A DNA stretch of 64,000 bases. It comes from Nakamurella sp. PAMC28650 (GTDB taxonomy: Bacteria > Actinomycetota > Actinomycetes > Mycobacteriales > Nakamurellaceae). The stretch is from positions 186,001-250,000 of the forward strand of contig NZ_CP060298.1 of NCBI RefSeq assembly GCF_014303395.1, read 5' to 3'. This document shows positions 1 through 64,000 of the stretch, in pieces (the stretch's first letter is position 1; the number at the start of each line of letters is the position of its first letter). The position numbers and the translations under genes are program-made. Below the pieces are notes generated by a model, which ran no database searches, was not told the origin of the DNA, and saw nothing but the letters and a program-made list of their open reading frames with translations.

Positions 1-90
1 AACCTGAACGGCGCCTACACCGACGTGCACACTTTCAACACGGCCGGTGCGCTGACGAACTACGCCTTCCACGTCGCAGTGGGCTGCTGA
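1..90 (+). CDS. C-terminal end of an unidentified protein (partial)
   Basis: The first frame is open from the window edge to a TGA at 88-90 and encodes 29 residues ending AFHVAVGC. The gene begins outside the window and cannot be identified from this tail. A strong hairpin 36 bases after the stop, with a convergent gene beyond it, supports this being a real gene end. Confidence 0.5.
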   Translation, partial: NLNGAYTDVHTFNTAGALTNYAFHVAVGC

Positions 91-126
91 CGCCCTTCGG
101 CGGTGTCGACATCGACGACTGAAGAC

Positions 127-159
127 GGCGGCGGTACCGAGCGCTTCGGTACCGCCGCC
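127..159. terminator. Bidirectional hairpin terminator
   Basis: A perfect 14-bp inverted repeat (GGCGGCGGTACCGA and its complement) with a five-base loop lies between the convergent partial gene and hspR. There is no clear U-tract, as is common in high-GC actinobacteria. Confidence 0.7.
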
Positions 160-179
160 TTCACGTCAGGTGGGAGACG

Positions 180-716
180 TCAGCGGCGCCGCGCCGGGCG
201 CCAGGTGACCATCGCGGTGGTGGTGTTCTGCCACGGCACCACGTCCCGCCGTAGCCCGGCAATCGCATTGGCGGCGGCGTTCGCTGCGTCGGCCTGCGAC
301 TGGTGAAGCGAGCGGTTCAGGGCGCGGACCTCGTCGGCCAGTTCCTCGGCCCGTGCGCGAAGCGCGTCGACCTGGGCCTCGAGTTCGATGATGCGCCGGA
401 TCCCGGCGCGATTGACACCGTCGTCCTGGCTGAGCTTCTGGACCTCGCGGAGCAGTTCGATGTCGCGTCGCGAGTAGCGGCGCCCACCGCCGGAGGTGCG
501 GCCGGGCGACACCAGCCCCTCACGGTCGTAGGAGCGCAACGTCTGGGCGTGCATGCCGGCCAGTTGGGCCGCCACCGAGATGACGAACAACGGCGCGTCG
601 ATCTCGAATCCGGCGGAGTCGAAGACCTGGTAGACCCCTGCCGGGAGTTCGGGCCCCGGAGCAGATGGTCCGTCGTGAACACCGGGCGCGGTACCCGGAA
701 CTCGCCGGGGGCTCAT
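180..716 (-). CDS. hspR: Heat-shock repressor HspR (MerR family)
   Basis: MerR-family repressor of the dnaK operon, 178 residues. The helix-turn-helix region around residues 44-75 reads [20 protein letters not shown] followed by [11 protein letters not shown], which is characteristic of HspR. A coiled-coil dimerisation segment follows ([21 protein letters not shown]). It is the last gene of the operon and its ATG overlaps the dnaJ stop by 4 bp. HspR is known to bind HAIR boxes with DnaK as co-repressor, and two HAIR boxes are present upstream of dnaK, giving an autoregulatory loop. The N-terminus carries about 40 Pro/Gly-rich residues before the HTH, longer than in typical HspR, so a later start is possible. 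Confidence 0.95.
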
Positions 717-1885
717 GACGAATCCTGCGTGACACCCAACGCCCTGGTGATCGCCGGCCGGGGATCCTCGGTCTGGGCGGCCGCGAAGGCTTCCATCGCC
801 GCCGCCGCCTCGGTGGAGAGCTTCTGCGGCACAGCTACTTCCACGGTGACGATGAGGTCGCCGGTGACATCCTTGCGCTTCACCCCGGCACCCTTCACGC
901 GCAGTTTGCGGCCCGAAGCCGTCCCGGGGGCCACCCGCAGCCGTACCGAACCGGTCAGCGTGGGCACCGTCAGATCCGTACCGAGCACCAGTTCCGGGAA
1001 GGTGACCGGGACCGTCAGGGTGAGGTTGTCGCCGCTGCGACCGAACAGTTCGTGGCCGCTGACGTGCACCACCACGAACAGGTCACCGTGCGGGCCACCG
1101 CCGCTACCGGCATCGCCCTTTCCTGCCAGCCGGATGCGCTGGCCGTCGGACACGCCGGCCGGAATGCGGGTGGACAGGGTGCGCGACTGCAGGACGGTGC
1201 GCTCGCCGTGGCAGGTGGGGCACGGGTCGTCGATGATCGATCCGGACCCGTGGCAGTTGGTGCAGGGCTCGGAGAATGCGAAGGAACCCTGATTGCGGGT
1301 GGTCAGGCCGGTCCCGTTGCAGACCGGGCAGTCGTGCGCCGACGTACCTGGCTTCGCACCGGTGCCCAGACACGTCGGGCAGGTGCCGCGCTCGGCGAGC
1401 CGGATCGGGATGGTGACACCGGAAACGGACTCGGTGAAGGAGATCCGCACCTCGGTCTCGACATCGCCGCCGCGCTTGGCCCTGGCCGCCCTGGTGTTGG
1501 TGGCGCCGCGGTTGAACAGGCCACCGAAGATGTCGCCCAGACCGCCGGCGCCGCCCCCGCCCTGATTGCGCAGCAGATCGTTGATGTCGAATCCACCCGC
1601 AGCCCCGCCACCGCCGCGCTGACCGCCGAAGCCACCGAACCCGCCGGTACCGACCAGCTGTCGGGCCTCGTCGTACTCCTTGCGCTTCGTGTCGTCGGAC
1701 AGTACGTCGTACGCCTCGGAGACGGTCTTGAACTTCTCCTCGGCCTGCTTGTTGTTCGGGTTCTTGTCCGGATGGAGATCCCTGGCGAGCTTCCGGTAGG
1801 CCTTCTTGATCTCGGCCGCAGTTGCCGTCTTGCTCACGCCCAACGCGGCGTAGAAGTCCTTCTCGTAGTAATCCTTGGCACTCAC
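713..1885 (-). CDS. dnaJ: Co-chaperone DnaJ (Hsp40)
   Basis: Type I Hsp40 of 390 residues that stimulates DnaK ATPase and binds unfolded clients. The J domain occupies residues 1-75 ([20 protein letters not shown], with the HPD motif in LHPDKNP). A Gly/Phe-rich linker follows, then a zinc-finger region with four CxxCxGxx repeats ([32 protein letters not shown]) and a C-terminal substrate-binding domain. The start is GTG. It lies 94 bp after grpE, and that gap holds a large palindromic element. It overlaps hspR by 4 bp. Confidence 0.96.
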
Positions 1886-1918
1886 CAGGAACCTCCTTTC
1901 CGTTGTCGAAGTGAGCGA

Positions 1919-1962
1919 ACGTCCTGCAAAGTGCGCGCAATAGGCACCACTTTGCAGGACGT
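1919..1962. repeat. Extragenic palindromic element, copy 1
   Basis: Two 15-base arms (ACGTCCTGCAAAGTG at 1919-1933 and its complement at 1948-1962) flank a 14-base loop; further pairing (CGAAC/GTTCG) extends outward. A near-identical element lies at 40950-40992. Here it sits inside the chaperone operon between grpE and dnaJ, so it would form a long hairpin in the mRNA. Confidence 0.85.
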
Positions 1963-1979
1963 CGTCGTTCGGGGTGCCG

Positions 1980-2683
1980 CTACTCGACGATTTCCGCGTC
2001 GACGACGTCCTCGTCGGAGCCGACCTCGGCGTCTGGGGCTGCGGGTGCGTCGTCCTCGCCGGGGCCGGTGACGCCGACGACGGCCGGCCGGACGAGCCGG
2101 TCGCCGAGCGAGTAACCGTGGCGCATCACCGTTGTCACGGTCTGCACCGCGACGTCGGCCGAGGTGGCGAACTGCACCGCCTCGTGCAGCGCAGGATCGA
2201 ACTCGTCACCGACGGCGCCGAACTGGGTCAGCCCGGCCTTGGTCAGCACGCCGGTCAGACGGTCGGCGACCGCCTTGAACGCTCCGGTGAGATCGCCGTG
2301 CCGGTCGGCGTTGTCGATGTCGTCCATCACCGTCAGCATCTCCGTCAGGACGGAGGCCCTCGCGTTCTTGACGACCAGCTCCCGGTCGCGGTCGACCCGC
2401 TTGCGGTAGTTGGCGTACTCCGCCGTCACCCGCTGCAGGTCGGAGGTGCGCTCCGCAGCTTCCTGCTGGGCGGCCTCCAGAGCGAGTTCCTCGTCCGTCT
2501 GCACCGAGATCGGCTGCAAGGCCTCCTCCGGATTGCCCGGGTCGGACTTGCGCCCGAACGGTGAGGAGAAGAACCCGCCAGAACTGCGCACCTCCCCCGT
2601 CTCGGGATCGATGCGACGGTTGTCGTTGATCACGACCGGTTCTTCACCTCCCGCGCGTGGCCCGTGGCTGTCTTCCGAGGAGC

Positions 2684-2687
<4 letters not shown>
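1980..2687 (-). CDS. grpE: Nucleotide exchange factor GrpE
   Basis: GrpE of 235 residues releases ADP from DnaK. A long acidic and polar N-terminus precedes the coiled-coil ([20 protein letters not shown], then [15 protein letters not shown]) and the conserved core ([15 protein letters not shown]-like stretch, [27 protein letters not shown]). An acidic tail ends the protein. ATG overlaps the dnaK stop by 4 bp, so translation is probably coupled. Confidence 0.95.
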
Positions 2688-4546
<1,859 letters not shown>

Positions 4547-4622
4547 GCGTTCCTCCTGCGATGAGTTCCTGGTGGGCCCGCGCCGACCGGCACGCGCCCG
4601 TTGGCTGGATGCTTCCGGGCTG

Positions 4623-4643
4623 GTTGAGCGTTGGACGCTCAAG
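4623..4643 (-). promoter_or_regulatory. HAIR operator 2 (HspR site)
   Basis: GTTGAGC-N7-GCTCAAG matches the HspR-associated inverted repeat CTTGAGT-N7-ACTCAAG closely. It lies downstream of the predicted -10 of dnaK. Confidence 0.85.
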
Positions 4644-4652
4644 GCTTCCTCC

Positions 4653-4681
4653 AGCATGCCCAGCCTTCGGGCCGCTGTCAA
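4653..4681 (-). promoter_or_regulatory. dnaK promoter
   Basis: On the minus strand a perfect TTGACA (-35, 4681-4676) is followed after 17 bases by CATGCT (-10). The promoter sits exactly between the two HAIR boxes, as expected for HspR repression. Confidence 0.7.
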
Positions 4682-4686
4682 ACCAC

Positions 4687-4707
4687 CTTGAGCGGATCAC
4701 GCTCAAC
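4687..4707 (-). promoter_or_regulatory. HAIR operator 1 (HspR site)
   Basis: CTTGAGC-N7-GCTCAAC lies just upstream of the -35 box of dnaK. It matches the HAIR consensus with the same 7-base spacer as its partner. Confidence 0.88.
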
Positions 4708-4732
4708 TTTGCTGATCGTTCCAACTGACGGG

Positions 4733-4753
4733 TGCCCGGGATTGTTCCCGGCA
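4733..4753 (-). terminator. Hairpin after the transglycosylase gene
   Basis: TGCCCGGG, a 6-base loop and CCCGGCA can pair with one bulge immediately after the stop of the gene starting at 6524. It would separate that transcript from the dnaK promoter. Confidence 0.5.
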
Positions 4754-4757
4754 GGCC

Positions 4758-6524
4758 TCACCTGTTGACGATGTAGCCCTGGTAGCCGCCGCCGTTGCGC
4801 AGGGAGACCAGCCCGGGGACGTTGTGGATCGACCCGTAGGTGTTGATCGCGTAGTTCAGGCCGGCGTAGAGGTTCGCCGCCGGATTGAACAGGTCGTTAG
4901 GGAGTTGGGAGGATCGGTAGGTGTCGAAGGTCGGTCTGATGACCTGGATCAGACCCTCGGACGGATGGCCCTGCTGGGCGTTGATGTCGTAGTTGTTGAT
5001 GGCGTTCGGGTCGCCGCTGGATTCGTACTGGATCATGATGTCCACGTCCCCCACCTCGGACGATGGCTGGTTCAGCACGGACAGCACGCAGTACACCACC
5101 GGGTTCCACTGCGTGATCGAATCACCGGACGGGTCCGTCCTGGCGAGGTTGCAGCGGGCCGCGCCGGTGCCGTCGAGGAAGACACCGAGCACGTCGACCT
5201 GGATGTCGGCGCTTCCCACCCCGGCATTGAACAGCACCACCTTGCCGTCGGACCTGACCGGCAGGATGACGAGGTTCGAGACCGCGGCGCCCGGCACGTA
5301 GTTGATGTTCGAGGTCGTCGGCTGCGCCACGCCCGTCGGATAGACCGACAGGTAGCCCCCGCCGGTCGGCTTCACCGTGACGTTGAGGGCGATCGAAGTC
5401 GTTCCGGGACCTGGGATCTCGCCCAGCCCGCCGACCTGCACGGTGATGCTTCCGTGCGGCGCGACGGGCCCGGCGGCGCCGAGCCCGGTGGTCGTGTCCA
5501 CCACGCGGGCCGCCGTGAACGTCAGGAACGAGCCGAAGACCGCCGGATAACCGCCCAGATAGTAACCGAGCATGTCGACGACCGTGTTGACCGGGCGGGT
5601 GGAGCCGTTGAACAGCGACACCTGCCCGGCCGGGGAAACCGGCACGATCGTCAGGCCGGACCGGGCCTGACCGGCGATAAAGCTCACGTTGGAGGTCCCG
5701 GGCCTCGGGCCGGATCGCGGGAAGACCGTCACCGAGCCGTTGGCCGTCGCGCCGAAGACACCCACGTTGAGCACCACCGCCCGCGCGCCGGCCGGGACTC
5801 CGCCCACCCCGCCGACGGTGAGCACCCTGGTCGCCGTCGCACCAAGGGAGGCTCGCGCGCCGCCCAGTCCGCTGCGGGTGTCCATGATGCGCTGCGCCGC
5901 CACCACCTGGAAGGCGCCGGAGTCGGTCGGCGTTCCGGACGTGTAGTAGCCGGCCGTGTCCGCGACCAACTGCACCGAGCCGGTTCCGGCGCCGTAGAAC
6001 AGCCGGATGCGACCACCGGCCCCGACCCGCACGACGACGGTGTTCGCGATGGTCTGCCCGGCGGCGAAGTCGATGTTCGAGGTGGCCGGACGGGCGAAAC
6101 CGTCTGGGTAGACGGTGAGGTAGCCGGCCAACGTCGGATTGGTCACCGTCAGGGTCAGCACGATGGACGCTGCGCCGGTGGGCGGGATGCCACCCTTTGC
6201 CGTCACCGACAGCAGGATCTCGTGGTTGCCGGCCAGCGGCCCGCCGGCCCCGAGCCCCGACCGGGTGTCCAGGATGCGGGCGGACGAGACCGGGACGTAG
6301 GAACCGGCCGGCCGGCCGGCTGCGGCCGACGATGCTGCTCCGAGGGCCTGGACCGCCGCCTGGTGACCCGCCGCCTGGTGAACGACGGCCTGGTCAACGA
6401 CCGCCTGGTGAACGACGGCCTGGTGCCCGACGGCCTGGGCCGGAACGACACCCAGGCCGAGGCCCACCACGGCCACCCACCCCAGGATGAAAGCCCTTGC
6501 CGTGGTTCGATTGACAGCGGTCAT
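4758..6524 (-). CDS. Secreted lytic transglycosylase-like protein
   Basis: 588 residues. A signal peptide (about 1-31, ILGWVAVVGLGLGVVPAQA) is followed by a low-complexity stretch of repeated HQAVV units. Three imperfect repeats, each opening near RILDTRSGLGA or RVVDTTTGLGA and about 130 residues long, form a central beta-rich region. The last ~120 residues resemble an SLT lysozyme-like fold: IMIQYESSGDPNAIN with the presumed catalytic Glu, then GHPSEGLIQVIRPTFDTY. Its likely role is peptidoglycan cleavage outside the membrane. GGAG lies 6 bases before the ATG. It is monocistronic and divergent from the SEC-C gene. The function of the RILDTRSGLG repeats is unknown. Confidence 0.8.
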   Translation of the reverse strand: MTAVNRTTARAFILGWVAVVGLGLGVVPAQAVGHQAVVHQAVVDQAVVHQAAGHQAAVQALGAASSAAAGRPAGSYVPVSSARILDTRSGLGAGGPLAGNHEILLSVTAKGGIPPTGAASIVLTLTVTNPTLAGYLTVYPDGFARPATSNIDFAAGQTIANTVVVRVGAGGRIRLFYGAGTGSVQLVADTAGYYTSGTPTDSGAFQVVAAQRIMDTRSGLGGARASLGATATRVLTVGGVGGVPAGARAVVLNVGVFGATANGSVTVFPRSGPRPGTSNVSFIAGQARSGLTIVPVSPAGQVSLFNGSTRPVNTVVDMLGYYLGGYPAVFGSFLTFTAARVVDTTTGLGAAGPVAPHGSITVQVGGLGEIPGPGTTSIALNVTVKPTGGGYLSVYPTGVAQPTTSNINYVPGAAVSNLVILPVRSDGKVVLFNAGVGSADIQVDVLGVFLDGTGAARCNLARTDPSGDSITQWNPVVYCVLSVLNQPSSEVGDVDIMIQYESSGDPNAINNYDINAQQGHPSEGLIQVIRPTFDTYRSSQLPNDLFNPAANLYAGLNYAINTYGSIHNVPGLVSLRNGGGYQGYIVNR

Positions 6525-6723
6525 CGTTTTCTCCGATTTTTCTCAGAAACTCATCGGCCATTGCCCGGTGGATCGATCAGGTCAGGGCGCAACCAAATTC
6601 ACTGTGTGTGTCGTGCAAGTGACCCCTCGTGGTCGAAGCGTAACTGCCGGCAGAGGAATTGCGGATATTTCTTTCCGGCCACCCTGGCGACAGGAGGTGC
6701 CGAAAACCGGCAGGATATGTCCC

Positions 6724-8721
6724 GTGACCGACAAAACCATCCACACCATCGTCGACATCATGCGAGATCGCGCGTCCATGCCACTGCCTGCGCTCCTGTC
6801 GGAGCTCCGGCGGCGGCACCTGCCGTTGACGCGCGACGAATTCGATGTGACCTGGGAGGACGAGGGCCTGCAATTGCTGGCCAGGGTGGAGTTGACCGAC
6901 CCGGAAGTCCTCATCAACCTGCCTCTGGCGCTCGCCGGCCGGACCTTCACGCACCGGCTCACGGACGAGGAGGTGGAGCGCGATCTGCTCGTCACCGCTC
7001 CGGACTTCACCGCCATCTGGCCCCTGCTGGACCTCAGTCCCTACGACCGACTCGACGGCCGGACGATCGGGGACGATTTCGACGAAGAGTCACTGCAGGC
7101 GGTCATCCGGCTGCCGGAGGGGACCCTGGCGGGCCACCAGGCGGGATCGATGGTCTGCATCTCGGTGGCTGCAGACGGCCTGCATCTGGCGCCGGCCCCC
7201 GAGCCGGAGCCGCACGAGTCGGCCCGCCTGGTCTCGGTGCTCGTGGAGGACTACCTCGAGGTCTTCGGCGGGGATCTCGTCAGGGCCGACCAGGAGGACA
7301 TCGAGGACGAGGCGGAGCTGCTCGCGGACACCCCGGAGGCGCGCGGACCCGTCGCCCTCGAGGAGTTCATGGCCATGGTGATCGCCCGTCACGATCAGAT
7401 CTTCACCGCTCCGGGTCCCCCGATCACCGACGTGCTGGAGCAACTCGGGCTGGACCACGATCATGGCGCCATCGCAGTGGCCGGGTTCGACTTCGCGGCC
7501 GAGGACGAAGCGCGCAGCGAAGCCGAAGAACTCGAGATGCTCATCGAAACCTACGATCTCGACCGCCCGCAGGCCGAAGTCGTGCTGGCGTTCGCAGCGA
7601 AGATCGACGAACTGCACGACGCCGTCCACGATTGGACCGACGACGGGAACGACGAGGACGCCCTCCCGGACCTCGGCATCGACGACCTGGTTCCACTGCT
7701 TCCGGTGCTGTCGGATCCGATGGTGGTGGTCGCCATCGCCGAGGAGACTCTGGCCGGCGATCCCCATCTCGGCGTGATCCTGACGATGATGCTCGGCGCG
7801 CTCGACGAGCAGGTGCCCCGTCGCGCCCTGGCCGGGTTCATCTGGCTGCAGGGGCGTTGTGCCGATGTCCTCGGTGACGTCCTGGTGGCGGAGGCCGCCT
7901 ACACCCGCGCCCTGGACCTTGATTCCGATCATTTCCCGGCCATGCGTGAACTCGCCCGCATCGCCTCCCTTCGCGGTGACGCCGGCAGGGCCGTCTCGCT
8001 CCTGTTGCGTGCCGGAGTGTCGCCCCAGGACCCGGAGCTGGCCATCATCTCTCCGTTCGCCGGTGAACAGCGGCGCGACGTCGGCCGCAACGACGACTGC
8101 TGGTGCGGATCCGGTCGGAAGTACAAGAAATGCCATCTGGGGAAGTCGGATCACTCCCTCGCGTCCCGCTGGGAGTGGCTCTACCACAAGGCATCGCACT
8201 GGGTGCGCAGCGGGCGCGGGCGGGACCTGCTGGTCGAGCTCGCCGCCACCAGAGCCCATCCGGACACCGACCCGGCGGCTCTGATCGCCGCGGTCAACGA
8301 TCCGCTGGTGATGGACGTGACGCTGTTCGAGGGCGGATTGCTGGCCGAGTTCCTCGACGAGCGAGGAGGCCTGCTGCCGTCGGACGAGCTCGAGCTCGCG
8401 ACCACCTGGCTGCGCTCCACCCGGGGGTTGTTCCAGGTCGAGAACGTGAGTCGCGCAACGGGTCTCCGGGTCAAGAACGTGGTCACCGGTGACACCGCGG
8501 AAGTGCCGTCCCCACCGGGCAAGGTCAAGGTCGGTGGACTGGTCTGCCTTCGTCTGCTGCCCACCGGCTCCTCGTGGGTGGTCGGCGGCGGCGTGCAGAC
8601 GGTGAGCCCGGGCGCGCGCGAGATGGTCCTGGCGATGCTCGATCTGCAGGACGACGACGATGTCGACCCGGAGCGGGTGGTCAGCGTCCTGAGCGCGCAG
8701 CCGGTGAACGCAGCCTCCTGA
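6724..8721 (+). CDS. SEC-C motif protein of unknown function
   Basis: 665 residues, acidic, no membrane segments. A SEC-C zinc-binding motif (GRNDDCWCGSGRKYKKCH) lies at about residues 454-471, like the C-terminal tail of SecA and many unrelated proteins. A TPR-like segment (AEAAYTRALDLDSDHFPAMR) stands just before it. GTG at 6724 was chosen, with AGGA upstream, because the preceding in-frame codons read through promoter sequence with no domain character. It may bind metal or nucleic acid; no reaction can be assigned. It is followed 22 bp later by a membrane protein gene and may be cotranscribed with it. Confidence 0.8.
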   Translation: MTDKTIHTIVDIMRDRASMPLPALLSELRRRHLPLTRDEFDVTWEDEGLQLLARVELTDPEVLINLPLALAGRTFTHRLTDEEVERDLLVTAPDFTAIWPLLDLSPYDRLDGRTIGDDFDEESLQAVIRLPEGTLAGHQAGSMVCISVAADGLHLAPAPEPEPHESARLVSVLVEDYLEVFGGDLVRADQEDIEDEAELLADTPEARGPVALEEFMAMVIARHDQIFTAPGPPITDVLEQLGLDHDHGAIAVAGFDFAAEDEARSEAEELEMLIETYDLDRPQAEVVLAFAAKIDELHDAVHDWTDDGNDEDALPDLGIDDLVPLLPVLSDPMVVVAIAEETLAGDPHLGVILTMMLGALDEQVPRRALAGFIWLQGRCADVLGDVLVAEAAYTRALDLDSDHFPAMRELARIASLRGDAGRAVSLLLRAGVSPQDPELAIISPFAGEQRRDVGRNDDCWCGSGRKYKKCHLGKSDHSLASRWEWLYHKASHWVRSGRGRDLLVELAATRAHPDTDPAALIAAVNDPLVMDVTLFEGGLLAEFLDERGGLLPSDELELATTWLRSTRGLFQVENVSRATGLRVKNVVTGDTAEVPSPPGKVKVGGLVCLRLLPTGSSWVVGGGVQTVSPGAREMVLAMLDLQDDDDVDPERVVSVLSAQPVNAAS

Positions 8722-8743
8722 CGGGGCCCTACGCTGCTGTTTC

Positions 8744-9907
8744 GTGAACTCCGTCCTGCATTCCGCGGCCGCCGTCGCGGGTCTGGCACTGGTCGTCGCG
8801 GTCTGGAGAGCGGCGATCCTGGCCCTGGCGGTCGCTCGCCCGACTCGCAGCGTGCTGCTGTACCGGGCCTGGATCGCTCTGGTCAGAGCGCCGGTCGATG
8901 CCATCGCCAAGCGGGTCTCCTACGCTCGCCGTGACGCCCTGCTGGCGCCGATCGGTTCGTTGGTGATGATCTCGCTGGTGCCGTTCTGGCTGGCGCTCTT
9001 CGGTGTCGGATACGGGCTGATCTTCTACGGCGTCGGCGGACTCTCGATGTCCGGAGCCCTCCGCGAATCCGGGTCCAGCTTGTTCACCCTGGGTTTCTCG
9101 TCACCCAGAGGTGGTGTCGCGACGATTGTCTCGTTCCTCGCCGCCATCACCGGACCATTGTTGATCGCCCTGCTGATCGGCTACCTGCCGACGCTCTACG
9201 GAGCGTTCAACCGTCGCGAGACCGAGGTCAGCCTGCTGGCCGGCCGCGGCGGGGATCCGGCCTGGGGCCCGGTGATCCTGGTCCGCTACCAATTGGCCGA
9301 CGTCGTCGGTCAGCTGGCCGATCTGTTCGCGAGCTGGGAGCGGCTCGTCGCCGACATCGCCGAGAGTCACACGTCCTACCCGACCCTGGCCTTCTTCCGC
9401 TCGCCCGACCTGCGGCGCAGCTGGTTGACGTCCCTGATGGCAGTGATGGATGCCGCGGCCATCCAACTGGCGCGGACACCGTCGGCAGCCTCGGCGTCGT
9501 CTCGGTTGGTCATCACCGGCGGCATCTCGGCCCTGAAGTCGATCAATGCAGCGCAGCGCCTCCCGGTGATCGACGACCCGTTGCCCAACGACCCGATCAG
9601 CCTGACCTACGAGGAGTTCCACGAGGCCTGGCTGATGCTGGATCGGGTCGGCTACCCGTCGGAGACCCAGCCCGAACAGGCATGGAAGGATTTCAAGGGG
9701 TGGCGGGTGAACTGGGAGCAGAACGCATTCTTGCTGGCCCGGAAGATCGACTCGCCACCGCTGGACTGGTCGGGCCCCCGCAACGGCAACATTCCCCGGC
9801 TGGTCCGGGATCGCCCGCGCAACCGACGCCACGACGATCTGGACGGCCTGAACGTCTCGCTCCGCCTGCGCCCGGCGACCGAGCCTGATCAGCCACCCCC
9901 GGCCTGA
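8744..9907 (+). CDS. Membrane protein of unknown function
   Basis: 387 residues starting with GTG. Hydrophobic segments lie near residues 10-30, 68-100 and 135-160 (LAAITGPLLIALLIGYLPTL), followed by a soluble domain of about 220 residues. The arrangement of few N-terminal helices plus a long cytoplasmic domain recalls channel-like proteins, but no filter motif was seen. It follows the SEC-C gene by 22 bp on the same strand and ends before a hairpin. Confidence 0.7.
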   Translation: MNSVLHSAAAVAGLALVVAVWRAAILALAVARPTRSVLLYRAWIALVRAPVDAIAKRVSYARRDALLAPIGSLVMISLVPFWLALFGVGYGLIFYGVGGLSMSGALRESGSSLFTLGFSSPRGGVATIVSFLAAITGPLLIALLIGYLPTLYGAFNRRETEVSLLAGRGGDPAWGPVILVRYQLADVVGQLADLFASWERLVADIAESHTSYPTLAFFRSPDLRRSWLTSLMAVMDAAAIQLARTPSAASASSRLVITGGISALKSINAAQRLPVIDDPLPNDPISLTYEEFHEAWLMLDRVGYPSETQPEQAWKDFKGWRVNWEQNAFLLARKIDSPPLDWSGPRNGNIPRLVRDRPRNRRHDDLDGLNVSLRLRPATEPDQPPPA

Positions 9908-9969
9908 TCCGCGTCGCCGGGTCGAGGGGTCCGGCTCGAAGTCGGCGGGCGGGCCTGCACAGACCTGAC

Positions 9970-9991
9970 GCGTCCGGCTCGTTCCGGACGC
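9970..9991 (+). terminator. Hairpin terminator
   Basis: An 8-bp stem (GCGTCCGG/CCGGACGC) with a 6-base loop lies after the membrane protein gene and just before the GTG of the phosphoesterase gene. Confidence 0.55.
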
Positions 9992-10005
9992 ACCATAATC
10001 AGCCG

Positions 10006-11652
10006 GTGACTCTCACCGATCGCTCGTCGATCATCGGCGGCCCGCGGTCCGATCTCGGATATTGGCAACTGTCCGCCGGCCCCGGCGAACAGCACACCTC
10101 CCGGAACGAGTACCTGCCGACCGGACGACTTCCGGTGGAGAGCAGACCACTGCTGACGGTGGCGCACCTGTCCGATCTGCATCTGTGCGACACCCAGTCC
10201 CCGGCCCGCGGCGAGTTCCTGGACCGTTGGTCGGATCCGGATTCTCCGCTGCGGCCGGTGCTGGGCATCATCGGGGCCTACCGAGCGCAGGACTGTCTCA
10301 CCATCCAGGTCGGTGCCGCGATGGTCCGGGCCATCAATGCCGTCCGGCGCGGCCCGGTGGGCGGAGCCGAGATCGACTGGGCCATCACCACCGGCGACGT
10401 CGTCGACAGCGCCCAGACCAACGAGTTGGGTTGGTACATCAACCTTCTCGACGGCGGGCGAATCATCCCGGACTCGGGATCGACGGAGCGCTACGAGGGC
10501 GTCGCCGATCACGACTTCTGGCACGAGGCGTTCTGGCATCCGGACCCGGCCCGGAACGCCGACGGGTCCGCAAGACCGGACCGCCCGAGGCGGCTCTTCG
10601 GTTTCCCTGACGCAGCAGGCCTTCTCGACACTCTCCGGGAGCCGTTCGATTCACCCGGGTTGAGCATGCCATGGCTGGCGGTCCACGGCAACCACGACCA
10701 ACTCGTGCAGGGCAACATCCCGGCCATCGGAGAATTCGCGCACGCGTCGATGGCCGACCGGAAGGCCATCGACCTCCCCGCGCACTGGACGATCGAGGAG
10801 ATCGCGCAATTCTGCGGTGCGGTCGACTCGACCGAGCAGGACGGCCTGGACCGCTGGGGCGAGATGCTCACCCGGCAGATCACGCCGGATCCGGCCCGCC
10901 GCACGATCAGTCGCGCCGAATTCGTCGCCGCACATTTCCGCCCCGCTGCACGACCGGCCGGACACGGGCTACCGGACCGGCAGGGCTCGCAGTGCTACTA
11001 CCGTCACGACCACCGGCCGGCCCAGGTCCGGGACCGCGTGGTGACCGTCCTGGTGCTGGACGCGGTGAACGAGCACGGCGGTTACCAGGGCAGTCTGGAC
11101 GCTCCCCAGTTGGCGTGGCTCGAGGACGAGCTGACGGCGGCCGATCGCGAGAAGCGTTACGTGGTGCTGGCTTCCCATCACACCCTGGCCGACCTGGTGA
11201 ACGACCGGCGCGAGCCGGGCTCGTCACGTCGGGTGCTGACCGCCGAACTGGCCCAGGTGCTGGACGCCCACCCCAGTGTGGTGCTGTGGATCAACGGTCA
11301 CACCCACATCACCAGGGTGACACCGCACGGTGATCAGGCCGACCGGACAGCTCATGCCTGGTGGGAGGTCACCGCGCCCTCGCTGATCGACTTCCCGCAG
11401 CAGGGCCGCATCGTGGAACTCCTCCGGTCGGCGAACGGCACCCTGACCATCGCCGTTACAATGGTCGATCACAGCGGCGAATTACCGTGGTCGGGCCGCG
11501 TCGATTCGATCAACGCGATCGCCGGTCTCTCCCGCCAACTGGCCGCGAACGACTGGCAGTTCCGACCTGACGACTTCGGCGCTCATCCGCTGACCGGCAC
11601 GCCGTTGGATCGAAATGTCCTGCTCCACCTGCCAGATCCCTTCCCCGCCTGA
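10006..11652 (+). CDS. Metallophosphoesterase (TIGR03767-like)
   Basis: 548 residues with the full calcineurin-like set of motifs: HLSDLHLCD (about 53-61), TTGDVVDSAQTNE, VHGNHD, ASHHTL and NGHTH. These residues bind a di-metal centre that hydrolyses phosphoesters; the physiological substrate is not known. The size and N-terminal sequence resemble the actinobacterial TIGR03767 family. No obvious signal peptide is visible. The start is GTG, 14 bases after a hairpin, and the gene stands alone. Confidence 0.85.
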   Translation: MTLTDRSSIIGGPRSDLGYWQLSAGPGEQHTSRNEYLPTGRLPVESRPLLTVAHLSDLHLCDTQSPARGEFLDRWSDPDSPLRPVLGIIGAYRAQDCLTIQVGAAMVRAINAVRRGPVGGAEIDWAITTGDVVDSAQTNELGWYINLLDGGRIIPDSGSTERYEGVADHDFWHEAFWHPDPARNADGSARPDRPRRLFGFPDAAGLLDTLREPFDSPGLSMPWLAVHGNHDQLVQGNIPAIGEFAHASMADRKAIDLPAHWTIEEIAQFCGAVDSTEQDGLDRWGEMLTRQITPDPARRTISRAEFVAAHFRPAARPAGHGLPDRQGSQCYYRHDHRPAQVRDRVVTVLVLDAVNEHGGYQGSLDAPQLAWLEDELTAADREKRYVVLASHHTLADLVNDRREPGSSRRVLTAELAQVLDAHPSVVLWINGHTHITRVTPHGDQADRTAHAWWEVTAPSLIDFPQQGRIVELLRSANGTLTIAVTMVDHSGELPWSGRVDSINAIAGLSRQLAANDWQFRPDDFGAHPLTGTPLDRNVLLHLPDPFPA

Positions 11653-11664
11653 ACTCACCGGTTC

Positions 11665-11681
11665 CTGAGAACAATCTGAGA
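11665..11681 (+). promoter_or_regulatory. Direct-repeat operator CTGAGA-N5-CTGAGA
   Basis: Two perfect CTGAGA half-sites with 11-bp centre spacing, the usual geometry for OmpR-type regulators, end 21 bases before the next start codon. The same repeat lies next to the OmpR-type regulator gene at 28.6 kb. Confidence 0.6.
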
Positions 11682-11704
11682 CCCGGCCGCCATTCTGGCC
11701 GGGT
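11681..11704 (+). other. Hairpin overlapping a start codon
   Basis: ACCCGGCC, an 8-base loop and GGCCGGGT pair perfectly; the 3' arm includes the first two bases of the GTG at 11703. It could be the tail of a terminator for the phosphoesterase gene, or could hide the start codon. Confidence 0.45.
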
Positions 11705-12419
11705 GAAGACATCGATCCCGCTCTCGGAGCTGCTGGCGAAAGCGCCCTGGATCTCCGCGCCCTCGAACGTCCAGGCCGAGGACGCAGGATCGCTGACCAC
11801 GACACCCGCACGCGGGACCGTGGGCAACACCCGACTGACCTCGGCGACCGGGGTCGTCCTGATCGGGTTGCTGCTGGTCGAGGGCGTCACCATCCTGAGC
11901 ATCCGCCAGATGATCACGCTGCACATCTTCGTCGGCGTGCTGCTGCTGGGCCCGGTGCTGCTGAAGACCGGCAGCACGATGTTCCGCTTCGTGCGCTACT
12001 ACCGCGGCGCGCCCGCCTACCGGAAGAAGGGACCGCCGCACCCCGTCCTGCGGGTCCTGGGGCCGTTCGTGATCCTCTCCAGCCTGGCTCTGCTCGGAAC
12101 AGGGGTGGCGCTGATCTTCGCCGGCGATCACCGGTCCGACTGGTTGCTGACCGCGCACCAGACCAGCTTCTGGATCTGGGTCGCCCTGATGACGGTCCAC
12201 GTCGTCGGGCACCTCTGGGAAGCGCTCGTGGTCTCCCGGGCGGAACTGCGCGGTGCACTGCGAGGACCTCAGGCGGGCCGGAGCCGTTGGCGGCTGATCG
12301 TCATCGCTGCCGCTCTGGTGATCGGCGTGGGTACGGCGATGATCCTGCTACCGCATGCGACCTCCTGGACGACGCGCACCGCGGGCCGACACGAGGCGCC
12401 GGCTGCCGCTACGCCCTGA
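11703..12419 (+). CDS. Five-helix membrane protein, cytochrome b-like
   Basis: 238 residues with about five transmembrane segments near residues 48-65, 73-90, 116-137, 152-171 and 200-218. Histidines stand at membrane positions in TLHIFVG, AHQTSF and VHVVGHLWE, a pattern fitting haem-b ligands, though haem binding is inferred only. The first ~45 residues are polar, so the true start may lie downstream; no good ribosome site precedes the GTG. The CTGAGA direct repeat upstream ties it to the electron-transfer locus at 25-35 kb. Confidence 0.75.
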   Translation: MKTSIPLSELLAKAPWISAPSNVQAEDAGSLTTTPARGTVGNTRLTSATGVVLIGLLLVEGVTILSIRQMITLHIFVGVLLLGPVLLKTGSTMFRFVRYYRGAPAYRKKGPPHPVLRVLGPFVILSSLALLGTGVALIFAGDHRSDWLLTAHQTSFWIWVALMTVHVVGHLWEALVVSRAELRGALRGPQAGRSRWRLIVIAAALVIGVGTAMILLPHATSWTTRTAGRHEAPAAATP

Positions 12420-12516
12420 CCCGGGCCGCCGCCCCCAGTGCGCCGTACCTTCCCCACCTGCTCACCGGGCCGCCCGCCGACCGGCTGCGTCGGGATCCGA
12501 TGCTGCCGACCAGGCT

Positions 12517-12533
12517 GAGTCGGCACCCGACTC
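12517..12533. terminator. Hairpin between convergent genes
   Basis: GAGTCGG-CAC-CCGACTC forms a perfect 7-bp stem between the convergent cytochrome b-like gene and the Thr-rich gene. Confidence 0.5.
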
Positions 12534-12566
12534 GGACCGGGCCCGACTCTCCAGACCGGACCCGTC

Positions 12567-13148
12567 TCAGGAGCCGCCCGAACCACCGTTGGAGGAACCC
12601 GCCGCAGGTGTCGGGGCTGCGGCGGGTGGCACGATCGCCGCAGGCGGCGTCGGGGCGGCGGTGGTCCGCACCGGCGCCGCAGCGCTCGTCGCGGGCGCGG
12701 TCGTGGTCGTCACCGCGGCGGAGGTCGGCGTGGACGAGGGACGCCTGGTCGTGGGCGCGTGCACCTTTGGGGCCGCAGCACCGACGGTGCCCGTCTGGCC
12801 GGCGGTGCCGGTCGTTGCAGCGGGGCCGGTCTTTCCAGCGGTGCCGGTCCTGCCGGCGGCGGGCGTCCGGCCGACCGTCCCACTCGACCGGCCCGTGGTG
12901 GTGGTTTCGGCCGGGGCATCCACCCGGGCGGTCGTCGTGGTCGGCGGGGTCCCGACCGCAGCGGAGCGGGAGGCGGCGGGGTGTCCGGCGTCCACCCGAT
13001 GGGTGGACACCGCAGCGGTATGGGGAGCAGCCAGCGCCATCGTGGCGAGGACGGAGGTCAGTCCAGCCGCCCCGGCCACTCCGGCGGTCAACCCTCTGAC
13101 CCGACGGCGCATGGTCAGATATTCGAGCCCACGGGAATGGTGTGACAT
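12567..13148 (-). CDS. Thr/Ala/Pro-rich secreted protein (paralogue A)
   Basis: 193 residues. Twelve residues precede an RRRVRGLTAGVAGAAGL signal or anchor sequence; the mature part is low-complexity Thr/Ala/Pro (repeats such as TGTAGKTGPAATTGTAGQTG) and ends SSNGGSGGS. A paralogue at 30593-30928 has the same 12-residue offset, the same MRRRVR-LTAG start and a GGS end. The composition suits an unstructured, perhaps glycosylated, wall-spanning protein. AGGTGA precedes the ATG. A degenerate CTGAGA direct repeat lies about 146 bases upstream, overlapping a -35 position. No function is known. Confidence 0.7.
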   Translation of the reverse strand: MSHHSRGLEYLTMRRRVRGLTAGVAGAAGLTSVLATMALAAPHTAAVSTHRVDAGHPAASRSAAVGTPPTTTTARVDAPAETTTTGRSSGTVGRTPAAGRTGTAGKTGPAATTGTAGQTGTVGAAAPKVHAPTTRRPSSTPTSAAVTTTTAPATSAAAPVRTTAAPTPPAAIVPPAAAPTPAAGSSNGGSGGS

Positions 13149-13449
13149 TCTTCACCTACTCTTCCTCGATAACATGTTTATGTCTAAAAGGCCCGGTGAG
13201 GCTCTGCAGATCGATCATTTCCGTCGCGCCCGAACCTATACCATTCTTATTTCTTGCTGATATTTCGGCGCATTTTACGCGAAATCCGTTCTGCAGTCAG
13301 AGATTTCTAAGGATGACCTTGCTTGACGACCTCACCCGGTCCAAGTATCCATGAATCAGTCGCATCGTTGCGCATCTTCCTTCCGACCATCGCAGAATAT
13401 GTCCGATTTGCGCAGGCGGATCGATCCCTCCACCGATTGGACTAACGCC
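13149..13449. other. AT-rich divergent intergenic region
   Basis: A 301-base region between two divergent genes, clearly richer in A and T than its surroundings (for example around 13163-13190 and 13240-13290). It contains the promoter and operator at 13272-13311 for the minus-strand gene. No convincing small gene was seen. Confidence 0.6.
13272..13311 (-). promoter_or_regulatory. Promoter with degenerate CTGAGA repeat
   Basis: On the minus strand CTTAGA-N5-CTGACT (13311-13295) is followed after 17 bases by TAAAAT (13277-13272). The second half-site would occupy the -35 position, as for an activator of the OmpR type. Each half-site differs by one base or two from CTGAGA, so the match is weaker than at 11665 or 28526. 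Confidence 0.45.
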
Positions 13450-13908
13450 ATGACCGAATCCGTTACCCGCAGCAACACCACCAGGACTTCGCAGACCCCG
13501 GCTCGTCCCCAGGACGGCAAGATCTTCGCGATACTGACCGGAATCACCTCGCTGGTGGTGCTTCTGCAGGCCGTCTGGGCCGGCGTCTTCCTGGAGCACG
13601 ATGGTGAACGGGACGCATCATCCGCCTGGATCGAGATGCACGCCCGCGGCGCCGAGCTGGCGATCGTGCTCGCCCTTGCGACCACCGTCTTCGCGTTCGT
13701 CCGGATGCGGCCGCGCAAGGATCTGTGGCTCGGGAGTCTGGCCCTGACGATGCTTCTCGTCCTCGAGTCCTACCTCGGCGGTCTCATCAAGGACGCCGGC
13801 AAGGACACCCTGACCGCGGTGCACGTCCCACTGGGCATGGCCATCATGGCGCTCGTCGTGTGGATTCCGTTGCGGGCCCGCCAGTCCCGCGCCGTCAGCG
13901 CCGCCTGA
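13450..13908 (+). CDS. Small four-helix membrane protein
   Basis: 152 residues from the ATG at 13450. Four hydrophobic segments: IFAILTGITSLVVLLQAVWA, ELAIVLALATTVFAF, LWLGSLALTMLLVL and HVPLGMAIMALVVWIPL. Conserved-looking His residues in LEHDGE, MHARGA and AVHVPLG sit near membrane edges and could bind haem, as in small cytochrome b561-like proteins; this is inference. An in-frame ATG at 13399 is an alternative start. No strong ribosome site is visible for either. Confidence 0.65.
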   Translation: MTESVTRSNTTRTSQTPARPQDGKIFAILTGITSLVVLLQAVWAGVFLEHDGERDASSAWIEMHARGAELAIVLALATTVFAFVRMRPRKDLWLGSLALTMLLVLESYLGGLIKDAGKDTLTAVHVPLGMAIMALVVWIPLRARQSRAVSAA

Positions 13909-13914
13909 GGCGCC

Positions 13915-15348
13915 TCAGCCGTCCACCAGCAGGCCACGCGCCGGACCGGCCAACCGTTCGGAGCGCCGGGAGACCGCAGGCAGCGTCATCACTCTCCGGT
14001 TCTGCGGGCGGCCCGTCCGGGTGCGGGCCAGCTGTTCCTCCGCGACCGGCTTCCAGTAGCGGTCGATGACGTTCGTGGGGTCGCCGTCGATCACGTCCAT
14101 CCCCAGCTCGAGATGTTCGGCCCACAGGCGGAGTCTCGTCCGGCGGGCCAACGTGGGGTCCAGGGTCAGCACGTTGACCTCGGTGTCGTTGAAGAGCGAA
14201 TGCTCGTTGAGGTTCGCCGAACCGATGGTCAGCCATCGATCGTCGACGACCGCCACCTTTGCGTGGACGTACAGCGGGTCGATGGTGCCGTCCGCATGGG
14301 CATTCACCGTGGCGGCCAGCAGACGTCCGGCTCCGTTGTCGGCCGCGACCAGCCGTCCCAGCTGCCCGCGTGTGGTGTCGGCACCGTTGCTGGGCCTGGC
14401 GGGAAGCACGATCACGATCCGGAAATCAGGTGCTGGTGGATTTCTGAGCTTTTCGATCAGCAGCTCGGCGATTTCGGCGGACCAGAGGAACTGGTTCTCC
14501 AGATAGATGAACCTGCGGGCCGACGCAAGGCCGTGCAGGTAGGCATCCGCGATGGAGAACTCACCCCGTCGGGCGAACCCGTAGGTCCGTTCGGGAACCG
14601 TTCGGAGTAGCTGCACCGCAACGGATCCCGCCTCCGGTTGCCGTACCGGTGCGGGTAGTCGCTCGTGTGCGACCTCCTGCCAGCGGTCACGGAAGTGGTC
14701 GGCCACATCGGCCACCACCGGCCCCCGGAGGCGGGTCGACACGTCATGCCAGCCGGTGGCGCCCCTGGGCGGGTGAGCCGATAGATCCCAGCGATCACCG
14801 CTGAGATCGGACAGATCGATTCCCCCGACGAAGGCGAGTTCGTCGTCGATCACGATGACCTTCTCGTGATGGCAGTGCATCGTTCTCTCGCGTGCATCCA
14901 GTTCACACCGGACCGAGGACCCCCTGGTCAACTCCTGCTGCACCTGTTTCATCATCGACCGGGTCGGCTGGAAGATCGGGAGGGGCGGCCCGGCCCACAG
15001 CAGCACCCGCACGTCCACCCGCTGCGCGAGGTCCACGAGAATCTCGCGCAGGGTCGGTGTCCCGGGCTCGCGGCGCAGCCAGAAAACTGTGGTCAGGTGC
15101 CAGCCGGCGATGTGGACGTGGGAGTGGGCCGCTCGCAGGGCGTCGTAGATCGAGGCGAACGCCGCCTCTCCGTCGATCAACACCTCCACGTCGTTGCCGG
15201 TCGTGGCGGCCCTGGCCCCCGGAACCCACGTCCGGGAGTCGTCGGCCGAGAACACGTCTGCATGGCCCAGCTTCGAGAGTCGGTTGCGGTGATGCCGGCG
15301 CACCGACTTCTCCAGGGCGCCTCCGACCACGTCGTCGATCCGGCCCAT
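13915..15348 (-). CDS. Phospholipase D-like protein
   Basis: 477 residues with two HKD-type motifs of the PLD superfamily: HCHHEKVIVIDDELAFVGGI in the middle and YVHAKVAVVDDRWLTIGSAN near the C-terminus, followed by NEHSLFND. The pair forms one active site that transfers or hydrolyses phosphodiesters, as in phospholipases and cardiolipin synthases. No N-terminal membrane anchor is visible, so cardiolipin synthase is less likely than a soluble PLD. The ATG at 15348 is chosen because GGGAGA lies 5-6 bases upstream; ATG at 15351 and 15378 are in frame. Confidence 0.85.
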   Translation of the reverse strand: MGRIDDVVGGALEKSVRRHHRNRLSKLGHADVFSADDSRTWVPGARAATTGNDVEVLIDGEAAFASIYDALRAAHSHVHIAGWHLTTVFWLRREPGTPTLREILVDLAQRVDVRVLLWAGPPLPIFQPTRSMMKQVQQELTRGSSVRCELDARERTMHCHHEKVIVIDDELAFVGGIDLSDLSGDRWDLSAHPPRGATGWHDVSTRLRGPVVADVADHFRDRWQEVAHERLPAPVRQPEAGSVAVQLLRTVPERTYGFARRGEFSIADAYLHGLASARRFIYLENQFLWSAEIAELLIEKLRNPPAPDFRIVIVLPARPSNGADTTRGQLGRLVAADNGAGRLLAATVNAHADGTIDPLYVHAKVAVVDDRWLTIGSANLNEHSLFNDTEVNVLTLDPTLARRTRLRLWAEHLELGMDVIDGDPTNVIDRYWKPVAEEQLARTRTGRPQNRRVMTLPAVSRRSERLAGPARGLLVDG

Positions 15349-15438
15349 CATGATCTCCCGCCACTCTCGGACTGCCACAGGTCACCGTCGGCGGATGTTG
15401 CGCGTCGGGCTCCGTGGACGCTGATCCGGGAATGTACC

Positions 15439-15480
15439 CCGGCCGGGCCGACGCCGATGGGCTGACGTCGGCCCGGCCGG
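15439..15480 (-). terminator. Strong hairpin after the ABC binding protein gene
   Basis: A perfect 15-bp stem (CCGGCCGGGCCGACG and its complement) with a 12-base loop separates the transporter operon from the phospholipase gene. Confidence 0.75.
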
Positions 15481-15523
15481 TGGGCCTGTGCGCGGTGGGC
15501 CTGTGTTCGGTGGGCCTGTGCGC
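15479..15523. repeat. Three tandem 15-bp repeats
   Basis: GGTGGGCCTGTGCGC occurs three times in a row (the second copy ends TTC), just after the stop of the binding protein gene. Confidence 0.8.
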
Positions 15524-15531
15524 GGCGGCGG

Positions 15532-16644
15532 TCAGGCCAGAGGGGTGGCCGCCTTGACGAACTCGTCGGTGAAGGTCTTGCTCAGGTCGATGGTCTTGCC
15601 CTTGACCGCCGGGTTGAACGCCGAGAGCACGTTCAGGATGGTGGTGGGTCCGGTGGCCGGCATCATGCCGGTCGGGTTGAAGATGCCCTTCTCGCTGTCC
15701 AGTGCCTTGGCGTAGGCGGTCTTCCCGACGCCGGCGTAGTACGACGCCGGCATCACATCGGCGATCTGGGTGCCGTTGTGCGCCTGGATCCACTTCAGCG
15801 TCGCGACATAGGCGTTGACCAGCTTCTGCACCGTGTCCTTGTGCGAGTTGACGTAGTCGGTGGGCATGTACAGCGAGGTCGCCGGGTATTCACCGCCGAG
15901 CACCGACTGCGCTCCGGCCGAGGTCCGCATGTCGAGCAGGATGAAGGCGATACCGGTGGACAACGCCTGCGAGACGGTCGGTTCGGTCGTCATGCCGCAG
16001 TCGATTGCCTTCTGCTTCATCGCCGCCAGAAAAGTCTGCCCCGCACCTACTCCCCTCCGGGTGGTGGCGGCCGGGTCGACCCCGGCCTTGTGGGTGATGT
16101 ACTGCGTCAGGAAATCGGTGGAGGAGCCGGTATCGGTGATGCCGAGCGACCGGCCCTTGAAGTCGGCCGGGGAATTGATCTGACCCTTCAGATCGCTTCG
16201 GCACAGTTCCACCTCCCCCGGGTTCTGCAGCATCGAGACCACCGACTCGGCGGCCTTTCCCCTGCCCTGCAACACAATGGTGTGGTCGTAGAACCCGCCG
16301 ACACCCTGCACCTGTCCGGCCAGCATGTTGGTGGTCGCGTCGCCACCGGCCGGCTCGTCGATCAGGGTGAGGTTCAGGCCGGCCTTCTGGTAGTACCCGA
16401 GCTGTTTGGCGAGCATGTAGGGCAGGTAGATCTGCTTGGACATACCGCCGACCATGATGGTCAGACCGGCGTCCGAACCGGACGCAGCGGGCGCGGATCC
16501 GGCCGCTGCGGGTGCCGATCCGGCCGCACTCGAGGTGGATGCCGCCGTGGTGTTCCCGGTCGCGTTGTTCGCGCATCCGGCCAGGGACAGAGAGCCGACG
16601 GTCGCGATGATCGCGACCTTCTTCCATCGTGGGGAGTACATCAT
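15532..16644 (-). CDS. ABC transporter substrate-binding lipoprotein (nitrate/taurine type)
   Basis: 370 residues. The lipobox LSLAGC at about residue 24 predicts a lipoprotein anchored outside the membrane; an Ala/Ser/Thr-rich linker follows. The core resembles the SsuA/TauA/NMT1 group (GMSKQIYLPYMLAKQLGYYQ, GVGGFYDHTIVLQ, SLGITDTGSSTDFL), which bind sulfonates, nitrate or pyrimidine precursors; the ligand here is unknown. It is the third gene of an ATPase-permease-binding protein operon and is preceded by a tandem repeat. GGAAGGAA lies before the ATG. Confidence 0.85.
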   Translation of the reverse strand: MMYSPRWKKVAIIATVGSLSLAGCANNATGNTTAASTSSAAGSAPAAAGSAPAASGSDAGLTIMVGGMSKQIYLPYMLAKQLGYYQKAGLNLTLIDEPAGGDATTNMLAGQVQGVGGFYDHTIVLQGRGKAAESVVSMLQNPGEVELCRSDLKGQINSPADFKGRSLGITDTGSSTDFLTQYITHKAGVDPAATTRRGVGAGQTFLAAMKQKAIDCGMTTEPTVSQALSTGIAFILLDMRTSAGAQSVLGGEYPATSLYMPTDYVNSHKDTVQKLVNAYVATLKWIQAHNGTQIADVMPASYYAGVGKTAYAKALDSEKGIFNPTGMMPATGPTTILNVLSAFNPAVKGKTIDLSKTFTDEFVKAATPLA

Positions 16645-16660
16645 TGTTTCCTTCCGATCA

Positions 16661-16757
16661 GGGTTGATGGGGGTTGATCCCGGGTGGGGGTTGATCCGGG
16701 TGGGGGTTGATCCGGGTGGGGGTCGATCCGGGTGGGGGTCGATCAGGATTGATCCGG
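16661..16757. repeat. Tandem GGGTGGGGGTTGATCC repeats
   Basis: About five imperfect 16-bp units (GGGTGGGGGT[T/C]GATCC) fill the gap between the permease and binding protein genes. The strand shown is G-rich, so the mRNA leader of the binding protein gene would carry C-rich repeats. Confidence 0.85.
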
Positions 16758-16771
16758 GCTGTCGTCGGAGT

Positions 16772-17674
16772 TCAGACGGCGGTCATGTCGGCGGTCGCCG
16801 AGGGCGGCCGCCACCGCAGGATCCGCTTTTCCAGCAGGGTGATGACCAATTCGGCGAGCAGGGCGATGATCGCGACCACCACCATGCCGCCGAGCACGCC
16901 GTTCATGTCGAAGTTGTTCTGCGAGCTGCGGATCAGCAGCCCGAGACCCTTGTCTGCGCCGAGGATCTCGCCGACCAGCGCGCCGATCAACGCGAACCCG
17001 AAGCTGACGTGCAGGCTGGCCAGGATCCAGGTGAAGGCCGAGGGGATGACCACCTGACGAGTGACCTGGAGCCGTGACGCCCCGAGAATCCTCGCGTTGG
17101 CCATCAGGTTGCGGTCCACTTCGCGGGTGCCCTGGAAGGCATTGAAGAAGACCCCGAAGAAGACCAGCACCGCCGAGAGCACGATCTTGGACTCGATGCC
17201 GAATCCGAAGGCCACCGTGAAGATCGATCCGAGGATGATGCGCGGAATGGAGTTGGCCACCTTGATGAACGGTGACAACAGGTCCGCCAGCAGGCGACTG
17301 CTGCCCAGTGCGATGCCGCCGACGATGCCCAGCACCACGCCGATGACGAACCCGTAGACCGTTTCCTGGAGGGTGACGCCCACCTGCTCGGCGAGCGAAC
17401 CCTGCGGGGTGCCCACCGTGATCCAGCCTTTCAGCGTCGCCCACACCTGGCTGGGCTGCCCCCAGAAGAACGGGTCGATGTGCTTGGCGTTCACCCCCCA
17501 CTCCCACGCGTACAGCAGGCCGCCCACCAGCACCAACCTGGCCGCGTTCATCAACAGCCGTCTGCGCAGCCGCAGACTGCGGGCCGATGGGGGGGTGCGG
17601 ATGTTCAGGGTCGTCGTCGTTCCACCGATACCGGCGAACGCGCCCGAGACCTCGGCGCCCGCCACGTCGTTCAC
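16772..17674 (-). CDS. ABC transporter permease (nitrate/taurine type)
   Basis: 300 residues, about six transmembrane helices. The EAA-like loop reads ARILGASRLQVTRQVVIPSA, typical of SsuC/TauC permeases. GTG at 17674 overlaps the ATPase stop by 4 bp, giving likely translational coupling. A short Thr/Ser-rich cytoplasmic N-terminus precedes the first helix (RLVLVGGLLYAWEWGV). Confidence 0.88.
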   Translation of the reverse strand: MNDVAGAEVSGAFAGIGGTTTTLNIRTPPSARSLRLRRRLLMNAARLVLVGGLLYAWEWGVNAKHIDPFFWGQPSQVWATLKGWITVGTPQGSLAEQVGVTLQETVYGFVIGVVLGIVGGIALGSSRLLADLLSPFIKVANSIPRIILGSIFTVAFGFGIESKIVLSAVLVFFGVFFNAFQGTREVDRNLMANARILGASRLQVTRQVVIPSAFTWILASLHVSFGFALIGALVGEILGADKGLGLLIRSSQNNFDMNGVLGGMVVVAIIALLAELVITLLEKRILRWRPPSATADMTAV

Positions 17675-18507
17675 GACGCCACCTGCGTGGTGCGCGCGTA
17701 GGCCGTTTCGACCTCGGAACGCAGGGCTTCCCAGATCTTCTCGTAGATGGCGACGAACTCGGGCTCGAAGCGGATCTCCTGCGTCCGCCGTGGTCGCGGA
17801 AGATCGACCGGGAAGACCTCCTTGATGGTGCCGGGACCCGCGGTCAGGACCACCACCTTGTCGGCCAGGGCGATCGCCTCCTCGAGATCGTGCGTGACGA
17901 AGATGACCGCCGGGCGGGTCAGCTCCCAGAGCCCCAGCAACTCGTCCGACATGATCGATCTGGTCTGCACGTCCAATGCCGAGAACGGCTCGTCCATCAA
18001 CAGCACCTCGGGCTCGTTGATCAAACTCTGGGCCAGTGCCACCCGCTTGCGCATCCCACCGGACAACTGATGGGGATACCGGTCCTCGAAGCCGGCCAGA
18101 CCGACCCGGCGCACCCAGTCGCGCGCCGCGGTGTTCGCCTTCGTCCGGGACAGACCGCGGAATCTGGGACCGGCCGCGACGTTGTCCAGCACGCTCTTCC
18201 ATGGGAACACCGCGTCCTGCTGGAACATGAAGCCGACACCCGGGGTGATGCCGGACACCGCGCGGCCGGCCACGGTGACCGAACCGGCCGACGGCCGCTC
18301 CAGCCCTGACACCAGCGTCAGCGTGGTGGATTTTCCGCACCCGGTCGGCCCGACCACGGCACAGAACTCGCCGGGCGCGATGGTGAGGTCGAAATCGCGG
18401 AGCGCCGTGAAGATCCCGCCCTTGGGTGTACGGAATCGTTTGGTCACATTTTCCAGAACGATTGCCGGCACATCGGATTGAATGTGTCTCGATGGCGTCA
18501 TTGTCAC
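17671..18507 (-). CDS. ABC transporter ATPase (nitrate/taurine type)
   Basis: 278 residues with Walker A GPTGCGKST, Q-loop FQQDAVFPWKSV, signature LSGGMRKRVALAQ, Walker B VLLMDEPFSALD and the switch His in FVTHDLEEAI. It drives import by the permease and lipoprotein encoded next. The GTG at 18507 has AGGAG eight bases upstream; an ATG two codons later is the alternative. It is divergent from the sensor kinase gene at 18779, which suggests regulation by that system. Confidence 0.9.
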   Translation of the reverse strand: MTMTPSRHIQSDVPAIVLENVTKRFRTPKGGIFTALRDFDLTIAPGEFCAVVGPTGCGKSTTLTLVSGLERPSAGSVTVAGRAVSGITPGVGFMFQQDAVFPWKSVLDNVAAGPRFRGLSRTKANTAARDWVRRVGLAGFEDRYPHQLSGGMRKRVALAQSLINEPEVLLMDEPFSALDVQTRSIMSDELLGLWELTRPAVIFVTHDLEEAIALADKVVVLTAGPGTIKEVFPVDLPRPRRTQEIRFEPEFVAIYEKIWEALRSEVETAYARTTQVAS

Positions 18508-18778
18508 CAGTGGGTCTCCTTTTTGGTCCGTTGAGGCAGAAGACTGCCCGCACCATCGGAGCATGCAAAGCATTCGCGCCGAACTCACCGAAAAGCTTCA
18601 TTGCACACATATTCGATCTTTTCTGGATACGTGGCGCAACTTCCGGCAGGTTTGGTGCATTTTGCTCATCACCGCTTCCGTCGGAGCAGCGCCTGTGCTT
18701 GACTTCGGTGGACGCAGCGAGATCGGGACCATGCGCGTCGAGCCACCAGAGTCACACCAACGGAGGTGCTGATCGCCC

Positions 18779-20353
18779 ATGCGCTCCCTGGCATCCTGGT
18801 TGCTGTGGTCGGTCGTGGGCATCCTGGTCGGCACGGCGGCCGTCGGCGGTCTCCTGCAGATTCGGCAGACGAGCGCGGTTCTCGATCAGCAGTTCCAGGA
18901 GCGGGCGAGAGCCGAAGCCAGCGCCGTCGCCGACATTCCGCAGGTCCGCGCGGCTCTCATCGCCCACGATCCCGACCGGACGCTGCAGCCGCTGACCGCC
19001 AGGGTGCAGCGCGACACCGGCGCCGCGTACGTCGTCATCACCGACCGGTTCGGGATGCGTTACACCCACCCGACCGCAGCACTGATCGGGCGGCGGCTCG
19101 AGGAGCCGGTCGAGGTGCTCGATGGCCGGACGCACGTCGGCATCGACAACGGCAGCCTGGGCCGCTCGGCCAACGGCAAGGCGCCGATCTTCGCGCCGTC
19201 CGGCGAGGTGATCGGCCAGGTGTCGGTGGGCATCCTGGAGACCACCGTGGCCTCCCAGTTGTCGTCCCAGATCTGGGGAATCGGACTCTACCTGGCGATA
19301 GCGCTCGCGGTCGGGGTGTTGGTGGCCCTGATGATGGCCCGGTCGATGAAGCGCAAGACCTTCGGGCTGGAACTGGGTGAGATCAGCTCCCTGCTCCAGG
19401 AGCGGGAGGCGATGCTGCACGGGATCCGCGAGGGCGTCATCGGATTCGATGCCCGACAACGGGTTTCGCTGATCAACGACGAGGCCCGGCGCCTGCTCGG
19501 ACTGTCCGACCAGAAGGTCGGTGAACCGCTCACCCGGTCCCTCCCGCCCGGTCGTCTGCTGGACGTGTTGACCGGCGGTTCGACCGGAGCAGATCAGGTG
19601 GTCCTGACCGACGACTCGTTGCTGGTGGTGAATCGGCGCACCGTGGTGATCGGCGGCAGGTCTGCGGGCAGCGTCGTCACCCTGCGGGATCGGACCGAGA
19701 TGGAGGGACTCATCAGAGAACTGGATTCGGCGACCGGTCTCGCCCATGCGCTGCGCGCGCAGGAGCATGAATTCGCCAATCGCCTGCACGTCATCGGTGG
19801 GCTGCTGGATCTGGAGGAAATCGCCGAGGCCCGAAGGTACGTGGATATCGTCGGCGCCGGGCACACCGGCTCCGCGGAGGACCTGCGCGCCCAGATCTCG
19901 CCGCCGTTGATCGCCGGACTGCTACTGGCCAAGCAGACCATCGCCGCCGAGCGGGACATCGATCTGGTCCTGACCGAGGACTCGCACCTCCACCTGCCGA
20001 ACGGGCCGACGGCCCAGAACGTCATGACCATTCTCGGGAACCTGATCGACAATGCGCTGGATTCGGTCGGAGACCGACCAGCGCCCCGGGAGGTGGTGGT
20101 GGCCATCGCCGGTGACGCGGTCCTGTCCATCGTCGTCAGCGACAACGGGCCGGGGGTGGACCCGGAGAACATCGAGCGCATCTTCGCCGACGGTTTCTCC
20201 ACGAAACCGACGAGGGCCGACCGCCGTCGCGGGATGGGACTGGCCCTGGTCCAACGACTCGTCCGCAGATCCGGCGGCAGCATCACGGTCGATCCGGGTC
20301 CGGGCGGCCGTTTCGAGGTCGTCATGCCTGCGACTGCGGAACTGCCCGCATGA
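18779..20353 (+). CDS. CitA/DcuS-like sensor histidine kinase
   Basis: 524 residues. An N-terminal helix (LLWSVVGILVGTAAVGGLL), an extracytoplasmic Cache/PDC-like sensor of about 140 residues (ending GEVIGQVSVGIL), a second helix (LYLAIALAVGVLVALMMA), a cytoplasmic PAS domain and a kinase domain. The phosphoacceptor is the His in EHEFANRLHVIGGLLDLEE, typical of the citrate/C4-dicarboxylate sensor family; the ATPase shows NLIDNALDS, DNGPGVDPE and RGMGLALV. A TGA directly precedes the ATG in frame, which fixes the start. It is translationally coupled to the regulator gene. Confidence 0.9.
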   Translation: MRSLASWLLWSVVGILVGTAAVGGLLQIRQTSAVLDQQFQERARAEASAVADIPQVRAALIAHDPDRTLQPLTARVQRDTGAAYVVITDRFGMRYTHPTAALIGRRLEEPVEVLDGRTHVGIDNGSLGRSANGKAPIFAPSGEVIGQVSVGILETTVASQLSSQIWGIGLYLAIALAVGVLVALMMARSMKRKTFGLELGEISSLLQEREAMLHGIREGVIGFDARQRVSLINDEARRLLGLSDQKVGEPLTRSLPPGRLLDVLTGGSTGADQVVLTDDSLLVVNRRTVVIGGRSAGSVVTLRDRTEMEGLIRELDSATGLAHALRAQEHEFANRLHVIGGLLDLEEIAEARRYVDIVGAGHTGSAEDLRAQISPPLIAGLLLAKQTIAAERDIDLVLTEDSHLHLPNGPTAQNVMTILGNLIDNALDSVGDRPAPREVVVAIAGDAVLSIVVSDNGPGVDPENIERIFADGFSTKPTRADRRRGMGLALVQRLVRRSGGSITVDPGPGGRFEVVMPATAELPA

Positions 20354-21030
20354 TCCGCACGCTGGTCGTCGACGACGATTTCCGGGTCGCCCACATCCAC
20401 GCGGCCGGGGTGGCCAAGGTGGACGGCTTCTCCTGCATCGGACAGGCGCACACCGCCGCGACCGCCCGTCTTGCCATCGACCAGCATCATCCCGATCTGC
20501 TGATCCTGGACATCTACCTCCCGGACGAGGACGGGCTGAGCCTGCTGCGGTCGTTGGCCGGTGCGGGCACCGCCCCTGACACGATCTTCATCACCGCTGC
20601 ACGCGATGTCGATTCGGTCCGGGCTGCGATGGGGCTCGGCGCGATCTACTACCTGGTCAAGCCGTTCGGCTTCGCCCAGTTCCGCCAGCAACTCGACGCC
20701 TACCGGGGGTGGCGCGAGCAACTGATCACCGAGGCCGGTGAACAGACCGACCAGGCAACCATCGATTCCCTGTTCAGCACCCTGCGGCGCCCTGTCCCTT
20801 CCGCGGAGCAGACACGCCTTCCCCCGACCATGGCCAAGATCCTGCGCACCGTCGGCGAGTCACCGGAAGCCATCGGGGCCAGCACCACCGCCCGCGCACT
20901 CGGGATGAGCCGTCCGACCGCCCAGCGGTACCTCTCGGAATTACAGCGAAAGGGACTCCTCGAGCTGGAGTTGTCCTACGGATCCACCGGGCGACCGGTC
21001 CATCGCTACCGGCTCAGCAATCCGCGTTGA
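20350..21030 (+). CDS. CitB/DcuR-like response regulator
   Basis: 226 residues. The receiver domain has the acidic pair VDDDF, the phosphoacceptor in LLILDIYLPDEDG and the Lys in YYLVKPF. A linker leads to a C-terminal helix-turn-helix (STTARALGMSRPTAQRYLSE), as in CitB/DcuR regulators. ATG overlaps the kinase stop by 4 bp. The family usually controls uptake of organic acids; here the nearest candidate target is the divergent ABC transporter. Confidence 0.9.
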   Translation: MIRTLVVDDDFRVAHIHAAGVAKVDGFSCIGQAHTAATARLAIDQHHPDLLILDIYLPDEDGLSLLRSLAGAGTAPDTIFITAARDVDSVRAAMGLGAIYYLVKPFGFAQFRQQLDAYRGWREQLITEAGEQTDQATIDSLFSTLRRPVPSAEQTRLPPTMAKILRTVGESPEAIGASTTARALGMSRPTAQRYLSELQRKGLLELELSYGSTGRPVHRYRLSNPR

Positions 21031-21064
21031 GGGGATTTGTCCCCCGGGAGGGCATCGGCCGCCG

Positions 21065-21151
21065 TCAATGCCTGACGGTGAAGGCGCCCACGAAAACTGC
21101 CAGCGCGGCCAGTACCGCAATACCCATCCAGACGGTCAAGATCGTGTTCAT
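21065..21151 (-). CDS. Possible 28-residue single-helix membrane protein
   Basis: An ATG preceded by GAAGG encodes MNTILTVWMGIAVLAALAVF followed by VGAFTVRH. It consists of one hydrophobic helix with a short basic tail, convergent with the response regulator gene. The composition and the ribosome site suggest a real small membrane protein, but it is too short to be sure and no family is recognised. Confidence 0.45.
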   Translation of the reverse strand: MNTILTVWMGIAVLAALAVFVGAFTVRH

Positions 21152-21550
21152 GTACGGCCTTCTTCGTGCTGCCTTCTTCAACGCCTGCTGCGTCTTCGCA
21201 TGTACCTTTCATCAATCAACTCCGCCGCCCGGCGGCCTTCAAGGGTCAACTTATGCAACAGATCTCGGCCTCCGATCGTCATGCGACTTCGGTCACCATT
21301 TCCGAGAAATTCCGTTCGGTCGGCCGATATCTTCTGAGATTCTTCTGACGACGACGGAATGGACGGACGACCGGCGGACCAACAGTCTGCTGTCGGCGCC
21401 ATGCCTGGAACCCATTTCTGTGAGCAGGCGTACATCGGGTATGGACGTCGGATGTCGGTCGGTTGTCGGAGAAGTGCACGATCAACGCCACGTACGCCGT
21501 ACGGTTCAGCCTCAAAGGCTATCTACTATCTCGTGTGTAGTATCCCGTTC
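21152..21550. other. Intergenic region upstream of the glycosyltransferase
   Basis: About 400 bases without a convincing gene, lower in GC than its flanks. It holds a perfect CGTACG-C-CGTACG palindrome near 21490 and a TACTAT -10-like box near 21525 close to the glycosyltransferase start. A CTGAGA-N5-CTGACG direct repeat at 21334-21350 resembles the operators of the electron-transfer locus, but may be chance. Confidence 0.5.
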
Positions 21551-22402
21551 ATGGCGATAGAAGCAATCCCCTCGACCCGGCCGCAAGTGCTCCCGCTCCG
21601 GAACGGGCCGCTGCTCCCGGCCGAGCGCGCCGTGCGCGCCACCGAGCCTGCCGCGCTGGCATCCGAGCCTGCTGTGCGCCCGCGGTTCAGCATCGTCATC
21701 CCCGCTCTGGACGAGGAACTGTTCATCGCCGACTGCCTGAGATCGATCGCTGCACAGGACTTCCCGGGTGAGGTCGAGGTCATCGTGGTGGACAACAACT
21801 GCGTCGACCGCACAGCCGACATCGCCCGGTCCCTCGGAGCCGTGGTCGTCACGGAGTCCCGGCCGGGCGTCTGCTGGGCGCGGCAGGGCGGCACCTCGGT
21901 GGCCAACGGGGAAATCATCGTCTCGACCGACGCCGACACCACGTTCCCGGTCAGCTGGCTGTCCACCATCGACCGGTCCTTCCGCGCCGACGGAACCCTG
22001 GTCGCGGTGGCCGGCCCGTGCGAATTCGTCGCCGCACCGAAGTGGGGAGCCGCCTACCCGAAGGTGCTCTTCGGACTGGTGCACCTGGCCAAGCGCATGA
22101 CGGGCCGCGTCTTCTACGTCTCGGCCACCAACATCGCGTTCCGCCGGGAGGCCTGGACCGGATACAACACCCAACTCACCCAGGGCGGGGACGAACTGGA
22201 TCTGCTGCGGCGACTGCAGGCACAGGGACCGGTCGCCTTCGACCGCGGCAACGCGAGCCTCACGTCCTCGCGGCGACTGGAGGAGGGTTTCCTCTACAAC
22301 GTCACGGTCACCTTCCTCTACTACTACGTCCTCGGCTACTGGTTGAACCGCTTGTTCCGTCGGCCGGTGTTGGGGATGGCCCCCGCGTTCCGCCGGCGAT
22401 GA
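21551..22402 (+). CDS. Family 2 glycosyltransferase
   Basis: 283 residues. A GT-A fold is indicated by FSIVIPALDEELFIADCL, the nucleotide-binding IVVDNNCVDRTADIA and the metal-binding DADTTFP. A C-terminal hydrophobic stretch (VTVTFLYYYVLGYWL) may lie at the membrane. It would transfer a sugar from a nucleotide or lipid donor in wall or capsule synthesis; donor and acceptor are unknown. ATG at 21551 begins the conserved protein; the coding stretch upstream is not protein-like. It overlaps the deacetylase gene by 4 bp. Confidence 0.85.
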   Translation: MAIEAIPSTRPQVLPLRNGPLLPAERAVRATEPAALASEPAVRPRFSIVIPALDEELFIADCLRSIAAQDFPGEVEVIVVDNNCVDRTADIARSLGAVVVTESRPGVCWARQGGTSVANGEIIVSTDADTTFPVSWLSTIDRSFRADGTLVAVAGPCEFVAAPKWGAAYPKVLFGLVHLAKRMTGRVFYVSATNIAFRREAWTGYNTQLTQGGDELDLLRRLQAQGPVAFDRGNASLTSSRRLEEGFLYNVTVTFLYYYVLGYWLNRLFRRPVLGMAPAFRRR

Positions 22403-23133
22403 CCGGTCACCGGCGCAGGCGAACAGGTCTCCTGCTCGGCGGCGGCGCCGTGGTGGGAGCCTCCGCCTACTGGTCGATGATGTCGCCGTTCTCCCGGATC
22501 CTCGGCAGATACCCGTTCCGGGGGTCCAGGACCGAGAGAGTGGTGGCGTTGACGTTCGACGACGGGCCGAACGAGCCGTACACCTCCCGGATCGCGGACG
22601 TGCTGGCGGCAGAGCAGGTGCGGGCCACCTTCTTCCAGGTCGGCCTCTGCGTGCAGCGGCACCCCGAGGTGACCGCCCGACTGGTGGCCGACGGACACGT
22701 GATCGGCAACCACAGCTACTCGCACCGGTTCACCCGCTGTCTGCGCCCGGCGGTCCTGCGCGCCGAGATCACCGCGACCCAGGACCTCGTCGTCCATCAT
22801 GCCGGTGTGCGGCCTGCCCTCTACCGCCCGCCGTGGCTCATGAGAATCCCTGCACTGCAGAGCATTCTGGGGGATCTGTCCCTGCAGCCGGTGCTCGGCC
22901 AGTTCGGTCATGCCTTCGAGGTCTTCCAGCCGTCGCCCCGCCGCATCGCGCGCCGGGCAGCGGCCAAGGCCCGACCGGGATCGATCCTGATCTTCCACGA
23001 CGGGTTCGACGGCCGCGGCGGTGACCGGGCCAACACGGCCGCTTCGGTGAAGTTGGTCATCGATCGACTGAGGGACAGTGGGTACCGGTTCGTCACGCTC
23101 GACGAGATGCTGGGGGTCCCGGCCTACCAGTGA
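22399..23133 (+). CDS. Polysaccharide deacetylase (NodB domain)
   Basis: 244 residues. An N-terminal basic and hydrophobic segment (RRRTGLLLGGGAVVGASAYW) looks like a Tat-like or uncleaved signal. The NodB motifs are all present: TFDDGPNEP (base and metal Asp), NHSYSH (metal His), RPPW, and the late LIFHDG. It removes N-acetyl groups from a polysaccharide outside the cell. Translational coupling to the glycosyltransferase suggests the two act on one polymer. Confidence 0.88.
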   Translation: MTGHRRRRTGLLLGGGAVVGASAYWSMMSPFSRILGRYPFRGSRTERVVALTFDDGPNEPYTSRIADVLAAEQVRATFFQVGLCVQRHPEVTARLVADGHVIGNHSYSHRFTRCLRPAVLRAEITATQDLVVHHAGVRPALYRPPWLMRIPALQSILGDLSLQPVLGQFGHAFEVFQPSPRRIARRAAAKARPGSILIFHDGFDGRGGDRANTAASVKLVIDRLRDSGYRFVTLDEMLGVPAYQ

Positions 23134-23169
23134 CCACGGTCCGAGCAGCGGGAGCAGCGCGCCGACCAT

Positions 23170-23217
23170 CGTTGCAGTAGTTCAGTGCCTGTAGTCGGGC
23201 ACCGAACTACTGCAACG
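23170..23217. repeat. Long extragenic palindrome (two-tier hairpin)
   Basis: Outer 14-base arms (CGTTGCAGTAGTTC and its complement) enclose an inner GTGCC/GGCAC stem. The build resembles the elements at 1919 and 40950 but the sequence differs. It may terminate the deacetylase transcript. Confidence 0.75.
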
Positions 23218-23250
23218 ACGGCCGAATCCTCAGACCCGGCCCAGCAACCT

Positions 23251-23310
23251 GCGGTCGCCGATGCGGTCGCCGATGCGGTCGCCGATCCCGTTCGCCGATC
23301 CGGTCGCCGC
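23251..23310. repeat. 12-bp tandem repeats GCGGTCGCCGAT
   Basis: Three exact copies of GCGGTCGCCGAT are followed by two degenerate ones, in non-coding DNA upstream of the TPM gene. Confidence 0.75.
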
Positions 23311-23460
23311 TCGGGTGGCTGCTCGGGTCGCGGCGCGGGCAGGACGAGCAGACGCGGGCGGCGTGCGTCCGCAGGCTGGCAACTGGCGCCGGAGTCGTCC
23401 CGGTCGATCGCAGGTGGTCGGGGGGCCGTGCGGGCACCGGGCGCCGATAGGCTGCGGGGC

Positions 23461-25518
23461 ATGTCGTTGCCACTGGATAGACCGAGAAGTTCGGGGTCGA
23501 GGATTCGCTCGGCCGTCATCGTGCTGCTGGCTCTGTGTGCCCTGGCACTGGGGCCGGGGGTGGCAGCGGCCGACGCCCCGTTCAACATCCCGAACCAGAT
23601 CACCGACCGTAGCTCCGCTCTGGGCGGGAACACGACCAGCGTCAAGAACGCGATCGACACGTTGTACAGCCAGGACAAGGTCCAGCTCTGGGTGGTCTAC
23701 GTCAGCAGCTTCGACGGGCAGGCGGGCAACGTCTGGGCGAATGCATCCGGTGCGCTGTCGGGCTTCGACAGCCACACCATGCTGCTGGCCGTCGCCACCG
23801 TGGACAAGTCGTACGGGTACTACGTGCCCAGCGGCTTCCCACTCAGCAAGAGCCAGGTCGACACGATCGCAGCGAACGACATCGTGCCGCAACTCAAGGC
23901 GGCCAACTGGTCCGGCGCCGCGGTGGCGGCCGCCGACGGCCTGCGGTCCACGATCGGTGGATCCTCGGGGTCCGGCAGCAAGTCCTGGATCCTGTGGGTG
24001 ATCCTGATCGTGATCCTGGCCGGCGGACTCATCTGGTACCTGCGGGCCAGGAAGTCCAGGGCCGCCGACCCGAACCGCCAAGGATCAGGGCACGGTTCCG
24101 GGAGCGGCGGTGACGCGCCGGCCGGCCCCGTCCCGGTGCCGCTGGAACCACTGCAGTCGGTGTCCGACCGGAGCGTGCAGCTGCTGATCGCCAGCGACAA
24201 CGCCGTGCACGGCAGCGAGCAGCAGCTGATCATCGCGGAGAGCACCTTCGGCGCCGCGGCGATGGCCGAGTTCCGAGCGGCTTTCGAGAGTGCACGTACC
24301 TCGTTGGCAGCAGCCTTCCAGCTGCGGCAGCAGATCGACGACGACATCCCAGAGGACGAGAGCACCCGGCGCGCCTGGATGGAAGAGATCATCCAGCGCT
24401 GCACCGATGCCGACAATGCACTGGACGCGCAGAGCGACCGTTTCGACGCCATGCTGGACCTGAAGAACCGTCTGCCGGCCGCCGTCGCCGACATCGAGGC
24501 GGCACTCCAGGTCCAGGAGGCCAGGGTCGCCGAGGCCACCGGCACGCTGGCGCAGCTGGGCTCCGCCTACGCTCCGAGCGCGTTGAGCGCCGTCATCACG
24601 AACGCGTCGGAAGCCTCGAATCGTCTGGACTTCGCGAAGTCGTCGATCGCGACCGCCCGAGGCGAGGAGTCCGACGCCGATACCACCCCAGCGGTGGTCG
24701 CCGCCCGGAACGCTCAGGAGTCCGTCGCCCAGGCCACCACGCTGCTCGATGCCATCGACAGGCTGAGCTCCGACCTGGCCGATGCGAAGACCCGGCTACC
24801 GGGGCGATTGGCCCCGGTGCAGGCCGAACTGGCGGCGGCCAGGGCTGCCTTCGGGCAGGGCAGCACCGGCAGCGCCGGCCCGACGATCTCGGCGAGGCTG
24901 ACCCAGGTCGAGACCTCGTTGGCCGCGGTGGCCGGACCGAATGGCACCAAGGACCCGATCCTGGCCACCCAGCGGGTGCGGGAGGCCGACGCGACGCTCG
25001 ACGAGATCCTGGCCGCGACCAGATCAGCCCAGGACGTGCAGCAGCGGGCGCTCGCAGCTCTGCAGCAGTCCCTGGACTCGGCGCAGGCCAGGATCACCGG
25101 CGCCAACGACTTCATCAACACCCGACGCGGCGCCGTCGGCAGCGAGGCCCGCACCCGACTGGCCGAGGCCCAGCGGCACCTGGAGAACGCCGTGAACCTG
25201 AGCAACTCCGACCCGGCGGGTGCGCTGGCGGAGTCCCGGCAGGCCGAGTCGCTGGCCGACGAGGCGTCGCGGCTGGCCCAGAACGACATCGGCCGCTGGC
25301 AGGGGCCCGGTGGCGGCGGTTACGCCGGTGGCGGGTTCGGTCGCGGGGGCGGCGGCAACTTCACCGGGGCGATCCTGGGCGGCCTCCTCGGTGGGATGCT
25401 CAGCGGCGGCGGTGGTTTCGGCGGCTTCGGAGGCGGGGGCGGTGGCGGCTTCGGAGGCGGCGGCAGCTTCGGAGGCGGCGGCGGCGGCGGCGGATTCAGC
25501 GGGGGCGGCCGCTTCTGA
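23461..25518 (+). CDS. TPM-domain membrane protein with Gly-rich tail
   Basis: 685 residues. Signal peptide to about residue 38 (VIVLLALCALALGPGVAAAD), then an extracytoplasmic TPM domain (residues ~45-170, ITDRSSALGG and VYVSSFDGQ-type strands), one membrane helix (SWILWVILIVILAGGLIWYL, ~178-197), a long helical, probably coiled-coil cytoplasmic region, and a C-terminal tail of about 70 residues that is almost all Gly, Phe and Ser. TPM proteins include an archaetypal phosphatase and photosystem repair factors; in actinobacteria their role is unclear. The gene stands alone. Confidence 0.8.
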   Translation: MSLPLDRPRSSGSRIRSAVIVLLALCALALGPGVAAADAPFNIPNQITDRSSALGGNTTSVKNAIDTLYSQDKVQLWVVYVSSFDGQAGNVWANASGALSGFDSHTMLLAVATVDKSYGYYVPSGFPLSKSQVDTIAANDIVPQLKAANWSGAAVAAADGLRSTIGGSSGSGSKSWILWVILIVILAGGLIWYLRARKSRAADPNRQGSGHGSGSGGDAPAGPVPVPLEPLQSVSDRSVQLLIASDNAVHGSEQQLIIAESTFGAAAMAEFRAAFESARTSLAAAFQLRQQIDDDIPEDESTRRAWMEEIIQRCTDADNALDAQSDRFDAMLDLKNRLPAAVADIEAALQVQEARVAEATGTLAQLGSAYAPSALSAVITNASEASNRLDFAKSSIATARGEESDADTTPAVVAARNAQESVAQATTLLDAIDRLSSDLADAKTRLPGRLAPVQAELAAARAAFGQGSTGSAGPTISARLTQVETSLAAVAGPNGTKDPILATQRVREADATLDEILAATRSAQDVQQRALAALQQSLDSAQARITGANDFINTRRGAVGSEARTRLAEAQRHLENAVNLSNSDPAGALAESRQAESLADEASRLAQNDIGRWQGPGGGGYAGGGFGRGGGGNFTGAILGGLLGGMLSGGGGFGGFGGGGGGGFGGGGSFGGGGGGGGFSGGGRF

Positions 25519-25530
25519 GCGCGGAGCCCG

Positions 25531-26391
25531 TTACCGACGCGTCCCGATCCGACCGACCTCGGGACGGGGCAGATCCGACACCTGGAACGAGTCGAATCCG
25601 TCGGTGGCGAAGACCTCGTCGTCCTCGGTGACCGCCATCAGGTCGTACCCATCCGCGCAGCAGAGGCCGATCAGGGCCTGCGAGGGATCCAGAAGGGCCG
25701 GTCGACCCGCCGCCACCAGCGCCGTCGCCCAGATGTCCGCCCAGGTCAGCGACGGTCCGACGACGGTGACCTGACGGACGCCACCGGCCGCGGACGCCGT
25801 GTGCGGATCGATGATGTGCGCGCCGCGGTGCGCCGCACCGGAGGTCGCCACAGCGAAGTCCCGCAGACCCAGGACGGTGAGCAGACCGGAGGGCTGGAAG
25901 GGGTGTTCGATCCCGATGCGCCACGGCGCCCCGGCCGATCGGCAGACGATGTCGCCACCGGCGTTGAGGTAGCTGTCACAGCCGATGTCCGCGAGTTCGT
26001 CGCCGGCCCGCTGTGCGGCCCAGCCCTTGACCACCCCGCTGGGATCGAGTGCGCCGCTGTACCTGATGTCGAACCAGCCGTCGGTACGAACCCTGGCGCA
26101 CTCGGCGATCTCCAGCACGGCGGCGAACTCGGCGGCCGCTCCGGGTGCCACCAGGCGTCCGGCCCGCACCGCCTGCAGTTCGCTGTCGGCCAGGTACGGA
26201 CTGAAGATCCGGTCGCAGCGGCGCATGACGTCGAAGGCCCGATCGACCGCGGCCGCCGCCTCCGCCGCGACGACGGCGGGCCCACCGGGCCGCTCCCGCA
26301 GGTGGATGCTCACCGGCAGTCCCATGATCATCTCGGTGCGGGCCACGACGGGCGGGGCGGTCACCCGATCGACCCCCTCGCCGGGGCTCAC
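25531..26391 (-). CDS. apbE: FAD:protein FMN transferase ApbE (intact copy)
   Basis: 286 residues. It transfers FMN from FAD to a Thr/Ser of an exported flavoprotein. Family features: MGLPVSIHL start, FSPYLADSEL, the GVVKGWAAQRAGD helix, YLNAGGDI, the ATSGAAHRGAHIIDPHT loop and the metal-binding ADIWATALVAAG. GTG overlaps the stop of the FMN-binding protein gene by 4 bp, so the enzyme is made together with its likely substrate. No lipobox is visible, unlike many Gram-negative ApbE. Confidence 0.92.
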   Translation of the reverse strand: MSPGEGVDRVTAPPVVARTEMIMGLPVSIHLRERPGGPAVVAAEAAAAVDRAFDVMRRCDRIFSPYLADSELQAVRAGRLVAPGAAAEFAAVLEIAECARVRTDGWFDIRYSGALDPSGVVKGWAAQRAGDELADIGCDSYLNAGGDIVCRSAGAPWRIGIEHPFQPSGLLTVLGLRDFAVATSGAAHRGAHIIDPHTASAAGGVRQVTVVGPSLTWADIWATALVAAGRPALLDPSQALIGLCCADGYDLMAVTEDDEVFATDGFDSFQVSDLPRPEVGRIGTRR

Positions 26392-27008
26392 TTGAAATGG
26401 ACCTGGTCGAGGGCCGACTGCAGCGAACCGACGAACCCCTGGCTGGTGTAGGTCGCGCCGCTCACCCCAGCAACGTTGGCGCTCTGCGCGGAGAGCACCT
26501 GGGATCGCAGTTGCGGCAACGCATACTGGTTGATCTCCTGGTCACGGCCGCTCCCCTGCGGGTACACGATGGCGTTCACGTCGGTGATCCGGCCGGCCTT
26601 GATCACGACCTCGACCTGCACCGGACCGTAGGGGGTATCCGTCGAGGCGCCGTCGACGGTGACCGATCGGGCGGCGCTCGGGGTCGCCGGCGTCGACTTC
26701 CTGGACGATGACGCGGTCGATCCTGCCGCCCGGCCCGACGGGGCCGACGTCTTCGTGGACCCTCCGGCAGGCGCGCCCGGGACCGTGGTCGGCGTTGCGG
26801 CACTTGCGTTCCCGCTCGTGACCGGGTCCGGTCCGGCGGCGGAGGAGACCACCGACCCGGGTGCGGTCACCACGTGCGCCTGGCCGATCGCCACCGTCGT
26901 CGCGGTGATCGGCTGGTCCCGGCTGGTGCGGTAGCTGAAGAGCAGGACCAGCACCGCCAGGGTACTGACGATGGTGAAGGTGATGCGCCGCATGGGGTTC
27001 GCCTGCAT
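26388..27008 (-). CDS. Exported FMN-binding domain protein
   Basis: 206 residues. One N-terminal helix (ITFTIVSTLAVLVLLFSY), a Ser/Thr/Pro-rich linker of about 85 residues, then an FMN-binding domain (PF04205-like) from ~115 to the end. The flavinylation motif SGATYTS is at residues 183-189 with Thr186 as the predicted FMN acceptor. It probably accepts electrons outside the membrane from the adjacent ferric-reductase-like protein. ATG at 27008 is chosen; ATG at 26993 (MRRITF) is equally possible. Confidence 0.88.
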   Translation of the reverse strand: MQANPMRRITFTIVSTLAVLVLLFSYRTSRDQPITATTVAIGQAHVVTAPGSVVSSAAGPDPVTSGNASAATPTTVPGAPAGGSTKTSAPSGRAAGSTASSSRKSTPATPSAARSVTVDGASTDTPYGPVQVEVVIKAGRITDVNAIVYPQGSGRDQEINQYALPQLRSQVLSAQSANVAGVSGATYTSQGFVGSLQSALDQVHFK

Positions 27009-27048
27009 TTCTGGGGTCGAGATGAAACGGTCACCGATGACCTGCCGG

Positions 27049-28503
27049 TCAGCCGGCAAAGTCCTCGGTGTGGATGACGGAGCCCGGGACGTGCAGTTCC
27101 CGCAGGGTCCGGCGGACCTCCCGGACCCAGGGTTTCGGGCCGCAGAGGTAGACCTCGCGCTCGGCCGCGTCCGGCACCAGACGTCGCAGCGCATCAGCTC
27201 CATGGACGGTGTGCGGGCCGGGGAACCACCCGCTGGACGGCCCCCGACGACCGACCAGCGGGATGACCCTGATCCCCGAACGCTTGGCCAGTTCGAGGAA
27301 CTCACCGGCGAACAGAGCCATCGAGACGTCCCGGGAACGCTGGATCACCACCACCGACGGCCGTACCGCCCGGCGGGGAACCCGCTCGTTGCCGATCATC
27401 TCGGCCAGCGCACGGATCGGGGTTATTCCGACGCCGGCGCCGATCAGGAGCACGTCACGCCGACTGCGCCGATCGGCGGTCATGGTCCCGTAGGGCCCCT
27501 CGAACAACACCCTGGTACCGGGTTTCGTCCTGGCCAGCCGGTCCGAACCGTCACCCACCCGTTGCACGGTGATCCGCACCGAACGGGAGGTCGGTACCGC
27601 CGACACCGAGAACGGTTGCGCCCTCGTCCATCCGGTGCCGCTCAGGAACCGCCACTGGCAGAACTGACCGGCCTGCAGACCCATCCGATCGAGGTGGCGA
27701 CCACCCATGACGACCGAGAACACCCCGGGCCCTTCGCGTCTCACCGACGTCACGGTCAGACGATGCCGGTAGCTGGAGATCAGCGGTCGCAGCAGGCGAA
27801 AGATCACCACCGCACCCATGGTCGCGCCCCATAGCGACCACCAGTACACGGTCGCCGCCTTCGATGAGAGGAAGTCCTTGCCCGTCCACAACTGGTGTGG
27901 CAGCGCCAGTCCGACCCCGAGGTAGGAGTAGAGGTGGATGAGATGCCATGACTCGTAACGCAAGGTCGGTCGAGCGCGCCGGATCGAGGTGACCACCACC
28001 GCGACCAGTGCGAGCGTGCCGGCCGCGGCCAGCAGCATGCCCGCATAGTGCAGGACCAGGTCCCAGGCCTGGGCCAGCAGGTTCACCCGACCGTCCTGCG
28101 CGTACCCGATGGTGATCAGGACGATGTGGACCCACATCAGCCAGAACGAGGTGAACCCCAGCCAACGATGCCGGCGGGCCAGATCCCCCTGACCCCAGAC
28201 CTGCTCGACCCACGGGATGCGGGCCATCAGCAGCACCTGGAGCAGCAGGAAATCGGCCGAGACCAGCCCGGTGAGCCGGCCGAGGGCCGTCGCCGGTCCA
28301 CCGGCGCCGTGGAGCAGGACGGTGACGTTGCCGCCGGCGAACCACAGGACCACCACGACGACGACGCTGGCGATGGTCACCGTGCCGATCGCGTCGCCGA
28401 TCCACGCCAGCCTGCGGTGGCGGGACGACGGGCGCCATTCGAGCGCGGGCGCAGCGGGCAGGGCCGCCGGAACGCGTCCGCGGTTCGACAGGTTCGACAC
28501 CAT
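27049..28503 (-). CDS. Ferric-reductase-like transmembrane ferredoxin reductase
   Basis: 484 residues. About six helices in the first 230 residues carry likely haem His residues (MWVHIVLITIG, LVLHYAGML, WHLIHLYSY, LALPHQLW). A cytoplasmic FNR-like half follows: FAD motif RAQPFSVSAVP, nucleotide motif LLIGAGVGITPIRAL and the C-terminal LCGPKPWVREV. It would pass electrons from cytoplasmic NAD(P)H through FAD and haem to an outside acceptor, most likely the flavinylated protein encoded next. It heads the oxidoreductase-FMN protein-apbE operon, with a CTGAGA direct repeat 22 bases upstream. Confidence 0.9.
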   Translation of the reverse strand: MVSNLSNRGRVPAALPAAPALEWRPSSRHRRLAWIGDAIGTVTIASVVVVVVLWFAGGNVTVLLHGAGGPATALGRLTGLVSADFLLLQVLLMARIPWVEQVWGQGDLARRHRWLGFTSFWLMWVHIVLITIGYAQDGRVNLLAQAWDLVLHYAGMLLAAAGTLALVAVVVTSIRRARPTLRYESWHLIHLYSYLGVGLALPHQLWTGKDFLSSKAATVYWWSLWGATMGAVVIFRLLRPLISSYRHRLTVTSVRREGPGVFSVVMGGRHLDRMGLQAGQFCQWRFLSGTGWTRAQPFSVSAVPTSRSVRITVQRVGDGSDRLARTKPGTRVLFEGPYGTMTADRRSRRDVLLIGAGVGITPIRALAEMIGNERVPRRAVRPSVVVIQRSRDVSMALFAGEFLELAKRSGIRVIPLVGRRGPSSGWFPGPHTVHGADALRRLVPDAAEREVYLCGPKPWVREVRRTLRELHVPGSVIHTEDFAG

Positions 28504-28525
28504 GTCGGCTATGTTCCGCCCGGTG

Positions 28526-28542
28526 TCTCAGAGCAGTCTCAG
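28526..28542 (-). promoter_or_regulatory. Direct-repeat operator in the divergent promoter
   Basis: On the minus strand CTGAGA-CTGCT-CTGAGA, perfect in both halves, lies between the oxidoreductase operon and the response regulator gene. It is the likely binding site of that regulator and could serve both directions. Confidence 0.65.
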
Positions 28543-28587
28543 AGCCCCCCGTGACACGATCGATTCCATGAGCAACAGATTGTTTTC

Positions 28588-29307
28588 ATGAGCGGCGACA
28601 GCGACGCCACCGCCGCGCAGGCCCAGGTGAGCGCCGACGAGGCGCCGGACCCGCGACCACGACTGCTGCTGGTCGAGGACGACCGGGCCCTGGCGCCCCT
28701 GCTGATCGAGGTCCTGCAGGACGACTACCTGGTCGATCACGCCCCCGACGGCCAGGTCGGCCTGCATCGCGCCCTGACCAGGGAGTACGAGGTGATGGTG
28801 ATCGACAGGGGACTGCCGGCGATCGACGGGCTGGAACTGGTGAGCAAGCTGAGGGCACGCGGGATCATCAACCCGATCCTGTTGCTGACGGCGCGCGGCA
28901 CCCTGGCCGACAAGATCGCCGGCCTGGATGCCGGGGCGGAGGACTACGTCGTCAAGCCGTTCGAGATCGACGAACTGCTGGCCAGACTCCGCGCGCTCCT
29001 GCGTCGGCATTCCGAGGCCACCCCGACCATCGGCATCGGGCGTCGGCGCTTCGAGGTGAGGTCCCGCCGGGTGGTGGGCGGCGGAGAGGCCCCGGTCGAC
29101 CTCTCGGGCAAGGAATCCATCCTGTTGGAGACGCTGGCCCGACGTCCCGGCCGGGTCTTCACCCGACCGGAGCTGCTCTCGGCGGTCTTCGACTCCAACG
29201 ACACCGAGGGCACCGTCGACACCTACGTCTACTACCTGCGGAGAAAGCTCGGCCGGGAAGTGGTCAGCACCGTGCACGGTCTGGGTTACCGCATCGGTAG
29301 CCTGTGA
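28588..29307 (+). CDS. OmpR-family response regulator
   Basis: 239 residues. About 25 extra residues precede the receiver domain (LLLVEDDRALAPLL, phosphoacceptor Asp in VMVIDRGLPAIDG, VKPFEIDELLARL). The C-terminal winged helix shows RRVVGGGEAPVDLSGKE and GTVDTYVYYLRRKLGREVV. It is divergent from the ferric-reductase operon and coupled to its kinase by a GTGA overlap. The direct repeats with 11-bp spacing found in this window are what such a regulator should bind. Confidence 0.92.
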   Translation: MSGDSDATAAQAQVSADEAPDPRPRLLLVEDDRALAPLLIEVLQDDYLVDHAPDGQVGLHRALTREYEVMVIDRGLPAIDGLELVSKLRARGIINPILLLTARGTLADKIAGLDAGAEDYVVKPFEIDELLARLRALLRRHSEATPTIGIGRRRFEVRSRRVVGGGEAPVDLSGKESILLETLARRPGRVFTRPELLSAVFDSNDTEGTVDTYVYYLRRKLGREVVSTVHGLGYRIGSL

Positions 29308-30392
29308 GTACCGACACCCGCCTCGAGACCGGAAGGCTGTACATGCGCAAGCACTCCGGGCTCGATACCGGCCGATCACAGGGCGAGGGCAACGTCGGCG
29401 ATGAAGCCCTCATCCGTCATGCGGCCCGGCGGATCGGCGTGCAGATCGCACTGGCGAGCGCCTTCGCGGTCGCGGTCGCGGCGGCGCTGGCCTTCACCCT
29501 GCTCCATCGCCACCACGGCGACCCGGCGACCGGCACACCCCACCTCGAACCACCGACGGACAGCGACGCCCTGGTCCTCAACGCGCTGATCGTGGCGGGT
29601 TCGATCGGCGTGTTGATCGCCGGCGTGGTGGCGTTCTTCATCGCTCGACGTGCCGTTCGCCCGCTGGGGCAGGCACTTTCGCTGCAGCGCCGGTTCGTCG
29701 CCGACGCGGGTCACGAACTGCGCACTCCCCTGACGATCCTGCACACCAGGGCCCAACTGCTGGCCCGCCGGCTCCCCGTCGGGGACCCGGCCGGCCAGAT
29801 CGCCGCACAGCTGCTCGACGACAGCCGGGTCCTCGGCGAGATCGTGGACGAGCTACTGCTCAGCGCCACCCTGTCCGCGCATCCGGGCCTGGCGGAGGAG
29901 ATGGATCCGGCCGAGCTGTTGAACGAGGTGGCCGCCAGCATGCAGGTGCTCGCCGACGACTCCGGGGTCCGCCTCCGGACGGCTGCCCTACCGGGTCTGC
30001 ACATGCGAGGATCCCGCCCGGCCCTGCGGCGGGCATTGATAGCCCTGGTGGACAACGCCATCTCGCATTCCGTCGACGGCGGCGATGTGAAATTGAGCGC
30101 GGTGGGCGCCAAGGGAATGGTCGCCCTGTCGGTCACCGATCAGGGGGAGGGATTGTCCTCCGACGGTCGCCGGGAGGAAATGTGGAATCGGTTCTCCCGC
30201 GGCAAGAGCACGAACCCGGACCACGCCACCGAGCGACCGATCGGAAATCGACGCTATGGACTCGGCCTCTCGCTGGTGCGCGAGATCGCAACGGCACACG
30301 GCGGTACGGTCTCCCTCACCGATGCTCCCCACGCCAAGGGCGCCGTCGCCACCCTCACCATTCCCTCGGCCGGAAACACCGCCACACCCTAG
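29304..30392 (+). CDS. Sensor histidine kinase (OmpR-type partner)
   Basis: 362 residues. Two helices (LASAFAVAVAAALAFTLL and ALIVAGSIGVLIAGVVAFFI) enclose a short outside loop of about 40 residues, too small for a large ligand domain. The phosphoacceptor is in DAGHELRTPLTILHTRAQLL; the ATPase shows LVDNAISHS, DQGEGLS and YGLGLSLVREIA. No HAMP of normal length is evident. The small sensor loop could sense membrane or redox state; this is a guess. Confidence 0.9.
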   Translation: MSTDTRLETGRLYMRKHSGLDTGRSQGEGNVGDEALIRHAARRIGVQIALASAFAVAVAAALAFTLLHRHHGDPATGTPHLEPPTDSDALVLNALIVAGSIGVLIAGVVAFFIARRAVRPLGQALSLQRRFVADAGHELRTPLTILHTRAQLLARRLPVGDPAGQIAAQLLDDSRVLGEIVDELLLSATLSAHPGLAEEMDPAELLNEVAASMQVLADDSGVRLRTAALPGLHMRGSRPALRRALIALVDNAISHSVDGGDVKLSAVGAKGMVALSVTDQGEGLSSDGRREEMWNRFSRGKSTNPDHATERPIGNRRYGLGLSLVREIATAHGGTVSLTDAPHAKGAVATLTIPSAGNTATP

Positions 30393-30423
30393 AACCTCCT
30401 ACGACGGCCCCCCTGGATTCGCA

Positions 30424-30440
30424 CTGAGAAATTCCTGAGC
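30424..30440 (+). promoter_or_regulatory. Direct-repeat operator upstream of the Thr-rich gene
   Basis: CTGAGA-AATTC-CTGAGC differs from the perfect repeat in one base. It lies 152 bases before the Thr-rich gene, nearly the same distance as the degenerate site before the paralogue at 13148. No clear -10 follows at the expected place. A hairpin (AAGCCT/AGGCTT, 30522-30549) lies in the leader. Confidence 0.5.
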
Positions 30441-30592
30441 GAATGCAGATGGCAGCCTCAGGAGGCGCACAGCGAGCGCATAGCTCCATCGGTCAGTGTT
30501 GATCCCAGCCAGTCCGGCAAGAAGCCTCTGAGAAATGTCGGGAAGGCTTCGAGTACCACCTGGGCACGCAAGACCGAGAGGGAATCATCGCT

Positions 30593-30928
30593 ATGAACTC
30601 GCCAGATCCAGGAGCAACCGGAGCACGTATGCGGCGCAGGGTCAGAATCCTGACCGCCGGGCTCGTCGGGGCCGCCGGCATCGCCTCGGTGGCCACCACT
30701 CTGGCGCTCACCACCCCCGCCGCCGCCAGTACGCCCGCCACCACGACCGGCACGACCACGACTACTGCCGGCACGACCACCACTTCCACGGCCGCCGCGG
30801 GCAGCGCCGGTGCGGTCGCCTCCACCAACTCGGCATCGGCCTCGGCGAGTACGAGCTCCACTCTCAGCACGACTGCCGCGCCCACCACCAGCTCCAGCAC
30901 CCCGGCCGCCGCGTCCGGCGGTTCGTGA
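30593..30928 (+). CDS. Thr/Ala/Ser-rich secreted protein (paralogue B)
   Basis: 111 residues. Twelve residues precede MRRRVRILTAGLVGAAGIAS, a signal-like helix; the rest is runs of Thr, Ala and Ser (for example TTTTAGTTTTSTAAAGSAG), ending AASGGS. It is a shorter paralogue of the protein at 12567-13148. Its stop overlaps the start of the second apbE. It is the first gene of a five-gene operon of electron-transfer functions, so it may be a wall-located scaffold or linker for flavin-bearing proteins. That role is inference. Confidence 0.7.
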   Translation: MNSPDPGATGARMRRRVRILTAGLVGAAGIASVATTLALTTPAAASTPATTTGTTTTTAGTTTTSTAAAGSAGAVASTNSASASASTSSTLSTTAAPTTSSSTPAAASGGS

Positions 30929-31764
30929 TGATCCGGACGGCGACTCCGGCCCCCGTCAGGGTCGATTTCCAGATCTGGTCCACCACCGCGACGCTGGTGG
31001 TCACCGATCCCACGGCCCTGCGGGCCGCCAGGGTCGAGCTCGACGACGAGCTGGCCTCGATCGAGCTGGCCTGCAGCCGATTCCGTCCGGATTCGGAGAT
31101 CAGCAGGCTGCTGCGGACCCCGGAGGTCGAGGTCGAATTGTCGCCCGTGCTCAACGACGCGATCTCCGCCGCCCTCCGGATCGCCTCCGCCACCGGCTAT
31201 CTCGTCGATCCGACGGTGGCGGCCGCGGTGATCGCGCTGGGCTACGACCGCGACATCGGAGCGCTGCGGGAAATGCTCGACCGCAGTCTCGCGGTCTCCA
31301 GCGTCGGGACGGCGACCGCGGCGACCCGGCCGGCCCCCGGTGCGTGGCGCATCCTTCACGATCGGGAACGCAGGCTGATCACGGTCCCGGCCGGTATCGG
31401 CCTCGACCTCGGAGCCACCGCCAAGGCCCTGGCCGCCGACCGGGCGGCCGCCCGGATCGCGCTGCGGACCGGCAGTGGGGTACTCGTCGGGCTGGGCGGC
31501 GACATCGCCGTCGCCGGCGGGGCCCCCGTCGGCGGCTGGACCATCGCGATCGCCGACGACCACCGTGCGGCCGAAGCTGCTCCCCAGACCACGGTGGCCA
31601 TCGCCGCGGGCGGACTGGCGACCTCCTCCACGGTGGCCAGGGCCTGGCGGACCGCCGCGGGCATGCGTCACCACCTCGTCGATCCGCGGACCGGCGACAA
31701 CCCGACGCCGTACTGGCGGACGGCCTCGGTGGCCGCCGCCAGCGCACTGGACGCGAACGCCGGT

Positions 31765-32795
31765 ACTGGGTAGCTGCTTGAGTAAAGTTCAGAACGGGAC
31801 GTCCACTGCTGCAACAGGATTGCGCAGTTCAGCGAGCGGGTGTGGGTCTGTGTTCACGGCCTGCTGCAACAGTCGGTAGAACAAAAGCCCGCGACTCTTC
31901 GAGGTGCGTCGGTTGAACCGGAATGTGTATTCGTCCAGGTAGTAGGCCAGGTGCTCCTGGGAGACCGCGTAATGCAGGGTGCCGGTCAGCCAGCGTTTGA
32001 GCAGCGAGGCGACCATGTGGACGCCGGGGAGGTTGATGTGGGCGGGCTCGGCGCTGTCGGTCCCGACGAACGCGACGTGCTCGTAGCCGGCCGCGGTCAG
32101 CTTCTTCAGGTAGTTGGCGCCATCGGTTCTGACCGTTGATCCTTTGGCGATGACGCGGTCGGCGAAGCCGAGCATGCTGACCGATCGGGCTGTCTCGGCC
32201 AGCTCGATGCGGACCCTGCCCAGCTTGCGGCCGGGGATCGATTCCACTGCGATCATCGCCGCGGTGTGGTCCTTCACGCCGCCTGCGCGGCCGCGAGACT
32301 CGTTGCCGATGAACACTTCATCTAACTCCACCACACCGGAGAGCAACTCCCGCTCGGGGCGGACCATCGCCCGGCGTAGCTTCTGCAGCCACGCCCACGC
32401 TGTTTCGTAGGATCCGAAACCCAGCACCCGCTGCAGACCTTGCGCGGACATCCCGTTCTTCTGCGAGGTGATGAACCAGATCGCCGCGAACCACGTCGAC
32501 AGCGGCGTCCGGAGCCGGTGGAAGATCGTGCCGGCGGTCACCGACGTCTGCCGGCCACACCTGGTGCACATCCATTTCGCCTTCGCCGTACGCCAACCGC
32601 CGGGCGCCCCGCACACCGGACACACAAACCCCTGGGGCCACCGCAGACGCTCCAGATACGCCAGACACGACGAGTCATCCGGGAACCACTCCAGCAACTC
32701 CTGAAAGGTCCGGGGGTAATCGACACCACCGACCGGGTAGGCACACACTGGCTCTGACATGGCCAAATACTACTTGACTCAAGCAGCTACCCAGT
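31765..32795 (-). mobile_element. IS1595-family insertion sequence, complete
   Basis: 1031 bp bounded by 24-base terminal inverted repeats that differ in one base (ACTGGGTAGCTGCTTGAGT, then AAAGT or CAAGT; 31765-31788 and 32772-32795). An 8-bp target duplication, ACGCCGGT, flanks it (31757-31764 and 32796-32803), the length usual for this family. It carries one transposase gene and looks intact and recent. Confidence 0.93.
31789..32760 (-). CDS. IS1595-family transposase
   Basis: 323 residues. An N-terminal zinc ribbon (CPVCGAPGGW and CTRCGRQTSV) precedes an ISXO2-type DDE domain: VELDEVFIGN (first Asp), VRTDGANYL (second Asp) and the late SLLKRWLTGTLHYAVSQEHL with a conserved Glu/Asn region. 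The stop abuts the left terminal repeat. It is antisense to the interrupted apbE. ATG at 32760 is used; an in-frame TTG lies two codons upstream. Confidence 0.92.
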   Translation of the reverse strand: MSEPVCAYPVGGVDYPRTFQELLEWFPDDSSCLAYLERLRWPQGFVCPVCGAPGGWRTAKAKWMCTRCGRQTSVTAGTIFHRLRTPLSTWFAAIWFITSQKNGMSAQGLQRVLGFGSYETAWAWLQKLRRAMVRPERELLSGVVELDEVFIGNESRGRAGGVKDHTAAMIAVESIPGRKLGRVRIELAETARSVSMLGFADRVIAKGSTVRTDGANYLKKLTAAGYEHVAFVGTDSAEPAHINLPGVHMVASLLKRWLTGTLHYAVSQEHLAYYLDEYTFRFNRRTSKSRGLLFYRLLQQAVNTDPHPLAELRNPVAAVDVPF

Positions 32796-32940
32796 ACGCC
32801 GGTGCTACCGCGGCCATCGTCCTCGGGGACCAGGCGCCCGCCTGGCTCACTGCCCGGCGCCTCCCCAGCCGACTGGTCGACGTCGACGGCGTGGCCGTCG
32901 CACTGGCCGGCTGGCCCGACGAGAAGAAGCAGGCCGCCTG

Positions 32941-33537
32941 ATGAACACCCAGATCCTCTGGTACTCCAGCCGGGCCACCGGCGCGGTGTCCCTGGTGCTG
33001 TTCACGGCCGTGATGCTGCTCGGCATCCTCACCGCCGGACGCAAGGGATCCCGGTATCTCCCCCGGGCCGCGGTCCTGCGCCTGCACCGCACGCTGTCCA
33101 TCACGTCGATGGCCTTCCTCACGATCCACATCGTCACCGCCATCGCGGACGGCTACGTGAACCTCAACTACTGGGATGTGCTGATCCCATTCAAGGCCGC
33201 CTGGGAGCCGCTCTGGATCGGTCTGGGCGCCGTCGCCGTCGACCTGATGCTGGCCGTCGGAATCACCAGCGCACTGCGCCGGCACCTGTCGGCGTTCGCG
33301 TGGAAGGCGGTCCACCTCGCCGCCTACGCCATGTGGCCCATCGCCCTCATCCACGGGTTCGGCATCTCCGGTGGGGACGGCACCAGCAAGTGGATGATCA
33401 TCACCGATATCGTTTGCATCACATCGGTTCTCGTTGCACTGACTCTCCGGCTGCTGCCGGACCGCCACCCGGACAGTGTTGCCCGACAGGCTGCGGACAT
33501 CACCCATCCCCGTGAAGAGATCGGATCCCGTCGATGA
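32941..33537 (+). CDS. Ferric-reductase-like haem membrane protein
   Basis: 198 residues with about five to six helices. His residues in LRLHRTLSI, FLTIHIVTA, WKAVHLAAY and IALIHGFGI fit two b-haems as in the ferric reductase transmembrane domain. It lacks the cytoplasmic FAD/NAD part, which may be supplied by the NuoF-like protein encoded next. ATG overlaps the stop of the apbE remnant. Because the insertion lies upstream, expression now depends on read-through or a new promoter. Confidence 0.82.
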   Translation: MNTQILWYSSRATGAVSLVLFTAVMLLGILTAGRKGSRYLPRAAVLRLHRTLSITSMAFLTIHIVTAIADGYVNLNYWDVLIPFKAAWEPLWIGLGAVAVDLMLAVGITSALRRHLSAFAWKAVHLAAYAMWPIALIHGFGISGGDGTSKWMIITDIVCITSVLVALTLRLLPDRHPDSVARQAADITHPREEIGSRR

Positions 33538-34838
33538 CGACCACCCTGGACCCCGCCACCATGAGCACCCGCATCGGCGTCGCGCGCCTGCTCCCCGCCC
33601 AGCCGGCTCTCTCGTGGGCCGATCACCTCCGGCGCCTGGGCCACGTCCCCCTCCAGGTTGCATCGGAGCTGGCCGAGATGGCCTCCGCCGCCGGCCTTGT
33701 GGGTCGTGGCGGGGCTGCCTTCCCGACCGGCCGGAAGATGACCGCCGTCGCCGGGAACGCCTCGAGGCGCCGCCCGGCAGTGGTCGTCGCGAATTGTTGC
33801 GAGGGTGACCCGACCGCGTCGAAAGACGCTGTGCTGCTGGCCAACTCGCCTCACCTGGTGATCGACGGGGCGGTGCTGGCCGCGGCCGCGGTCGGAGCGG
33901 ACAAGGTGATCCTCGCCGTGCATCGGGGTTCGGCCACCACCGGCGCCCTGCGCACGGCGCTGGCCGAACGTCCTGCGGAGGGGATCGAGTTCAGCATCGT
34001 CGGAGTCCCGGCACGGTTCGTGGCTTCCGAGGCCACCGCGCTCGTCCGCTACCTGAACACCGGCGACGCCCGACCGGCCGGCCGGACCTCGGTGATCTGG
34101 GAGTCCGGGGTCCAGGGCCGACCGACCTTGGTGGACAACGCGGAGACGTTGGCCCAACTGGCTTTGATCGCCCGCTTCGGCGCGTCATGGTTCCGCGCCG
34201 TCGGCACGGCCGCCGAGCCTGGCACCCTTTTGGTCACCGTCGGTGGCGCCGTGGGGGTCCCGGGAGTGGTGGAGGTCGCCGGCGGCACTCCGCTGCGCAC
34301 CATCCTGACGGCAGCGCAATGGACCCCGACACGGGCAGGTGTGCCCGCGTGGGCTCTGATCGGTGGGCTCGCCGGTTGCTGGGTCGACCTCAACCGGGCC
34401 GCTGAGACAGGTTTCAGCGCCGCCGAGCTCGGTGCCATCGGTGGAACCAAGGGGGTCGCGTCGATCGTGGTGCTCCCGGCCGGCGGTTGCGTGTTGACCG
34501 AGACCGCACGAATCCTGCAGTACCTGGCGGATGCCGGGGCACGCCAGTGCGGACCGTGCATGTTCGGGCTCCCGGCGATCGCCGAGGACATGGCGGCACT
34601 GGCCGGCGGGGACCGATCGGCGGTGGCCAGACTGGGCCGCCGGCTGCCGGTGATCGACAAACGTGGCGGCTGCGGTCATCCGGACGGAGCGGTGGCACTG
34701 GCCGCCAGTGCCCTGCGGGCGCTGAGAGGTCCGGAAGCCGTGCACCTGGACGGCCACCTGCGGCACGGGCCGTGCCGCAGCCCGGCACCGGTGGTCCCAC
34801 TGGGCCACGAGAACAGCCTTCGGAGTGGAACGCGATGA
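33534..34838 (+). CDS. NuoF-like flavoprotein with SLBB domain
   Basis: 434 residues related to the NADH-binding subunit of complex I. The FMN site GRGGAAFPTGRK is at 57-68, NCCEGDPTASKD near 88, an SLBB-like fold from ~230 to 300, and an iron-sulfur region from 335. Only three of the four usual Cys are present: Cys339 and Cys342 in RQCGPCMFGLP and Cys380 in GGCGHPDG; the first Cys of the SCGxCxPC motif is Ala. It probably oxidises NAD(P)H and passes electrons to the adjacent ferredoxin or membrane haem protein. ATG overlaps the preceding gene by 4 bp. Confidence 0.87.
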   Translation: MTTTLDPATMSTRIGVARLLPAQPALSWADHLRRLGHVPLQVASELAEMASAAGLVGRGGAAFPTGRKMTAVAGNASRRRPAVVVANCCEGDPTASKDAVLLANSPHLVIDGAVLAAAAVGADKVILAVHRGSATTGALRTALAERPAEGIEFSIVGVPARFVASEATALVRYLNTGDARPAGRTSVIWESGVQGRPTLVDNAETLAQLALIARFGASWFRAVGTAAEPGTLLVTVGGAVGVPGVVEVAGGTPLRTILTAAQWTPTRAGVPAWALIGGLAGCWVDLNRAAETGFSAAELGAIGGTKGVASIVVLPAGGCVLTETARILQYLADAGARQCGPCMFGLPAIAEDMAALAGGDRSAVARLGRRLPVIDKRGGCGHPDGAVALAASALRALRGPEAVHLDGHLRHGPCRSPAPVVPLGHENSLRSGTR

Positions 34839-35047
34839 GCCGGAAGAATGTGCTGTTGCGGGTCGACGCCATCACCTGCCGGGCCCACGGCCTGTGCGCC
34901 GAGGAACTCCCGGAGGCGATCACCCTGGACGAATGGGGATATCCCATCCTGCCGACGGGTCCCCTGCCGGCCGGGCTCGTCGGGCGCGCGAAGGCTGCCG
35001 CCAATGCCTGCCCGGTCCTGGCGTTGCGGCTGTCAACGACCAAGTGA
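34835..35047 (+). CDS. Three-Cys ferredoxin
   Basis: 70 residues. Cys15 and Cys21 (TCRAHGLC) and Cys59 (NACP) form the C-x5-C...CP pattern of [3Fe-4S] or alternative-ligand [4Fe-4S] ferredoxins found beside actinobacterial redox enzymes. ATG overlaps the NuoF-like stop by 4 bp. It is the last gene of the operon and most likely receives electrons from the NuoF-like protein. Confidence 0.85.
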   Translation: MSRKNVLLRVDAITCRAHGLCAEELPEAITLDEWGYPILPTGPLPAGLVGRAKAAANACPVLALRLSTTK

Positions 35048-35099
35048 GGCAAGGCTTCCAATGCTGGCGGCGGCCGGAGTCATTGCCTACCTTGAGTAG

Positions 35100-35846
35100 G
35101 TGAGCACTTTCGAAAGCGAAAAAGAATCAGGCCTGACGGACGTCCAGGCCGACGAGCCGCATGCCGCCGGCATGTCCTCCCGACTCAATTGGTTGCGCGC
35201 CGGCGTACTCGGCGCGAACGACGGAATTGTCTCCACCGCCGGTCTGGTGGTCGGCGTGGCCGCGGCGACCACCGCGTCGGGCCCGATCCTGACGGCCGGT
35301 GTGGCCGGCCTGATCGCCGGAGCCGTCTCGATGGCCCTGGGTGAGTACGTCTCGGTCAGCACTCAACGGGATACCGAGCGCGCGCTGCTGGAGAAGGAAC
35401 GACGCGAACTCGAGGAGAGCCCGGACGAGGAGCTGGCCGAACTTGCGGCCATGTACGAGCACAAGGGCCTGAGCAAGGCCACCGCCAAGATGGTCGCCCA
35501 GGAACTCACCGACCACGACGCCTTCGCCGCGCATGTCGACGTCGAGCTGAACATCGACCCAGACGACCTGACGAACCCCTGGCAGGCCGCTTTCGCCTCG
35601 GCCATCTCGTTCAGCCTCGGTGCGCTGCTGCCCCTGATCGCGATCCTGCTGCCGCCGCCCTCGGCCCGCATCCCGGTGACCTTCGTCGCGGTGCTGGTCG
35701 CGTTGGCCCTGACCGGCACGGTCAGCGCCAGGCTCGGCGGATCCGGCCAGTCACGAGCTGTTCTGCGGATCGTGGTCGGCGGGGCCCTGGCCATGATCGT
35801 CACCTACGGGATCGGCCAGCTGGTCGGTCACGTGAGCGGCGTCTAG
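35100..35846 (+). CDS. VIT1/CCC1-family metal transporter
   Basis: 248 residues. The family opening LRAGVLGANDGIVSTAGLVV is followed by AGAVSMALGEYVSVSTQRD, the cytoplasmic metal-binding helix rich in Glu (LLEKERRELEESPDEELAEL), and three C-terminal helices. It exports or sequesters Fe(II) or Mn(II), probably by proton antiport. The GTG start lies 52 bp after the ferredoxin gene. It may be linked to iron handling by the electron-transfer locus, but it may equally be separate. Confidence 0.88.
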   Translation: MSTFESEKESGLTDVQADEPHAAGMSSRLNWLRAGVLGANDGIVSTAGLVVGVAAATTASGPILTAGVAGLIAGAVSMALGEYVSVSTQRDTERALLEKERRELEESPDEELAELAAMYEHKGLSKATAKMVAQELTDHDAFAAHVDVELNIDPDDLTNPWQAAFASAISFSLGALLPLIAILLPPPSARIPVTFVAVLVALALTGTVSARLGGSGQSRAVLRIVVGGALAMIVTYGIGQLVGHVSGV

Positions 35847-35877
35847 CCCTGCGGCCCGGTCGGTCGGTCCAGTCAGC

Positions 35878-35897
35878 CGGTCGGTCGTCGCCGACCG
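35878..35897. terminator. Bidirectional hairpin terminator
   Basis: CGGTCGG-TCGTCG-CCGACCG lies between the convergent transporter gene and the small membrane protein gene. Confidence 0.6.
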
Positions 35898-35901
35898 CAA
35901 C

Positions 35902-36153
35902 TCAGACGTCCCCGTCCCCTCCGGATCCATCGTTGTTCGAAGCCGCTGCGGCTGCTGCCTTCCGGGCTGCCGCAGCGGCTTCCTTTCGTTGGTCGATCTT
36001 GTGCTCGCGCATCCTGGCGATCAGGCCGATGCTGCGGAAGAAAGCCAGCAGGACGGCGCCGCCGACGAACAGCAGGAGCGTTCCGAAGCTGAACCCGGTG
36101 TCACCGGACGACTGCGCCAACGCCATCGATGTCATGGCTGTCATCACGGTCAT
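35902..36153 (-). CDS. Small membrane protein of unknown function
   Basis: 83 residues. One helix (GTLLLFVGGAVLLAFFRSIG) is followed by a basic segment (RMREHKIDQRKEAAAAARK) and an acidic Gly/Asp tail. ATG overlaps the stop of the MarR-type regulator gene by 4 bp, so the two are cotranscribed. No family is recognised. Confidence 0.65.
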   Translation of the reverse strand: MTVMTAMTSMALAQSSGDTGFSFGTLLLFVGGAVLLAFFRSIGLIARMREHKIDQRKEAAAAARKAAAAAASNNDGSGGDGDV

Positions 36154-36650
36154 CACCTCCCCTCGCGCTCGTCGACGGCATCGGCCGACGCCATGAAGCC
36201 GGTCAGGGTGCTGCGCAGGTGCTCGAGTTCGGGCACGGTCATCCCGAGCCGCTGGACCACCAGAGCGGGAATCGACTCCGCGGTGGCTCGGAGGGCCCGG
36301 CCGGAATCGGTCAACGTGACGGACAACTGCCGCTCGTCGGCGGAATCCCGCGCCCTGACGATCAGAGCCTGCCCCTCCAGCCGCTTGAGCAACGGGGACA
36401 GGGTGCCCGGATCGAGCTGCAGGCGGCGGCTGAGGTCCTTCACCGACGAGGGGCCGCCCTCCCACAAGGCGAGCATGACCAGGTACTGCGGATGCGTCAG
36501 CCCCATCGGTTCGAGCAGTGGTCGGTACAGGGCCACCACGCTGCGCGCGGCCACCACCAGTGCGAAGCAGACCTGACGCTCGAGTGCCAGCGGATCGTCG
36601 GCGGTCACCCGGTCCTGGACGGGGTGCTCCTGGTATGCGGGTCCTCTCAT
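36153..36650 (-). CDS. MarR/OhrR-family regulator
   Basis: 165 residues. The pattern LERQVCFALVVAARSVVALY contains the peroxide-sensing Cys position of OhrR (LxxQLCFALY). The winged helix is clear: GLTHPQYLVMLALWEGG, LDPGTLSPLLKRLE and DERQLSVTLTDSGR. OhrR proteins repress organic-peroxide defence until the Cys is oxidised. No Ohr gene is adjacent; the divergent alpha/beta hydrolase and the cotranscribed membrane protein are the candidate targets. A perfect palindrome lies in front of the gene. Confidence 0.87.
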   Translation of the reverse strand: MRGPAYQEHPVQDRVTADDPLALERQVCFALVVAARSVVALYRPLLEPMGLTHPQYLVMLALWEGGPSSVKDLSRRLQLDPGTLSPLLKRLEGQALIVRARDSADERQLSVTLTDSGRALRATAESIPALVVQRLGMTVPELEHLRSTLTGFMASADAVDEREGR

Positions 36651-36661
36651 ATGGTGAGTCT

Positions 36662-36674
36662 ACCAATTATTGGT
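36662..36674. promoter_or_regulatory. Probable operator of the OhrR-like regulator
   Basis: ACCAAT-T-ATTGGT is a perfect AT-rich palindrome in the divergent promoter, 12 bases from the regulator's start, as expected for MarR-family autoregulation. Confidence 0.65.
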
Positions 36675-36737
36675 GCACCTCGTATTGTCGACCTGGCCGG
36701 ACCCCGGGTCCACCGAGGAACTGCCTACGCTGTGCTG

Positions 36738-37631
36738 ATGAACACGACCGCCGTCGCGCCGGCCAACGGCATCGAGATCGCCTACGAGACGTTCGGCGAC
36801 CGGAACGACCCGACGGTGCTGCTGATCATGGGCCTGTCGACCCAGATGCTCGCGTGGCAGACCGATTTCTGCGAGGCCCTGGCGGCCCGCCGTCACTTCG
36901 TCATCCGGTTCGACAACCGGGACAGCGGCCTCTCCACCCATTTCGGCGCCTCCGGCCAGGGCAACCCCATCGGTTCGTTCCTCGGTCTGTCCACGCCCGC
37001 CTACCGGCTCGTGGACATGGCCCGTGACACGGCCGCCCTGATCACCTCCCTGGACCTGGACGGTGTCCACGTCGTCGGTGTGTCGATGGGCGGCATGATC
37101 GCGCAGAACCTCGTCCTGCTCCGCCCCGATCTGGTCCGCAGTCTCACCTCGATGTCCTCCACCACCGGCTCCCTGCTGGTCGGGAAGCCGCACCCGTCGG
37201 TGTTGCTGAAGATGATGACCGCCACGCCTGCCGCCGACCGCGAGGGGGCGATCGCCAACAGCCTGGCGATGTACCGCCGGATCCGCTCCAGTGGCTTTCC
37301 GCCGGAGGAGGACACCACCCGACAGATCGCCGGTCTGGCCTACGACCGCTGCTACGACCCGGCCGGTGGCAATCGTCAGTTCTCGGCGATCCTTGCGTGC
37401 CCGGACAGAACCAAAGCCCTGCAACGTGTCTCGATTCCGACGACGGTCATCCACGGCAACGCCGACCCGCTGGTCAACCTGAGCGGCGGGTTGGCCACCG
37501 CAGCGGCCATCCAGGGATCACGACTGGTCACCATCGCCGGCATGGGCCACGACCTCCCGCGCCCGCTCTGGCCCCGGTTCATCGACGAGATCAGCCTCAA
37601 CGTCATGGCCGGCGAACAAGCAGCCCGCTGA
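36738..37631 (+). CDS. Alpha/beta hydrolase
   Basis: 297 residues. Oxyanion region LLIMGLSTQMLAWQ, RFDNRDSGLST, nucleophile elbow VGVSMGGMIAQ, acid in VIHGNADPLVN and His in GMGHDLPR. This RFDNRDxGxS/MGLxxQ set is typical of a large hydrolase group near TAP-like and aclacinomycin methylesterase-like enzymes; the substrate is unknown. It is divergent from the OhrR-like gene. Confidence 0.85.
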   Translation: MNTTAVAPANGIEIAYETFGDRNDPTVLLIMGLSTQMLAWQTDFCEALAARRHFVIRFDNRDSGLSTHFGASGQGNPIGSFLGLSTPAYRLVDMARDTAALITSLDLDGVHVVGVSMGGMIAQNLVLLRPDLVRSLTSMSSTTGSLLVGKPHPSVLLKMMTATPAADREGAIANSLAMYRRIRSSGFPPEEDTTRQIAGLAYDRCYDPAGGNRQFSAILACPDRTKALQRVSIPTTVIHGNADPLVNLSGGLATAAAIQGSRLVTIAGMGHDLPRPLWPRFIDEISLNVMAGEQAAR

Positions 37632-37829
37632 GACGGGATGACGCCCGGCCCTCGAGCCCGCCGGGTGTGCTGACCCCGATCGGGGAATGGGTCGCCGTGG
37701 ATCTGGGTATCCAGGGTGCGGAGTCGGTGAGCGCCCTTCGGTGCTTCGCCCGCACCGGCCACCACCGGTTGCGCCGGGGTGTGCCAAGCTGACAGACGTA
37801 CTGAGCACCGGAAAGAGGAGATCGAAGAA

Positions 37830-38270
37830 ATGTCACTTGCCGCGAAACTCCGCAGGGCCCCGGGACGAATCGTCACCGGCGCATTCATCCTGAACTCCGG
37901 CCTCGGGAAGCTGAAGGGTGACGAGCAGACCGCCGTCGGCATCCACGGCATGGCCAAGGGCGCCTACCCGTTCCTGTCCAAGGTCCCCCCGACGACCTTT
38001 CTGAAGCTGCTGGCCATCGGCGAGGTCGCCGTCGGCGGCGCGCTGCTGCTCCCGCTGGTCCCGGCCGGTCTGGCCGGCCTGGCCCTTACCGGTTTTGCCG
38101 GCGGAATGCTCGGCCTCTACGCCCGGACGCCAGGTATGCACGACGGCAAGCTGCGTCCGACCCAGGCCGGAACCGGCATCTCCAAGGACATCTGGATGGC
38201 CGGCATCGGGATCGGGCTCGTCATCGACGCCGCGCTCAACGAGTCACCGATCACCAAGACCGAACTCTGA
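37830..38270 (+). CDS. DoxX-like membrane protein
   Basis: 146 residues with about four hydrophobic segments (VTGAFILNSGLGKL, FLKLLAIGEVAVGGALLLPL, GLAGLALTGFAGGMLGLY, IWMAGIGIGLVIDAAL). The layout resembles DoxX/DoxD-like quinol-associated membrane proteins. A clear AGAGGAG precedes the ATG. It stands alone. Confidence 0.75.
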   Translation: MSLAAKLRRAPGRIVTGAFILNSGLGKLKGDEQTAVGIHGMAKGAYPFLSKVPPTTFLKLLAIGEVAVGGALLLPLVPAGLAGLALTGFAGGMLGLYARTPGMHDGKLRPTQAGTGISKDIWMAGIGIGLVIDAALNESPITKTEL

Positions 38271-38367
38271 TCGGTCCCGGTGGGGGTGAGGCGCCCCGAA
38301 CGGCGCCGGGGTGCGGCCATAGACTGCTGCCCTGATCCTCCACCGGTCAACGATTCGGAGCTCGACG

Positions 38368-39765
38368 ATGGCGTCTACCAGTCCCGGCTACTCCGTCACC
38401 CTGCGCGTGGAGATGCCGCCCTCGGTGGGTGCCACGTCCCAGTTGACCGCCGCGGTGGCCTCCGCCGGAGGGTCGCTGACCGCACTGGACGTGGTGGAGT
38501 CGCACCCGCGCCGAATCCTGGTCGACGTCACCTGTGATGCAGTGGATGTCGAGCATTCCGACCGCATCACCCAGGCGGTGGGGGACATCCCCGGCGTCGA
38601 CGTGCGCAAGGTCAGCGATCGGACCTTCCTGATCCACCTCGGCGGCAAGCTCGAGGTCAACCCCACCGTCTCGCTGAAGAATCGCGACGATCTGTCCCGC
38701 GCCTACACCCCGGGTGTCGCCCGGGTCTGCCTGGCCATCGCCGCGAACAAGGCGGACGCCCGCCGGCTCACCATCAAGCGCAATACGGTCGCAATCGTCA
38801 CCGACGGGTCGGCCGTCCTGGGTCTCGGCAACATCGGCCCGGAGGCGGCCATGCCCGTGATGGAAGGAAAAGCCGCACTGTTCAAGCGCTTTGCCGGTGT
38901 CGACGCGTGGCCGGTGTGTCTGGACACCCAGGATGTGGACGAGATCGTCCGCACCGTGCAGATCATCGCCCCGACCTACGGCGGCATCAACCTCGAGGAC
39001 ATCTCGGCGCCGCGGTGTTTCGAGGTGGAGGCGCGCCTCCGCGAACTGCTGGACATCCCGGTCTTCCACGACGACCAGCACGGCACGGCGGTCGTCGTGC
39101 TCGCGGCTCTCACGAATGCGCTGCGGGTGGTGGACAAGAAACTGGAGGATCTGCGCATCGTGGTGTCCGGGGTCGGCGCGGCCGGCCACGCGATCATCCG
39201 GTTGCTGATGGCCCAGGGCGCGACCGACATCGTCGGTTGCGATCGCAAGGGTGCCGTCTACGCGGGCCGGGCCACCGGCGACGAGTTCCGCAAGTGGATT
39301 GCCGACCACACCAATCCCCAGGGCCTGACCGGGTCGCTGCAGGAGGTCCTGGTGGGTGCCGACGTCTTCATCGGGGTGTCGGCCCCGAACTTGCTGACCG
39401 GCGACGACATCGCCAGGATGGCGCCGCGGGCGTGCGTGTTCGCCCTGGCCAACCCGGACCCGGAGGTCGACCCACTCCAGGCCGGACTGCATGCCGCCAT
39501 CGTCGCGACGGGGAGGTCCGATTTCCCCAACCAGATCAACAACGTACTGGCGTTCCCCGGATTCTTCCGCGGCATGCTCGACGCCGGTGCCCACGAGATC
39601 ACCGAAGCAACGCTGCTGGCTGCCGCCAAGGCCATCGCCGACGCCGTCGCGCCCGACGAGCTCAACGAGAGCTACATCGTGCCAAGTGTTTTCGATCCCA
39701 AGGTGGCACCGGCGGTTGCTGCGGCGGTACGCGAGGCGACAGGAATGGGCAGCCCGCGCAAGTGA
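38368..39765 (+). CDS. NAD(P)-dependent malic enzyme with N-terminal ACT-like domain
   Basis: 465 residues. Residues 1-85 form an ACT-like regulatory domain. The catalytic part starts at LSRAYTPGVARVC (catalytic Tyr), continues with TDGSAVLGLGNIGP, the metal site VFHDDQHGTAVVVLAAL, a Rossmann motif VSGVGAAGHAI and FALANPDPEV. It decarboxylates malate to pyruvate and links the TCA cycle to gluconeogenesis or NADPH supply. It overlaps the glycerate kinase gene by 4 bp. Confidence 0.92.
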   Translation: MASTSPGYSVTLRVEMPPSVGATSQLTAAVASAGGSLTALDVVESHPRRILVDVTCDAVDVEHSDRITQAVGDIPGVDVRKVSDRTFLIHLGGKLEVNPTVSLKNRDDLSRAYTPGVARVCLAIAANKADARRLTIKRNTVAIVTDGSAVLGLGNIGPEAAMPVMEGKAALFKRFAGVDAWPVCLDTQDVDEIVRTVQIIAPTYGGINLEDISAPRCFEVEARLRELLDIPVFHDDQHGTAVVVLAALTNALRVVDKKLEDLRIVVSGVGAAGHAIIRLLMAQGATDIVGCDRKGAVYAGRATGDEFRKWIADHTNPQGLTGSLQEVLVGADVFIGVSAPNLLTGDDIARMAPRACVFALANPDPEVDPLQAGLHAAIVATGRSDFPNQINNVLAFPGFFRGMLDAGAHEITEATLLAAAKAIADAVAPDELNESYIVPSVFDPKVAPAVAAAVREATGMGSPRK

Positions 39766-40883
39766 GGGTCCTGCTCGCACCGGACAAGTTCAAGGGCAGT
39801 CTCACCGCACATGCCGTGGCCGATCACCTGGCCCGTGGCCTGCGGCAGGCGCGCCCGGAACTGCAGCTCACCCTGCTGCCGATGGCCGATGGCGGGGACG
39901 GGACGGTGGCCGCGGCCCTGGCTGCCGGCTACCTCTCCGTGCCCACCGATGTCACCGGCCCCACCGCAGTTCCGGTGCGGGCCACCCTGGCACTGATGGG
40001 GTCAAGAGCCGTGGTGGAACTTGCCGATGCGTGCGGTTTCGAAAGATTGCCGAACGCCTTCCCCGCACCGATGACGGCCGGCACCCGCGGGCTCGGCGAG
40101 ATGATCCTGGCCGCCGCCCGGGCGGGTGCGAGCAGCATCGTCGTCGGGGTCGGTGGCAGTGCCGGTACCGACGGCGGAGCCGGGATGCTGCAGGCGTTGG
40201 GCGTGGGTGTGCTCGATGCCCATGGCCGCCAGGTGGGTCCCGGTGGGGCCGGCCTGGCCGATGTCGTCTCCCTCGACGTCTCCGGGCTCGATCCGGTGCT
40301 CTCGGGGGTGCAGATCCTGCTGGCCGGTGACGTCGACAACCCGCTGCTCGGTCCGCACGGGGCGGCCGCCGTCTACGGCCCGCAGAAGGGTGCGGGCGCG
40401 GCACAGGTCGCGCGTCTGGAACAGGCGCTGCAGCACTGGTCGGAGGTGGTGGCGCGCACGGTGCCCGGCCGATTCGCGGAGTTGCCGGGTGCGGGAGCGG
40501 CGGGCGGCGTCGGGTTCGCGGCCTTGTCCGTCCTGGGGGCGCAGGCGCACTCCGGAGTCGATCTGGTGATGGAGCTGACCGGCTTCGCGGACGCCCTCCA
40601 CGAGGCCGATGTGGTGATCACCGGTGAAGGCTCACTCGATGCACAGACGTTGCAGGGCAAGGGGCCGGCCGGTGTGGCCAGTGCCTCGAGGGCGGCGGGT
40701 GTACCGGTCCTGGCGGTGGCCGGCCGCGTCCTGCTGACCGCGGGCCAGCTGTCGGCGGCCGGATTCGACGCCGCCTACGCGCTGCTGGACATCGAACCTG
40801 ATCCGGACCTCTGCATGGCCGGGGCCGGGCGCCTGCTCGAAGAGGTCGGCCGCCGCATCGCGCCGTCCCTGCCCTCCCGCTGA
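39762..40883 (+). CDS. Glycerate kinase
   Basis: 373 residues of the GarK/GlxK type, starting VRVLLAPDKFKGSLTA, with MADGGDGTV, GVGGSAGTDGGAGMLQALG, PQKGAGAAQV and the late TGEGSLDAQTLQGKGPAGVA. It phosphorylates glycerate to 2-phosphoglycerate. GTG overlaps the malic enzyme stop, so the two enzymes are coupled at the pyruvate/phosphoglycerate node. Confidence 0.92.
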   Translation: MRVLLAPDKFKGSLTAHAVADHLARGLRQARPELQLTLLPMADGGDGTVAAALAAGYLSVPTDVTGPTAVPVRATLALMGSRAVVELADACGFERLPNAFPAPMTAGTRGLGEMILAAARAGASSIVVGVGGSAGTDGGAGMLQALGVGVLDAHGRQVGPGGAGLADVVSLDVSGLDPVLSGVQILLAGDVDNPLLGPHGAAAVYGPQKGAGAAQVARLEQALQHWSEVVARTVPGRFAELPGAGAAGGVGFAALSVLGAQAHSGVDLVMELTGFADALHEADVVITGEGSLDAQTLQGKGPAGVASASRAAGVPVLAVAGRVLLTAGQLSAAGFDAAYALLDIEPDPDLCMAGAGRLLEEVGRRIAPSLPSR

Positions 40884-40889
40884 CGCCTC

Positions 40890-40950
40890 GCCGAGGTCCC
40901 GCCGAGGTCTCCGCCGAGGTGCCGCGGAGGTGCCGCGGAGGTGCCGCGGA
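40890..40950. repeat. Short GC-rich tandem repeats
   Basis: Units of GCCGAGGTNC followed by three copies of GGTGCCGCGGA run directly into the extragenic palindrome. Confidence 0.7.
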
Positions 40951-40992
40951 CGTCCTGCAAAGTGAGCGCGATAGCGATCACTTTGCAGGACG
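40950..40992. repeat. Extragenic palindromic element, copy 2
   Basis: Arms ACGTCCTGCAAAGTG (40950-40964) and CACTTTGCAGGACG (40979-40992) around a 14-base loop. Arms are identical to those at 1919-1962 and the loops share GCGC and ATAG. It lies after the glycerate kinase gene, between convergent transcription units. Confidence 0.85.
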
Positions 40993-41050
40993 CTACGCGC
41001 GGTGCCTGACCAAGGTCCTGCTCCATCCGTGACCGGTAGAAGGAAATGAC

Positions 41051-41087
41051 GACGACGGATCCCGGTCATCGACCGGGATCCGTTGTC
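41051..41087. terminator. Bidirectional hairpin terminator
   Basis: GGATCCCGGTC-ATC-GACCGGGATCC, an 11-bp perfect stem extended by five of six further pairs, lies between the glycerate kinase gene and the convergent reductase gene. Confidence 0.75.
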
Positions 41088-41111
41088 GTGCCAAGTGTCT
41101 CGTAGCCAGGA

Positions 41112-42098
41112 TCAGGCGCGCGTGTCGAATACCACCCGGCCGGCGATCTGCCCGGCCAGGATCTGTTCTCCGAGCTCCGGAGCCCGGCTCAGCGGCTCGA
41201 GGGTGGTCAACGAATCGAGCAGAGCCAGCGGCAGATCCGTGGCCAGCCGTCCCCAGGCCCGGGCCCGCACGGCGGGTGGGCACTGCACCGAGTCCACGCC
41301 CAGCAGTGCGACGTTGCGCAGGATGAACGGCAGCACCGTGATCGGCAGGTCGTTCCCCCCGGCCAGACCGCAGGCGGCCACGGCACCGCGAGCCCGCGTC
41401 TGCCGGAGAACGCTGGAAAGCGTGGTGCTGCCGACGGTGTCGATGGCTGCGGTCCACCGTTCCTTCTCCAGCGGCTTGCCTCCGGCCGCGCTCAGTTCCG
41501 CGCGGTCCAGGAAGGCCGTCGCGCCGAGCGAACGGAGCAACTCGTGGGTTTCCGGTCGGCCGGTCGACGCCGTGACCTGATACCCCAGGCGGGCCAGGAT
41601 CGCGACGGCGATACTGCCGACCCCGCCGGCCGCTCCGGTCACCAGTACGTCGCCGCCCTGCGCCGGGCCCAGTCCGTGATCCTCCAGCGCGAGGACGCAC
41701 AGCATGGACGTCAGTCCGGCGGTACCGATCGCCATCGCCTGCGCCGCGGTGAGGCCGGCAGGGCGGCGGATCAGCCACTCCGGCTTCACCCGTTGCCGCT
41801 GCGTGTAGCCGCCGGAGTGAGTCTCGGACAGCCCCCAGCCGGTGACGATCACCTCGTCGCCGGGTGACCAGGCCGGATTCCGCGAGGCGCTGACGGTCCC
41901 GGCCAGATCGGCACCGCAGATCATCGGGAACGACCGGGCGATCCGACCCTTGTTGGTCACCGAGAGCCCGTCCTTGTAGTTCAGGCCGGAGTGAGTCACC
42001 TCGATGGTCACCGCGTCGTCCGGAAGATCGGAATCCGTCAGGTCCTGGAACTGGGCGGGCCCGTCCCCGGTGGCCACCAGGGCGCGAAACGTGTTCAT
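41112..42098 (-). CDS. Acrylyl-CoA reductase-like oxidoreductase (AcuI/YhdH group)
   Basis: 328 residues of the medium-chain dehydrogenase group without zinc ligands. Family features: HSGLNYKDGLSVTNKG, FPMICGADLAGTV, AIGTAGLTSMLCVLALEDHG, the dinucleotide motif VTGAAGGVGSIAV and LGVDSVQCP. The AcuI/YhdH enzymes reduce acrylyl-CoA with NADPH. It lies 43 bp after the dehalogenase-like gene on the same strand, so the two may be cotranscribed. Confidence 0.87.
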   Translation of the reverse strand: MNTFRALVATGDGPAQFQDLTDSDLPDDAVTIEVTHSGLNYKDGLSVTNKGRIARSFPMICGADLAGTVSASRNPAWSPGDEVIVTGWGLSETHSGGYTQRQRVKPEWLIRRPAGLTAAQAMAIGTAGLTSMLCVLALEDHGLGPAQGGDVLVTGAAGGVGSIAVAILARLGYQVTASTGRPETHELLRSLGATAFLDRAELSAAGGKPLEKERWTAAIDTVGSTTLSSVLRQTRARGAVAACGLAGGNDLPITVLPFILRNVALLGVDSVQCPPAVRARAWGRLATDLPLALLDSLTTLEPLSRAPELGEQILAGQIAGRVVFDTRA

Positions 42099-42141
42099 CC
42101 ACTCAGTCTTTCCGTCATGGTGACCAACCTACTGCCGACGC

Positions 42142-43050
42142 TCATCGCTCGCGCACGAAGGCCAGCACGTGTTCGGCCAGCACCGGTCCGGCATCCTCCT
42201 GGAGGAAGTGCCCGGCCTGCTCGATCACCGGATGTTCGCGTCCGGCCGTACCGCGGAGCGCCCCGAGCAGGACCGGCCGCATCGACCCGGTGATCGGGTC
42301 GGAGTCGGAGAACGCCAGCAGCACCGGAATGTCCAGGTCGGCGAGAACCCGCCAGGCGTCACGGTTCGCGGCCGAGGCAGGGTCGTCGGGCGCCGTCGGC
42401 AAGATGAGCGGCATGGCGCGCGGGCCCGCCTTGTACGACTCGTCCGGGAAGGGCGCGTCATAGGCAGCCCTGGCGACGGGCGACAACCCGCGCCGGCATC
42501 CGCTCGCCACCAGTCGACCGACGTCCAGCGTCTGTGCGGTCTCCACCGCCCGCCGAAAGGCCCACCACACCGCCGGCATCTGGGTATCGCCCGTCGGGAG
42601 GCCGGTGTTGGACGCCACCAGCTTCGCCACCAGACCGGGGTTCTCTGCCGTGATCCGCAGCCCGATCAACCCGCCCCAGTCCTGGCCGAACAGCGTCACG
42701 GCCGACAACTGCAGGACGTCCACGAGCAGCGAGCGGACCCAGCCGACGTGCCGGGCGTAACTGTGATCGGCGATCGACGCCGGTTTGTCCGACCGCCCGA
42801 ACCCGATCAGGTCCGGTGCGATCACCCGGCACCCCCCGGCGGCGAGGACCGGGATCATGGATCGGTAGAGGAACGACCAGGTCGGTTCGCCGTGCAGGAG
42901 AACCACTGTCGGACCGTCGGCCGGGCCGGCCTGTACCCAGGACATCTGCGCCGTCGCCCCGTCCGGAGCGGTGACCACGGCGCGGTGCGGTGGGTACGGA
43001 AAGTCCACCAGTCCGATGAATCGATCCAGGGGCGTCTGCAGGAGGTCCAT
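42142..43050 (-). CDS. Haloalkane dehalogenase-like alpha/beta hydrolase
   Basis: 302 residues. LLHGEPTWSFLYR, APDLIGFGRSDKP, nucleophile Asp in LFGQDWGGLIGLR, ANTGLPTGD-like SNTGLPTGDTQMP, and catalytic His in EQAGHFLQED match haloalkane dehalogenases closely in order and spacing. The Trp beside the nucleophile is a usual halide ligand. Such enzymes hydrolyse C-halogen bonds to alcohols, but epoxide hydrolase-like activity cannot be excluded. The ATG at 43050 lacks a good ribosome site. It is divergent from the thiolase gene across a palindromic operator. Confidence 0.8.
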   Translation of the reverse strand: MDLLQTPLDRFIGLVDFPYPPHRAVVTAPDGATAQMSWVQAGPADGPTVVLLHGEPTWSFLYRSMIPVLAAGGCRVIAPDLIGFGRSDKPASIADHSYARHVGWVRSLLVDVLQLSAVTLFGQDWGGLIGLRITAENPGLVAKLVASNTGLPTGDTQMPAVWWAFRRAVETAQTLDVGRLVASGCRRGLSPVARAAYDAPFPDESYKAGPRAMPLILPTAPDDPASAANRDAWRVLADLDIPVLLAFSDSDPITGSMRPVLLGALRGTAGREHPVIEQAGHFLQEDAGPVLAEHVLAFVRER

Positions 43051-43123
43051 CAGGAGAATGATGCACCCGATGACGCCGACCGCCGTCCACCGTGGCCGAA
43101 CCCGTCGCGACGTGACCAAGTCG

Positions 43124-43139
43124 TCAACGGAACCGTTGA
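43124..43139. promoter_or_regulatory. Operator TCAAC-N6-GTTGA, site 1
   Basis: TCAACGGAACCGTTGA is a perfect 16-bp palindrome (18 bp with flanking G/C), 95 bases before the thiolase start and 74 bases before the divergent hydrolase. Two related sites lie at 49096 and 58328. Confidence 0.7.
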
Positions 43140-43234
43140 CTGCCATTGTGCAGGAGGGGCAGACTGAGGTCCGAGAACTCCGGCCGATCCACGGTCGAAG
43201 TCGAGAGATCGACCAACAAAACAGGGAGCACGTC

Positions 43235-44374
43235 ATGCGTGATGCGGTCATCGTCGAGGCTGTCCGGACCCCCGTGGGCAAGCGCAACGGAGGACTGTCG
43301 TCGGTACACCCGACCGATCTGTCCGCCTATGTGCTCCGCGCGCTCGCAGAGCGAAGTGGCATCGACCCGGTCGTCGTCGATGACGTGATCTGGGGTTGTG
43401 TCTCCCAGATCGGCGAGCAGACCTTCGACATCGCCCGCAATGCGATCCTCGGTGCAGGTTGGCCGGAGAGCGTGCCCGGGACGACGGTCGACCGTCAGTG
43501 CGGCTCCTCCCAGCAGGCGGTGCACTTCGCCGCGGCCGGCCTGGTCGCGGGCCACTACGACGTCGTGGTCGCCGGTGGGGTCGAGTCGATGAGCCGGGTG
43601 CCGATGGGCTCCTCCCTGGCCGGCCAGGATCCGACCGGCTCGCTGTTCGCCGCTCGCTACGGTGTGTTCCCGGATCAGGGCACCGGCGCCCAGCTGATTG
43701 CCGACAAGTGGGGCATCACCCGCACCCAGCTCGACGAGTTCGCCCTGCGCTCGCACGACCGGGCCGCCACCGCGCAGGACGACGGGCGCTTCGAGGGCCA
43801 GATCGTCGGCATCGAGACCGAAGCCGGCACCATCACCAAGGACGAGGGCATCCGTCGTGGCGGCAGCATCGAGAAGATGGCCTCGATCAAGCCGGCCTTC
43901 AAGCCAGACGGCAGCATCACGGCCGGCAACGCCTCGCAGATCAGCGACGGATCGGCTGCGCTGCTCATGATGACGAGCGACAAGGCCAAGGAACTCGGCC
44001 TGACGCCCATCGCCCGGGTGCACAGTGTCGCGTTGGCCGGCGACGACCCGATCAAGATGCTGACCGCGCCGATCCCCGCCACCCGCAAGCTGCTGGCCCG
44101 CAGCGGCGTCGAGCTCGACGAGATCGGGGTCTTCGAGATCAACGAGGCCTTCGCCTCCGTGCCACTGGCCTGGCTCCAGGAGATCGGCGCGGACGAGAAG
44201 GCGCTCAACCCGCACGGCGGTGCGATCGCTCTCGGACACCCGTTGGGCGGCAGCGGCGCCCGCATCATGACGACGATGATCCACCACATGCGGGATGCCG
44301 GTCTGCGCTACGGACTGCAGAGCATGTGCGAGGGCGGCGGACAGGCCAACGCCACCCTGCTCGAACTGATCTGA
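43235..44374 (+). CDS. Acetyl-CoA acyltransferase (thiolase)
   Basis: 379 residues. Nucleophile Cys in TVDRQCGSSQQAVHFAA, catalytic His in NEAFASVPLAW and GGAIALGHPLGGSGARI, and the second Cys in LQSMCEGGGQANATLLE. It carries out the last step of beta-oxidation or condenses acyl-CoAs. AGGGAG precedes the ATG at 43235. Operator site 1 lies upstream and links it to the enoyl-CoA hydratase and the transporter operon. Confidence 0.93.
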   Translation: MRDAVIVEAVRTPVGKRNGGLSSVHPTDLSAYVLRALAERSGIDPVVVDDVIWGCVSQIGEQTFDIARNAILGAGWPESVPGTTVDRQCGSSQQAVHFAAAGLVAGHYDVVVAGGVESMSRVPMGSSLAGQDPTGSLFAARYGVFPDQGTGAQLIADKWGITRTQLDEFALRSHDRAATAQDDGRFEGQIVGIETEAGTITKDEGIRRGGSIEKMASIKPAFKPDGSITAGNASQISDGSAALLMMTSDKAKELGLTPIARVHSVALAGDDPIKMLTAPIPATRKLLARSGVELDEIGVFEINEAFASVPLAWLQEIGADEKALNPHGGAIALGHPLGGSGARIMTTMIHHMRDAGLRYGLQSMCEGGGQANATLLELI

Positions 44375-44932
44375 GGAACGCGCCACCCCGTTTGCAGGGC
44401 GCCAACCCCTGTTGCATGGATCAACTTCCCGCTTTTGGGACGGGTGGGACAGGAGTCACCACTTTCGTCCATGCCTGGCGGGGACCTCCACGAAGTAGGG
44501 CTCGATTCATGCCAAACGGGGGGCACAGGGGGAGGCCGGGCGAACCGGGGCCTACTGGCCGAATCGAAGACGGAGGTCGGCGGCGAGGTACCCGGTCAGC
44601 TCCCGGGCCTGGCCGAGGACCTTGTCCATCCACCACAAGCCGTGCAGGCCACCGGGAATCAGGTGGACCCTGGTCGGCACCCCGGCATCCTGCAGCCGGC
44701 GGGCGTAGTCCAAACCCTCGTCCCGGAGGGGATCGAACTCGGCGACGATGACGGTGGTGGGCGGCAGTCCGTCGAAGTCTCTGGCGAGAAGTGGTGCAGC
44801 CAAGGGGTTTACGCCATCGGCCGACCCGGCGAGGTAGTGCTCCCAGAACCATTCGAGCGACCCGCGGGTCATCGAATAACCCTCTCCATTGGTCTGCAGA
44901 GAGGCGCTGGGATTGCCGCGGGTCGGCCTTAG

Positions 44933-46614
44933 CCTCGATCAGTGGACCTGCCTGGATGATGATCTTGCTGCGGAGGCGGACGGTCGTTCGTGTGTCGTTT
45001 TTGGGGTCGGGCGTGGTTGATCTGCTGGTCTGCTCCAGCGTGTCCAATGTGGTTCCTGTGGCGGCGTTCTCGGCCGGGTTCGGGTAGTTTCAGGCTGCGG
45101 ACGATTGTTGGTGCGGCGGGCTGAACACGTTGTCCCATAGCTGTTTCCACTGACGTTGGTGGGGGTGGTGGGTGGGTAGGTGCAGGATGCGGCGGCCTTG
45201 GGGTCGGGCGATCCGGGCGGGGACGTTGATCAGCCGACGCCGCAGCGTCGCTCCTCGCGCGACGGCGTGGGCGGTGTCGATGCAGGTGCCGGCGGCGCGG
45301 AGCAGGTTGTGGGCGATAGCGCCCAGGATGGTCCAGGCGCAGTTCGCCGGAAAGTGGCCGGAGGGCTGGTGGGCCCAGGGCCCGTCGATCAGGTCGGCGA
45401 ACACCGATTCGATGATGGCGTGTTGGCGGTGGGTGATGTCGGCGTCGGTCACTGTTTCGGTGCTGTTGGTGAAAAAGGGGTGGTAGCGCCAGACGGGGAA
45501 CAGTTCGTCGAGGTGGTTGCGGTCTTTGACGCGGCGGACGATCAGCCGGGCGGTGGTGGCCTTTCCGGTGCCGGCCAGCAGGGTGTAGCTGATCTCGGCG
45601 ACTTCGGCGTCGGAGATCCATTCTCCGGTGTCCGGGTCGATGACGGCGCCGGGATACCGTACCGGCGTCCACGCGTCGGCCGGGATGGCGCCGATGGCCC
45701 GGTTGACTGCTTTGTTCTTGGTGAGCACGAACGAGAACTTGGCGCCGGCTCGCAGGACCGCCGCGATGACATCGCTGTAGCCGTAGGCCGAATCGCCGCG
45801 GACCAGGATGGTCGCCGGCTTGGCACCAGCGGCGAGGGCCAGGTTGATCGCTTCGGTGACCATGGAGGCGGCGCCCCGCCCGGATCCGGCTTTCCCGGCC
45901 CGCAGGCGGACCCCGGCGATCACCGGTGCGGCGATCGCGGTGCTGATGGTGGTGACCAGCGGTGAGAGTCCTTTGCGCAACACCTGCCGGTTGGCGATCT
46001 TGGTGTGCCCGAAGCTGGCGCCCTGTTTGGCGTGTCCGTAGACCGGTCGTAGCAGCGAGTCGATGTCGATGAACGCCTGCACATCGATGCCGGCCAGCAC
46101 CCCGGTCCGCCGGGTCAGGGCCAGCAGGTGCCGGGCCAGGACCGCCGACAATTGGCGGGTGTGTCCGTGGGTGAATTCCCGCAGGAACATCCCCAATGTC
46201 GAAGGTGCGTAGACCGCGCCGAACAGTTTCTGCGATCCGCCAGAGCGGATGATCTGCAGATCGGCGATGGAGTCGGCGCCGGTCAGCATCCCGGCGATGA
46301 TCGACATGATCTTCCCGACGGGGTTCGCCGCCGCTGAGGCGATCCGTTCGGAGTCGAACCGGAGCTGCCGGCCGACCAGTTCCGGCAGCTGGGTCCGTTC
46401 GGCCAGCGCCAGCACCGGGACCAGCCCGGCCGCCGACACCAGATTCTGATCGTCGAACGTCGCTGCATCTGGTTTCCAGGCGTGCAACAATCTCACTGAA
46501 AGTGTCCTTCCGATCCGCGCCAATCAGGTTCTAGACAAACCGATTATCGCAGTTCAAGGGCACTTTCTTCAGTTTCCACGCCGGTCAGGAACCGACCAGG
46601 TCCACTGATCGAGG
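44933..46614 (-). mobile_element. IS1380-family insertion sequence, complete
   Basis: 1682 bp with perfect 18-bp terminal inverted repeats CCTCGATCAGTGGACCTG (44933-44950 and complement at 46597-46614) and a 5-bp target duplication CTTAG (44928-44932 and 46615-46619). Ends beginning CC, size and transposase fit IS1380. It looks intact. Confidence 0.92.
45090..46523 (-). CDS. IS1380-family transposase
   Basis: 477 residues with a DDE-type core: the first Asp region GIDVQAFIDIDSLLRPVYGH, the second ILVRGDSAYGYSDVIAAV, and the YREKER-like C-terminal region near HAIIESVFADLIDGPWAHQP, typical of the family. The long reading frame begins with TTG at 46523; a GTG at 46496 is an alternative. Confidence 0.9.
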   Translation of the reverse strand: MARIGRTLSVRLLHAWKPDAATFDDQNLVSAAGLVPVLALAERTQLPELVGRQLRFDSERIASAAANPVGKIMSIIAGMLTGADSIADLQIIRSGGSQKLFGAVYAPSTLGMFLREFTHGHTRQLSAVLARHLLALTRRTGVLAGIDVQAFIDIDSLLRPVYGHAKQGASFGHTKIANRQVLRKGLSPLVTTISTAIAAPVIAGVRLRAGKAGSGRGAASMVTEAINLALAAGAKPATILVRGDSAYGYSDVIAAVLRAGAKFSFVLTKNKAVNRAIGAIPADAWTPVRYPGAVIDPDTGEWISDAEVAEISYTLLAGTGKATTARLIVRRVKDRNHLDELFPVWRYHPFFTNSTETVTDADITHRQHAIIESVFADLIDGPWAHQPSGHFPANCAWTILGAIAHNLLRAAGTCIDTAHAVARGATLRRRLINVPARIARPQGRRILHLPTHHPHQRQWKQLWDNVFSPPHQQSSAA

Positions 46615-47225
46615 CTTAGCGTCGGGTAGAGCAGCACCTGACCGATCAGGGGTGAGTCACCCGCATCGCGCAGGGCCAGCGCGCAGGACGCGGCCAACGC
46701 GCCGCCTGCACTGTCGCCCATGACGACCACGCGGGAGGCATCCAGACCGTGCTGCGAGGCGTGGTCGACCACCCACCTGATTGCCGTCAGACAGTCGAAA
46801 ATTGGTACTGGAAAGGGATTCTCGGGCGCCAGCCGATATTCCACCGACAACACGGCACATCCGGCCGCGATAGCGAGCGCACGGCAGGGACGGTCTGCCA
46901 CGGCCACGCTGCCGGCGACGAACCCGCCCCCGTGCAGGTAGACGACCAACGGCAGCACACCGGCCGGATCCGGGTGGTAGAGACGGGCCGACATCCGGCC
47001 GGGCCCTAGATCGATGAGCACATCGCTCACCTGCTCGACATGCTCCCGGGGGCCCTGCAGCCGGGTCGCGCCGGCGACGACCGCCCGGGCCTGCAGGACA
47101 CTCATCTGGTCGTACGGACGGACCCCGTCCCTGGCGAAAACCTCGAGCAGTTCACGCGACTCGGCATCCAGCACCCCGGACATCGGTGAATCGACGAGTG
47201 GGCGTCCCTCGCGAGGCGTCACCAC

Positions 47226-47248
47226 GCCATCATGACCCTGATGATGGC
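47226..47248. promoter_or_regulatory. Palindrome upstream of the split esterase gene
   Basis: GCCATCAT-N7-ATGATGGC is a perfect inverted repeat between the NTF2-like gene and the esterase gene. It could be an operator or a weak terminator. Confidence 0.4.
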
Positions 47249-47262
47249 GGTGGGGTTCGATC

Positions 47263-48042
47263 TCACCCTTGCCGCGGCGGCAGCAGGCGCCGGCGAAGTC
47301 CGAGCCGGTCGCTGACGACCGTGCCACCGACCACCGATCCGTCGCGTACCGTCAGCACCCCGGCAGCACCGAGGGTGACACCGGGACGCGGATCGGGCAC
47401 GTCGTCCAGACCGCCGGTGTAGTCGCCGGTCCAGGTGGCCGCGAAGGCCACCTGCTCACCGGCGGAGAAGAGCTCCGACACCTGCACCGTCGCGATCGAC
47501 ACGGCCGGGGCGAACAGGCCGTCGTCGAGAAAGATCTTCTCGAACACCGGTGCGGCCAGCCACTTCCGGGCGGCGGACTCGGCCGCGGGCGACGGGTCGG
47601 CCGGCGTGGTGGTCCAGGGCGCGGCCGCAGGCGTCCGGATCAGATCCGGAGCACTGCCGGCCAATTGCCGGCGGCGGGCGTAGTAGTCCTCCTGCGTCCA
47701 GTTCTCGGTGAGTCTCGCGCCGTCCCAACGGAACAGGGCGACCCCGGCCCACGCGGCGGCGGCTCCGTTCTTCGCCGACGTCCCGTGCTCGGTGAACACC
47801 AGCGCCAAACGGTCCCCGTCGGTGATCAGGTCGTGCACGGTCAACGCCAGGCCCGGGAACTGCCGGAGCTGCCCGACCGTGCCCCCCGAATAGGCGTCCA
47901 GCCCAACGAGCTCGGTCTCGCCGATGTGCACGCGGTAGTCCGACGTCATGATCGTCGGCGGAACTGATTCGTCCGCCCGGTTGATCCAGTCGATCGCGAA
48001 TCGCCTGGCCACGTCGACGAGAGGATGGAAGTCGATCGTCAT
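47263..48042 (-). CDS. SnoaL/NTF2-like protein, two-domain
   Basis: 259 residues, apparently two NTF2-like alpha+beta domains in tandem (first with IMTSDYRVHIGE and VHDLITDGDRLALVFTEHG; second with WLAAPVFEKIFLDDGLF and GEQVAFAATWTGDYTG). SnoaL-like proteins act as small isomerases, hydrolases or ligand carriers; no catalytic residues can be assigned. ATG is 2 bp after the ligase stop, so it belonged to that operon, followed by the esterase gene. Confidence 0.75.
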   Translation of the reverse strand: MTIDFHPLVDVARRFAIDWINRADESVPPTIMTSDYRVHIGETELVGLDAYSGGTVGQLRQFPGLALTVHDLITDGDRLALVFTEHGTSAKNGAAAAWAGVALFRWDGARLTENWTQEDYYARRRQLAGSAPDLIRTPAAAPWTTTPADPSPAAESAARKWLAAPVFEKIFLDDGLFAPAVSIATVQVSELFSAGEQVAFAATWTGDYTGGLDDVPDPRPGVTLGAAGVLTVRDGSVVGGTVVSDRLGLRRRLLPPRQG

Positions 48043-48044
48043 CT

Positions 48045-48827
48045 TCAGTGGACCGCCCGTTCGTAGCCGGCCCAGTAGGGGCCCCGAAGCTGGTGTTTGA
48101 GAATCTTCCCGGATGCGTTGCGCGGCAGCACTTCGACGAAGTCGATGCTCGTCGGACACTTATAGTGCGCCAGCCGTTCTCGGGTCCAGCTGATCAGGGC
48201 GGCCTGGTCGGGCGTGGATCCGGCACGCAGCACGACGAGAGCCTTCACGGTTTCGCCCCAGCGTTCCGACGGCACGCCGATGACCGCCAGATCCCGGATG
48301 TCCGGGTGGCCGGACATCGCGTTCTCGACCTCGGCCGGGTAGACGTTCTCCCCGCCGGACACGATCATGTCCTTCAGCCGGTCGTGCATGTAGACGTACC
48401 CCTCCGCGTCGCGGTGGGCCGCATCACCGGTGCGGAGCCAGCCGCCGCCGACGAGCGCCTCCGCGGTGAGTTCGGGATTGTGCCAGTAGCCGGCCATGTT
48501 CTGGCCGGACCGGATCCAGATCTCCCCCACCTTGCCGACGAGGCTGTCGTCACCGGACAAGGGGTCGACCAACCGCATCTCCAACCACGGCAGAGGCCGA
48601 CCGACGGATCGCAGGAGGTGCGCCCGCGGGCCGCCCGGGTCGTGATCGGCGGGGTCGAGGCAGACGACGGTACCGGCGGCCTCCGTCATCCCGTAGACAC
48701 CCATGAACCCACAGCCGAACGCCTCGATCGCCTGCAGCAGATGCGTTTCGCCCATCGGCGCTGCGCCGTAGGCGATCCGGGTCAGACTCGTCAGGTCGGT
48801 ATCGGGCAGGTCGGGGTGCTCGACCAT
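48045..48827 (-). pseudogene. C-terminal half of an acyl-CoA ligase
   Basis: 260 residues equal to the second half of an AMP-forming ligase: SLTRIAYGAAPMGETHLLQA, GVYGMTEAAGTVV (A5-like), GWLRTGDAAHRD (A7), DRLKDMIVSGGENVYPAEVE (A8) and the catalytic Lys in LPRNASGKILKHQL (A10). The P-loop and first ~250 residues are missing; upstream sequence is the start of a different gene in another frame. Adenylation is therefore unlikely. The ATG at 48827 may be accidental. Confidence 0.85.
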
Positions 48828-49029
48828 CTGCCAGCTGCGCCGCCCGTTCCGGGCTCACCCGACCGCGGGCGACGCCGCCCTCTGCGGCCGCCGCCACCTG
48901 GCTGCGAAGCGCGTCCATCCGCGCCGGATCCGGCTCGACGACGATGGTCTCCCAGCCCGCAACGGCAAAGACGTAGGCGATCCCGACGCCCATCGTGCCG
49001 GCCCCGATCACAGCAACTCTGCTCGTCAT
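48823..49029 (-). pseudogene. N-terminal remnant of a 3-hydroxyacyl-CoA dehydrogenase
   Basis: About 69 residues beginning with the NAD-binding motif VAVIGAGTMGVGIAYVFAVA, then ETIVVEPDPARMDALR and GRVSPERAAQLAD. At ~48825 the sequence passes into the ligase gene in a different frame. A normal enzyme has ~280-300 residues, so the substrate-binding part is gone. The intact ATG and the divergent promoter with operator site 2 are kept. Confidence 0.85.
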
Positions 49030-49095
49030 GGAATCCCTCTCGTCGGGACGGTAGCGTCATGCGCGGATCGATCGGGCCGGAAGCGAGCCGGCCGG

Positions 49096-49111
49096 TCAAC
49101 GACAGTGTTGA
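49096..49111. promoter_or_regulatory. Operator TCAAC-N6-GTTGA, site 2
   Basis: TCAACGACAGTGTTGA lies between the dehydrogenase remnant and the enoyl-CoA hydratase gene, 50 bases before the latter. It matches the complement of the site at 58328 in 15 of 16 bases. Confidence 0.75.
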
Positions 49112-49160
49112 CAGAACTATAGAGTGATGGTGCCCCAGTAGGAACGCAAAGGAGCGAGCC

Positions 49161-49934
49161 ATGTCGCGCGGGATCCCGGAACTCGTCGTCGAACGCCGCG
49201 GGCGGGTACTGATCATCACCATGAACCGGCCGGAGAAGCGCAACGCGATGAACGGCGACATGGCCAGGGCACTGGCCGGGGCGGTCGACGAACTGGATGC
49301 GGACCCGGACCTGTCGGTCGGGATCCTCACAGGGGCAGGCGGTTCCTTCAGCGCCGGCATGGATCTGTCCGCTTTCCTGACGGGCGACTTTCCCGAGGTG
49401 GCCGGCCGGGGTCTCGGTGGCATCACGCTGACCCCACCCGCGACACCGCTGATCGCCGCGGTCGAGGGGTACGCACTCGCCGGCGGTCTCGAGCTCGCGT
49501 TGGCGTGCGACATGATCGTCGCCGCCGAGAACTCCCGATTCGGGCTGCCGGAGGCGAAGCGGGGCCTGGTCGCGGGATCTGGCGGCCTGCTCAGGCTTCC
49601 CCTGCGGATCCCGCCGGCGATCGCGATGGAATACGCGCTCACCGGCGACACCTTCGATGGCGCCCGAGCGGCTGCGTTCGGCCTGGTGAATTCGCTGACA
49701 CCGCCCGGGGGGGCCCTGACGGGCGCGTTGGAACTGGCTGCCCGGGTCTCGGCGAACGGGCCGATGGCCACCAGGATCACGAAGGAGATCATCACCCAGG
49801 CCCCGCTCTGGGACGCCGCCGATCGCTGGGACCACCAACAACGTCTGCTGGACGAGGTGTTCGCCTCCCACGACGCGCACGAGGGAGCACAGGCGTTCAT
49901 GGAGAAGCGGGCGCCGAACTGGCTGGGGCGCTAG
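49161..49934 (+). CDS. Enoyl-CoA hydratase/isomerase (crotonase family)
   Basis: 257 residues. Oxyanion residues in SAGMDLSAFL and AVEGYALAGGLELALACDMI; the catalytic Glu position in SRFGLPEAKRGLVAG-SGGLLRLP holds Glu at the first site, while the second Glu region reads GSGGLLRL, closer to some isomerases. It acts on acyl-CoAs in beta-oxidation. AAAGGAG precedes the ATG. Operator site 2 lies upstream. Its TAG stop is shared with the convergent TetR gene through CTAG. Confidence 0.9.
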   Translation: MSRGIPELVVERRGRVLIITMNRPEKRNAMNGDMARALAGAVDELDADPDLSVGILTGAGGSFSAGMDLSAFLTGDFPEVAGRGLGGITLTPPATPLIAAVEGYALAGGLELALACDMIVAAENSRFGLPEAKRGLVAGSGGLLRLPLRIPPAIAMEYALTGDTFDGARAAAFGLVNSLTPPGGALTGALELAARVSANGPMATRITKEIITQAPLWDAADRWDHQQRLLDEVFASHDAHEGAQAFMEKRAPNWLGR

Positions 49935-50644
49935 CGCTTCGCCGCGCGGTGACGCCGCGCCGGCACGGTCGGCGGCGCGTCCAGATCCGGCAACACCGCA
50001 ATCCCGGAGATCAACATCCGTGCAAAGGTCACCCCCACCGTGACCGCATCAGCCGACGACTGCTCCGGGTTGAACCACCGATTCGTCCACCCCACCATTC
50101 CGATCAGCCCGTACGCCATCACCCACGGCTCGCCCACGGCCCGGATCGTGCCCTCCGCGATACCCACCCGGATCAGCTGCTCGACGATGTCGACGTAACG
50201 CTTGTTCAGCTCCCGCATCTCGCGCGACCAATCCGACCGCCGCTCCCCCACGTGGGACAGATTCTCCTGGATGAACACATACAGGAACGGATAGTGCTCG
50301 GCATAGCTGTCCATCAATGACTTCACCAGCAGGAAGATTTTCTCCGGAGCCGACCCGGCGCCCTCCAGAATTCTTTCCGCGACCTGGACGTTCGCCCGCA
50401 CCGCGCCACTCACCACATCGTCGAACAGCTCCTCCTTGCTGCCCACGTAGTAGTAGAGCGTGGCCCGGTCGATCCCCAATGCCTTTGCGATACGACCGAT
50501 GCTCGTCCCCCGGAAGCCCTCCTTCTTGAACAGATCCGCAGCCGCTGTCTTGATCTCCGCCTGCCGCTCGGCGTAGGCGGCCGTGCCGTCGTCCTTGGCC
50601 GCCGCCCGTCGCCGACCCATTCCGCTGGGCGCCGCCGCCGGCAC
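49931..50644 (-). CDS. TetR-family regulator
   Basis: 237 residues. The HTH is clear at about residues 30-75: IKTAAADLFKKEGFRGTSIG, RIAKALGIDRATLYYYVGSK. The C-terminal domain is the kind found in regulators that sense acyl-CoAs or alcohols. It is the last gene of the large minus-strand catabolic operon and meets the enoyl-CoA hydratase gene head-on. It is the best candidate to bind the TCAAC-N6-GTTGA sites. GTG start with AGGAG upstream. Confidence 0.9.
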   Translation of the reverse strand: MPAAAPSGMGRRRAAAKDDGTAAYAERQAEIKTAAADLFKKEGFRGTSIGRIAKALGIDRATLYYYVGSKEELFDDVVSGAVRANVQVAERILEGAGSAPEKIFLLVKSLMDSYAEHYPFLYVFIQENLSHVGERRSDWSREMRELNKRYVDIVEQLIRVGIAEGTIRAVGEPWVMAYGLIGMVGWTNRWFNPEQSSADAVTVGVTFARMLISGIAVLPDLDAPPTVPARRHRAAKR

Positions 50645-50661
50645 GGCATTCTCCTGTCGCG

Positions 50662-51438
50662 TCAGGAGGTGGTCCAGACGCCGCCGTCGACCGGGAGCAC
50701 CACACCCGTGCAGTACGCACCACCCCGAGCGGACAGGAAGACCACGGCGCCGGCGATGTCGTCGTCGCGACCGAACCGGCCCAGAGGTGAGGCTGCAGCC
50801 AGTTCGTTACCGTCGGCGGCGATCATGGCGGCCGTCATCTTCGTCGGGAACAGTCCCGGCGCAATCGCATTCACCGTGATGTGCCGTGGTCCCAGCTCAC
50901 CCGCGAGCACGCGGGTGAGCTGGTGCACGGCGGCCTTGCTGGCCGAGTACGAATAGGTGGGGATACCGGGCACCCGGAGGCCGTCCACGCTGCCGATGTT
51001 GATGATCCGGGCCGGATCACTGGCGGTGGCGCCCTTTTCGAGTTGGGGCAGACACGCGCGGGACAGATAGAACGGTGCCTTGAGGTTCAGGTCGAGCACC
51101 TTGTCCCACCCCGCGGCGGGAAACTCCTCGAGCGGAGCGCCCCAGGTGGCGCCCGCGTTGTTGACGAGCACGTGCAACTCGTCCTCCCGTGCAGCGATCT
51201 CGCCGGCCAGCCGGATGCACTCGTCCTGCGACGAGAGATCCGCCGGCAGCGAGATCGCCGTGCCGAACGATTCGAGCTCGTGGACGGCTGCCTGGCCGGC
51301 CTCGGCCCGGCGCGAGCTGATGTACACCTTGGCTCCGGCCTGCATCAGCCCGCGCGCCGCCATCAGACCGATGCCGCGGGTGCCACCGGTGACCAGAGCG
51401 ACCTTTCCACTCAGGTCGAACAATCCGCGGGTCGTCAT
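50662..51438 (-). CDS. Short-chain dehydrogenase/reductase
   Basis: 258 residues of the classical SDR type. Cofactor motif VTGGTRGIGLMAARGL, LVNNAGATWG, the catalytic Ser in IINIGSVDGLRVP, YSYSASKAAVH (Tyr, Lys) and the end GVVLPVDGGVW. The residue pattern after the Gly-rich motif (SSRR) suggests NADP preference. It lies in the operon between alcohol dehydrogenase and TetR genes. Confidence 0.92.
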   Translation of the reverse strand: MTTRGLFDLSGKVALVTGGTRGIGLMAARGLMQAGAKVYISSRRAEAGQAAVHELESFGTAISLPADLSSQDECIRLAGEIAAREDELHVLVNNAGATWGAPLEEFPAAGWDKVLDLNLKAPFYLSRACLPQLEKGATASDPARIINIGSVDGLRVPGIPTYSYSASKAAVHQLTRVLAGELGPRHITVNAIAPGLFPTKMTAAMIAADGNELAAASPLGRFGRDDDIAGAVVFLSARGGAYCTGVVLPVDGGVWTTS

Positions 51439-51457
51439 CTGCTGCAGTGCCTCTCGA

Positions 51458-52594
51458 TCAGTAATCCTCGTCGCCGTACATGATCACGCCGCGGATGTTG
51501 TTGCCCGCGTTCATGTCGGCGTAGCCCTGGTTGATCTCCTCGAGCTTGTACGTGCGGGTGACCAACTCGTCGAGCTTCAGCGTGCCCTCCATGTAGTGGC
51601 GTAGCAGGTTCGGGATGTCGTAGCGCGGGTTGGCGCCACCGAAGATCGCTCCCTGGAGCCGCTTCTGCTGCATCGTCAGCATGAAGAGGTTGAGCTGGAC
51701 GTCCATCTCGGTCAGCGAACCCATCCCGGTCACCACCGCCGTCCCGCCCTTGGCCGTCAGATCCAGGGCCGGGGCGATGTGCTCGCCGCGGATGCGGCCG
51801 ATGGCGATGATGACCGCATCGGCCATCCGGCCCCAGCTGATCTCGTTGACCAGGGCCATGGCCTCATCCATGCTCGGCGCGGAGTGGGTTGCTCCCATGT
51901 TCTTGGCGAAGTCACGCTTGAACTCCACCGGGTCGACCGCCACGATGTAGCGCGCCCCGGCCATCCGGGCGCCCTGGATGGCGTTCTGCCCGATGCCGCC
52001 GCAGCCCACCACGACGACCGTGTCGCCGGGCTTGACCTGCCCGGCGTAGACCGACGATCCCCAACCGGTCGTGACGCCGCAACCGACGAGAGCCGCCTTG
52101 TCCAGCGGGATGTCGTCCAGGATCTTGATGGCCGCCGACTCGTGCACCGTGACGTACGGGCTGAAGGTGCCGAGCAGGCACATCGGCGACGCCGGCTTGC
52201 CCTTGACGTAGATGCGGTTGGTGCCGTCGGCGATCCCCCGGCCGGTCAGCAGCATCGCGCCGTAGTCGCAGAGATTCTGGTGACCGGTGGCGCAGGAACG
52301 GCAGCGTCCGCAGGACGGGATGAAGCCCAGGACGACGTGGTCGCCCTCCACCACGCTGGTGATACCGGCGCCGACCTTCGTCACGATTCCGGCGCCCTCG
52401 TGGCCGCCGATGAAGGGCCAGTCGCCCGGCTCCACCATCGGCAGGTCCCCGACCCGCGCGTGCTCGTCGGAATGGCACAGACCCGAAGCGGCCAGACGGA
52501 TCTGGACCTCGCCGGCGACCGGGTCACCGAGCTCGACCTCCTCGATCTGCCAATCCTGGTTCGGGCCCCACAGGACTGCGGCCTTGGTCTTCAT
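51458..52594 (-). CDS. NDMA-dependent zinc alcohol dehydrogenase
   Basis: 378 residues. Catalytic zinc ligands in GLCHSDEHA and GGHEGAGIV, structural zinc Cys in CGRCRSCATGHQNLC, cofactor motif VVVVGCGGIGQNAIQGARMA. The sequence style (AAVLWGPNQDWQIEEVEL, NRIYVKGKPASPMCLLGTF) fits the actinobacterial group with tightly bound nicotinamide cofactor that needs an external electron carrier. It oxidises primary alcohols to aldehydes, which the adjacent aldehyde dehydrogenase could finish. AGGAG stands six bases before the ATG. Confidence 0.92.
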   Translation of the reverse strand: MKTKAAVLWGPNQDWQIEEVELGDPVAGEVQIRLAASGLCHSDEHARVGDLPMVEPGDWPFIGGHEGAGIVTKVGAGITSVVEGDHVVLGFIPSCGRCRSCATGHQNLCDYGAMLLTGRGIADGTNRIYVKGKPASPMCLLGTFSPYVTVHESAAIKILDDIPLDKAALVGCGVTTGWGSSVYAGQVKPGDTVVVVGCGGIGQNAIQGARMAGARYIVAVDPVEFKRDFAKNMGATHSAPSMDEAMALVNEISWGRMADAVIIAIGRIRGEHIAPALDLTAKGGTAVVTGMGSLTEMDVQLNLFMLTMQQKRLQGAIFGGANPRYDIPNLLRHYMEGTLKLDELVTRTYKLEEINQGYADMNAGNNIRGVIMYGDEDY

Positions 52595-52640
52595 GCTGTT
52601 CTCCTCTTCGGCTGACGGGGGTGGGGTGTGGGGTGGGACA

Positions 52641-54131
52641 TCAGAGCTGGATGGCCTTGGTCTCGAGGAATTCCTCGAAACCCGCGGCACCGGCCTCGCG
52701 GCCGAGACCAGACTGCTTGTAGCCGCCGAACGGGGCCGCCGGGTTGAAGGCGCCGCCGTTCACCTGGACCTGGCCCGCACGAAGCTGTCTCGCGACCCGC
52801 AGCGCGCGGTCCTTGTCACCGGACCACACCGCGGCGGCCAGGCCGTACACGGTGTCGTTGGCAATCCGGACGGCCTCGGCCTCGTCCGAGTACGGCAGGA
52901 TGCAGACCACCGGGCCGAAGATCTCCTCGCGGGCGATCGTCATCTCGTTGTTCACCTCGGAGAAGACGGTCGGCTTGACGTAGTAGCCGGACGTCCGACC
53001 TGAGTCCAAGCCGCCGGTGATGATCTTGGCGCCCTCGTCGATGCCCGCCTGGATGTAGCCAAGGACCTTGTCGTGCTGGATCTTGCTGACCAGTGGGCCA
53101 ATCACCGTACCCTCTTCGTCCCAGGCACCGATGCTGTAGGTCTCGACGATCCTTCGGGCCACCGCCTCCGCCTCGGCCAACCGCTCGGTGGGCACCAGGA
53201 TCCGCGTCAGCGCCGTGCAGGCCTGACCGCAGTTGAGCCCGATCGAGTTCTCCATGCCGACCTTCAACGCGGCCTCCATGTCGGCGTCGTCCAGGACGAC
53301 GTTGGCCGATTTGCCGCCCAGCTCCAGGGCGACCCGCTTGACCGACTCGGCGGCCACCGCGGCGATCCGCTTGCCGGTGCGGGTCGATCCGGTGAACGAG
53401 ACCATGTCCACGTCGGGGTGGGCGACAAGTGCTTCACCCACGGTGGTCCCGACCCCACTCACCAGGTTGAAGACACCGGCCGGCAACCCCACCTCGTCGA
53501 ACAGCGCTGCGATCGCGTTCACCAGCAGCGGGGCGACCTCGGAGGGCTTGACGACGACGGTGCAGCCGGCCGCGAACGCGGCCGCGACCTTCAGCGCGAC
53601 CTGGTGGGCCGGAAAGTTCCAGGGGGTGATGCAGGCGACGACCCCGATCGGCTCCTTCACCACCAGTGAGTTGCCCACCTGCTCACCCGAGAAGTCGTAC
53701 GAGGCAGCCAGATCGGCGTAGTAGCCGAAGTTGAACATCGGCAGACCCAGCTGGACGAGCTTGGAGGCCTCCGGCGGTGCTCCGACGTCGCGTGATGCGA
53801 TCTCGGCGAAGTCGTCGAGGCGCGCCGCGATCAGATCACCCACCTGCTTCAGGTAGGCCCCACGCTCGGCGCCGGACAGTGCCGACCAGGCCGGCAGTGC
53901 CGCCCTGGCCGCAGCCACGGCACGGTCGACGTCGGCCGCACTGCCGTCCGCGACCTGTGCGATGACCTGCTCGGTCGCCGGGCTGTAGACCTCGATCCGG
54001 GCGTCGCTGTCCGAGGCCGTCCACTGGCCGTCGATGTACAGCGCGGTCGCGTCGGCGACCTCGTCCGCCCGCAGTGCGGCAAGCAGATTTGCTGCCGTGG
54101 GTACGGTCACGGTGTTGATGGTCCTGGTCAT
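52641..54131 (-). CDS. Aldehyde dehydrogenase
   Basis: 496 residues. Catalytic Asn in ITPWNFPAHQVALK, cofactor motif FTGSTRTGKRI, catalytic Glu in ALELGGKSANVVLDDAD, nucleophile Cys in GLNCGQACTALTRILVP and the end EEFLETKAIQL. It oxidises an aldehyde to a carboxylic acid with NAD(P). ATG overlaps the permease stop by 4 bp. Confidence 0.94.
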   Translation of the reverse strand: MTRTINTVTVPTAANLLAALRADEVADATALYIDGQWTASDSDARIEVYSPATEQVIAQVADGSAADVDRAVAAARAALPAWSALSGAERGAYLKQVGDLIAARLDDFAEIASRDVGAPPEASKLVQLGLPMFNFGYYADLAASYDFSGEQVGNSLVVKEPIGVVACITPWNFPAHQVALKVAAAFAAGCTVVVKPSEVAPLLVNAIAALFDEVGLPAGVFNLVSGVGTTVGEALVAHPDVDMVSFTGSTRTGKRIAAVAAESVKRVALELGGKSANVVLDDADMEAALKVGMENSIGLNCGQACTALTRILVPTERLAEAEAVARRIVETYSIGAWDEEGTVIGPLVSKIQHDKVLGYIQAGIDEGAKIITGGLDSGRTSGYYVKPTVFSEVNNEMTIAREEIFGPVVCILPYSDEAEAVRIANDTVYGLAAAVWSGDKDRALRVARQLRAGQVQVNGGAFNPAAPFGGYKQSGLGREAGAAGFEEFLETKAIQL

Positions 54132-55234
54132 TGCAGGGCTCCTTCGGTGTCGTCGGCGTGCGAATGCTGGGCAGGTTGGGCAATGGCGCCCGGTGAGCGC
54201 TCGTGGTCACCGGGTGAATCGGGGTGGTCGACCGAGACGGGCAGCTGGTCCGTCGGTCCACGGCGGCGCGAAAGGCGTTTGCGGGTGCGCTCTTCGCCGG
54301 CGCGTTGGCGACCGACCGCGATGGCCACGGCGAGCACGAGGGCAGCGCCGCTGAACATCGGGTCGAGCCACTGGGCACTGGGATAGGCGAGCTGGAGGCC
54401 CTCGACGCCGGTCGCGAGCACGAAGATCGACATCACCGTGCCCCAGACGTTGAAGCGGCCCGGGATGATCTGCGTGGAGCCGAGGAAGGCCGCGGCGAAG
54501 GCCGGCAGCAACAGACCCGAACCGTAGGTCAGGGACGGGCCGGTGAGACTGCCGAACATGACCCCGCCGATGCCGGCGACGGTCGCGGAGGCGATGAGGG
54601 ACAGCCAGGTGAACCGGTTGACGCGGACGCCGGCCAGCCGGGCGGCCTCCGGGCTGCTCCCGATCGCGTAGAGGTAGCGCCCCACCGGCGTGTGCTGCAG
54701 GACCCACCACAGGACGACTGCGAGAGCGAGCATGTAGAAGAAGACGATCTGGAAGCCGAACACGGTGAAGTTGGTGAAGTTCGACCACGACACACTGCCG
54801 GGCTGGACGGGCTGGGTGTTGTCGGTGAACACCACCTGCAGAGCGGTGATCACGGAGCCGATCCCCAGGGTCGTGATGAACGAGCTGACGTGCAGGCGCA
54901 CCACGAAGAATCCGTTCACCACACCGATGACCACGCTGATCAACACCGCGAAGACCGCTGCCACCGGCCAGGAGTAACCGTTGTTGATGAAGATGACGGC
55001 ATTGATGGTCGCGAAGTTCGCGATCGCACCCACCGAGAGATCGAAGGCCCCACAGGCCAGCGGGATGATGATCGCCAGGCCCAGGATGGCCGAGATCGAC
55101 CGCTCGCCGGCGACGGTGTGCGCCGTGGCGATCGTGCGGAACTCGCTCTGCCAGACGGAGAACGCCACGATCAGGACGGCCCACAGGTAGAGGCCGCTGA
55201 AGCGGTCGAAGCCGAAGCCACGGCGGATTCTCAT
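54128..55234 (-). CDS. Ribose-type ABC transporter permease
   Basis: 368 residues with about nine to ten helices of the RbsC/BPD_transp_2 type: IIPLACGAFDLSVGAIANFA, FFVVRLHVSSFITTLGIGSV, YAIGSSPEAARLAGVRVNRF and AAFLGSTQIIPGRFNVWGT. A hydrophilic C-terminal tail of ~60 residues ends the protein. ATG overlaps the ATPase stop. Confidence 0.92.
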   Translation of the reverse strand: MRIRRGFGFDRFSGLYLWAVLIVAFSVWQSEFRTIATAHTVAGERSISAILGLAIIIPLACGAFDLSVGAIANFATINAVIFINNGYSWPVAAVFAVLISVVIGVVNGFFVVRLHVSSFITTLGIGSVITALQVVFTDNTQPVQPGSVSWSNFTNFTVFGFQIVFFYMLALAVVLWWVLQHTPVGRYLYAIGSSPEAARLAGVRVNRFTWLSLIASATVAGIGGVMFGSLTGPSLTYGSGLLLPAFAAAFLGSTQIIPGRFNVWGTVMSIFVLATGVEGLQLAYPSAQWLDPMFSGAALVLAVAIAVGRQRAGEERTRKRLSRRRGPTDQLPVSVDHPDSPGDHERSPGAIAQPAQHSHADDTEGALQ

Positions 55235-56967
55235 GTGTGCGGACCGTCTTCCTTGGTGGAGTCGAGCACGGTGGAGTCGAGCAGACTGGAGTCGAGCCGA
55301 CTGGAGTCGAGCCGACTGGAGTCGAGCCGACTGGAGTCGAGCCGACTGGAGTCGAGCCGACTGGAGTCGAGCCGACTGGAGTCGAGCAGACTGGGATCGA
55401 GCACGCTGGGATCGAGCTCGTCGACGTCGGTGATGCCGAGCGCGGCCCGGGTGATCGCGTGGACGTTGATGTCCGCCCCCGACAGGGTGGCGACGACGCG
55501 GCCACCGGCCAACACGACGATCCGGTCGCTGATGGTCGCGAGCTCGTCGACGTCGGTGGAGCTCACCAGGACACCGGCCCCGCCTCTGGCTGCATCGAAC
55601 AACGCCTGATGCAGTTCACCTTTCGCGCCGACGTCGACACCCTGCGTCGGTTCGTCGAGCAGGAACAGCACCGGCTGTCGCTGGAACCATTTGCCGTAGA
55701 TGATCTTCTGCTGGTTGCCGCCGCTGAAGGACGACATCGGGGTGTCGATGTTCTTGACGGGGCGGACGTCCAGTCGTTCGAACCAGCCGGTGACCATCTT
55801 TGCCTCGGTCCTCCGCCGCAGGAACGGGAAACGCCACACGTCTTTCAGGCTGGCGATGCTGACGTTCTCGCGCGCGGCCAGGTCCACGAAGCAGCCGGTG
55901 AGCTTGCGCTCGGCCGGGATGTAGGCGACCCCGCTGGCGATGGACACGTCCGGACGCATGGCCGGCAGCAGCTTCCCGCCCAGCTCCACCCGGCCCTGGT
56001 CGTGCGTCCGTGCACCGAACACGGTGGCGCACAGAGCTTCGCGTCCGGAACCGGTGACGCCGGCGACACCCAGGATCTCGCCCGGCCGTACCTCGAGGTC
56101 CAGCCCGCGCAGTGCTTCGGAATGCAGGTCGGACACCCGGAGCACGGGCGTGAGCTTCGCGTCGGCCTGCTCGAGGGGGTGGTGGGCCTTCTCGAGCTTG
56201 TCACCGAACAGGTGCCGCAGCAGACCCTGCCGGGTCAGGCCGGCGATCGGCTCGGTGGCCACCCGGCGCCCGTCGCGCAACACGGTGGCCCGCTGGGCGA
56301 TGTCGAACACCTCGTCGAGGCGGTGCGTGACGTAGCGGATGCCGATGTCGCGGGCGGCCACTGCGCGGACGATCGCCATCAGCTGCTCCACCTCCTCCTC
56401 GGGCAACCGGGCGGTGGGCTCGTCGAGCACCAGCAGACGGGCCGGATGTCCGGCGTCGGGCAGCAGCGCACGGGCCACAGCGACACCGGTCTTCTGCGCG
56501 GGCGACAGCCGCGCGACTGCCGATTTCGGATCGAGGTCCAGGCCCATCGCCTCCAGCGCGGTCCGGGCCCGCCGCTGCGCCTGGCGGCCGTTGACGGTCC
56601 CGAACCGGGTCGGGAAGCCGGCCCCGAAGGCGAGATTATCGGTGATCGAGCAGTCCTCGACCAGCCCGAGATCCTGGTGCACGAAACGAGCACCGAGTTG
56701 GTAGGACGTGTGGGGCAACCCGAAGTCGAGCAGCCGGCCGCCGAGGAGCACCAGCCCGCCCGGGTCCGGACGGTGGTAGCCGGACAGCACCTTGATCAGC
56801 GTGGATTTGCCCGACCCGTTCTCGCCGAGCAGCGCATGCACCTCACCAGCCGCGATCTGCAGGTCGACGCCGTCCAGGGCACGGTTCGCCGTGAAGGTCT
56901 TCGTCAGGCCGGTGATGTCCAGCGCGAGCGGAGATGCTGGCGATCCCCCGAAGGGGACCGCCGTCAT
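55231..56967 (-). CDS. Ribose-type ABC transporter ATPase with pentapeptide tail
   Basis: 578 residues, two ATPase halves as in RbsA/XylG. First half: Walker A GENGSGKST, FVHQDLGLVEDCSI, degenerate signature LSPAQKTGVAVARAL, Walker B LLVLDEPTARLP. Second half: degenerate Walker A GVTGSGREAL, signature FSGGNQQKIIYGKW, LLDEPTQGVDVG. The last ~62 residues are eleven repeats of xLD[S/P][S/T], mostly RLDSS, absent from ordinary family members. ATG at 56967 follows GGGAAG. Confidence 0.9.
   Translation of the reverse strand: MTAVPFGGSPASPLALDITGLTKTFTANRALDGVDLQIAAGEVHALLGENGSGKSTLIKVLSGYHRPDPGGLVLLGGRLLDFGLPHTSYQLGARFVHQDLGLVEDCSITDNLAFGAGFPTRFGTVNGRQAQRRARTALEAMGLDLDPKSAVARLSPAQKTGVAVARALLPDAGHPARLLVLDEPTARLPEEEVEQLMAIVRAVAARDIGIRYVTHRLDEVFDIAQRATVLRDGRRVATEPIAGLTRQGLLRHLFGDKLEKAHHPLEQADAKLTPVLRVSDLHSEALRGLDLEVRPGEILGVAGVTGSGREALCATVFGARTHDQGRVELGGKLLPAMRPDVSIASGVAYIPAERKLTGCFVDLAARENVSIASLKDVWRFPFLRRRTEAKMVTGWFERLDVRPVKNIDTPMSSFSGGNQQKIIYGKWFQRQPVLFLLDEPTQGVDVGAKGELHQALFDAARGGAGVLVSSTDVDELATISDRIVVLAGGRVVATLSGADINVHAITRAALGITDVDELDPSVLDPSLLDSSRLDSSRLDSSRLDSSRLDSSRLDSSRLDSSLLDSTVLDSTKEDGPHT
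55255..55419 (-). repeat. Eleven 15-bp tandem repeats coding xLDSS pentapeptides
   Basis: CTGGAGTCGAGCCGA on the plus strand repeats in phase; the central six units are identical and outer ones vary (LLDSS, VLDPS, VLDST). The repeat keeps the reading frame, so slippage would alter only tail length. Confidence 0.92.
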
Positions 56968-56996
56968 CTCCGTGCTTCCCGCGCTTGCCGAGGGGT

Positions 56997-58244
56997 TCAG
57001 CTCAGGCCCCAGAGCTTGAGGTACTGGGCCTGGTAGTCGGCGGGGGCGCTCATCCCGGTGGCCGACGGGACGCCGACGTTGTCCTGCGTGAAGACCTGGG
57101 TGACCCGACCGCCGTCGACGGGCGCCACCGCCTGCTTGTTCAGCGTGCGCCCGATGATATCGAGGGCGACCCAACCGGTCTGGTTCTCGGCCGCACCGGT
57201 CCAGGCCGTCTGCTGGCCGTTCTTCAGGGCCGTCAGGTTGTTGATGTCCGGCGACCCGCCCATGATCTTGACGCCGTCGATCCCGGCGGCCTTGAGCGCG
57301 GTGGAGATCCCGACGAGGAACGCACCGTCCGTCGACACCAGGTACTTGATGGACTGGTCCTTGCGCAACGCCGCGATGACGGCAGGAACCAGGCTGCCGG
57401 TGGAGAGCTGGGCGGGGGCGATGTCGAGATCCGAGACCGTGCAGGCCGTGCAGCCGGACTTGATCTGGGCCTTGAAGCCGTCACCGTAGGCCTTGAGGAC
57501 GGCGAACGCGGGGACGTCCTGGACCAGGATGTGGGCTGCGGCGCTGGAGTCGGCGATGACGTAGTTCGCCATCGTCTTGCCGCCGCTGCTGTAGTCGAGC
57601 TGGCTCGAGGCCCCCTGGGTGACGACGTCACTGGGCGCCGTGTCGCCGAGCGAGAGTGGGGTGATGATCACCTTGGCCGCCCGGTACTGCGGCTGCAGGG
57701 AATCCCAGACCGCCTGCGTGAAGCCGATCGGGCTGACGGCCACCGGGTTGTAGGTGAGCGCCTGCTTCATGGAAGAGGTCATCGTGGTGCCGTCAGTGGT
57801 CTTGTAGGAGAGCAACTTCGTCGGGATGCCGGCCGCCTTGGCCGCAGCCTCGGCCCCGTCGCTGATCGTCTTGCACTGCGGCAGTTCACAGGTGATCAGC
57901 ACCCACGGTTTGTCCGTCGGGATCTTGGCGGTGAGCGGAACGCTCTGGTTGATCTTCGTCGGTGCGACCAGGAACGGCGCAACGGCCGCTTTCGCCGCGG
58001 CGGCCTGGGCCGCTGCACCGGAGGCCGCTGCACCGGAGGACGTCACACCGGAGGACGAGCCGCCCGCCGCCGACATGCTGCCGGCCGCGGAGCTGGTGGC
58101 GCCGGCCGAACTGGTGGCCGCCGCCGAACTGCCCGAGGCCGCCGAGCTCGCACTGCTGCACCCGCTGACCAGCAGAGCCAGGGCCGCGACTCCGGCAACG
58201 CCGGTCAGAATCCTTCGGTGCTTCAGATGGGTGCCAACAGGCAT
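56997..58244 (-). CDS. Sugar-type ABC transporter binding lipoprotein
   Basis: 415 residues. Lipobox LLVSGC near residue 28, an Ala/Ser/Gly-rich linker of ~55 residues, then a periplasmic-binding-protein type 1 fold (KPWVLITCELPQCKTISDGA, VSPIGFTQAVWDSL, IKYLVSTDGAFLVGISTALK, IMGGSPDINNLTAL). The ligand is unknown; operon genes for alcohol and aldehyde oxidation point to an alcohol or polyol-like compound rather than ribose. GAGGAGAG precedes the ATG. Operator site 3 lies 84 bases upstream. Confidence 0.88.
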   Translation of the reverse strand: MPVGTHLKHRRILTGVAGVAALALLVSGCSSASSAASGSSAAATSSAGATSSAAGSMSAAGGSSSGVTSSGAAASGAAAQAAAAKAAVAPFLVAPTKINQSVPLTAKIPTDKPWVLITCELPQCKTISDGAEAAAKAAGIPTKLLSYKTTDGTTMTSSMKQALTYNPVAVSPIGFTQAVWDSLQPQYRAAKVIITPLSLGDTAPSDVVTQGASSQLDYSSGGKTMANYVIADSSAAAHILVQDVPAFAVLKAYGDGFKAQIKSGCTACTVSDLDIAPAQLSTGSLVPAVIAALRKDQSIKYLVSTDGAFLVGISTALKAAGIDGVKIMGGSPDINNLTALKNGQQTAWTGAAENQTGWVALDIIGRTLNKQAVAPVDGGRVTQVFTQDNVGVPSATGMSAPADYQAQYLKLWGLS

Positions 58245-58327
58245 CGCGCGCTCTCCTCGTGCTGGGGGCGTCTGGCTTCTTTGCCTACGCCGACGGTGTG
58301 AATCCAAGCACCTGGAACACCGCCGCG

Positions 58328-58343
58328 TCAACACTTTCGTTGA
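58328..58343. promoter_or_regulatory. Operator TCAAC-N6-GTTGA, site 3
   Basis: TCAACACTTTCGTTGA; its complement TCAACGAAAGTGTTGA matches site 2 in 15 of 16 bases. It lies upstream of the binding protein gene that heads the catabolic operon. Confidence 0.75.
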
Positions 58344-58509
58344 CAAGATTCCACAGTGGTGTTGACGGGCGGTAGAGAGCCCACCCGCAGTCCCGACCAA
58401 AGGTCAGAAGCTTTGCGAAATATGAGGTCTGGGACCGAGGCAACCCTTCAGCCGACGCCCAGCGCGCCTCCGGCCCCTCGCCCCTGCCGCCCCTCGGCAA
58501 CCCGCTACC

Positions 58510-58761
58510 GGTAGCACCCGACGGCGCTGGTAGTACCCGGGGCCAGGCGGTAGCACCGTCAATGGTGCTACCAGGCCACCTCGCGTCATACAGGTCAACT
58601 GGCCGGCACCACTGGTAGCACCTGGCGGCGCTGGTAGCACCCGGGGACAGGCGGTAGCACCGTCAATGGTGCTACCAGGCCACCTCGCGTCATACAGGTC
58701 AACTGACCGGCGACGCTGGTAGTACCCGGGGCCAGGCAGTAGCACCGTCAATCGTGCTACC
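58510..58761. repeat. Iteron-like array of GGTAGCACC motifs in three modules
   Basis: The 9-mer GGTAG[C/T]ACC occurs at 58510, 58529, 58549, 58614, 58633, 58653, 58718 and (AGTAGCACC) 58738, with inverted copies at 58564, 58668 and 58753. Direct copies are 19-20 bp apart; each module ends in a perfect or near-perfect palindrome GGTAGCACC-GTCAAT-GGTGCTACC. Modules are joined by a conserved CTCGCGTCATACA stretch. Confidence 0.9.
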
Positions 58762-58826
58762 CGATCGTCTCGCGTCATACATGTCGCAGCACGAATGCCG
58801 GCCCCGGACAGCGTGGGTGCGCAGTT

Positions 58827-60464
58827 CTACGACCCCGTACGGACCATTCCGCTGCCGGCCGTCAGGGCCAGACCGTCGTACCCGTCGGCGAGGACCTTTT
58901 CCAGGATGCGTCGGTAGGCGCGCACGCCCCCCACGTAGGGCATGAACACCCGCGGTTTGCCGGGCATCTCATCGCCCATGTAGTACGACTGCGCCTTGGG
59001 GTAGAGCGTCGCGTCGGCCCGTTCGTTGACGTGTGCGACCCAGCCCTCCTCCGCCTCGCGGGTGGCCTCGAAAACTTCGGTGGCGTTCTCCCGCATGCGC
59101 AGCAGCAGGGCGGCGAGCCAATCGACATGCTGCTCGATGGACAGCAGGACGTTGCTCAGCAGCGACGGGCTGCCGGGGCCGGCGATCACGAACAGATTGG
59201 GGAACCCGGCGATGAACGGCCCCAGGAAGGTGCGCGGCCCCGCCGACCAGTGCTCCCGCAGGGTGCGTCCCCCCCGGCCGATGATCTGCGGCCGCAGCAA
59301 CGATCCGGTCATCGCGTCGAAACCGGTGGCGAAGACCAGGATGTCCAGCGGGTGGTCCCCGCTCGCGGTCCGGATACCGGTCGCGGTGACCTTCTCGATC
59401 GGATCACTGCGCACGTCCACCAGAGCGACGTTGGGGCGGTTGAATGCGGTGAAGTAACCGCTGTCCACCGACGGGCGCTTGGCTCCGAAGGGGAAGCCGA
59501 CCGGCATCAGCTTGTCGCGGGTCTGCGGATCGTGGACGACCTCGGCGATCTTCGCGCGGATGAAATCGGCCGCGGTGTCATTCGACTCCTGGTCGAGCAA
59601 CAGGTCGTAGAACGCCAGGACGAAGCCGAAGCCCATTCCGTTCCAGGCCCGCTCGTAGGTCTCCTGACGCTCCTGGGCCGAGACCTCTTTGGCCGACTGC
59701 TTGTTGGGCTTGAACCCCAGACCGCTCGGCGACCACCTGGCCGCTTCCCGACGCTCGACGTAGTGCGCCTTGACTTCGGCGTCCCGCTCGTCGGACAACA
59801 GGGCGTTCGCGGCCGGCACGCTGAAGTTCGGGGTGCGCTGGAAGACCGTCAGGTGTTCGGCCCGCTGTGCGGCGATCGGGACCAACTGCATCCCGGACGA
59901 CCCGGTGCCGACGATGCCCATGCGCTGACCGTTCAGCTCGACACCCTCCCGCGGCCAGGTCGCCGTGTGCAGGATACGTCCGGTGAAGTCGGACAGGCCG
60001 GGCAACTCCGGGGCCTTGGTCGTCGACAGGTTACCAACGGCCATCACGAGATAGGTTGCACGACAACGTATACCGTCTTCCGTCGTCACGTCCCAACGAC
60101 TGTCCTCCTCGTCGAACCGCGCCTGGGTCATCCGCTGGTTCAGGTGCACGTCCCGGCGCAGGTCGAATTTGTCGGCCACGTGCTCGACGTACCGCAGGAT
60201 CTCCGGCTGGGTCGCGTAGCGCTCGCTCCAACGCCACTCCTGCTGCAGTTCTTCGGAGAAGCCGTAGGAGTAGTCGTAGCTCTCGACGTCGCACCGGGCA
60301 CCGGGGTACCGATTCCAGAACCAGACACCACCGATGCCATCGCCGGCCTCGAGGACGGCGACCGACAAACCCATCTCGCGCAGGGTGTGCAGCGACCGCA
60401 GGCCGGCGAAGCCCGCTCCGATGACAACGACGTCGACCTCAGATGTTGTGCTCACACCCGTCAC
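58827..60464 (-). CDS. Baeyer-Villiger-type flavin monooxygenase
   Basis: 545 residues. FAD motif VVVIGAGFAGLRSLHTLREM, GGVWFWNRYPGARCDVES, the Baeyer-Villiger fingerprint FTGRILHTATWPRE (FxGxxxHxxxWP), NADPH motif GIVGTGSSGMQL and VFATGFDAMTG. It inserts oxygen next to a ketone to give an ester or lactone. The start may be GTG at 60464 or 60455; neither has a good ribosome site. Its upstream region has been replaced by a truncated ligase gene only a few bases away, so its own promoter may be lost. Confidence 0.9.
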   Translation of the reverse strand: MTGVSTTSEVDVVVIGAGFAGLRSLHTLREMGLSVAVLEAGDGIGGVWFWNRYPGARCDVESYDYSYGFSEELQQEWRWSERYATQPEILRYVEHVADKFDLRRDVHLNQRMTQARFDEEDSRWDVTTEDGIRCRATYLVMAVGNLSTTKAPELPGLSDFTGRILHTATWPREGVELNGQRMGIVGTGSSGMQLVPIAAQRAEHLTVFQRTPNFSVPAANALLSDERDAEVKAHYVERREAARWSPSGLGFKPNKQSAKEVSAQERQETYERAWNGMGFGFVLAFYDLLLDQESNDTAADFIRAKIAEVVHDPQTRDKLMPVGFPFGAKRPSVDSGYFTAFNRPNVALVDVRSDPIEKVTATGIRTASGDHPLDILVFATGFDAMTGSLLRPQIIGRGGRTLREHWSAGPRTFLGPFIAGFPNLFVIAGPGSPSLLSNVLLSIEQHVDWLAALLLRMRENATEVFEATREAEEGWVAHVNERADATLYPKAQSYYMGDEMPGKPRVFMPYVGGVRAYRRILEKVLADGYDGLALTAGSGMVRTGS

Positions 60465-60469
60465 GATAA

Positions 60470-61585
60470 GGACGCACCGCCGACATCCTCTACACCTCCG
60501 GCACCACCGGCGAGCCGAAGGGCGTGCTCCTGACCCACGACATGTTGCTGCGCACCGCCTATGGCAGCGCGTTCGGAAGGGCGTTCCAGAACGGGCGGCG
60601 AATCACCCTCTCGCTGCCGATGTATCACGTCTACGGCTACGTCGAGGGCATGCTGGCCGTGCTGTTCGTCGGGGGCGCGATCATCCCGCAGCTGAGCTTC
60701 AACGCCCGGGCGATCCTTGACGCGATCACCACCCACAGGGCGGACGACGCCCTGTTCATCCCCACCATGACCCTGGCGGTCCTGGACGAACTGGAACGCG
60801 AGCCACACGAGCTGGCCCCCCTGACGTCGTTGATCTCCTCCGGCGGCGCTTCTCCCACCGGGATCTGGGACCGGATCGATGCGATGTTCGGGCCGGTCGA
60901 ACTCACCACCGGCTACGGCATGAGCGAAACCACGGCGTCCACCACGGTGACCCGACCGGACGACCCCCGGGAGCGGCTCCTTTCGACCAACGGCCGCCTG
61001 CGGGACGTGGGCGTGGCCGGTGACCCGGACCTCGGGGGCCGGCTGGCGGTCTACCGCGTCGTCGATCAGGTCACCGGCGCACCGCTGCCCGACGGTCAGG
61101 TCGGCGAATTGCACGTCCGCGGCATCGGCGTCACGTCGGGCTACTGGAACAAGCCGGAGGAGACCGCAGCCGTGATCGACTCCGAAGGTTGGCTGCACAC
61201 CGGTGATCTCGGACGGTTGGACGATGACTACCTGACGCTCGTCGGCCGGGCCAAGGACTGCTACCGCTGCGGCGGTGAGCAGGTGATGCCGAAGGAGATC
61301 GAAGACGTACTGACCTCCCACCCGGCCGTCGAGCAGGCGCACGTCGTCCCGCTGCCCGACCCGCGGATGGGCGAGGTCGGTGTCGCGTGGATCGTCCTGC
61401 GGCCCGGACGCACGGTCGAGGCCGACGAGCTGATCGCCTACAGCTCCGAGCGGCTGGCGCGATTCAAGGTGCCCCGGCACGTGCTGACCATCTCGCTCGC
61501 CGACGTCCCGACGACGCCGAGCGGACGTCCCCGCAAGTTCCTGCTGGCCGAGCGTGCGGCAGAACTGTTGCAGGTTACTTCATGA
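60470..61585 (+). pseudogene. Acyl-CoA ligase lacking its N-terminus
   Basis: The frame is open from 60470, right after TAA, and starts in mid-protein with TADILYTSGTTGEPKGVLLT, the P-loop (A3) of an AMP-forming ligase. Later motifs are complete: GYGMSETTAS, GWLHTGDLGRLDDD, GRAKDCYRCGGEQVMPKEIE and TPSGRPRKFLL, where the usual catalytic Lys position of A10 reads Arg-Pro-Arg-Lys. About 150-170 N-terminal residues are missing. A GTG at 60524 could start an even shorter product. Its stop overlaps the SDR start by 4 bp. Confidence 0.85.
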
Positions 61586-62333
61586 CGACCCGCGTTGCGG
61601 TGGTCACCGGTGCGGCCCGCGGGATCGGTGCGGCCACCGCCGTCCGCCTCGCCCACGACGGGCTCGACGTCGCGATCCTGGATCTGGACGCGGACCGGGG
61701 GCAGGACACCGCCGCCGCCGTCCGGGCGGCCGGGCGGCGCGCCGTGGCCGTCGGCGCCGACGTCACCGACGAGCAGTCGGTGGCGGCGGCCATCGAGATG
61801 GTCACGGCCGAACTCGGGGGTCCGACGGTGCTGGTCAACAACGCGGGGGTGCTGCACAGCAGCCCGCTGCACCGGATGGAACTCGCCGACTGGCGGCGAC
61901 TGATCGACGTCCACCTCACCGGCGCCTTTTTGCTCAGCCGGGCGACCCAGCAGCACATGGTGGCCGCAGGGTGGGGACGGATCGTGAACCTGTCGAGCAT
62001 CGCCGCCGTCGGTGACCGGAGCCGGGTGCACTACTCCAGTGCGAAGGCCGGCCTGCAAGGCATGACCAAGACGCTCGCGATCGAACTCGGCAGATTCGGG
62101 GTGACCTGAACTGCGTCGCCCCAGGCTTCACCGTCACCGACATGACCCGGGATGTCGCCGACGGCGTGGGAATGGATTTCGACGAGATGCAGGCCGAACG
62201 CGCCGGCGCGGTCCCGGTCGGCCGGTCCGGTCAGCCGGACGACATCGCCCACGCCATCTCGTTCTTCGTCGACGAGCGGTCCGGGTTCGTATCGGGACAG
62301 GTGTTGTACGTCGCCGGCGGGCCGGTCAGCTGA
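61582..62333 (+). pseudogene. Short-chain dehydrogenase with a one-base frameshift
   Basis: 61582-62109 encodes VVTGAARGIGAATAVRLAHD, LVNNAGVLHSSPL, VNLSSIAAVGD and YSSAKAGLQGMTKTLAIELG, then stops at TGA in GGGGTGACCTGAACTGC. One base is missing (GTGACC[G]TGAACTGC expected); from there the other frame continues NCVAPGFTVTDMTRDVADGV to GQVLYVAGGPVS at 62333. The full protein would have ~250 residues. It is either inactivated or carries a sequencing error. Confidence 0.85.
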
Positions 62334-62334
62334 C

Positions 62335-63963
62335 GTGGGCGGCCAGGGACCGAGGACCCTGACGTTCCCGGGTGTCTCGGCCTTCGCGCGCCGCGCCTAC
62401 AGCGACACCGGGCTCTGGGACGGGGAACTGCTGGACGACTACCTGTTCCGGTGCGCCTCGCGTACGCCTGATCGGCCGGCGGTGATCGACGCCGATTCGC
62501 GGATCAGCTACGGCCAACTCGCGCGGCGGGTCACGGCGGTGGCCGCCGGATTGCGTGGCCTCGGGGTGGGCCGGGGAGACGTCGTCTCGATCCAGCTGCC
62601 GAATTGGTGGGAGGCGATGGTCGTCCATTTCGCCGCGATCAGCATCGGCGCGGTCAGCAATCCGACGATGCCGATCCTGCGTGACCGTGACCTGGCGTTC
62701 ATGGTCGGCTCTGCGCGCGCAAAGGTACTCGTGGTGGCTGCGGACTACCGCAACCACGACCACGGCGCGATGGCACTGCGTCTGGGCCGTGAGTTGCCGG
62801 GACTGGAGCACGTGGTGACCGTTCGCGGGCGCCGCGAAGGGGCTCTCGCCTTCGACGAGCTCCTGGCGAGCGCACCAGAAGGAGGAACGCCGGAGGCGGG
62901 CCGGAGCGCCGACGACCCGGTCGTCCTGCTCTACACGTCGGGCACCGAGTCCTCGCCGAAGGGCGCGGTGCACTCGCACAACACCCTCGGCTACGAGAAC
63001 CGCACCATGATCGAACTTTTCGAGCTCACGGCCGATGACGTCGTCTGGGCCCCGTCGCCGATCGCACACATCACCGGCGTGCTCTTCGCGCTGCACCTGC
63101 CGACGATGCTCGACTGCGCCGTTGCGCTGCAGGACATCTGGGAACCGACCACGGCCCTGGAACTGATCCAGGCAGAGCGCTGCACGTTCGTGGTGGCGGC
63201 GACGCCGTTCCTGCACGGCCTGACCTATCACCCCGAGCTCAGCAGGTTCGACGTCGGCTGCCTGCGGGTGTTCGTGTGCGGCGGCGCCGATGTCCCGCCC
63301 ACTCTGATCGCCGACGCCGGGGAGCGCCTGGGCGTGCGGGCCGTCCGCCTGTACGGATCCACCGAGATCCCCACCGTCACCTCCAGTGCGGCCGGCGCTC
63401 CCCTCGACCGGCGCGCCCGCACCGACGGACGGGCGATCGCCGACGCCGACATCGTGGTGGTCGACGACGAGGGCCGTCCGGTGCCGATCGGCACCGTCGG
63501 TCGACTGCGGGCCCGTGGTCCGGAGGCGATGCTGGGCTATCTCGGACTGGACCGCGACCCGTTCGACCCGGACGGTTGGTTCGACACCGGAGACCTCGGA
63601 TCACTCGACGAGGGCGGATACGTCACGATGGCGGGCCGCAGCAAGGACATCATCCTGCGCGGCGGTGAGAACATCAGCGCCAAGGAGGTCGAGGACCTAC
63701 TTGGCACCCATCCGGCGATCGCCGACGTGGCGGTTGTCTCGATGCCCGACCCGCGCCTGACCGAACGGGCCTGCGCGGTGGTCGTGCTGCGGCCCGGGGC
63801 GAGCCTCGAATTGTCCGACCTGACGGCACATCTCGACGCCCTGCAGGTGGCGAGGCAGAAGTATCCCGAGCGGTTGGAGTTCGTCGACGAACTCCCTAGA
63901 ACGCCGACGGGCAAGGTGCAGAAGTTCGCTCTCCGCACCCTGGTCGCAGAGCGTCTCACCTGA
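62335..63963 (+). CDS. AMP-forming acyl-CoA ligase (full length)
   Basis: 542 residues from GTG at 62335, one base after the SDR stop. Motifs: LLYTSGTESSPKGAVHSHNT (P-loop), RLYGSTEIPTVTSS, GWFDTGDLGSLDEGGYVTMA, GRSKDIILRGGENISAKEVE and catalytic Lys in LPRTPTGKVQKFAL. It resembles cyclohexanecarboxylate-type and related alicyclic or aromatic acid ligases; the substrate is not certain. It is the only complete ligase in the island. Confidence 0.9.
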   Translation: MGGQGPRTLTFPGVSAFARRAYSDTGLWDGELLDDYLFRCASRTPDRPAVIDADSRISYGQLARRVTAVAAGLRGLGVGRGDVVSIQLPNWWEAMVVHFAAISIGAVSNPTMPILRDRDLAFMVGSARAKVLVVAADYRNHDHGAMALRLGRELPGLEHVVTVRGRREGALAFDELLASAPEGGTPEAGRSADDPVVLLYTSGTESSPKGAVHSHNTLGYENRTMIELFELTADDVVWAPSPIAHITGVLFALHLPTMLDCAVALQDIWEPTTALELIQAERCTFVVAATPFLHGLTYHPELSRFDVGCLRVFVCGGADVPPTLIADAGERLGVRAVRLYGSTEIPTVTSSAAGAPLDRRARTDGRAIADADIVVVDDEGRPVPIGTVGRLRARGPEAMLGYLGLDRDPFDPDGWFDTGDLGSLDEGGYVTMAGRSKDIILRGGENISAKEVEDLLGTHPAIADVAVVSMPDPRLTERACAVVVLRPGASLELSDLTAHLDALQVARQKYPERLEFVDELPRTPTGKVQKFALRTLVAERLT

Positions 63964-64000
63964 GGTCGTTCCGCCGATCGTTGGACGACACCGCGCCCAC

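Follow-up and report, generated by a model that had tools for sequence, protein, structure and literature searches.

A CTGAGA direct repeat as the probable operator of a two-component regulator encoded beside flavin-based electron-transfer genes

A direct repeat, CTGAGA-N5-CTGAGA (hereafter the box), precedes several electron-transfer genes that lie scattered. It is very likely to be bound by a single two-component regulator encoded nearby, to which we assign it because related bacteria also have the box, with its spacing, before this regulator. The fuller explanation, which we hold with reasonable but not high confidence, is that the box is the operator of the adjacent two-component system and acts in a PhoB-like manner at the fre operon and at a cytochrome-like gene, M5. 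The design is familiar from phosphate-type regulators, while its use for a poorly understood electron-transfer system looks new; neither regulon nor box turned up in searches of an open-licence library. An operator and promoter rule (box, 9 bp, xAxxxT), combined with the recognition helix, would place M5 and a pair of Thr-rich proteins in one testable regulon, and the inducing signal, once found, would tell the purpose of the electron-transfer system.

Perfect boxes are confined to one region of the genome

The window, by which we mean the whole 64-kb stretch of DNA analysed here (genome positions 186001-250000), contains two perfect boxes in a pattern scan, at 11665-11681 on the plus strand and at 28526-28542 on the minus strand, and a one-mismatch box, CTGAGA-N5-CTGAGC, at 30424-30440 (plus strand). 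All four repeats claimed in an earlier note on this DNA are present, the last of them, at 13295-13311 on the minus strand, reading CTTAGA-N5-CTGACT with three mismatches. The gaps given there from the two imperfect boxes to the start codons of two Thr-rich genes, 152 bases (30424-30440) and 146 bases (13295-13311), are also correct. Across the 5.63-Mb genome the perfect motif occurs at two sites only, both in the window. With at most one mismatch there are 13 genomic sites, compared with two for a reversed-pattern control, and five of the 13 fall inside 44 kb (genome positions 172851, 192530, 197665, 214526 and 216424); three of these five are the earlier note's own sites. CTGAGA (with its reverse complement) is the sole hexamer with at least three A/T that is perfectly repeated at 11 bp twice in the window.

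A matrix built from 16 hand-chosen sites, all from other genomes, places the four sites first to fourth among all window positions, in the order 28526-28542, 11665-11681, 30424-30440 and 13295-13311, with a further site at 21334-21350 ranked fifth. Four window positions score at least 20, against 0.015 per shuffle (maximum 1; 200 shuffles). This matrix is independent of the genome's own sites but not of the half-site, because the sites in it were found by likeness to CTGAGA. The 13295-13311 site, not credible alone, owes its fourth place to a matrix built without own-genome sites. The N5 spacing gives 123 matches in 101 genomes, where each of 20 other spacings (0-20) averages 14.9; for the genus (17 genomes) the figures are 12 and 3.5, in both cases counted as per-genome totals.

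Could the pattern simply have been picked by chance from 64 kb? We give this explanation almost no weight, and as the origin of the two perfect sites chance is very unlikely. Against it speak the count of such sites across the genome, the footprinting upstream of the regulator, the foreign-site matrix and the fixed -10 offset. On its side, the loose pattern is not enriched in the window, and the full promoter pattern described below is not enriched genus-wide. At up to two mismatches there are six window matches against 4.65 expected, so that the pattern means nothing at this stringency, and at up to three mismatches 34 places in the window match. Matches at two to three mismatches were dropped as evidence, their window count being not above chance.

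Box and recognition helix covary among close regulator orthologues

The regulator gene (28588-29307, plus strand) encodes an OmpR/PhoB-family response regulator with the recognition helix TVDTYVYYLRRKLG; its N-terminal receiver (PF00072) and C-terminal winged helix (PF00486) both score above cut-off. The adjoining gene (29304-30392, plus strand) encodes a partner sensor histidine kinase, which has HisKA and HATPase_c domains and a short loop separating its two hydrophobic stretches. A seven-codon upstream reading frame (28568-28591, plus strand) overlaps the regulator start (ATGA). Among the matches listed, which cover 25 of 84 families, none of the named NCBIfam regulators (CseB, MtrA, PhoB, RppA and others) exceeds its curated cut-off, the best score among them being 155.7 for RppA against a cut-off of 250.

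We compared orthologue promoters, a check that the earlier note had proposed, and found a box (at most two mismatches, within 230 bases upstream) before 16 of the 31 regulator orthologues that reach 57% identity, a set that contains the own regulator; shuffled controls gave a mean of 0.43 and a maximum of 3 (100 shuffles). At 48-57% identity the box lies upstream of 2 of 42 regulators. Within the 31 orthologues the box is found in 16 of the 18 with a matching helix (own included) and in none of the nine and none of the four in the remaining two groups. All nine changed-helix regulators belong to one family, f15, in which the helix of an orthologue reads DACxHHLRRK, and nine of the 16 boxed orthologues come from the Jiangella/Phytoactinopolyspora/Haloactinopolyspora group, as do nine of the 15 sites with the 9-bp geometry described below. 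The counts therefore include closely related rows, and P values are only guides. L066 and L093 are one locus, and L093 was omitted from the orthologue, helix and 19-site counts. Below 57% identity, 2 of 13 same-helix regulators carry an upstream box, and the regulator of genome G008 has a fitting helix and no box upstream.

In its own genome the regulator stands apart. Nineteen OmpR-type regulators have a match that extends as far as the recognition helix. Among them the motif DTYxxYLRRK is unique to this regulator, the next nearest being ATYISYLRRK (L273), and it alone has a box with zero or one mismatch within 230 bases upstream.

Two regulators of another family that lie near CTGAGA boxes, L031 and L032, are presumably MprA-like. 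The regulator studied here is about 40% identical to them, and differs from MprA in its helix and in its presumed redox targets. We rejected MprA orthology on the grounds that the helix differs and that the NCBIfam families listed stay below cut-off. MprAB of C. glutamicum, as an excerpt of its description has it, resembles the present system in having an OmpR-family regulator with autoregulation, which is presumed here, and its MprA consensus is TKTTAAGAAM (PMC12113857).

A fixed offset to the -10 element suggests PhoB-like promoters

Both perfect boxes in the window are followed, 9 bp downstream, by a -10-like xAxxxT, with 6-7 nt between this hexamer and the start codon. At M5 this hexamer is CATTCT (11691-11696, plus strand), 6 nt before a GTG start, and at fre it is GAACAT (28511-28516, minus strand), 7 nt before an ATG. 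The start codons lie 21 and 22 bases from the boxes at 11665-11681 and 28526-28542, a distance absent from the earlier note. That note had suggested that the two pairs of sites may act in different ways. The comparison bears this out, as only the two perfect sites have the arrangement of box, 9 bp and xAxxxT; the boxes of the Thr-rich genes ThrA (13295) and ThrB (30424) have no xAxxxT at 9 bp. Towards the regulator, a -10-like hexamer CACGAT (28555-28560, plus strand) was identified by visual alignment to the regulator promoters of Jiangella.

The same offset recurs upstream of the orthologues. In the set of 19 sites, comprising all regulator-upstream boxes with at most two mismatches once 12 readings that mirrored sites already counted had been removed, xAxxxT lies exactly 9 bp downstream in 15 (own included), six of which are outside the Jiangella group. 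In a less redundant set of 22 sites, picked by hand to exclude near-identical copies, 13 have xAxxxT at 9 bp, and every other offset accounts for at most three. A box in the place of the -35 element at a fixed offset from the -10, as in PhoB-like class II promoters, is thus found at 15 of 19 sites and at both perfect window sites, and the offset, with the -10 placed 6-7 nt before the start, points to PhoB-like promoters. A plain -35 element with a 17-bp spacer was rejected as a reading of the box; of the 22 sites it fits just that of ThrA (TAAAAT) and one in G008 (TATGGT). Across the genus (17 genomes) the full promoter pattern matches 25 times and its reversed control 22 times, so the number of matches alone shows nothing. 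Five of the matches are in the own genome: the two perfect boxes, one at 915974 at a cytochrome-b gene, one at 690987 beside another regulator, and one at 5398055, the last two being without known tie.

PhoB at pstS exemplifies two-component activation by this family. The present system shares with the PhoB type a receiver and winged helix, direct half-sites 11 bp apart, and a box that replaces the -35 about 10 bp before the -10; it differs in its half-site, CTGAGA, in its flavin electron-transfer targets and in start codons that follow the -10 by 6-7 nt. We propose that the phosphorylated regulator would occupy the two CTGAGA half-sites, spaced at 11 bp, as a dimer in head-to-tail arrangement. 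For M5 and the fre operon the box would stand in for the -35 element, and the bound dimer could recruit RNA polymerase directly in the class II manner, the geometry being seen and both sigma contact and activation putative. The fre and M5 mRNAs are predicted to be near-leaderless. The same box precedes the regulator's own divergent promoter and may also mediate autoregulation.

The same place would suit a repressor: the box overlaps the polymerase-binding region, and occlusion from there would keep fre and M5 off until a signal arrives. A repressor site may drift, however, whereas the 9-bp offset is fixed in several clades with the box at the -35 place, which suits recruitment, and we regard repression as improbable.

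Genes at the locus

The box at 28526-28542, within the divergent region between fre and the regulator, reads CTGAGA-N5-CTGAGA towards fre. The fre product (27049-28503, minus strand) is by Pfam a PF01794 protein with a C-terminal NAD-binding domain and is MsrQ-like. It is followed by a membrane-anchored FMN-binding protein (26388-26993, minus strand; PF04205; start set by eye at MRRITF) with SGATYT, which we take to be a flavinylation motif, and, as third gene of the operon, by an ApbE-type FMN transferase (25531-26391, minus strand; PF02424). A PF01794 protein, an FMN-binding substrate and ApbE are found together here, as is characteristic of MsrQ-like flavinylation clusters. Downstream of the kinase, the one-mismatch box precedes ThrB (30593-30928, plus strand), a Thr-rich paralogue of ThrA that overlaps a second apbE (30925-31773, plus strand; PF02424). 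A second PF01794 protein (32941-33537, plus strand), in which no NAD domain was found, likely has as its partner the product of a further gene, a NuoF-like NADH dehydrogenase subunit (33534-34838, plus strand; PF01512 and PF10589).

The other perfect box precedes M5 (11703-12419, plus strand), a b561-like membrane protein of about five helices with a weak Ni_hydr_CYTB match below cut-off; its His 74, 152 and 166 are unchanged in all 17 rows of the alignment. Nearby, ThrA (12567-13148, minus strand) has a signal-anchor and a Thr/Ala/Ser-rich tail; the TAAAAT lies 17 bp downstream of its diverged box. M4 (13351-13908, plus strand) is a four-helix membrane protein whose true start is uncertain. 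ThrA and ThrB are probably members of the regulon too, though their geometry differs; the case for their boxes comes mainly from the matrix and from a ThrA-like gene in genome G002. The products of the regulated genes would form trans-membrane electron-transfer modules that are flavin-based and MsrQ-like.

MsrQ-like flavinylation clusters are broadly conserved in Actinobacteria according to an excerpt of PMC8238504, which names no regulator for them. The clusters described in that excerpt resemble those here in combining a PF01794 protein that has a PF00175 domain or a NuoF-like partner with an FMN-binding protein and ApbE; unlike them, this locus has two such groups close together, with M5 and Thr-rich genes in addition.

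The enrichment near redox genes that the earlier note expected genome-wide held in part. A degenerate consensus has nine matches in the genome against three in the control; K at its position 3 admits the 13295 site (without K there are eight matches, three in the window), and the 11665 site fails it. Four of the nine fall in 17 kb of the window. A cytochrome-b gene follows one of the nine, but five, including 21334, adjoin no recognisable redox gene. The 21334-21350 candidate (plus strand), CTGAGA-N5-CTGACG, lies before a family 2 glycosyltransferase gene and by eye has no -10 at 9 bp; its role is doubtful. A one-mismatch site at 6530, 6 bp before the gene of a secreted-looking protein without Pfam match, was not counted as a target, there being no xAxxxT in reach.

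Boxes and targets in relatives

Genes in relatives were called with a simple codon-position script and named partly by eye. Beyond the closest relatives, boxes at M5 and fre are rare. Of 18 M5 loci, three have a box with at most two mismatches: the own locus and those of G001 (two mismatches) and G002 (perfect). In G002, boxes before M5 and before the ThrA-like gene, the latter with the 9-bp geometry, lie 1.75 Mb from the regulator, which has its own box. A further G002 match, at 42590, is without a clear downstream gene. In G014 an M4 homologue is divergent from the fre operon, with a box between them. Elsewhere, 2 of 29 foreign fre loci (L036 and L042) have a box with at most one mismatch within the stretch fetched. 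CTGTGC-N5-CTGAGA recurs upstream of fre in family f15.

Some of these observations would suit boxes that are operators chiefly of another OmpR-family regulator, with the adjacent one sharing them or binding elsewhere. G001 and G014 have boxes at M5 and at M4/fre, yet no close regulator orthologue was detected among the seven candidates scored per genome, and the G014 box adjoins a regulator of only 37% identity. M5 lacks a box in the congeners G003 and G010, CTGAGA boxes also precede other regulator genes in other families, and the own genome's second divergent regulator/fre pair carries GTGAGA-N5-GTGAGA. However, none of the other 18 own-genome regulators with a match reaching the helix has DTYxxYLRRK, although ATYISYLRRK occurs in one, and none has an upstream box with fewer than two mismatches; box loss accompanies helix change among close orthologues of this regulator. 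We therefore consider another chief regulator unlikely, though less so than repression. At the level of sequence, the upstream footprinting, the covariation of helix and box, the G002 boxes and the own-genome uniqueness support the earlier note's proposal of one regulator for unlinked electron-transfer genes.

More tentatively, and at odds that we would put below even, one dedicated two-component system might in this lineage run a whole trans-membrane flavin electron-transfer pathway, comprising the NAD(P)H-fed Fre/FMN-protein module, the NuoF-fed second module, the b-type cytochrome M5 and the secreted Thr-rich proteins, which would be components of it not recognised before; in Jiangella-like relatives the same regulator family would have switched to other genes of the envelope, with box and -10 geometry unchanged. 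Of 30 regulator loci in the order, the own one among them, 13 have a homologue of these redox genes within about 1.5 kb of the regulator gene, and in the 43 loci L094-L136 there is none within 6 kb of it. The gene faced by the box in Jiangella, Phytoactinopolyspora and Haloactinopolyspora is lipoprotein-like; since boxes there serve other genes, we rejected the idea that the box has a redox role everywhere. The strict pattern has eight matches in six Jiangella-type genomes, five of them at known regulator-upstream sites and three at L256-L258.

Results and discussion

The earlier note had reported two perfect copies of the direct repeat CTGAGA-N5-CTGAGA (the box), a one-mismatch site and a weak site in the window, and all four are confirmed, at 11665, 28526, 30424 and 13295, respectively. 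The perfect repeat has no further copy in the rest of the genome, a single contig of 5.63 Mb, and five of the 13 genomic sites with at most one mismatch lie within 44 kb here, three of the five being sites from that note. A scoring matrix made from 16 hand-picked sites, all from other genomes, ranks 28526, 11665, 30424 and 13295 first to fourth when every position of the window is scored on both strands; four window positions score at least 20, versus a mean of 0.015 and a maximum of 1 in 200 dinucleotide shuffles. The matrix-derived consensus has nine matches genome-wide (control, three), four of which fall inside a 17-kb part of the window (13295, 21334, 28526 and 30424). The expectation that redox genes would accompany the box genome-wide held only in part: the match at 915992 stands before a cytochrome-b-like gene, while five of the nine (21334 and the four remaining outside the window) have no recognisable redox gene adjoining. 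The fifth-best box of the window, 21334-21350, lies upstream of a family 2 glycosyltransferase gene.

Across 101 genomes, half-sites spaced by 5 bases give 123 matches, versus a mean of 14.9 over 20 other spacings (8.3-fold), and 17 genomes of the genus give 12 versus 3.5. Because spacing 5 is so much commoner than the others, the repeat can be taken as a genuine type of operator within the order. It is not tied to one single regulator there; other regulator genes are also found beside it, some of them presumably MprA-like.

Within the window, the repeat had been assigned to one OmpR-type regulator (28588-29307, plus strand), and orthologue footprints, covariation of recognition helix and box, and a survey of its own genome all lend this sequence support. 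Relatives came from a whole-genome search of the order, in which 62 of 397 genomes gave a match and 30 loci were kept, and from named genomes (80 loci, L093-L136 used); each regulator was searched for a box over the 230 bases that precede its conserved core. Counting the window's own, 31 regulators reach 57% identity or more; an upstream box with at most two mismatches is present in 16 of them (100 shuffles: mean 0.43, maximum 3), and one with at most one mismatch in 10 (100 shuffles: mean 0). Below 57% identity, a box is found in two of 42. The box accompanies 16 of the 18 regulators among the 31 that share the window regulator's helix pattern, DTYxxYLRRK, none of nine with DACxHHLRRK and none of four with other residues; below 57% identity, only two of 13 DTYxxYLRRK regulators have it. 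Since all nine regulators with the changed helix belong to one family of genomes (f15), and Jiangella and its kin supply nine of the 16 box bearers, this covariation represents a few independent events. Among the 19 regulators of the own genome with a match reaching the helix, DTYxxYLRRK occurs solely in the window regulator, ATYISYLRRK being present in another; an upstream box of 0-1 mismatches is likewise confined to the window regulator. The pairing of regulator and boxes is supported at the sequence level.

A -10-like hexamer, xAxxxT, starts exactly 9 bases past the box in 15 of 19 regulator-upstream sites, of which six come from genomes other than the Jiangella group. A hand-picked set with less redundancy, which includes M5, fre, M4 and Thr sites, shows it in 13 of 22, other offsets occurring at most three times each; the hexamer played no part in choosing any site of either count. 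The predicted promoter of the ferric-reductase gene (fre, 27049-28503, minus strand) reads CTGAGA, 9 bases, GAACAT, 7 bases, ATG, and that of the membrane-protein gene M5 (11703-12419, plus strand) reads CTGAGA, 9 bases, CATTCT, 6 bases, GTG. Read towards the regulator, the fre box stands 12 bases before CACGAT, and an alignment of this side to regulator promoters of Jiangella was possible by eye. The fre and M5 layout matches that of promoters activated by PhoB, pstS for example, in which the activator replaces the -35 element. At both genes the regulator would probably take the -35 role in PhoB fashion, and the start codon lies so close to the -10 element as to suggest leaderless mRNAs. This mechanism is already known; the proposed regulon, the promoter rule and the helix-box tie are, as far as our searches show, new. 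A seven-codon frame (28568-28591, MSNRLFS) overlaps the regulator start by ATGA and could serve translational coupling or sensing. Among the counter-evidence, neither Thr site of the window has the hexamer at 9 bp; at ThrA (12567-13148, minus strand) TAAAAT lies at 17 bases, and CTGACT as -35 with TAAAAT looks like an ordinary promoter.

By Pfam, the operon adjoining the regulator encodes a ferric-reductase-like protein with an NAD-binding domain, an FMN-binding protein and ApbE, and downstream of the regulator lie a second ApbE, a second PF01794 protein and a NuoF-like protein. Both groups fit the MsrQ-like flavinylation clusters, rarer NuoF form included, described in PMC8238504. M5 is probably a b-type cytochrome, since it weakly resembles b561 and all 17 aligned rows share three of its histidines. 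M4 (13351-13908, plus strand) shows four hydrophobic stretches and weakly resembles CtaA; ThrA and ThrB (30593-30928, plus strand) are short, each with one hydrophobic stretch and a Thr-rich tail. Some relatives have these genes side by side: M4 and a fre operon diverge from a shared region that contains a box (G014), a fre operon adjoins M5 (G001), and M5 lies directly 3' of an FMN-binding gene (G064, G107). An IS1595/ISXO2-type transposase gene (PF12762, PF12760; 31792-32766, minus strand) parts the second apbE (end, 31773) from the second PF01794 gene (32941), which are close together in the compared genome G002.

Further counter-evidence comes from the targets and from relatives. The box precedes M5 in only three of 18 loci, own included; two genomes of the genus (G003, G010) have none at M5, and the whole-genome search found no close regulator orthologue in them. 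Sites of at most one mismatch occur at two of 29 foreign fre loci (L036, L042). The regulator of G008 has no box of its own upstream, even though three perfect boxes of that genome lie near a kinase/DUF2231 locus and a second PF01794/NuoF operon. Six Jiangella-type genomes contain eight matches to a strict box pattern, five before the regulator; in the three loci read, box and 9-bp hexamer face a lipoprotein-like gene, preceded in one by a GNAT-like gene. Because of this target, the regulator-box pairing extends beyond the role in redox assigned to it here.

Among the comparisons, G002 (6.1 Mb) makes the strongest case. The full promoter pattern matches there at four places, one each ahead of the regulator, M5 and a ThrA-like gene, and a fourth, without a clear target, just past the kinase gene. 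With 1.75 Mb between its regulator and its M5/ThrA-like/apbE/nuoF group, genetic linkage cannot account for the common box. As the pattern yields 25 matches in 17 genomes of the genus versus 22 for a reversed control, the argument rests on where the matches lie, not on their number.

The own genome carries one more pair of divergent regulator and fre genes (G000:C1:4287209-4289535; L188, L263; fre 52%, regulator 42% identical). GTGAGA-N5-GTGAGA lies upstream of that regulator, and the pair may form a parallel system whose half-site has shifted. Another two-component pair, of other type, lies at 18779-21030 and is citrate/dicarboxylate-sensor-like from reading alone. In four f15 genomes (L057, L058, L060, L062), a family whose regulator helix is mostly changed, CTGTGC-N5-CTGAGA occurs near fre. 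In Microbispora and Nonomuraea (L128:4447, L129:4476, L132:4441, L117:4792), a box followed 10 bp downstream by AACACT or AACAAT stands upstream of a gene that was labelled by eye as flavin-monooxygenase-like and lies ~5.4 kb ahead of the gene for a related regulator.
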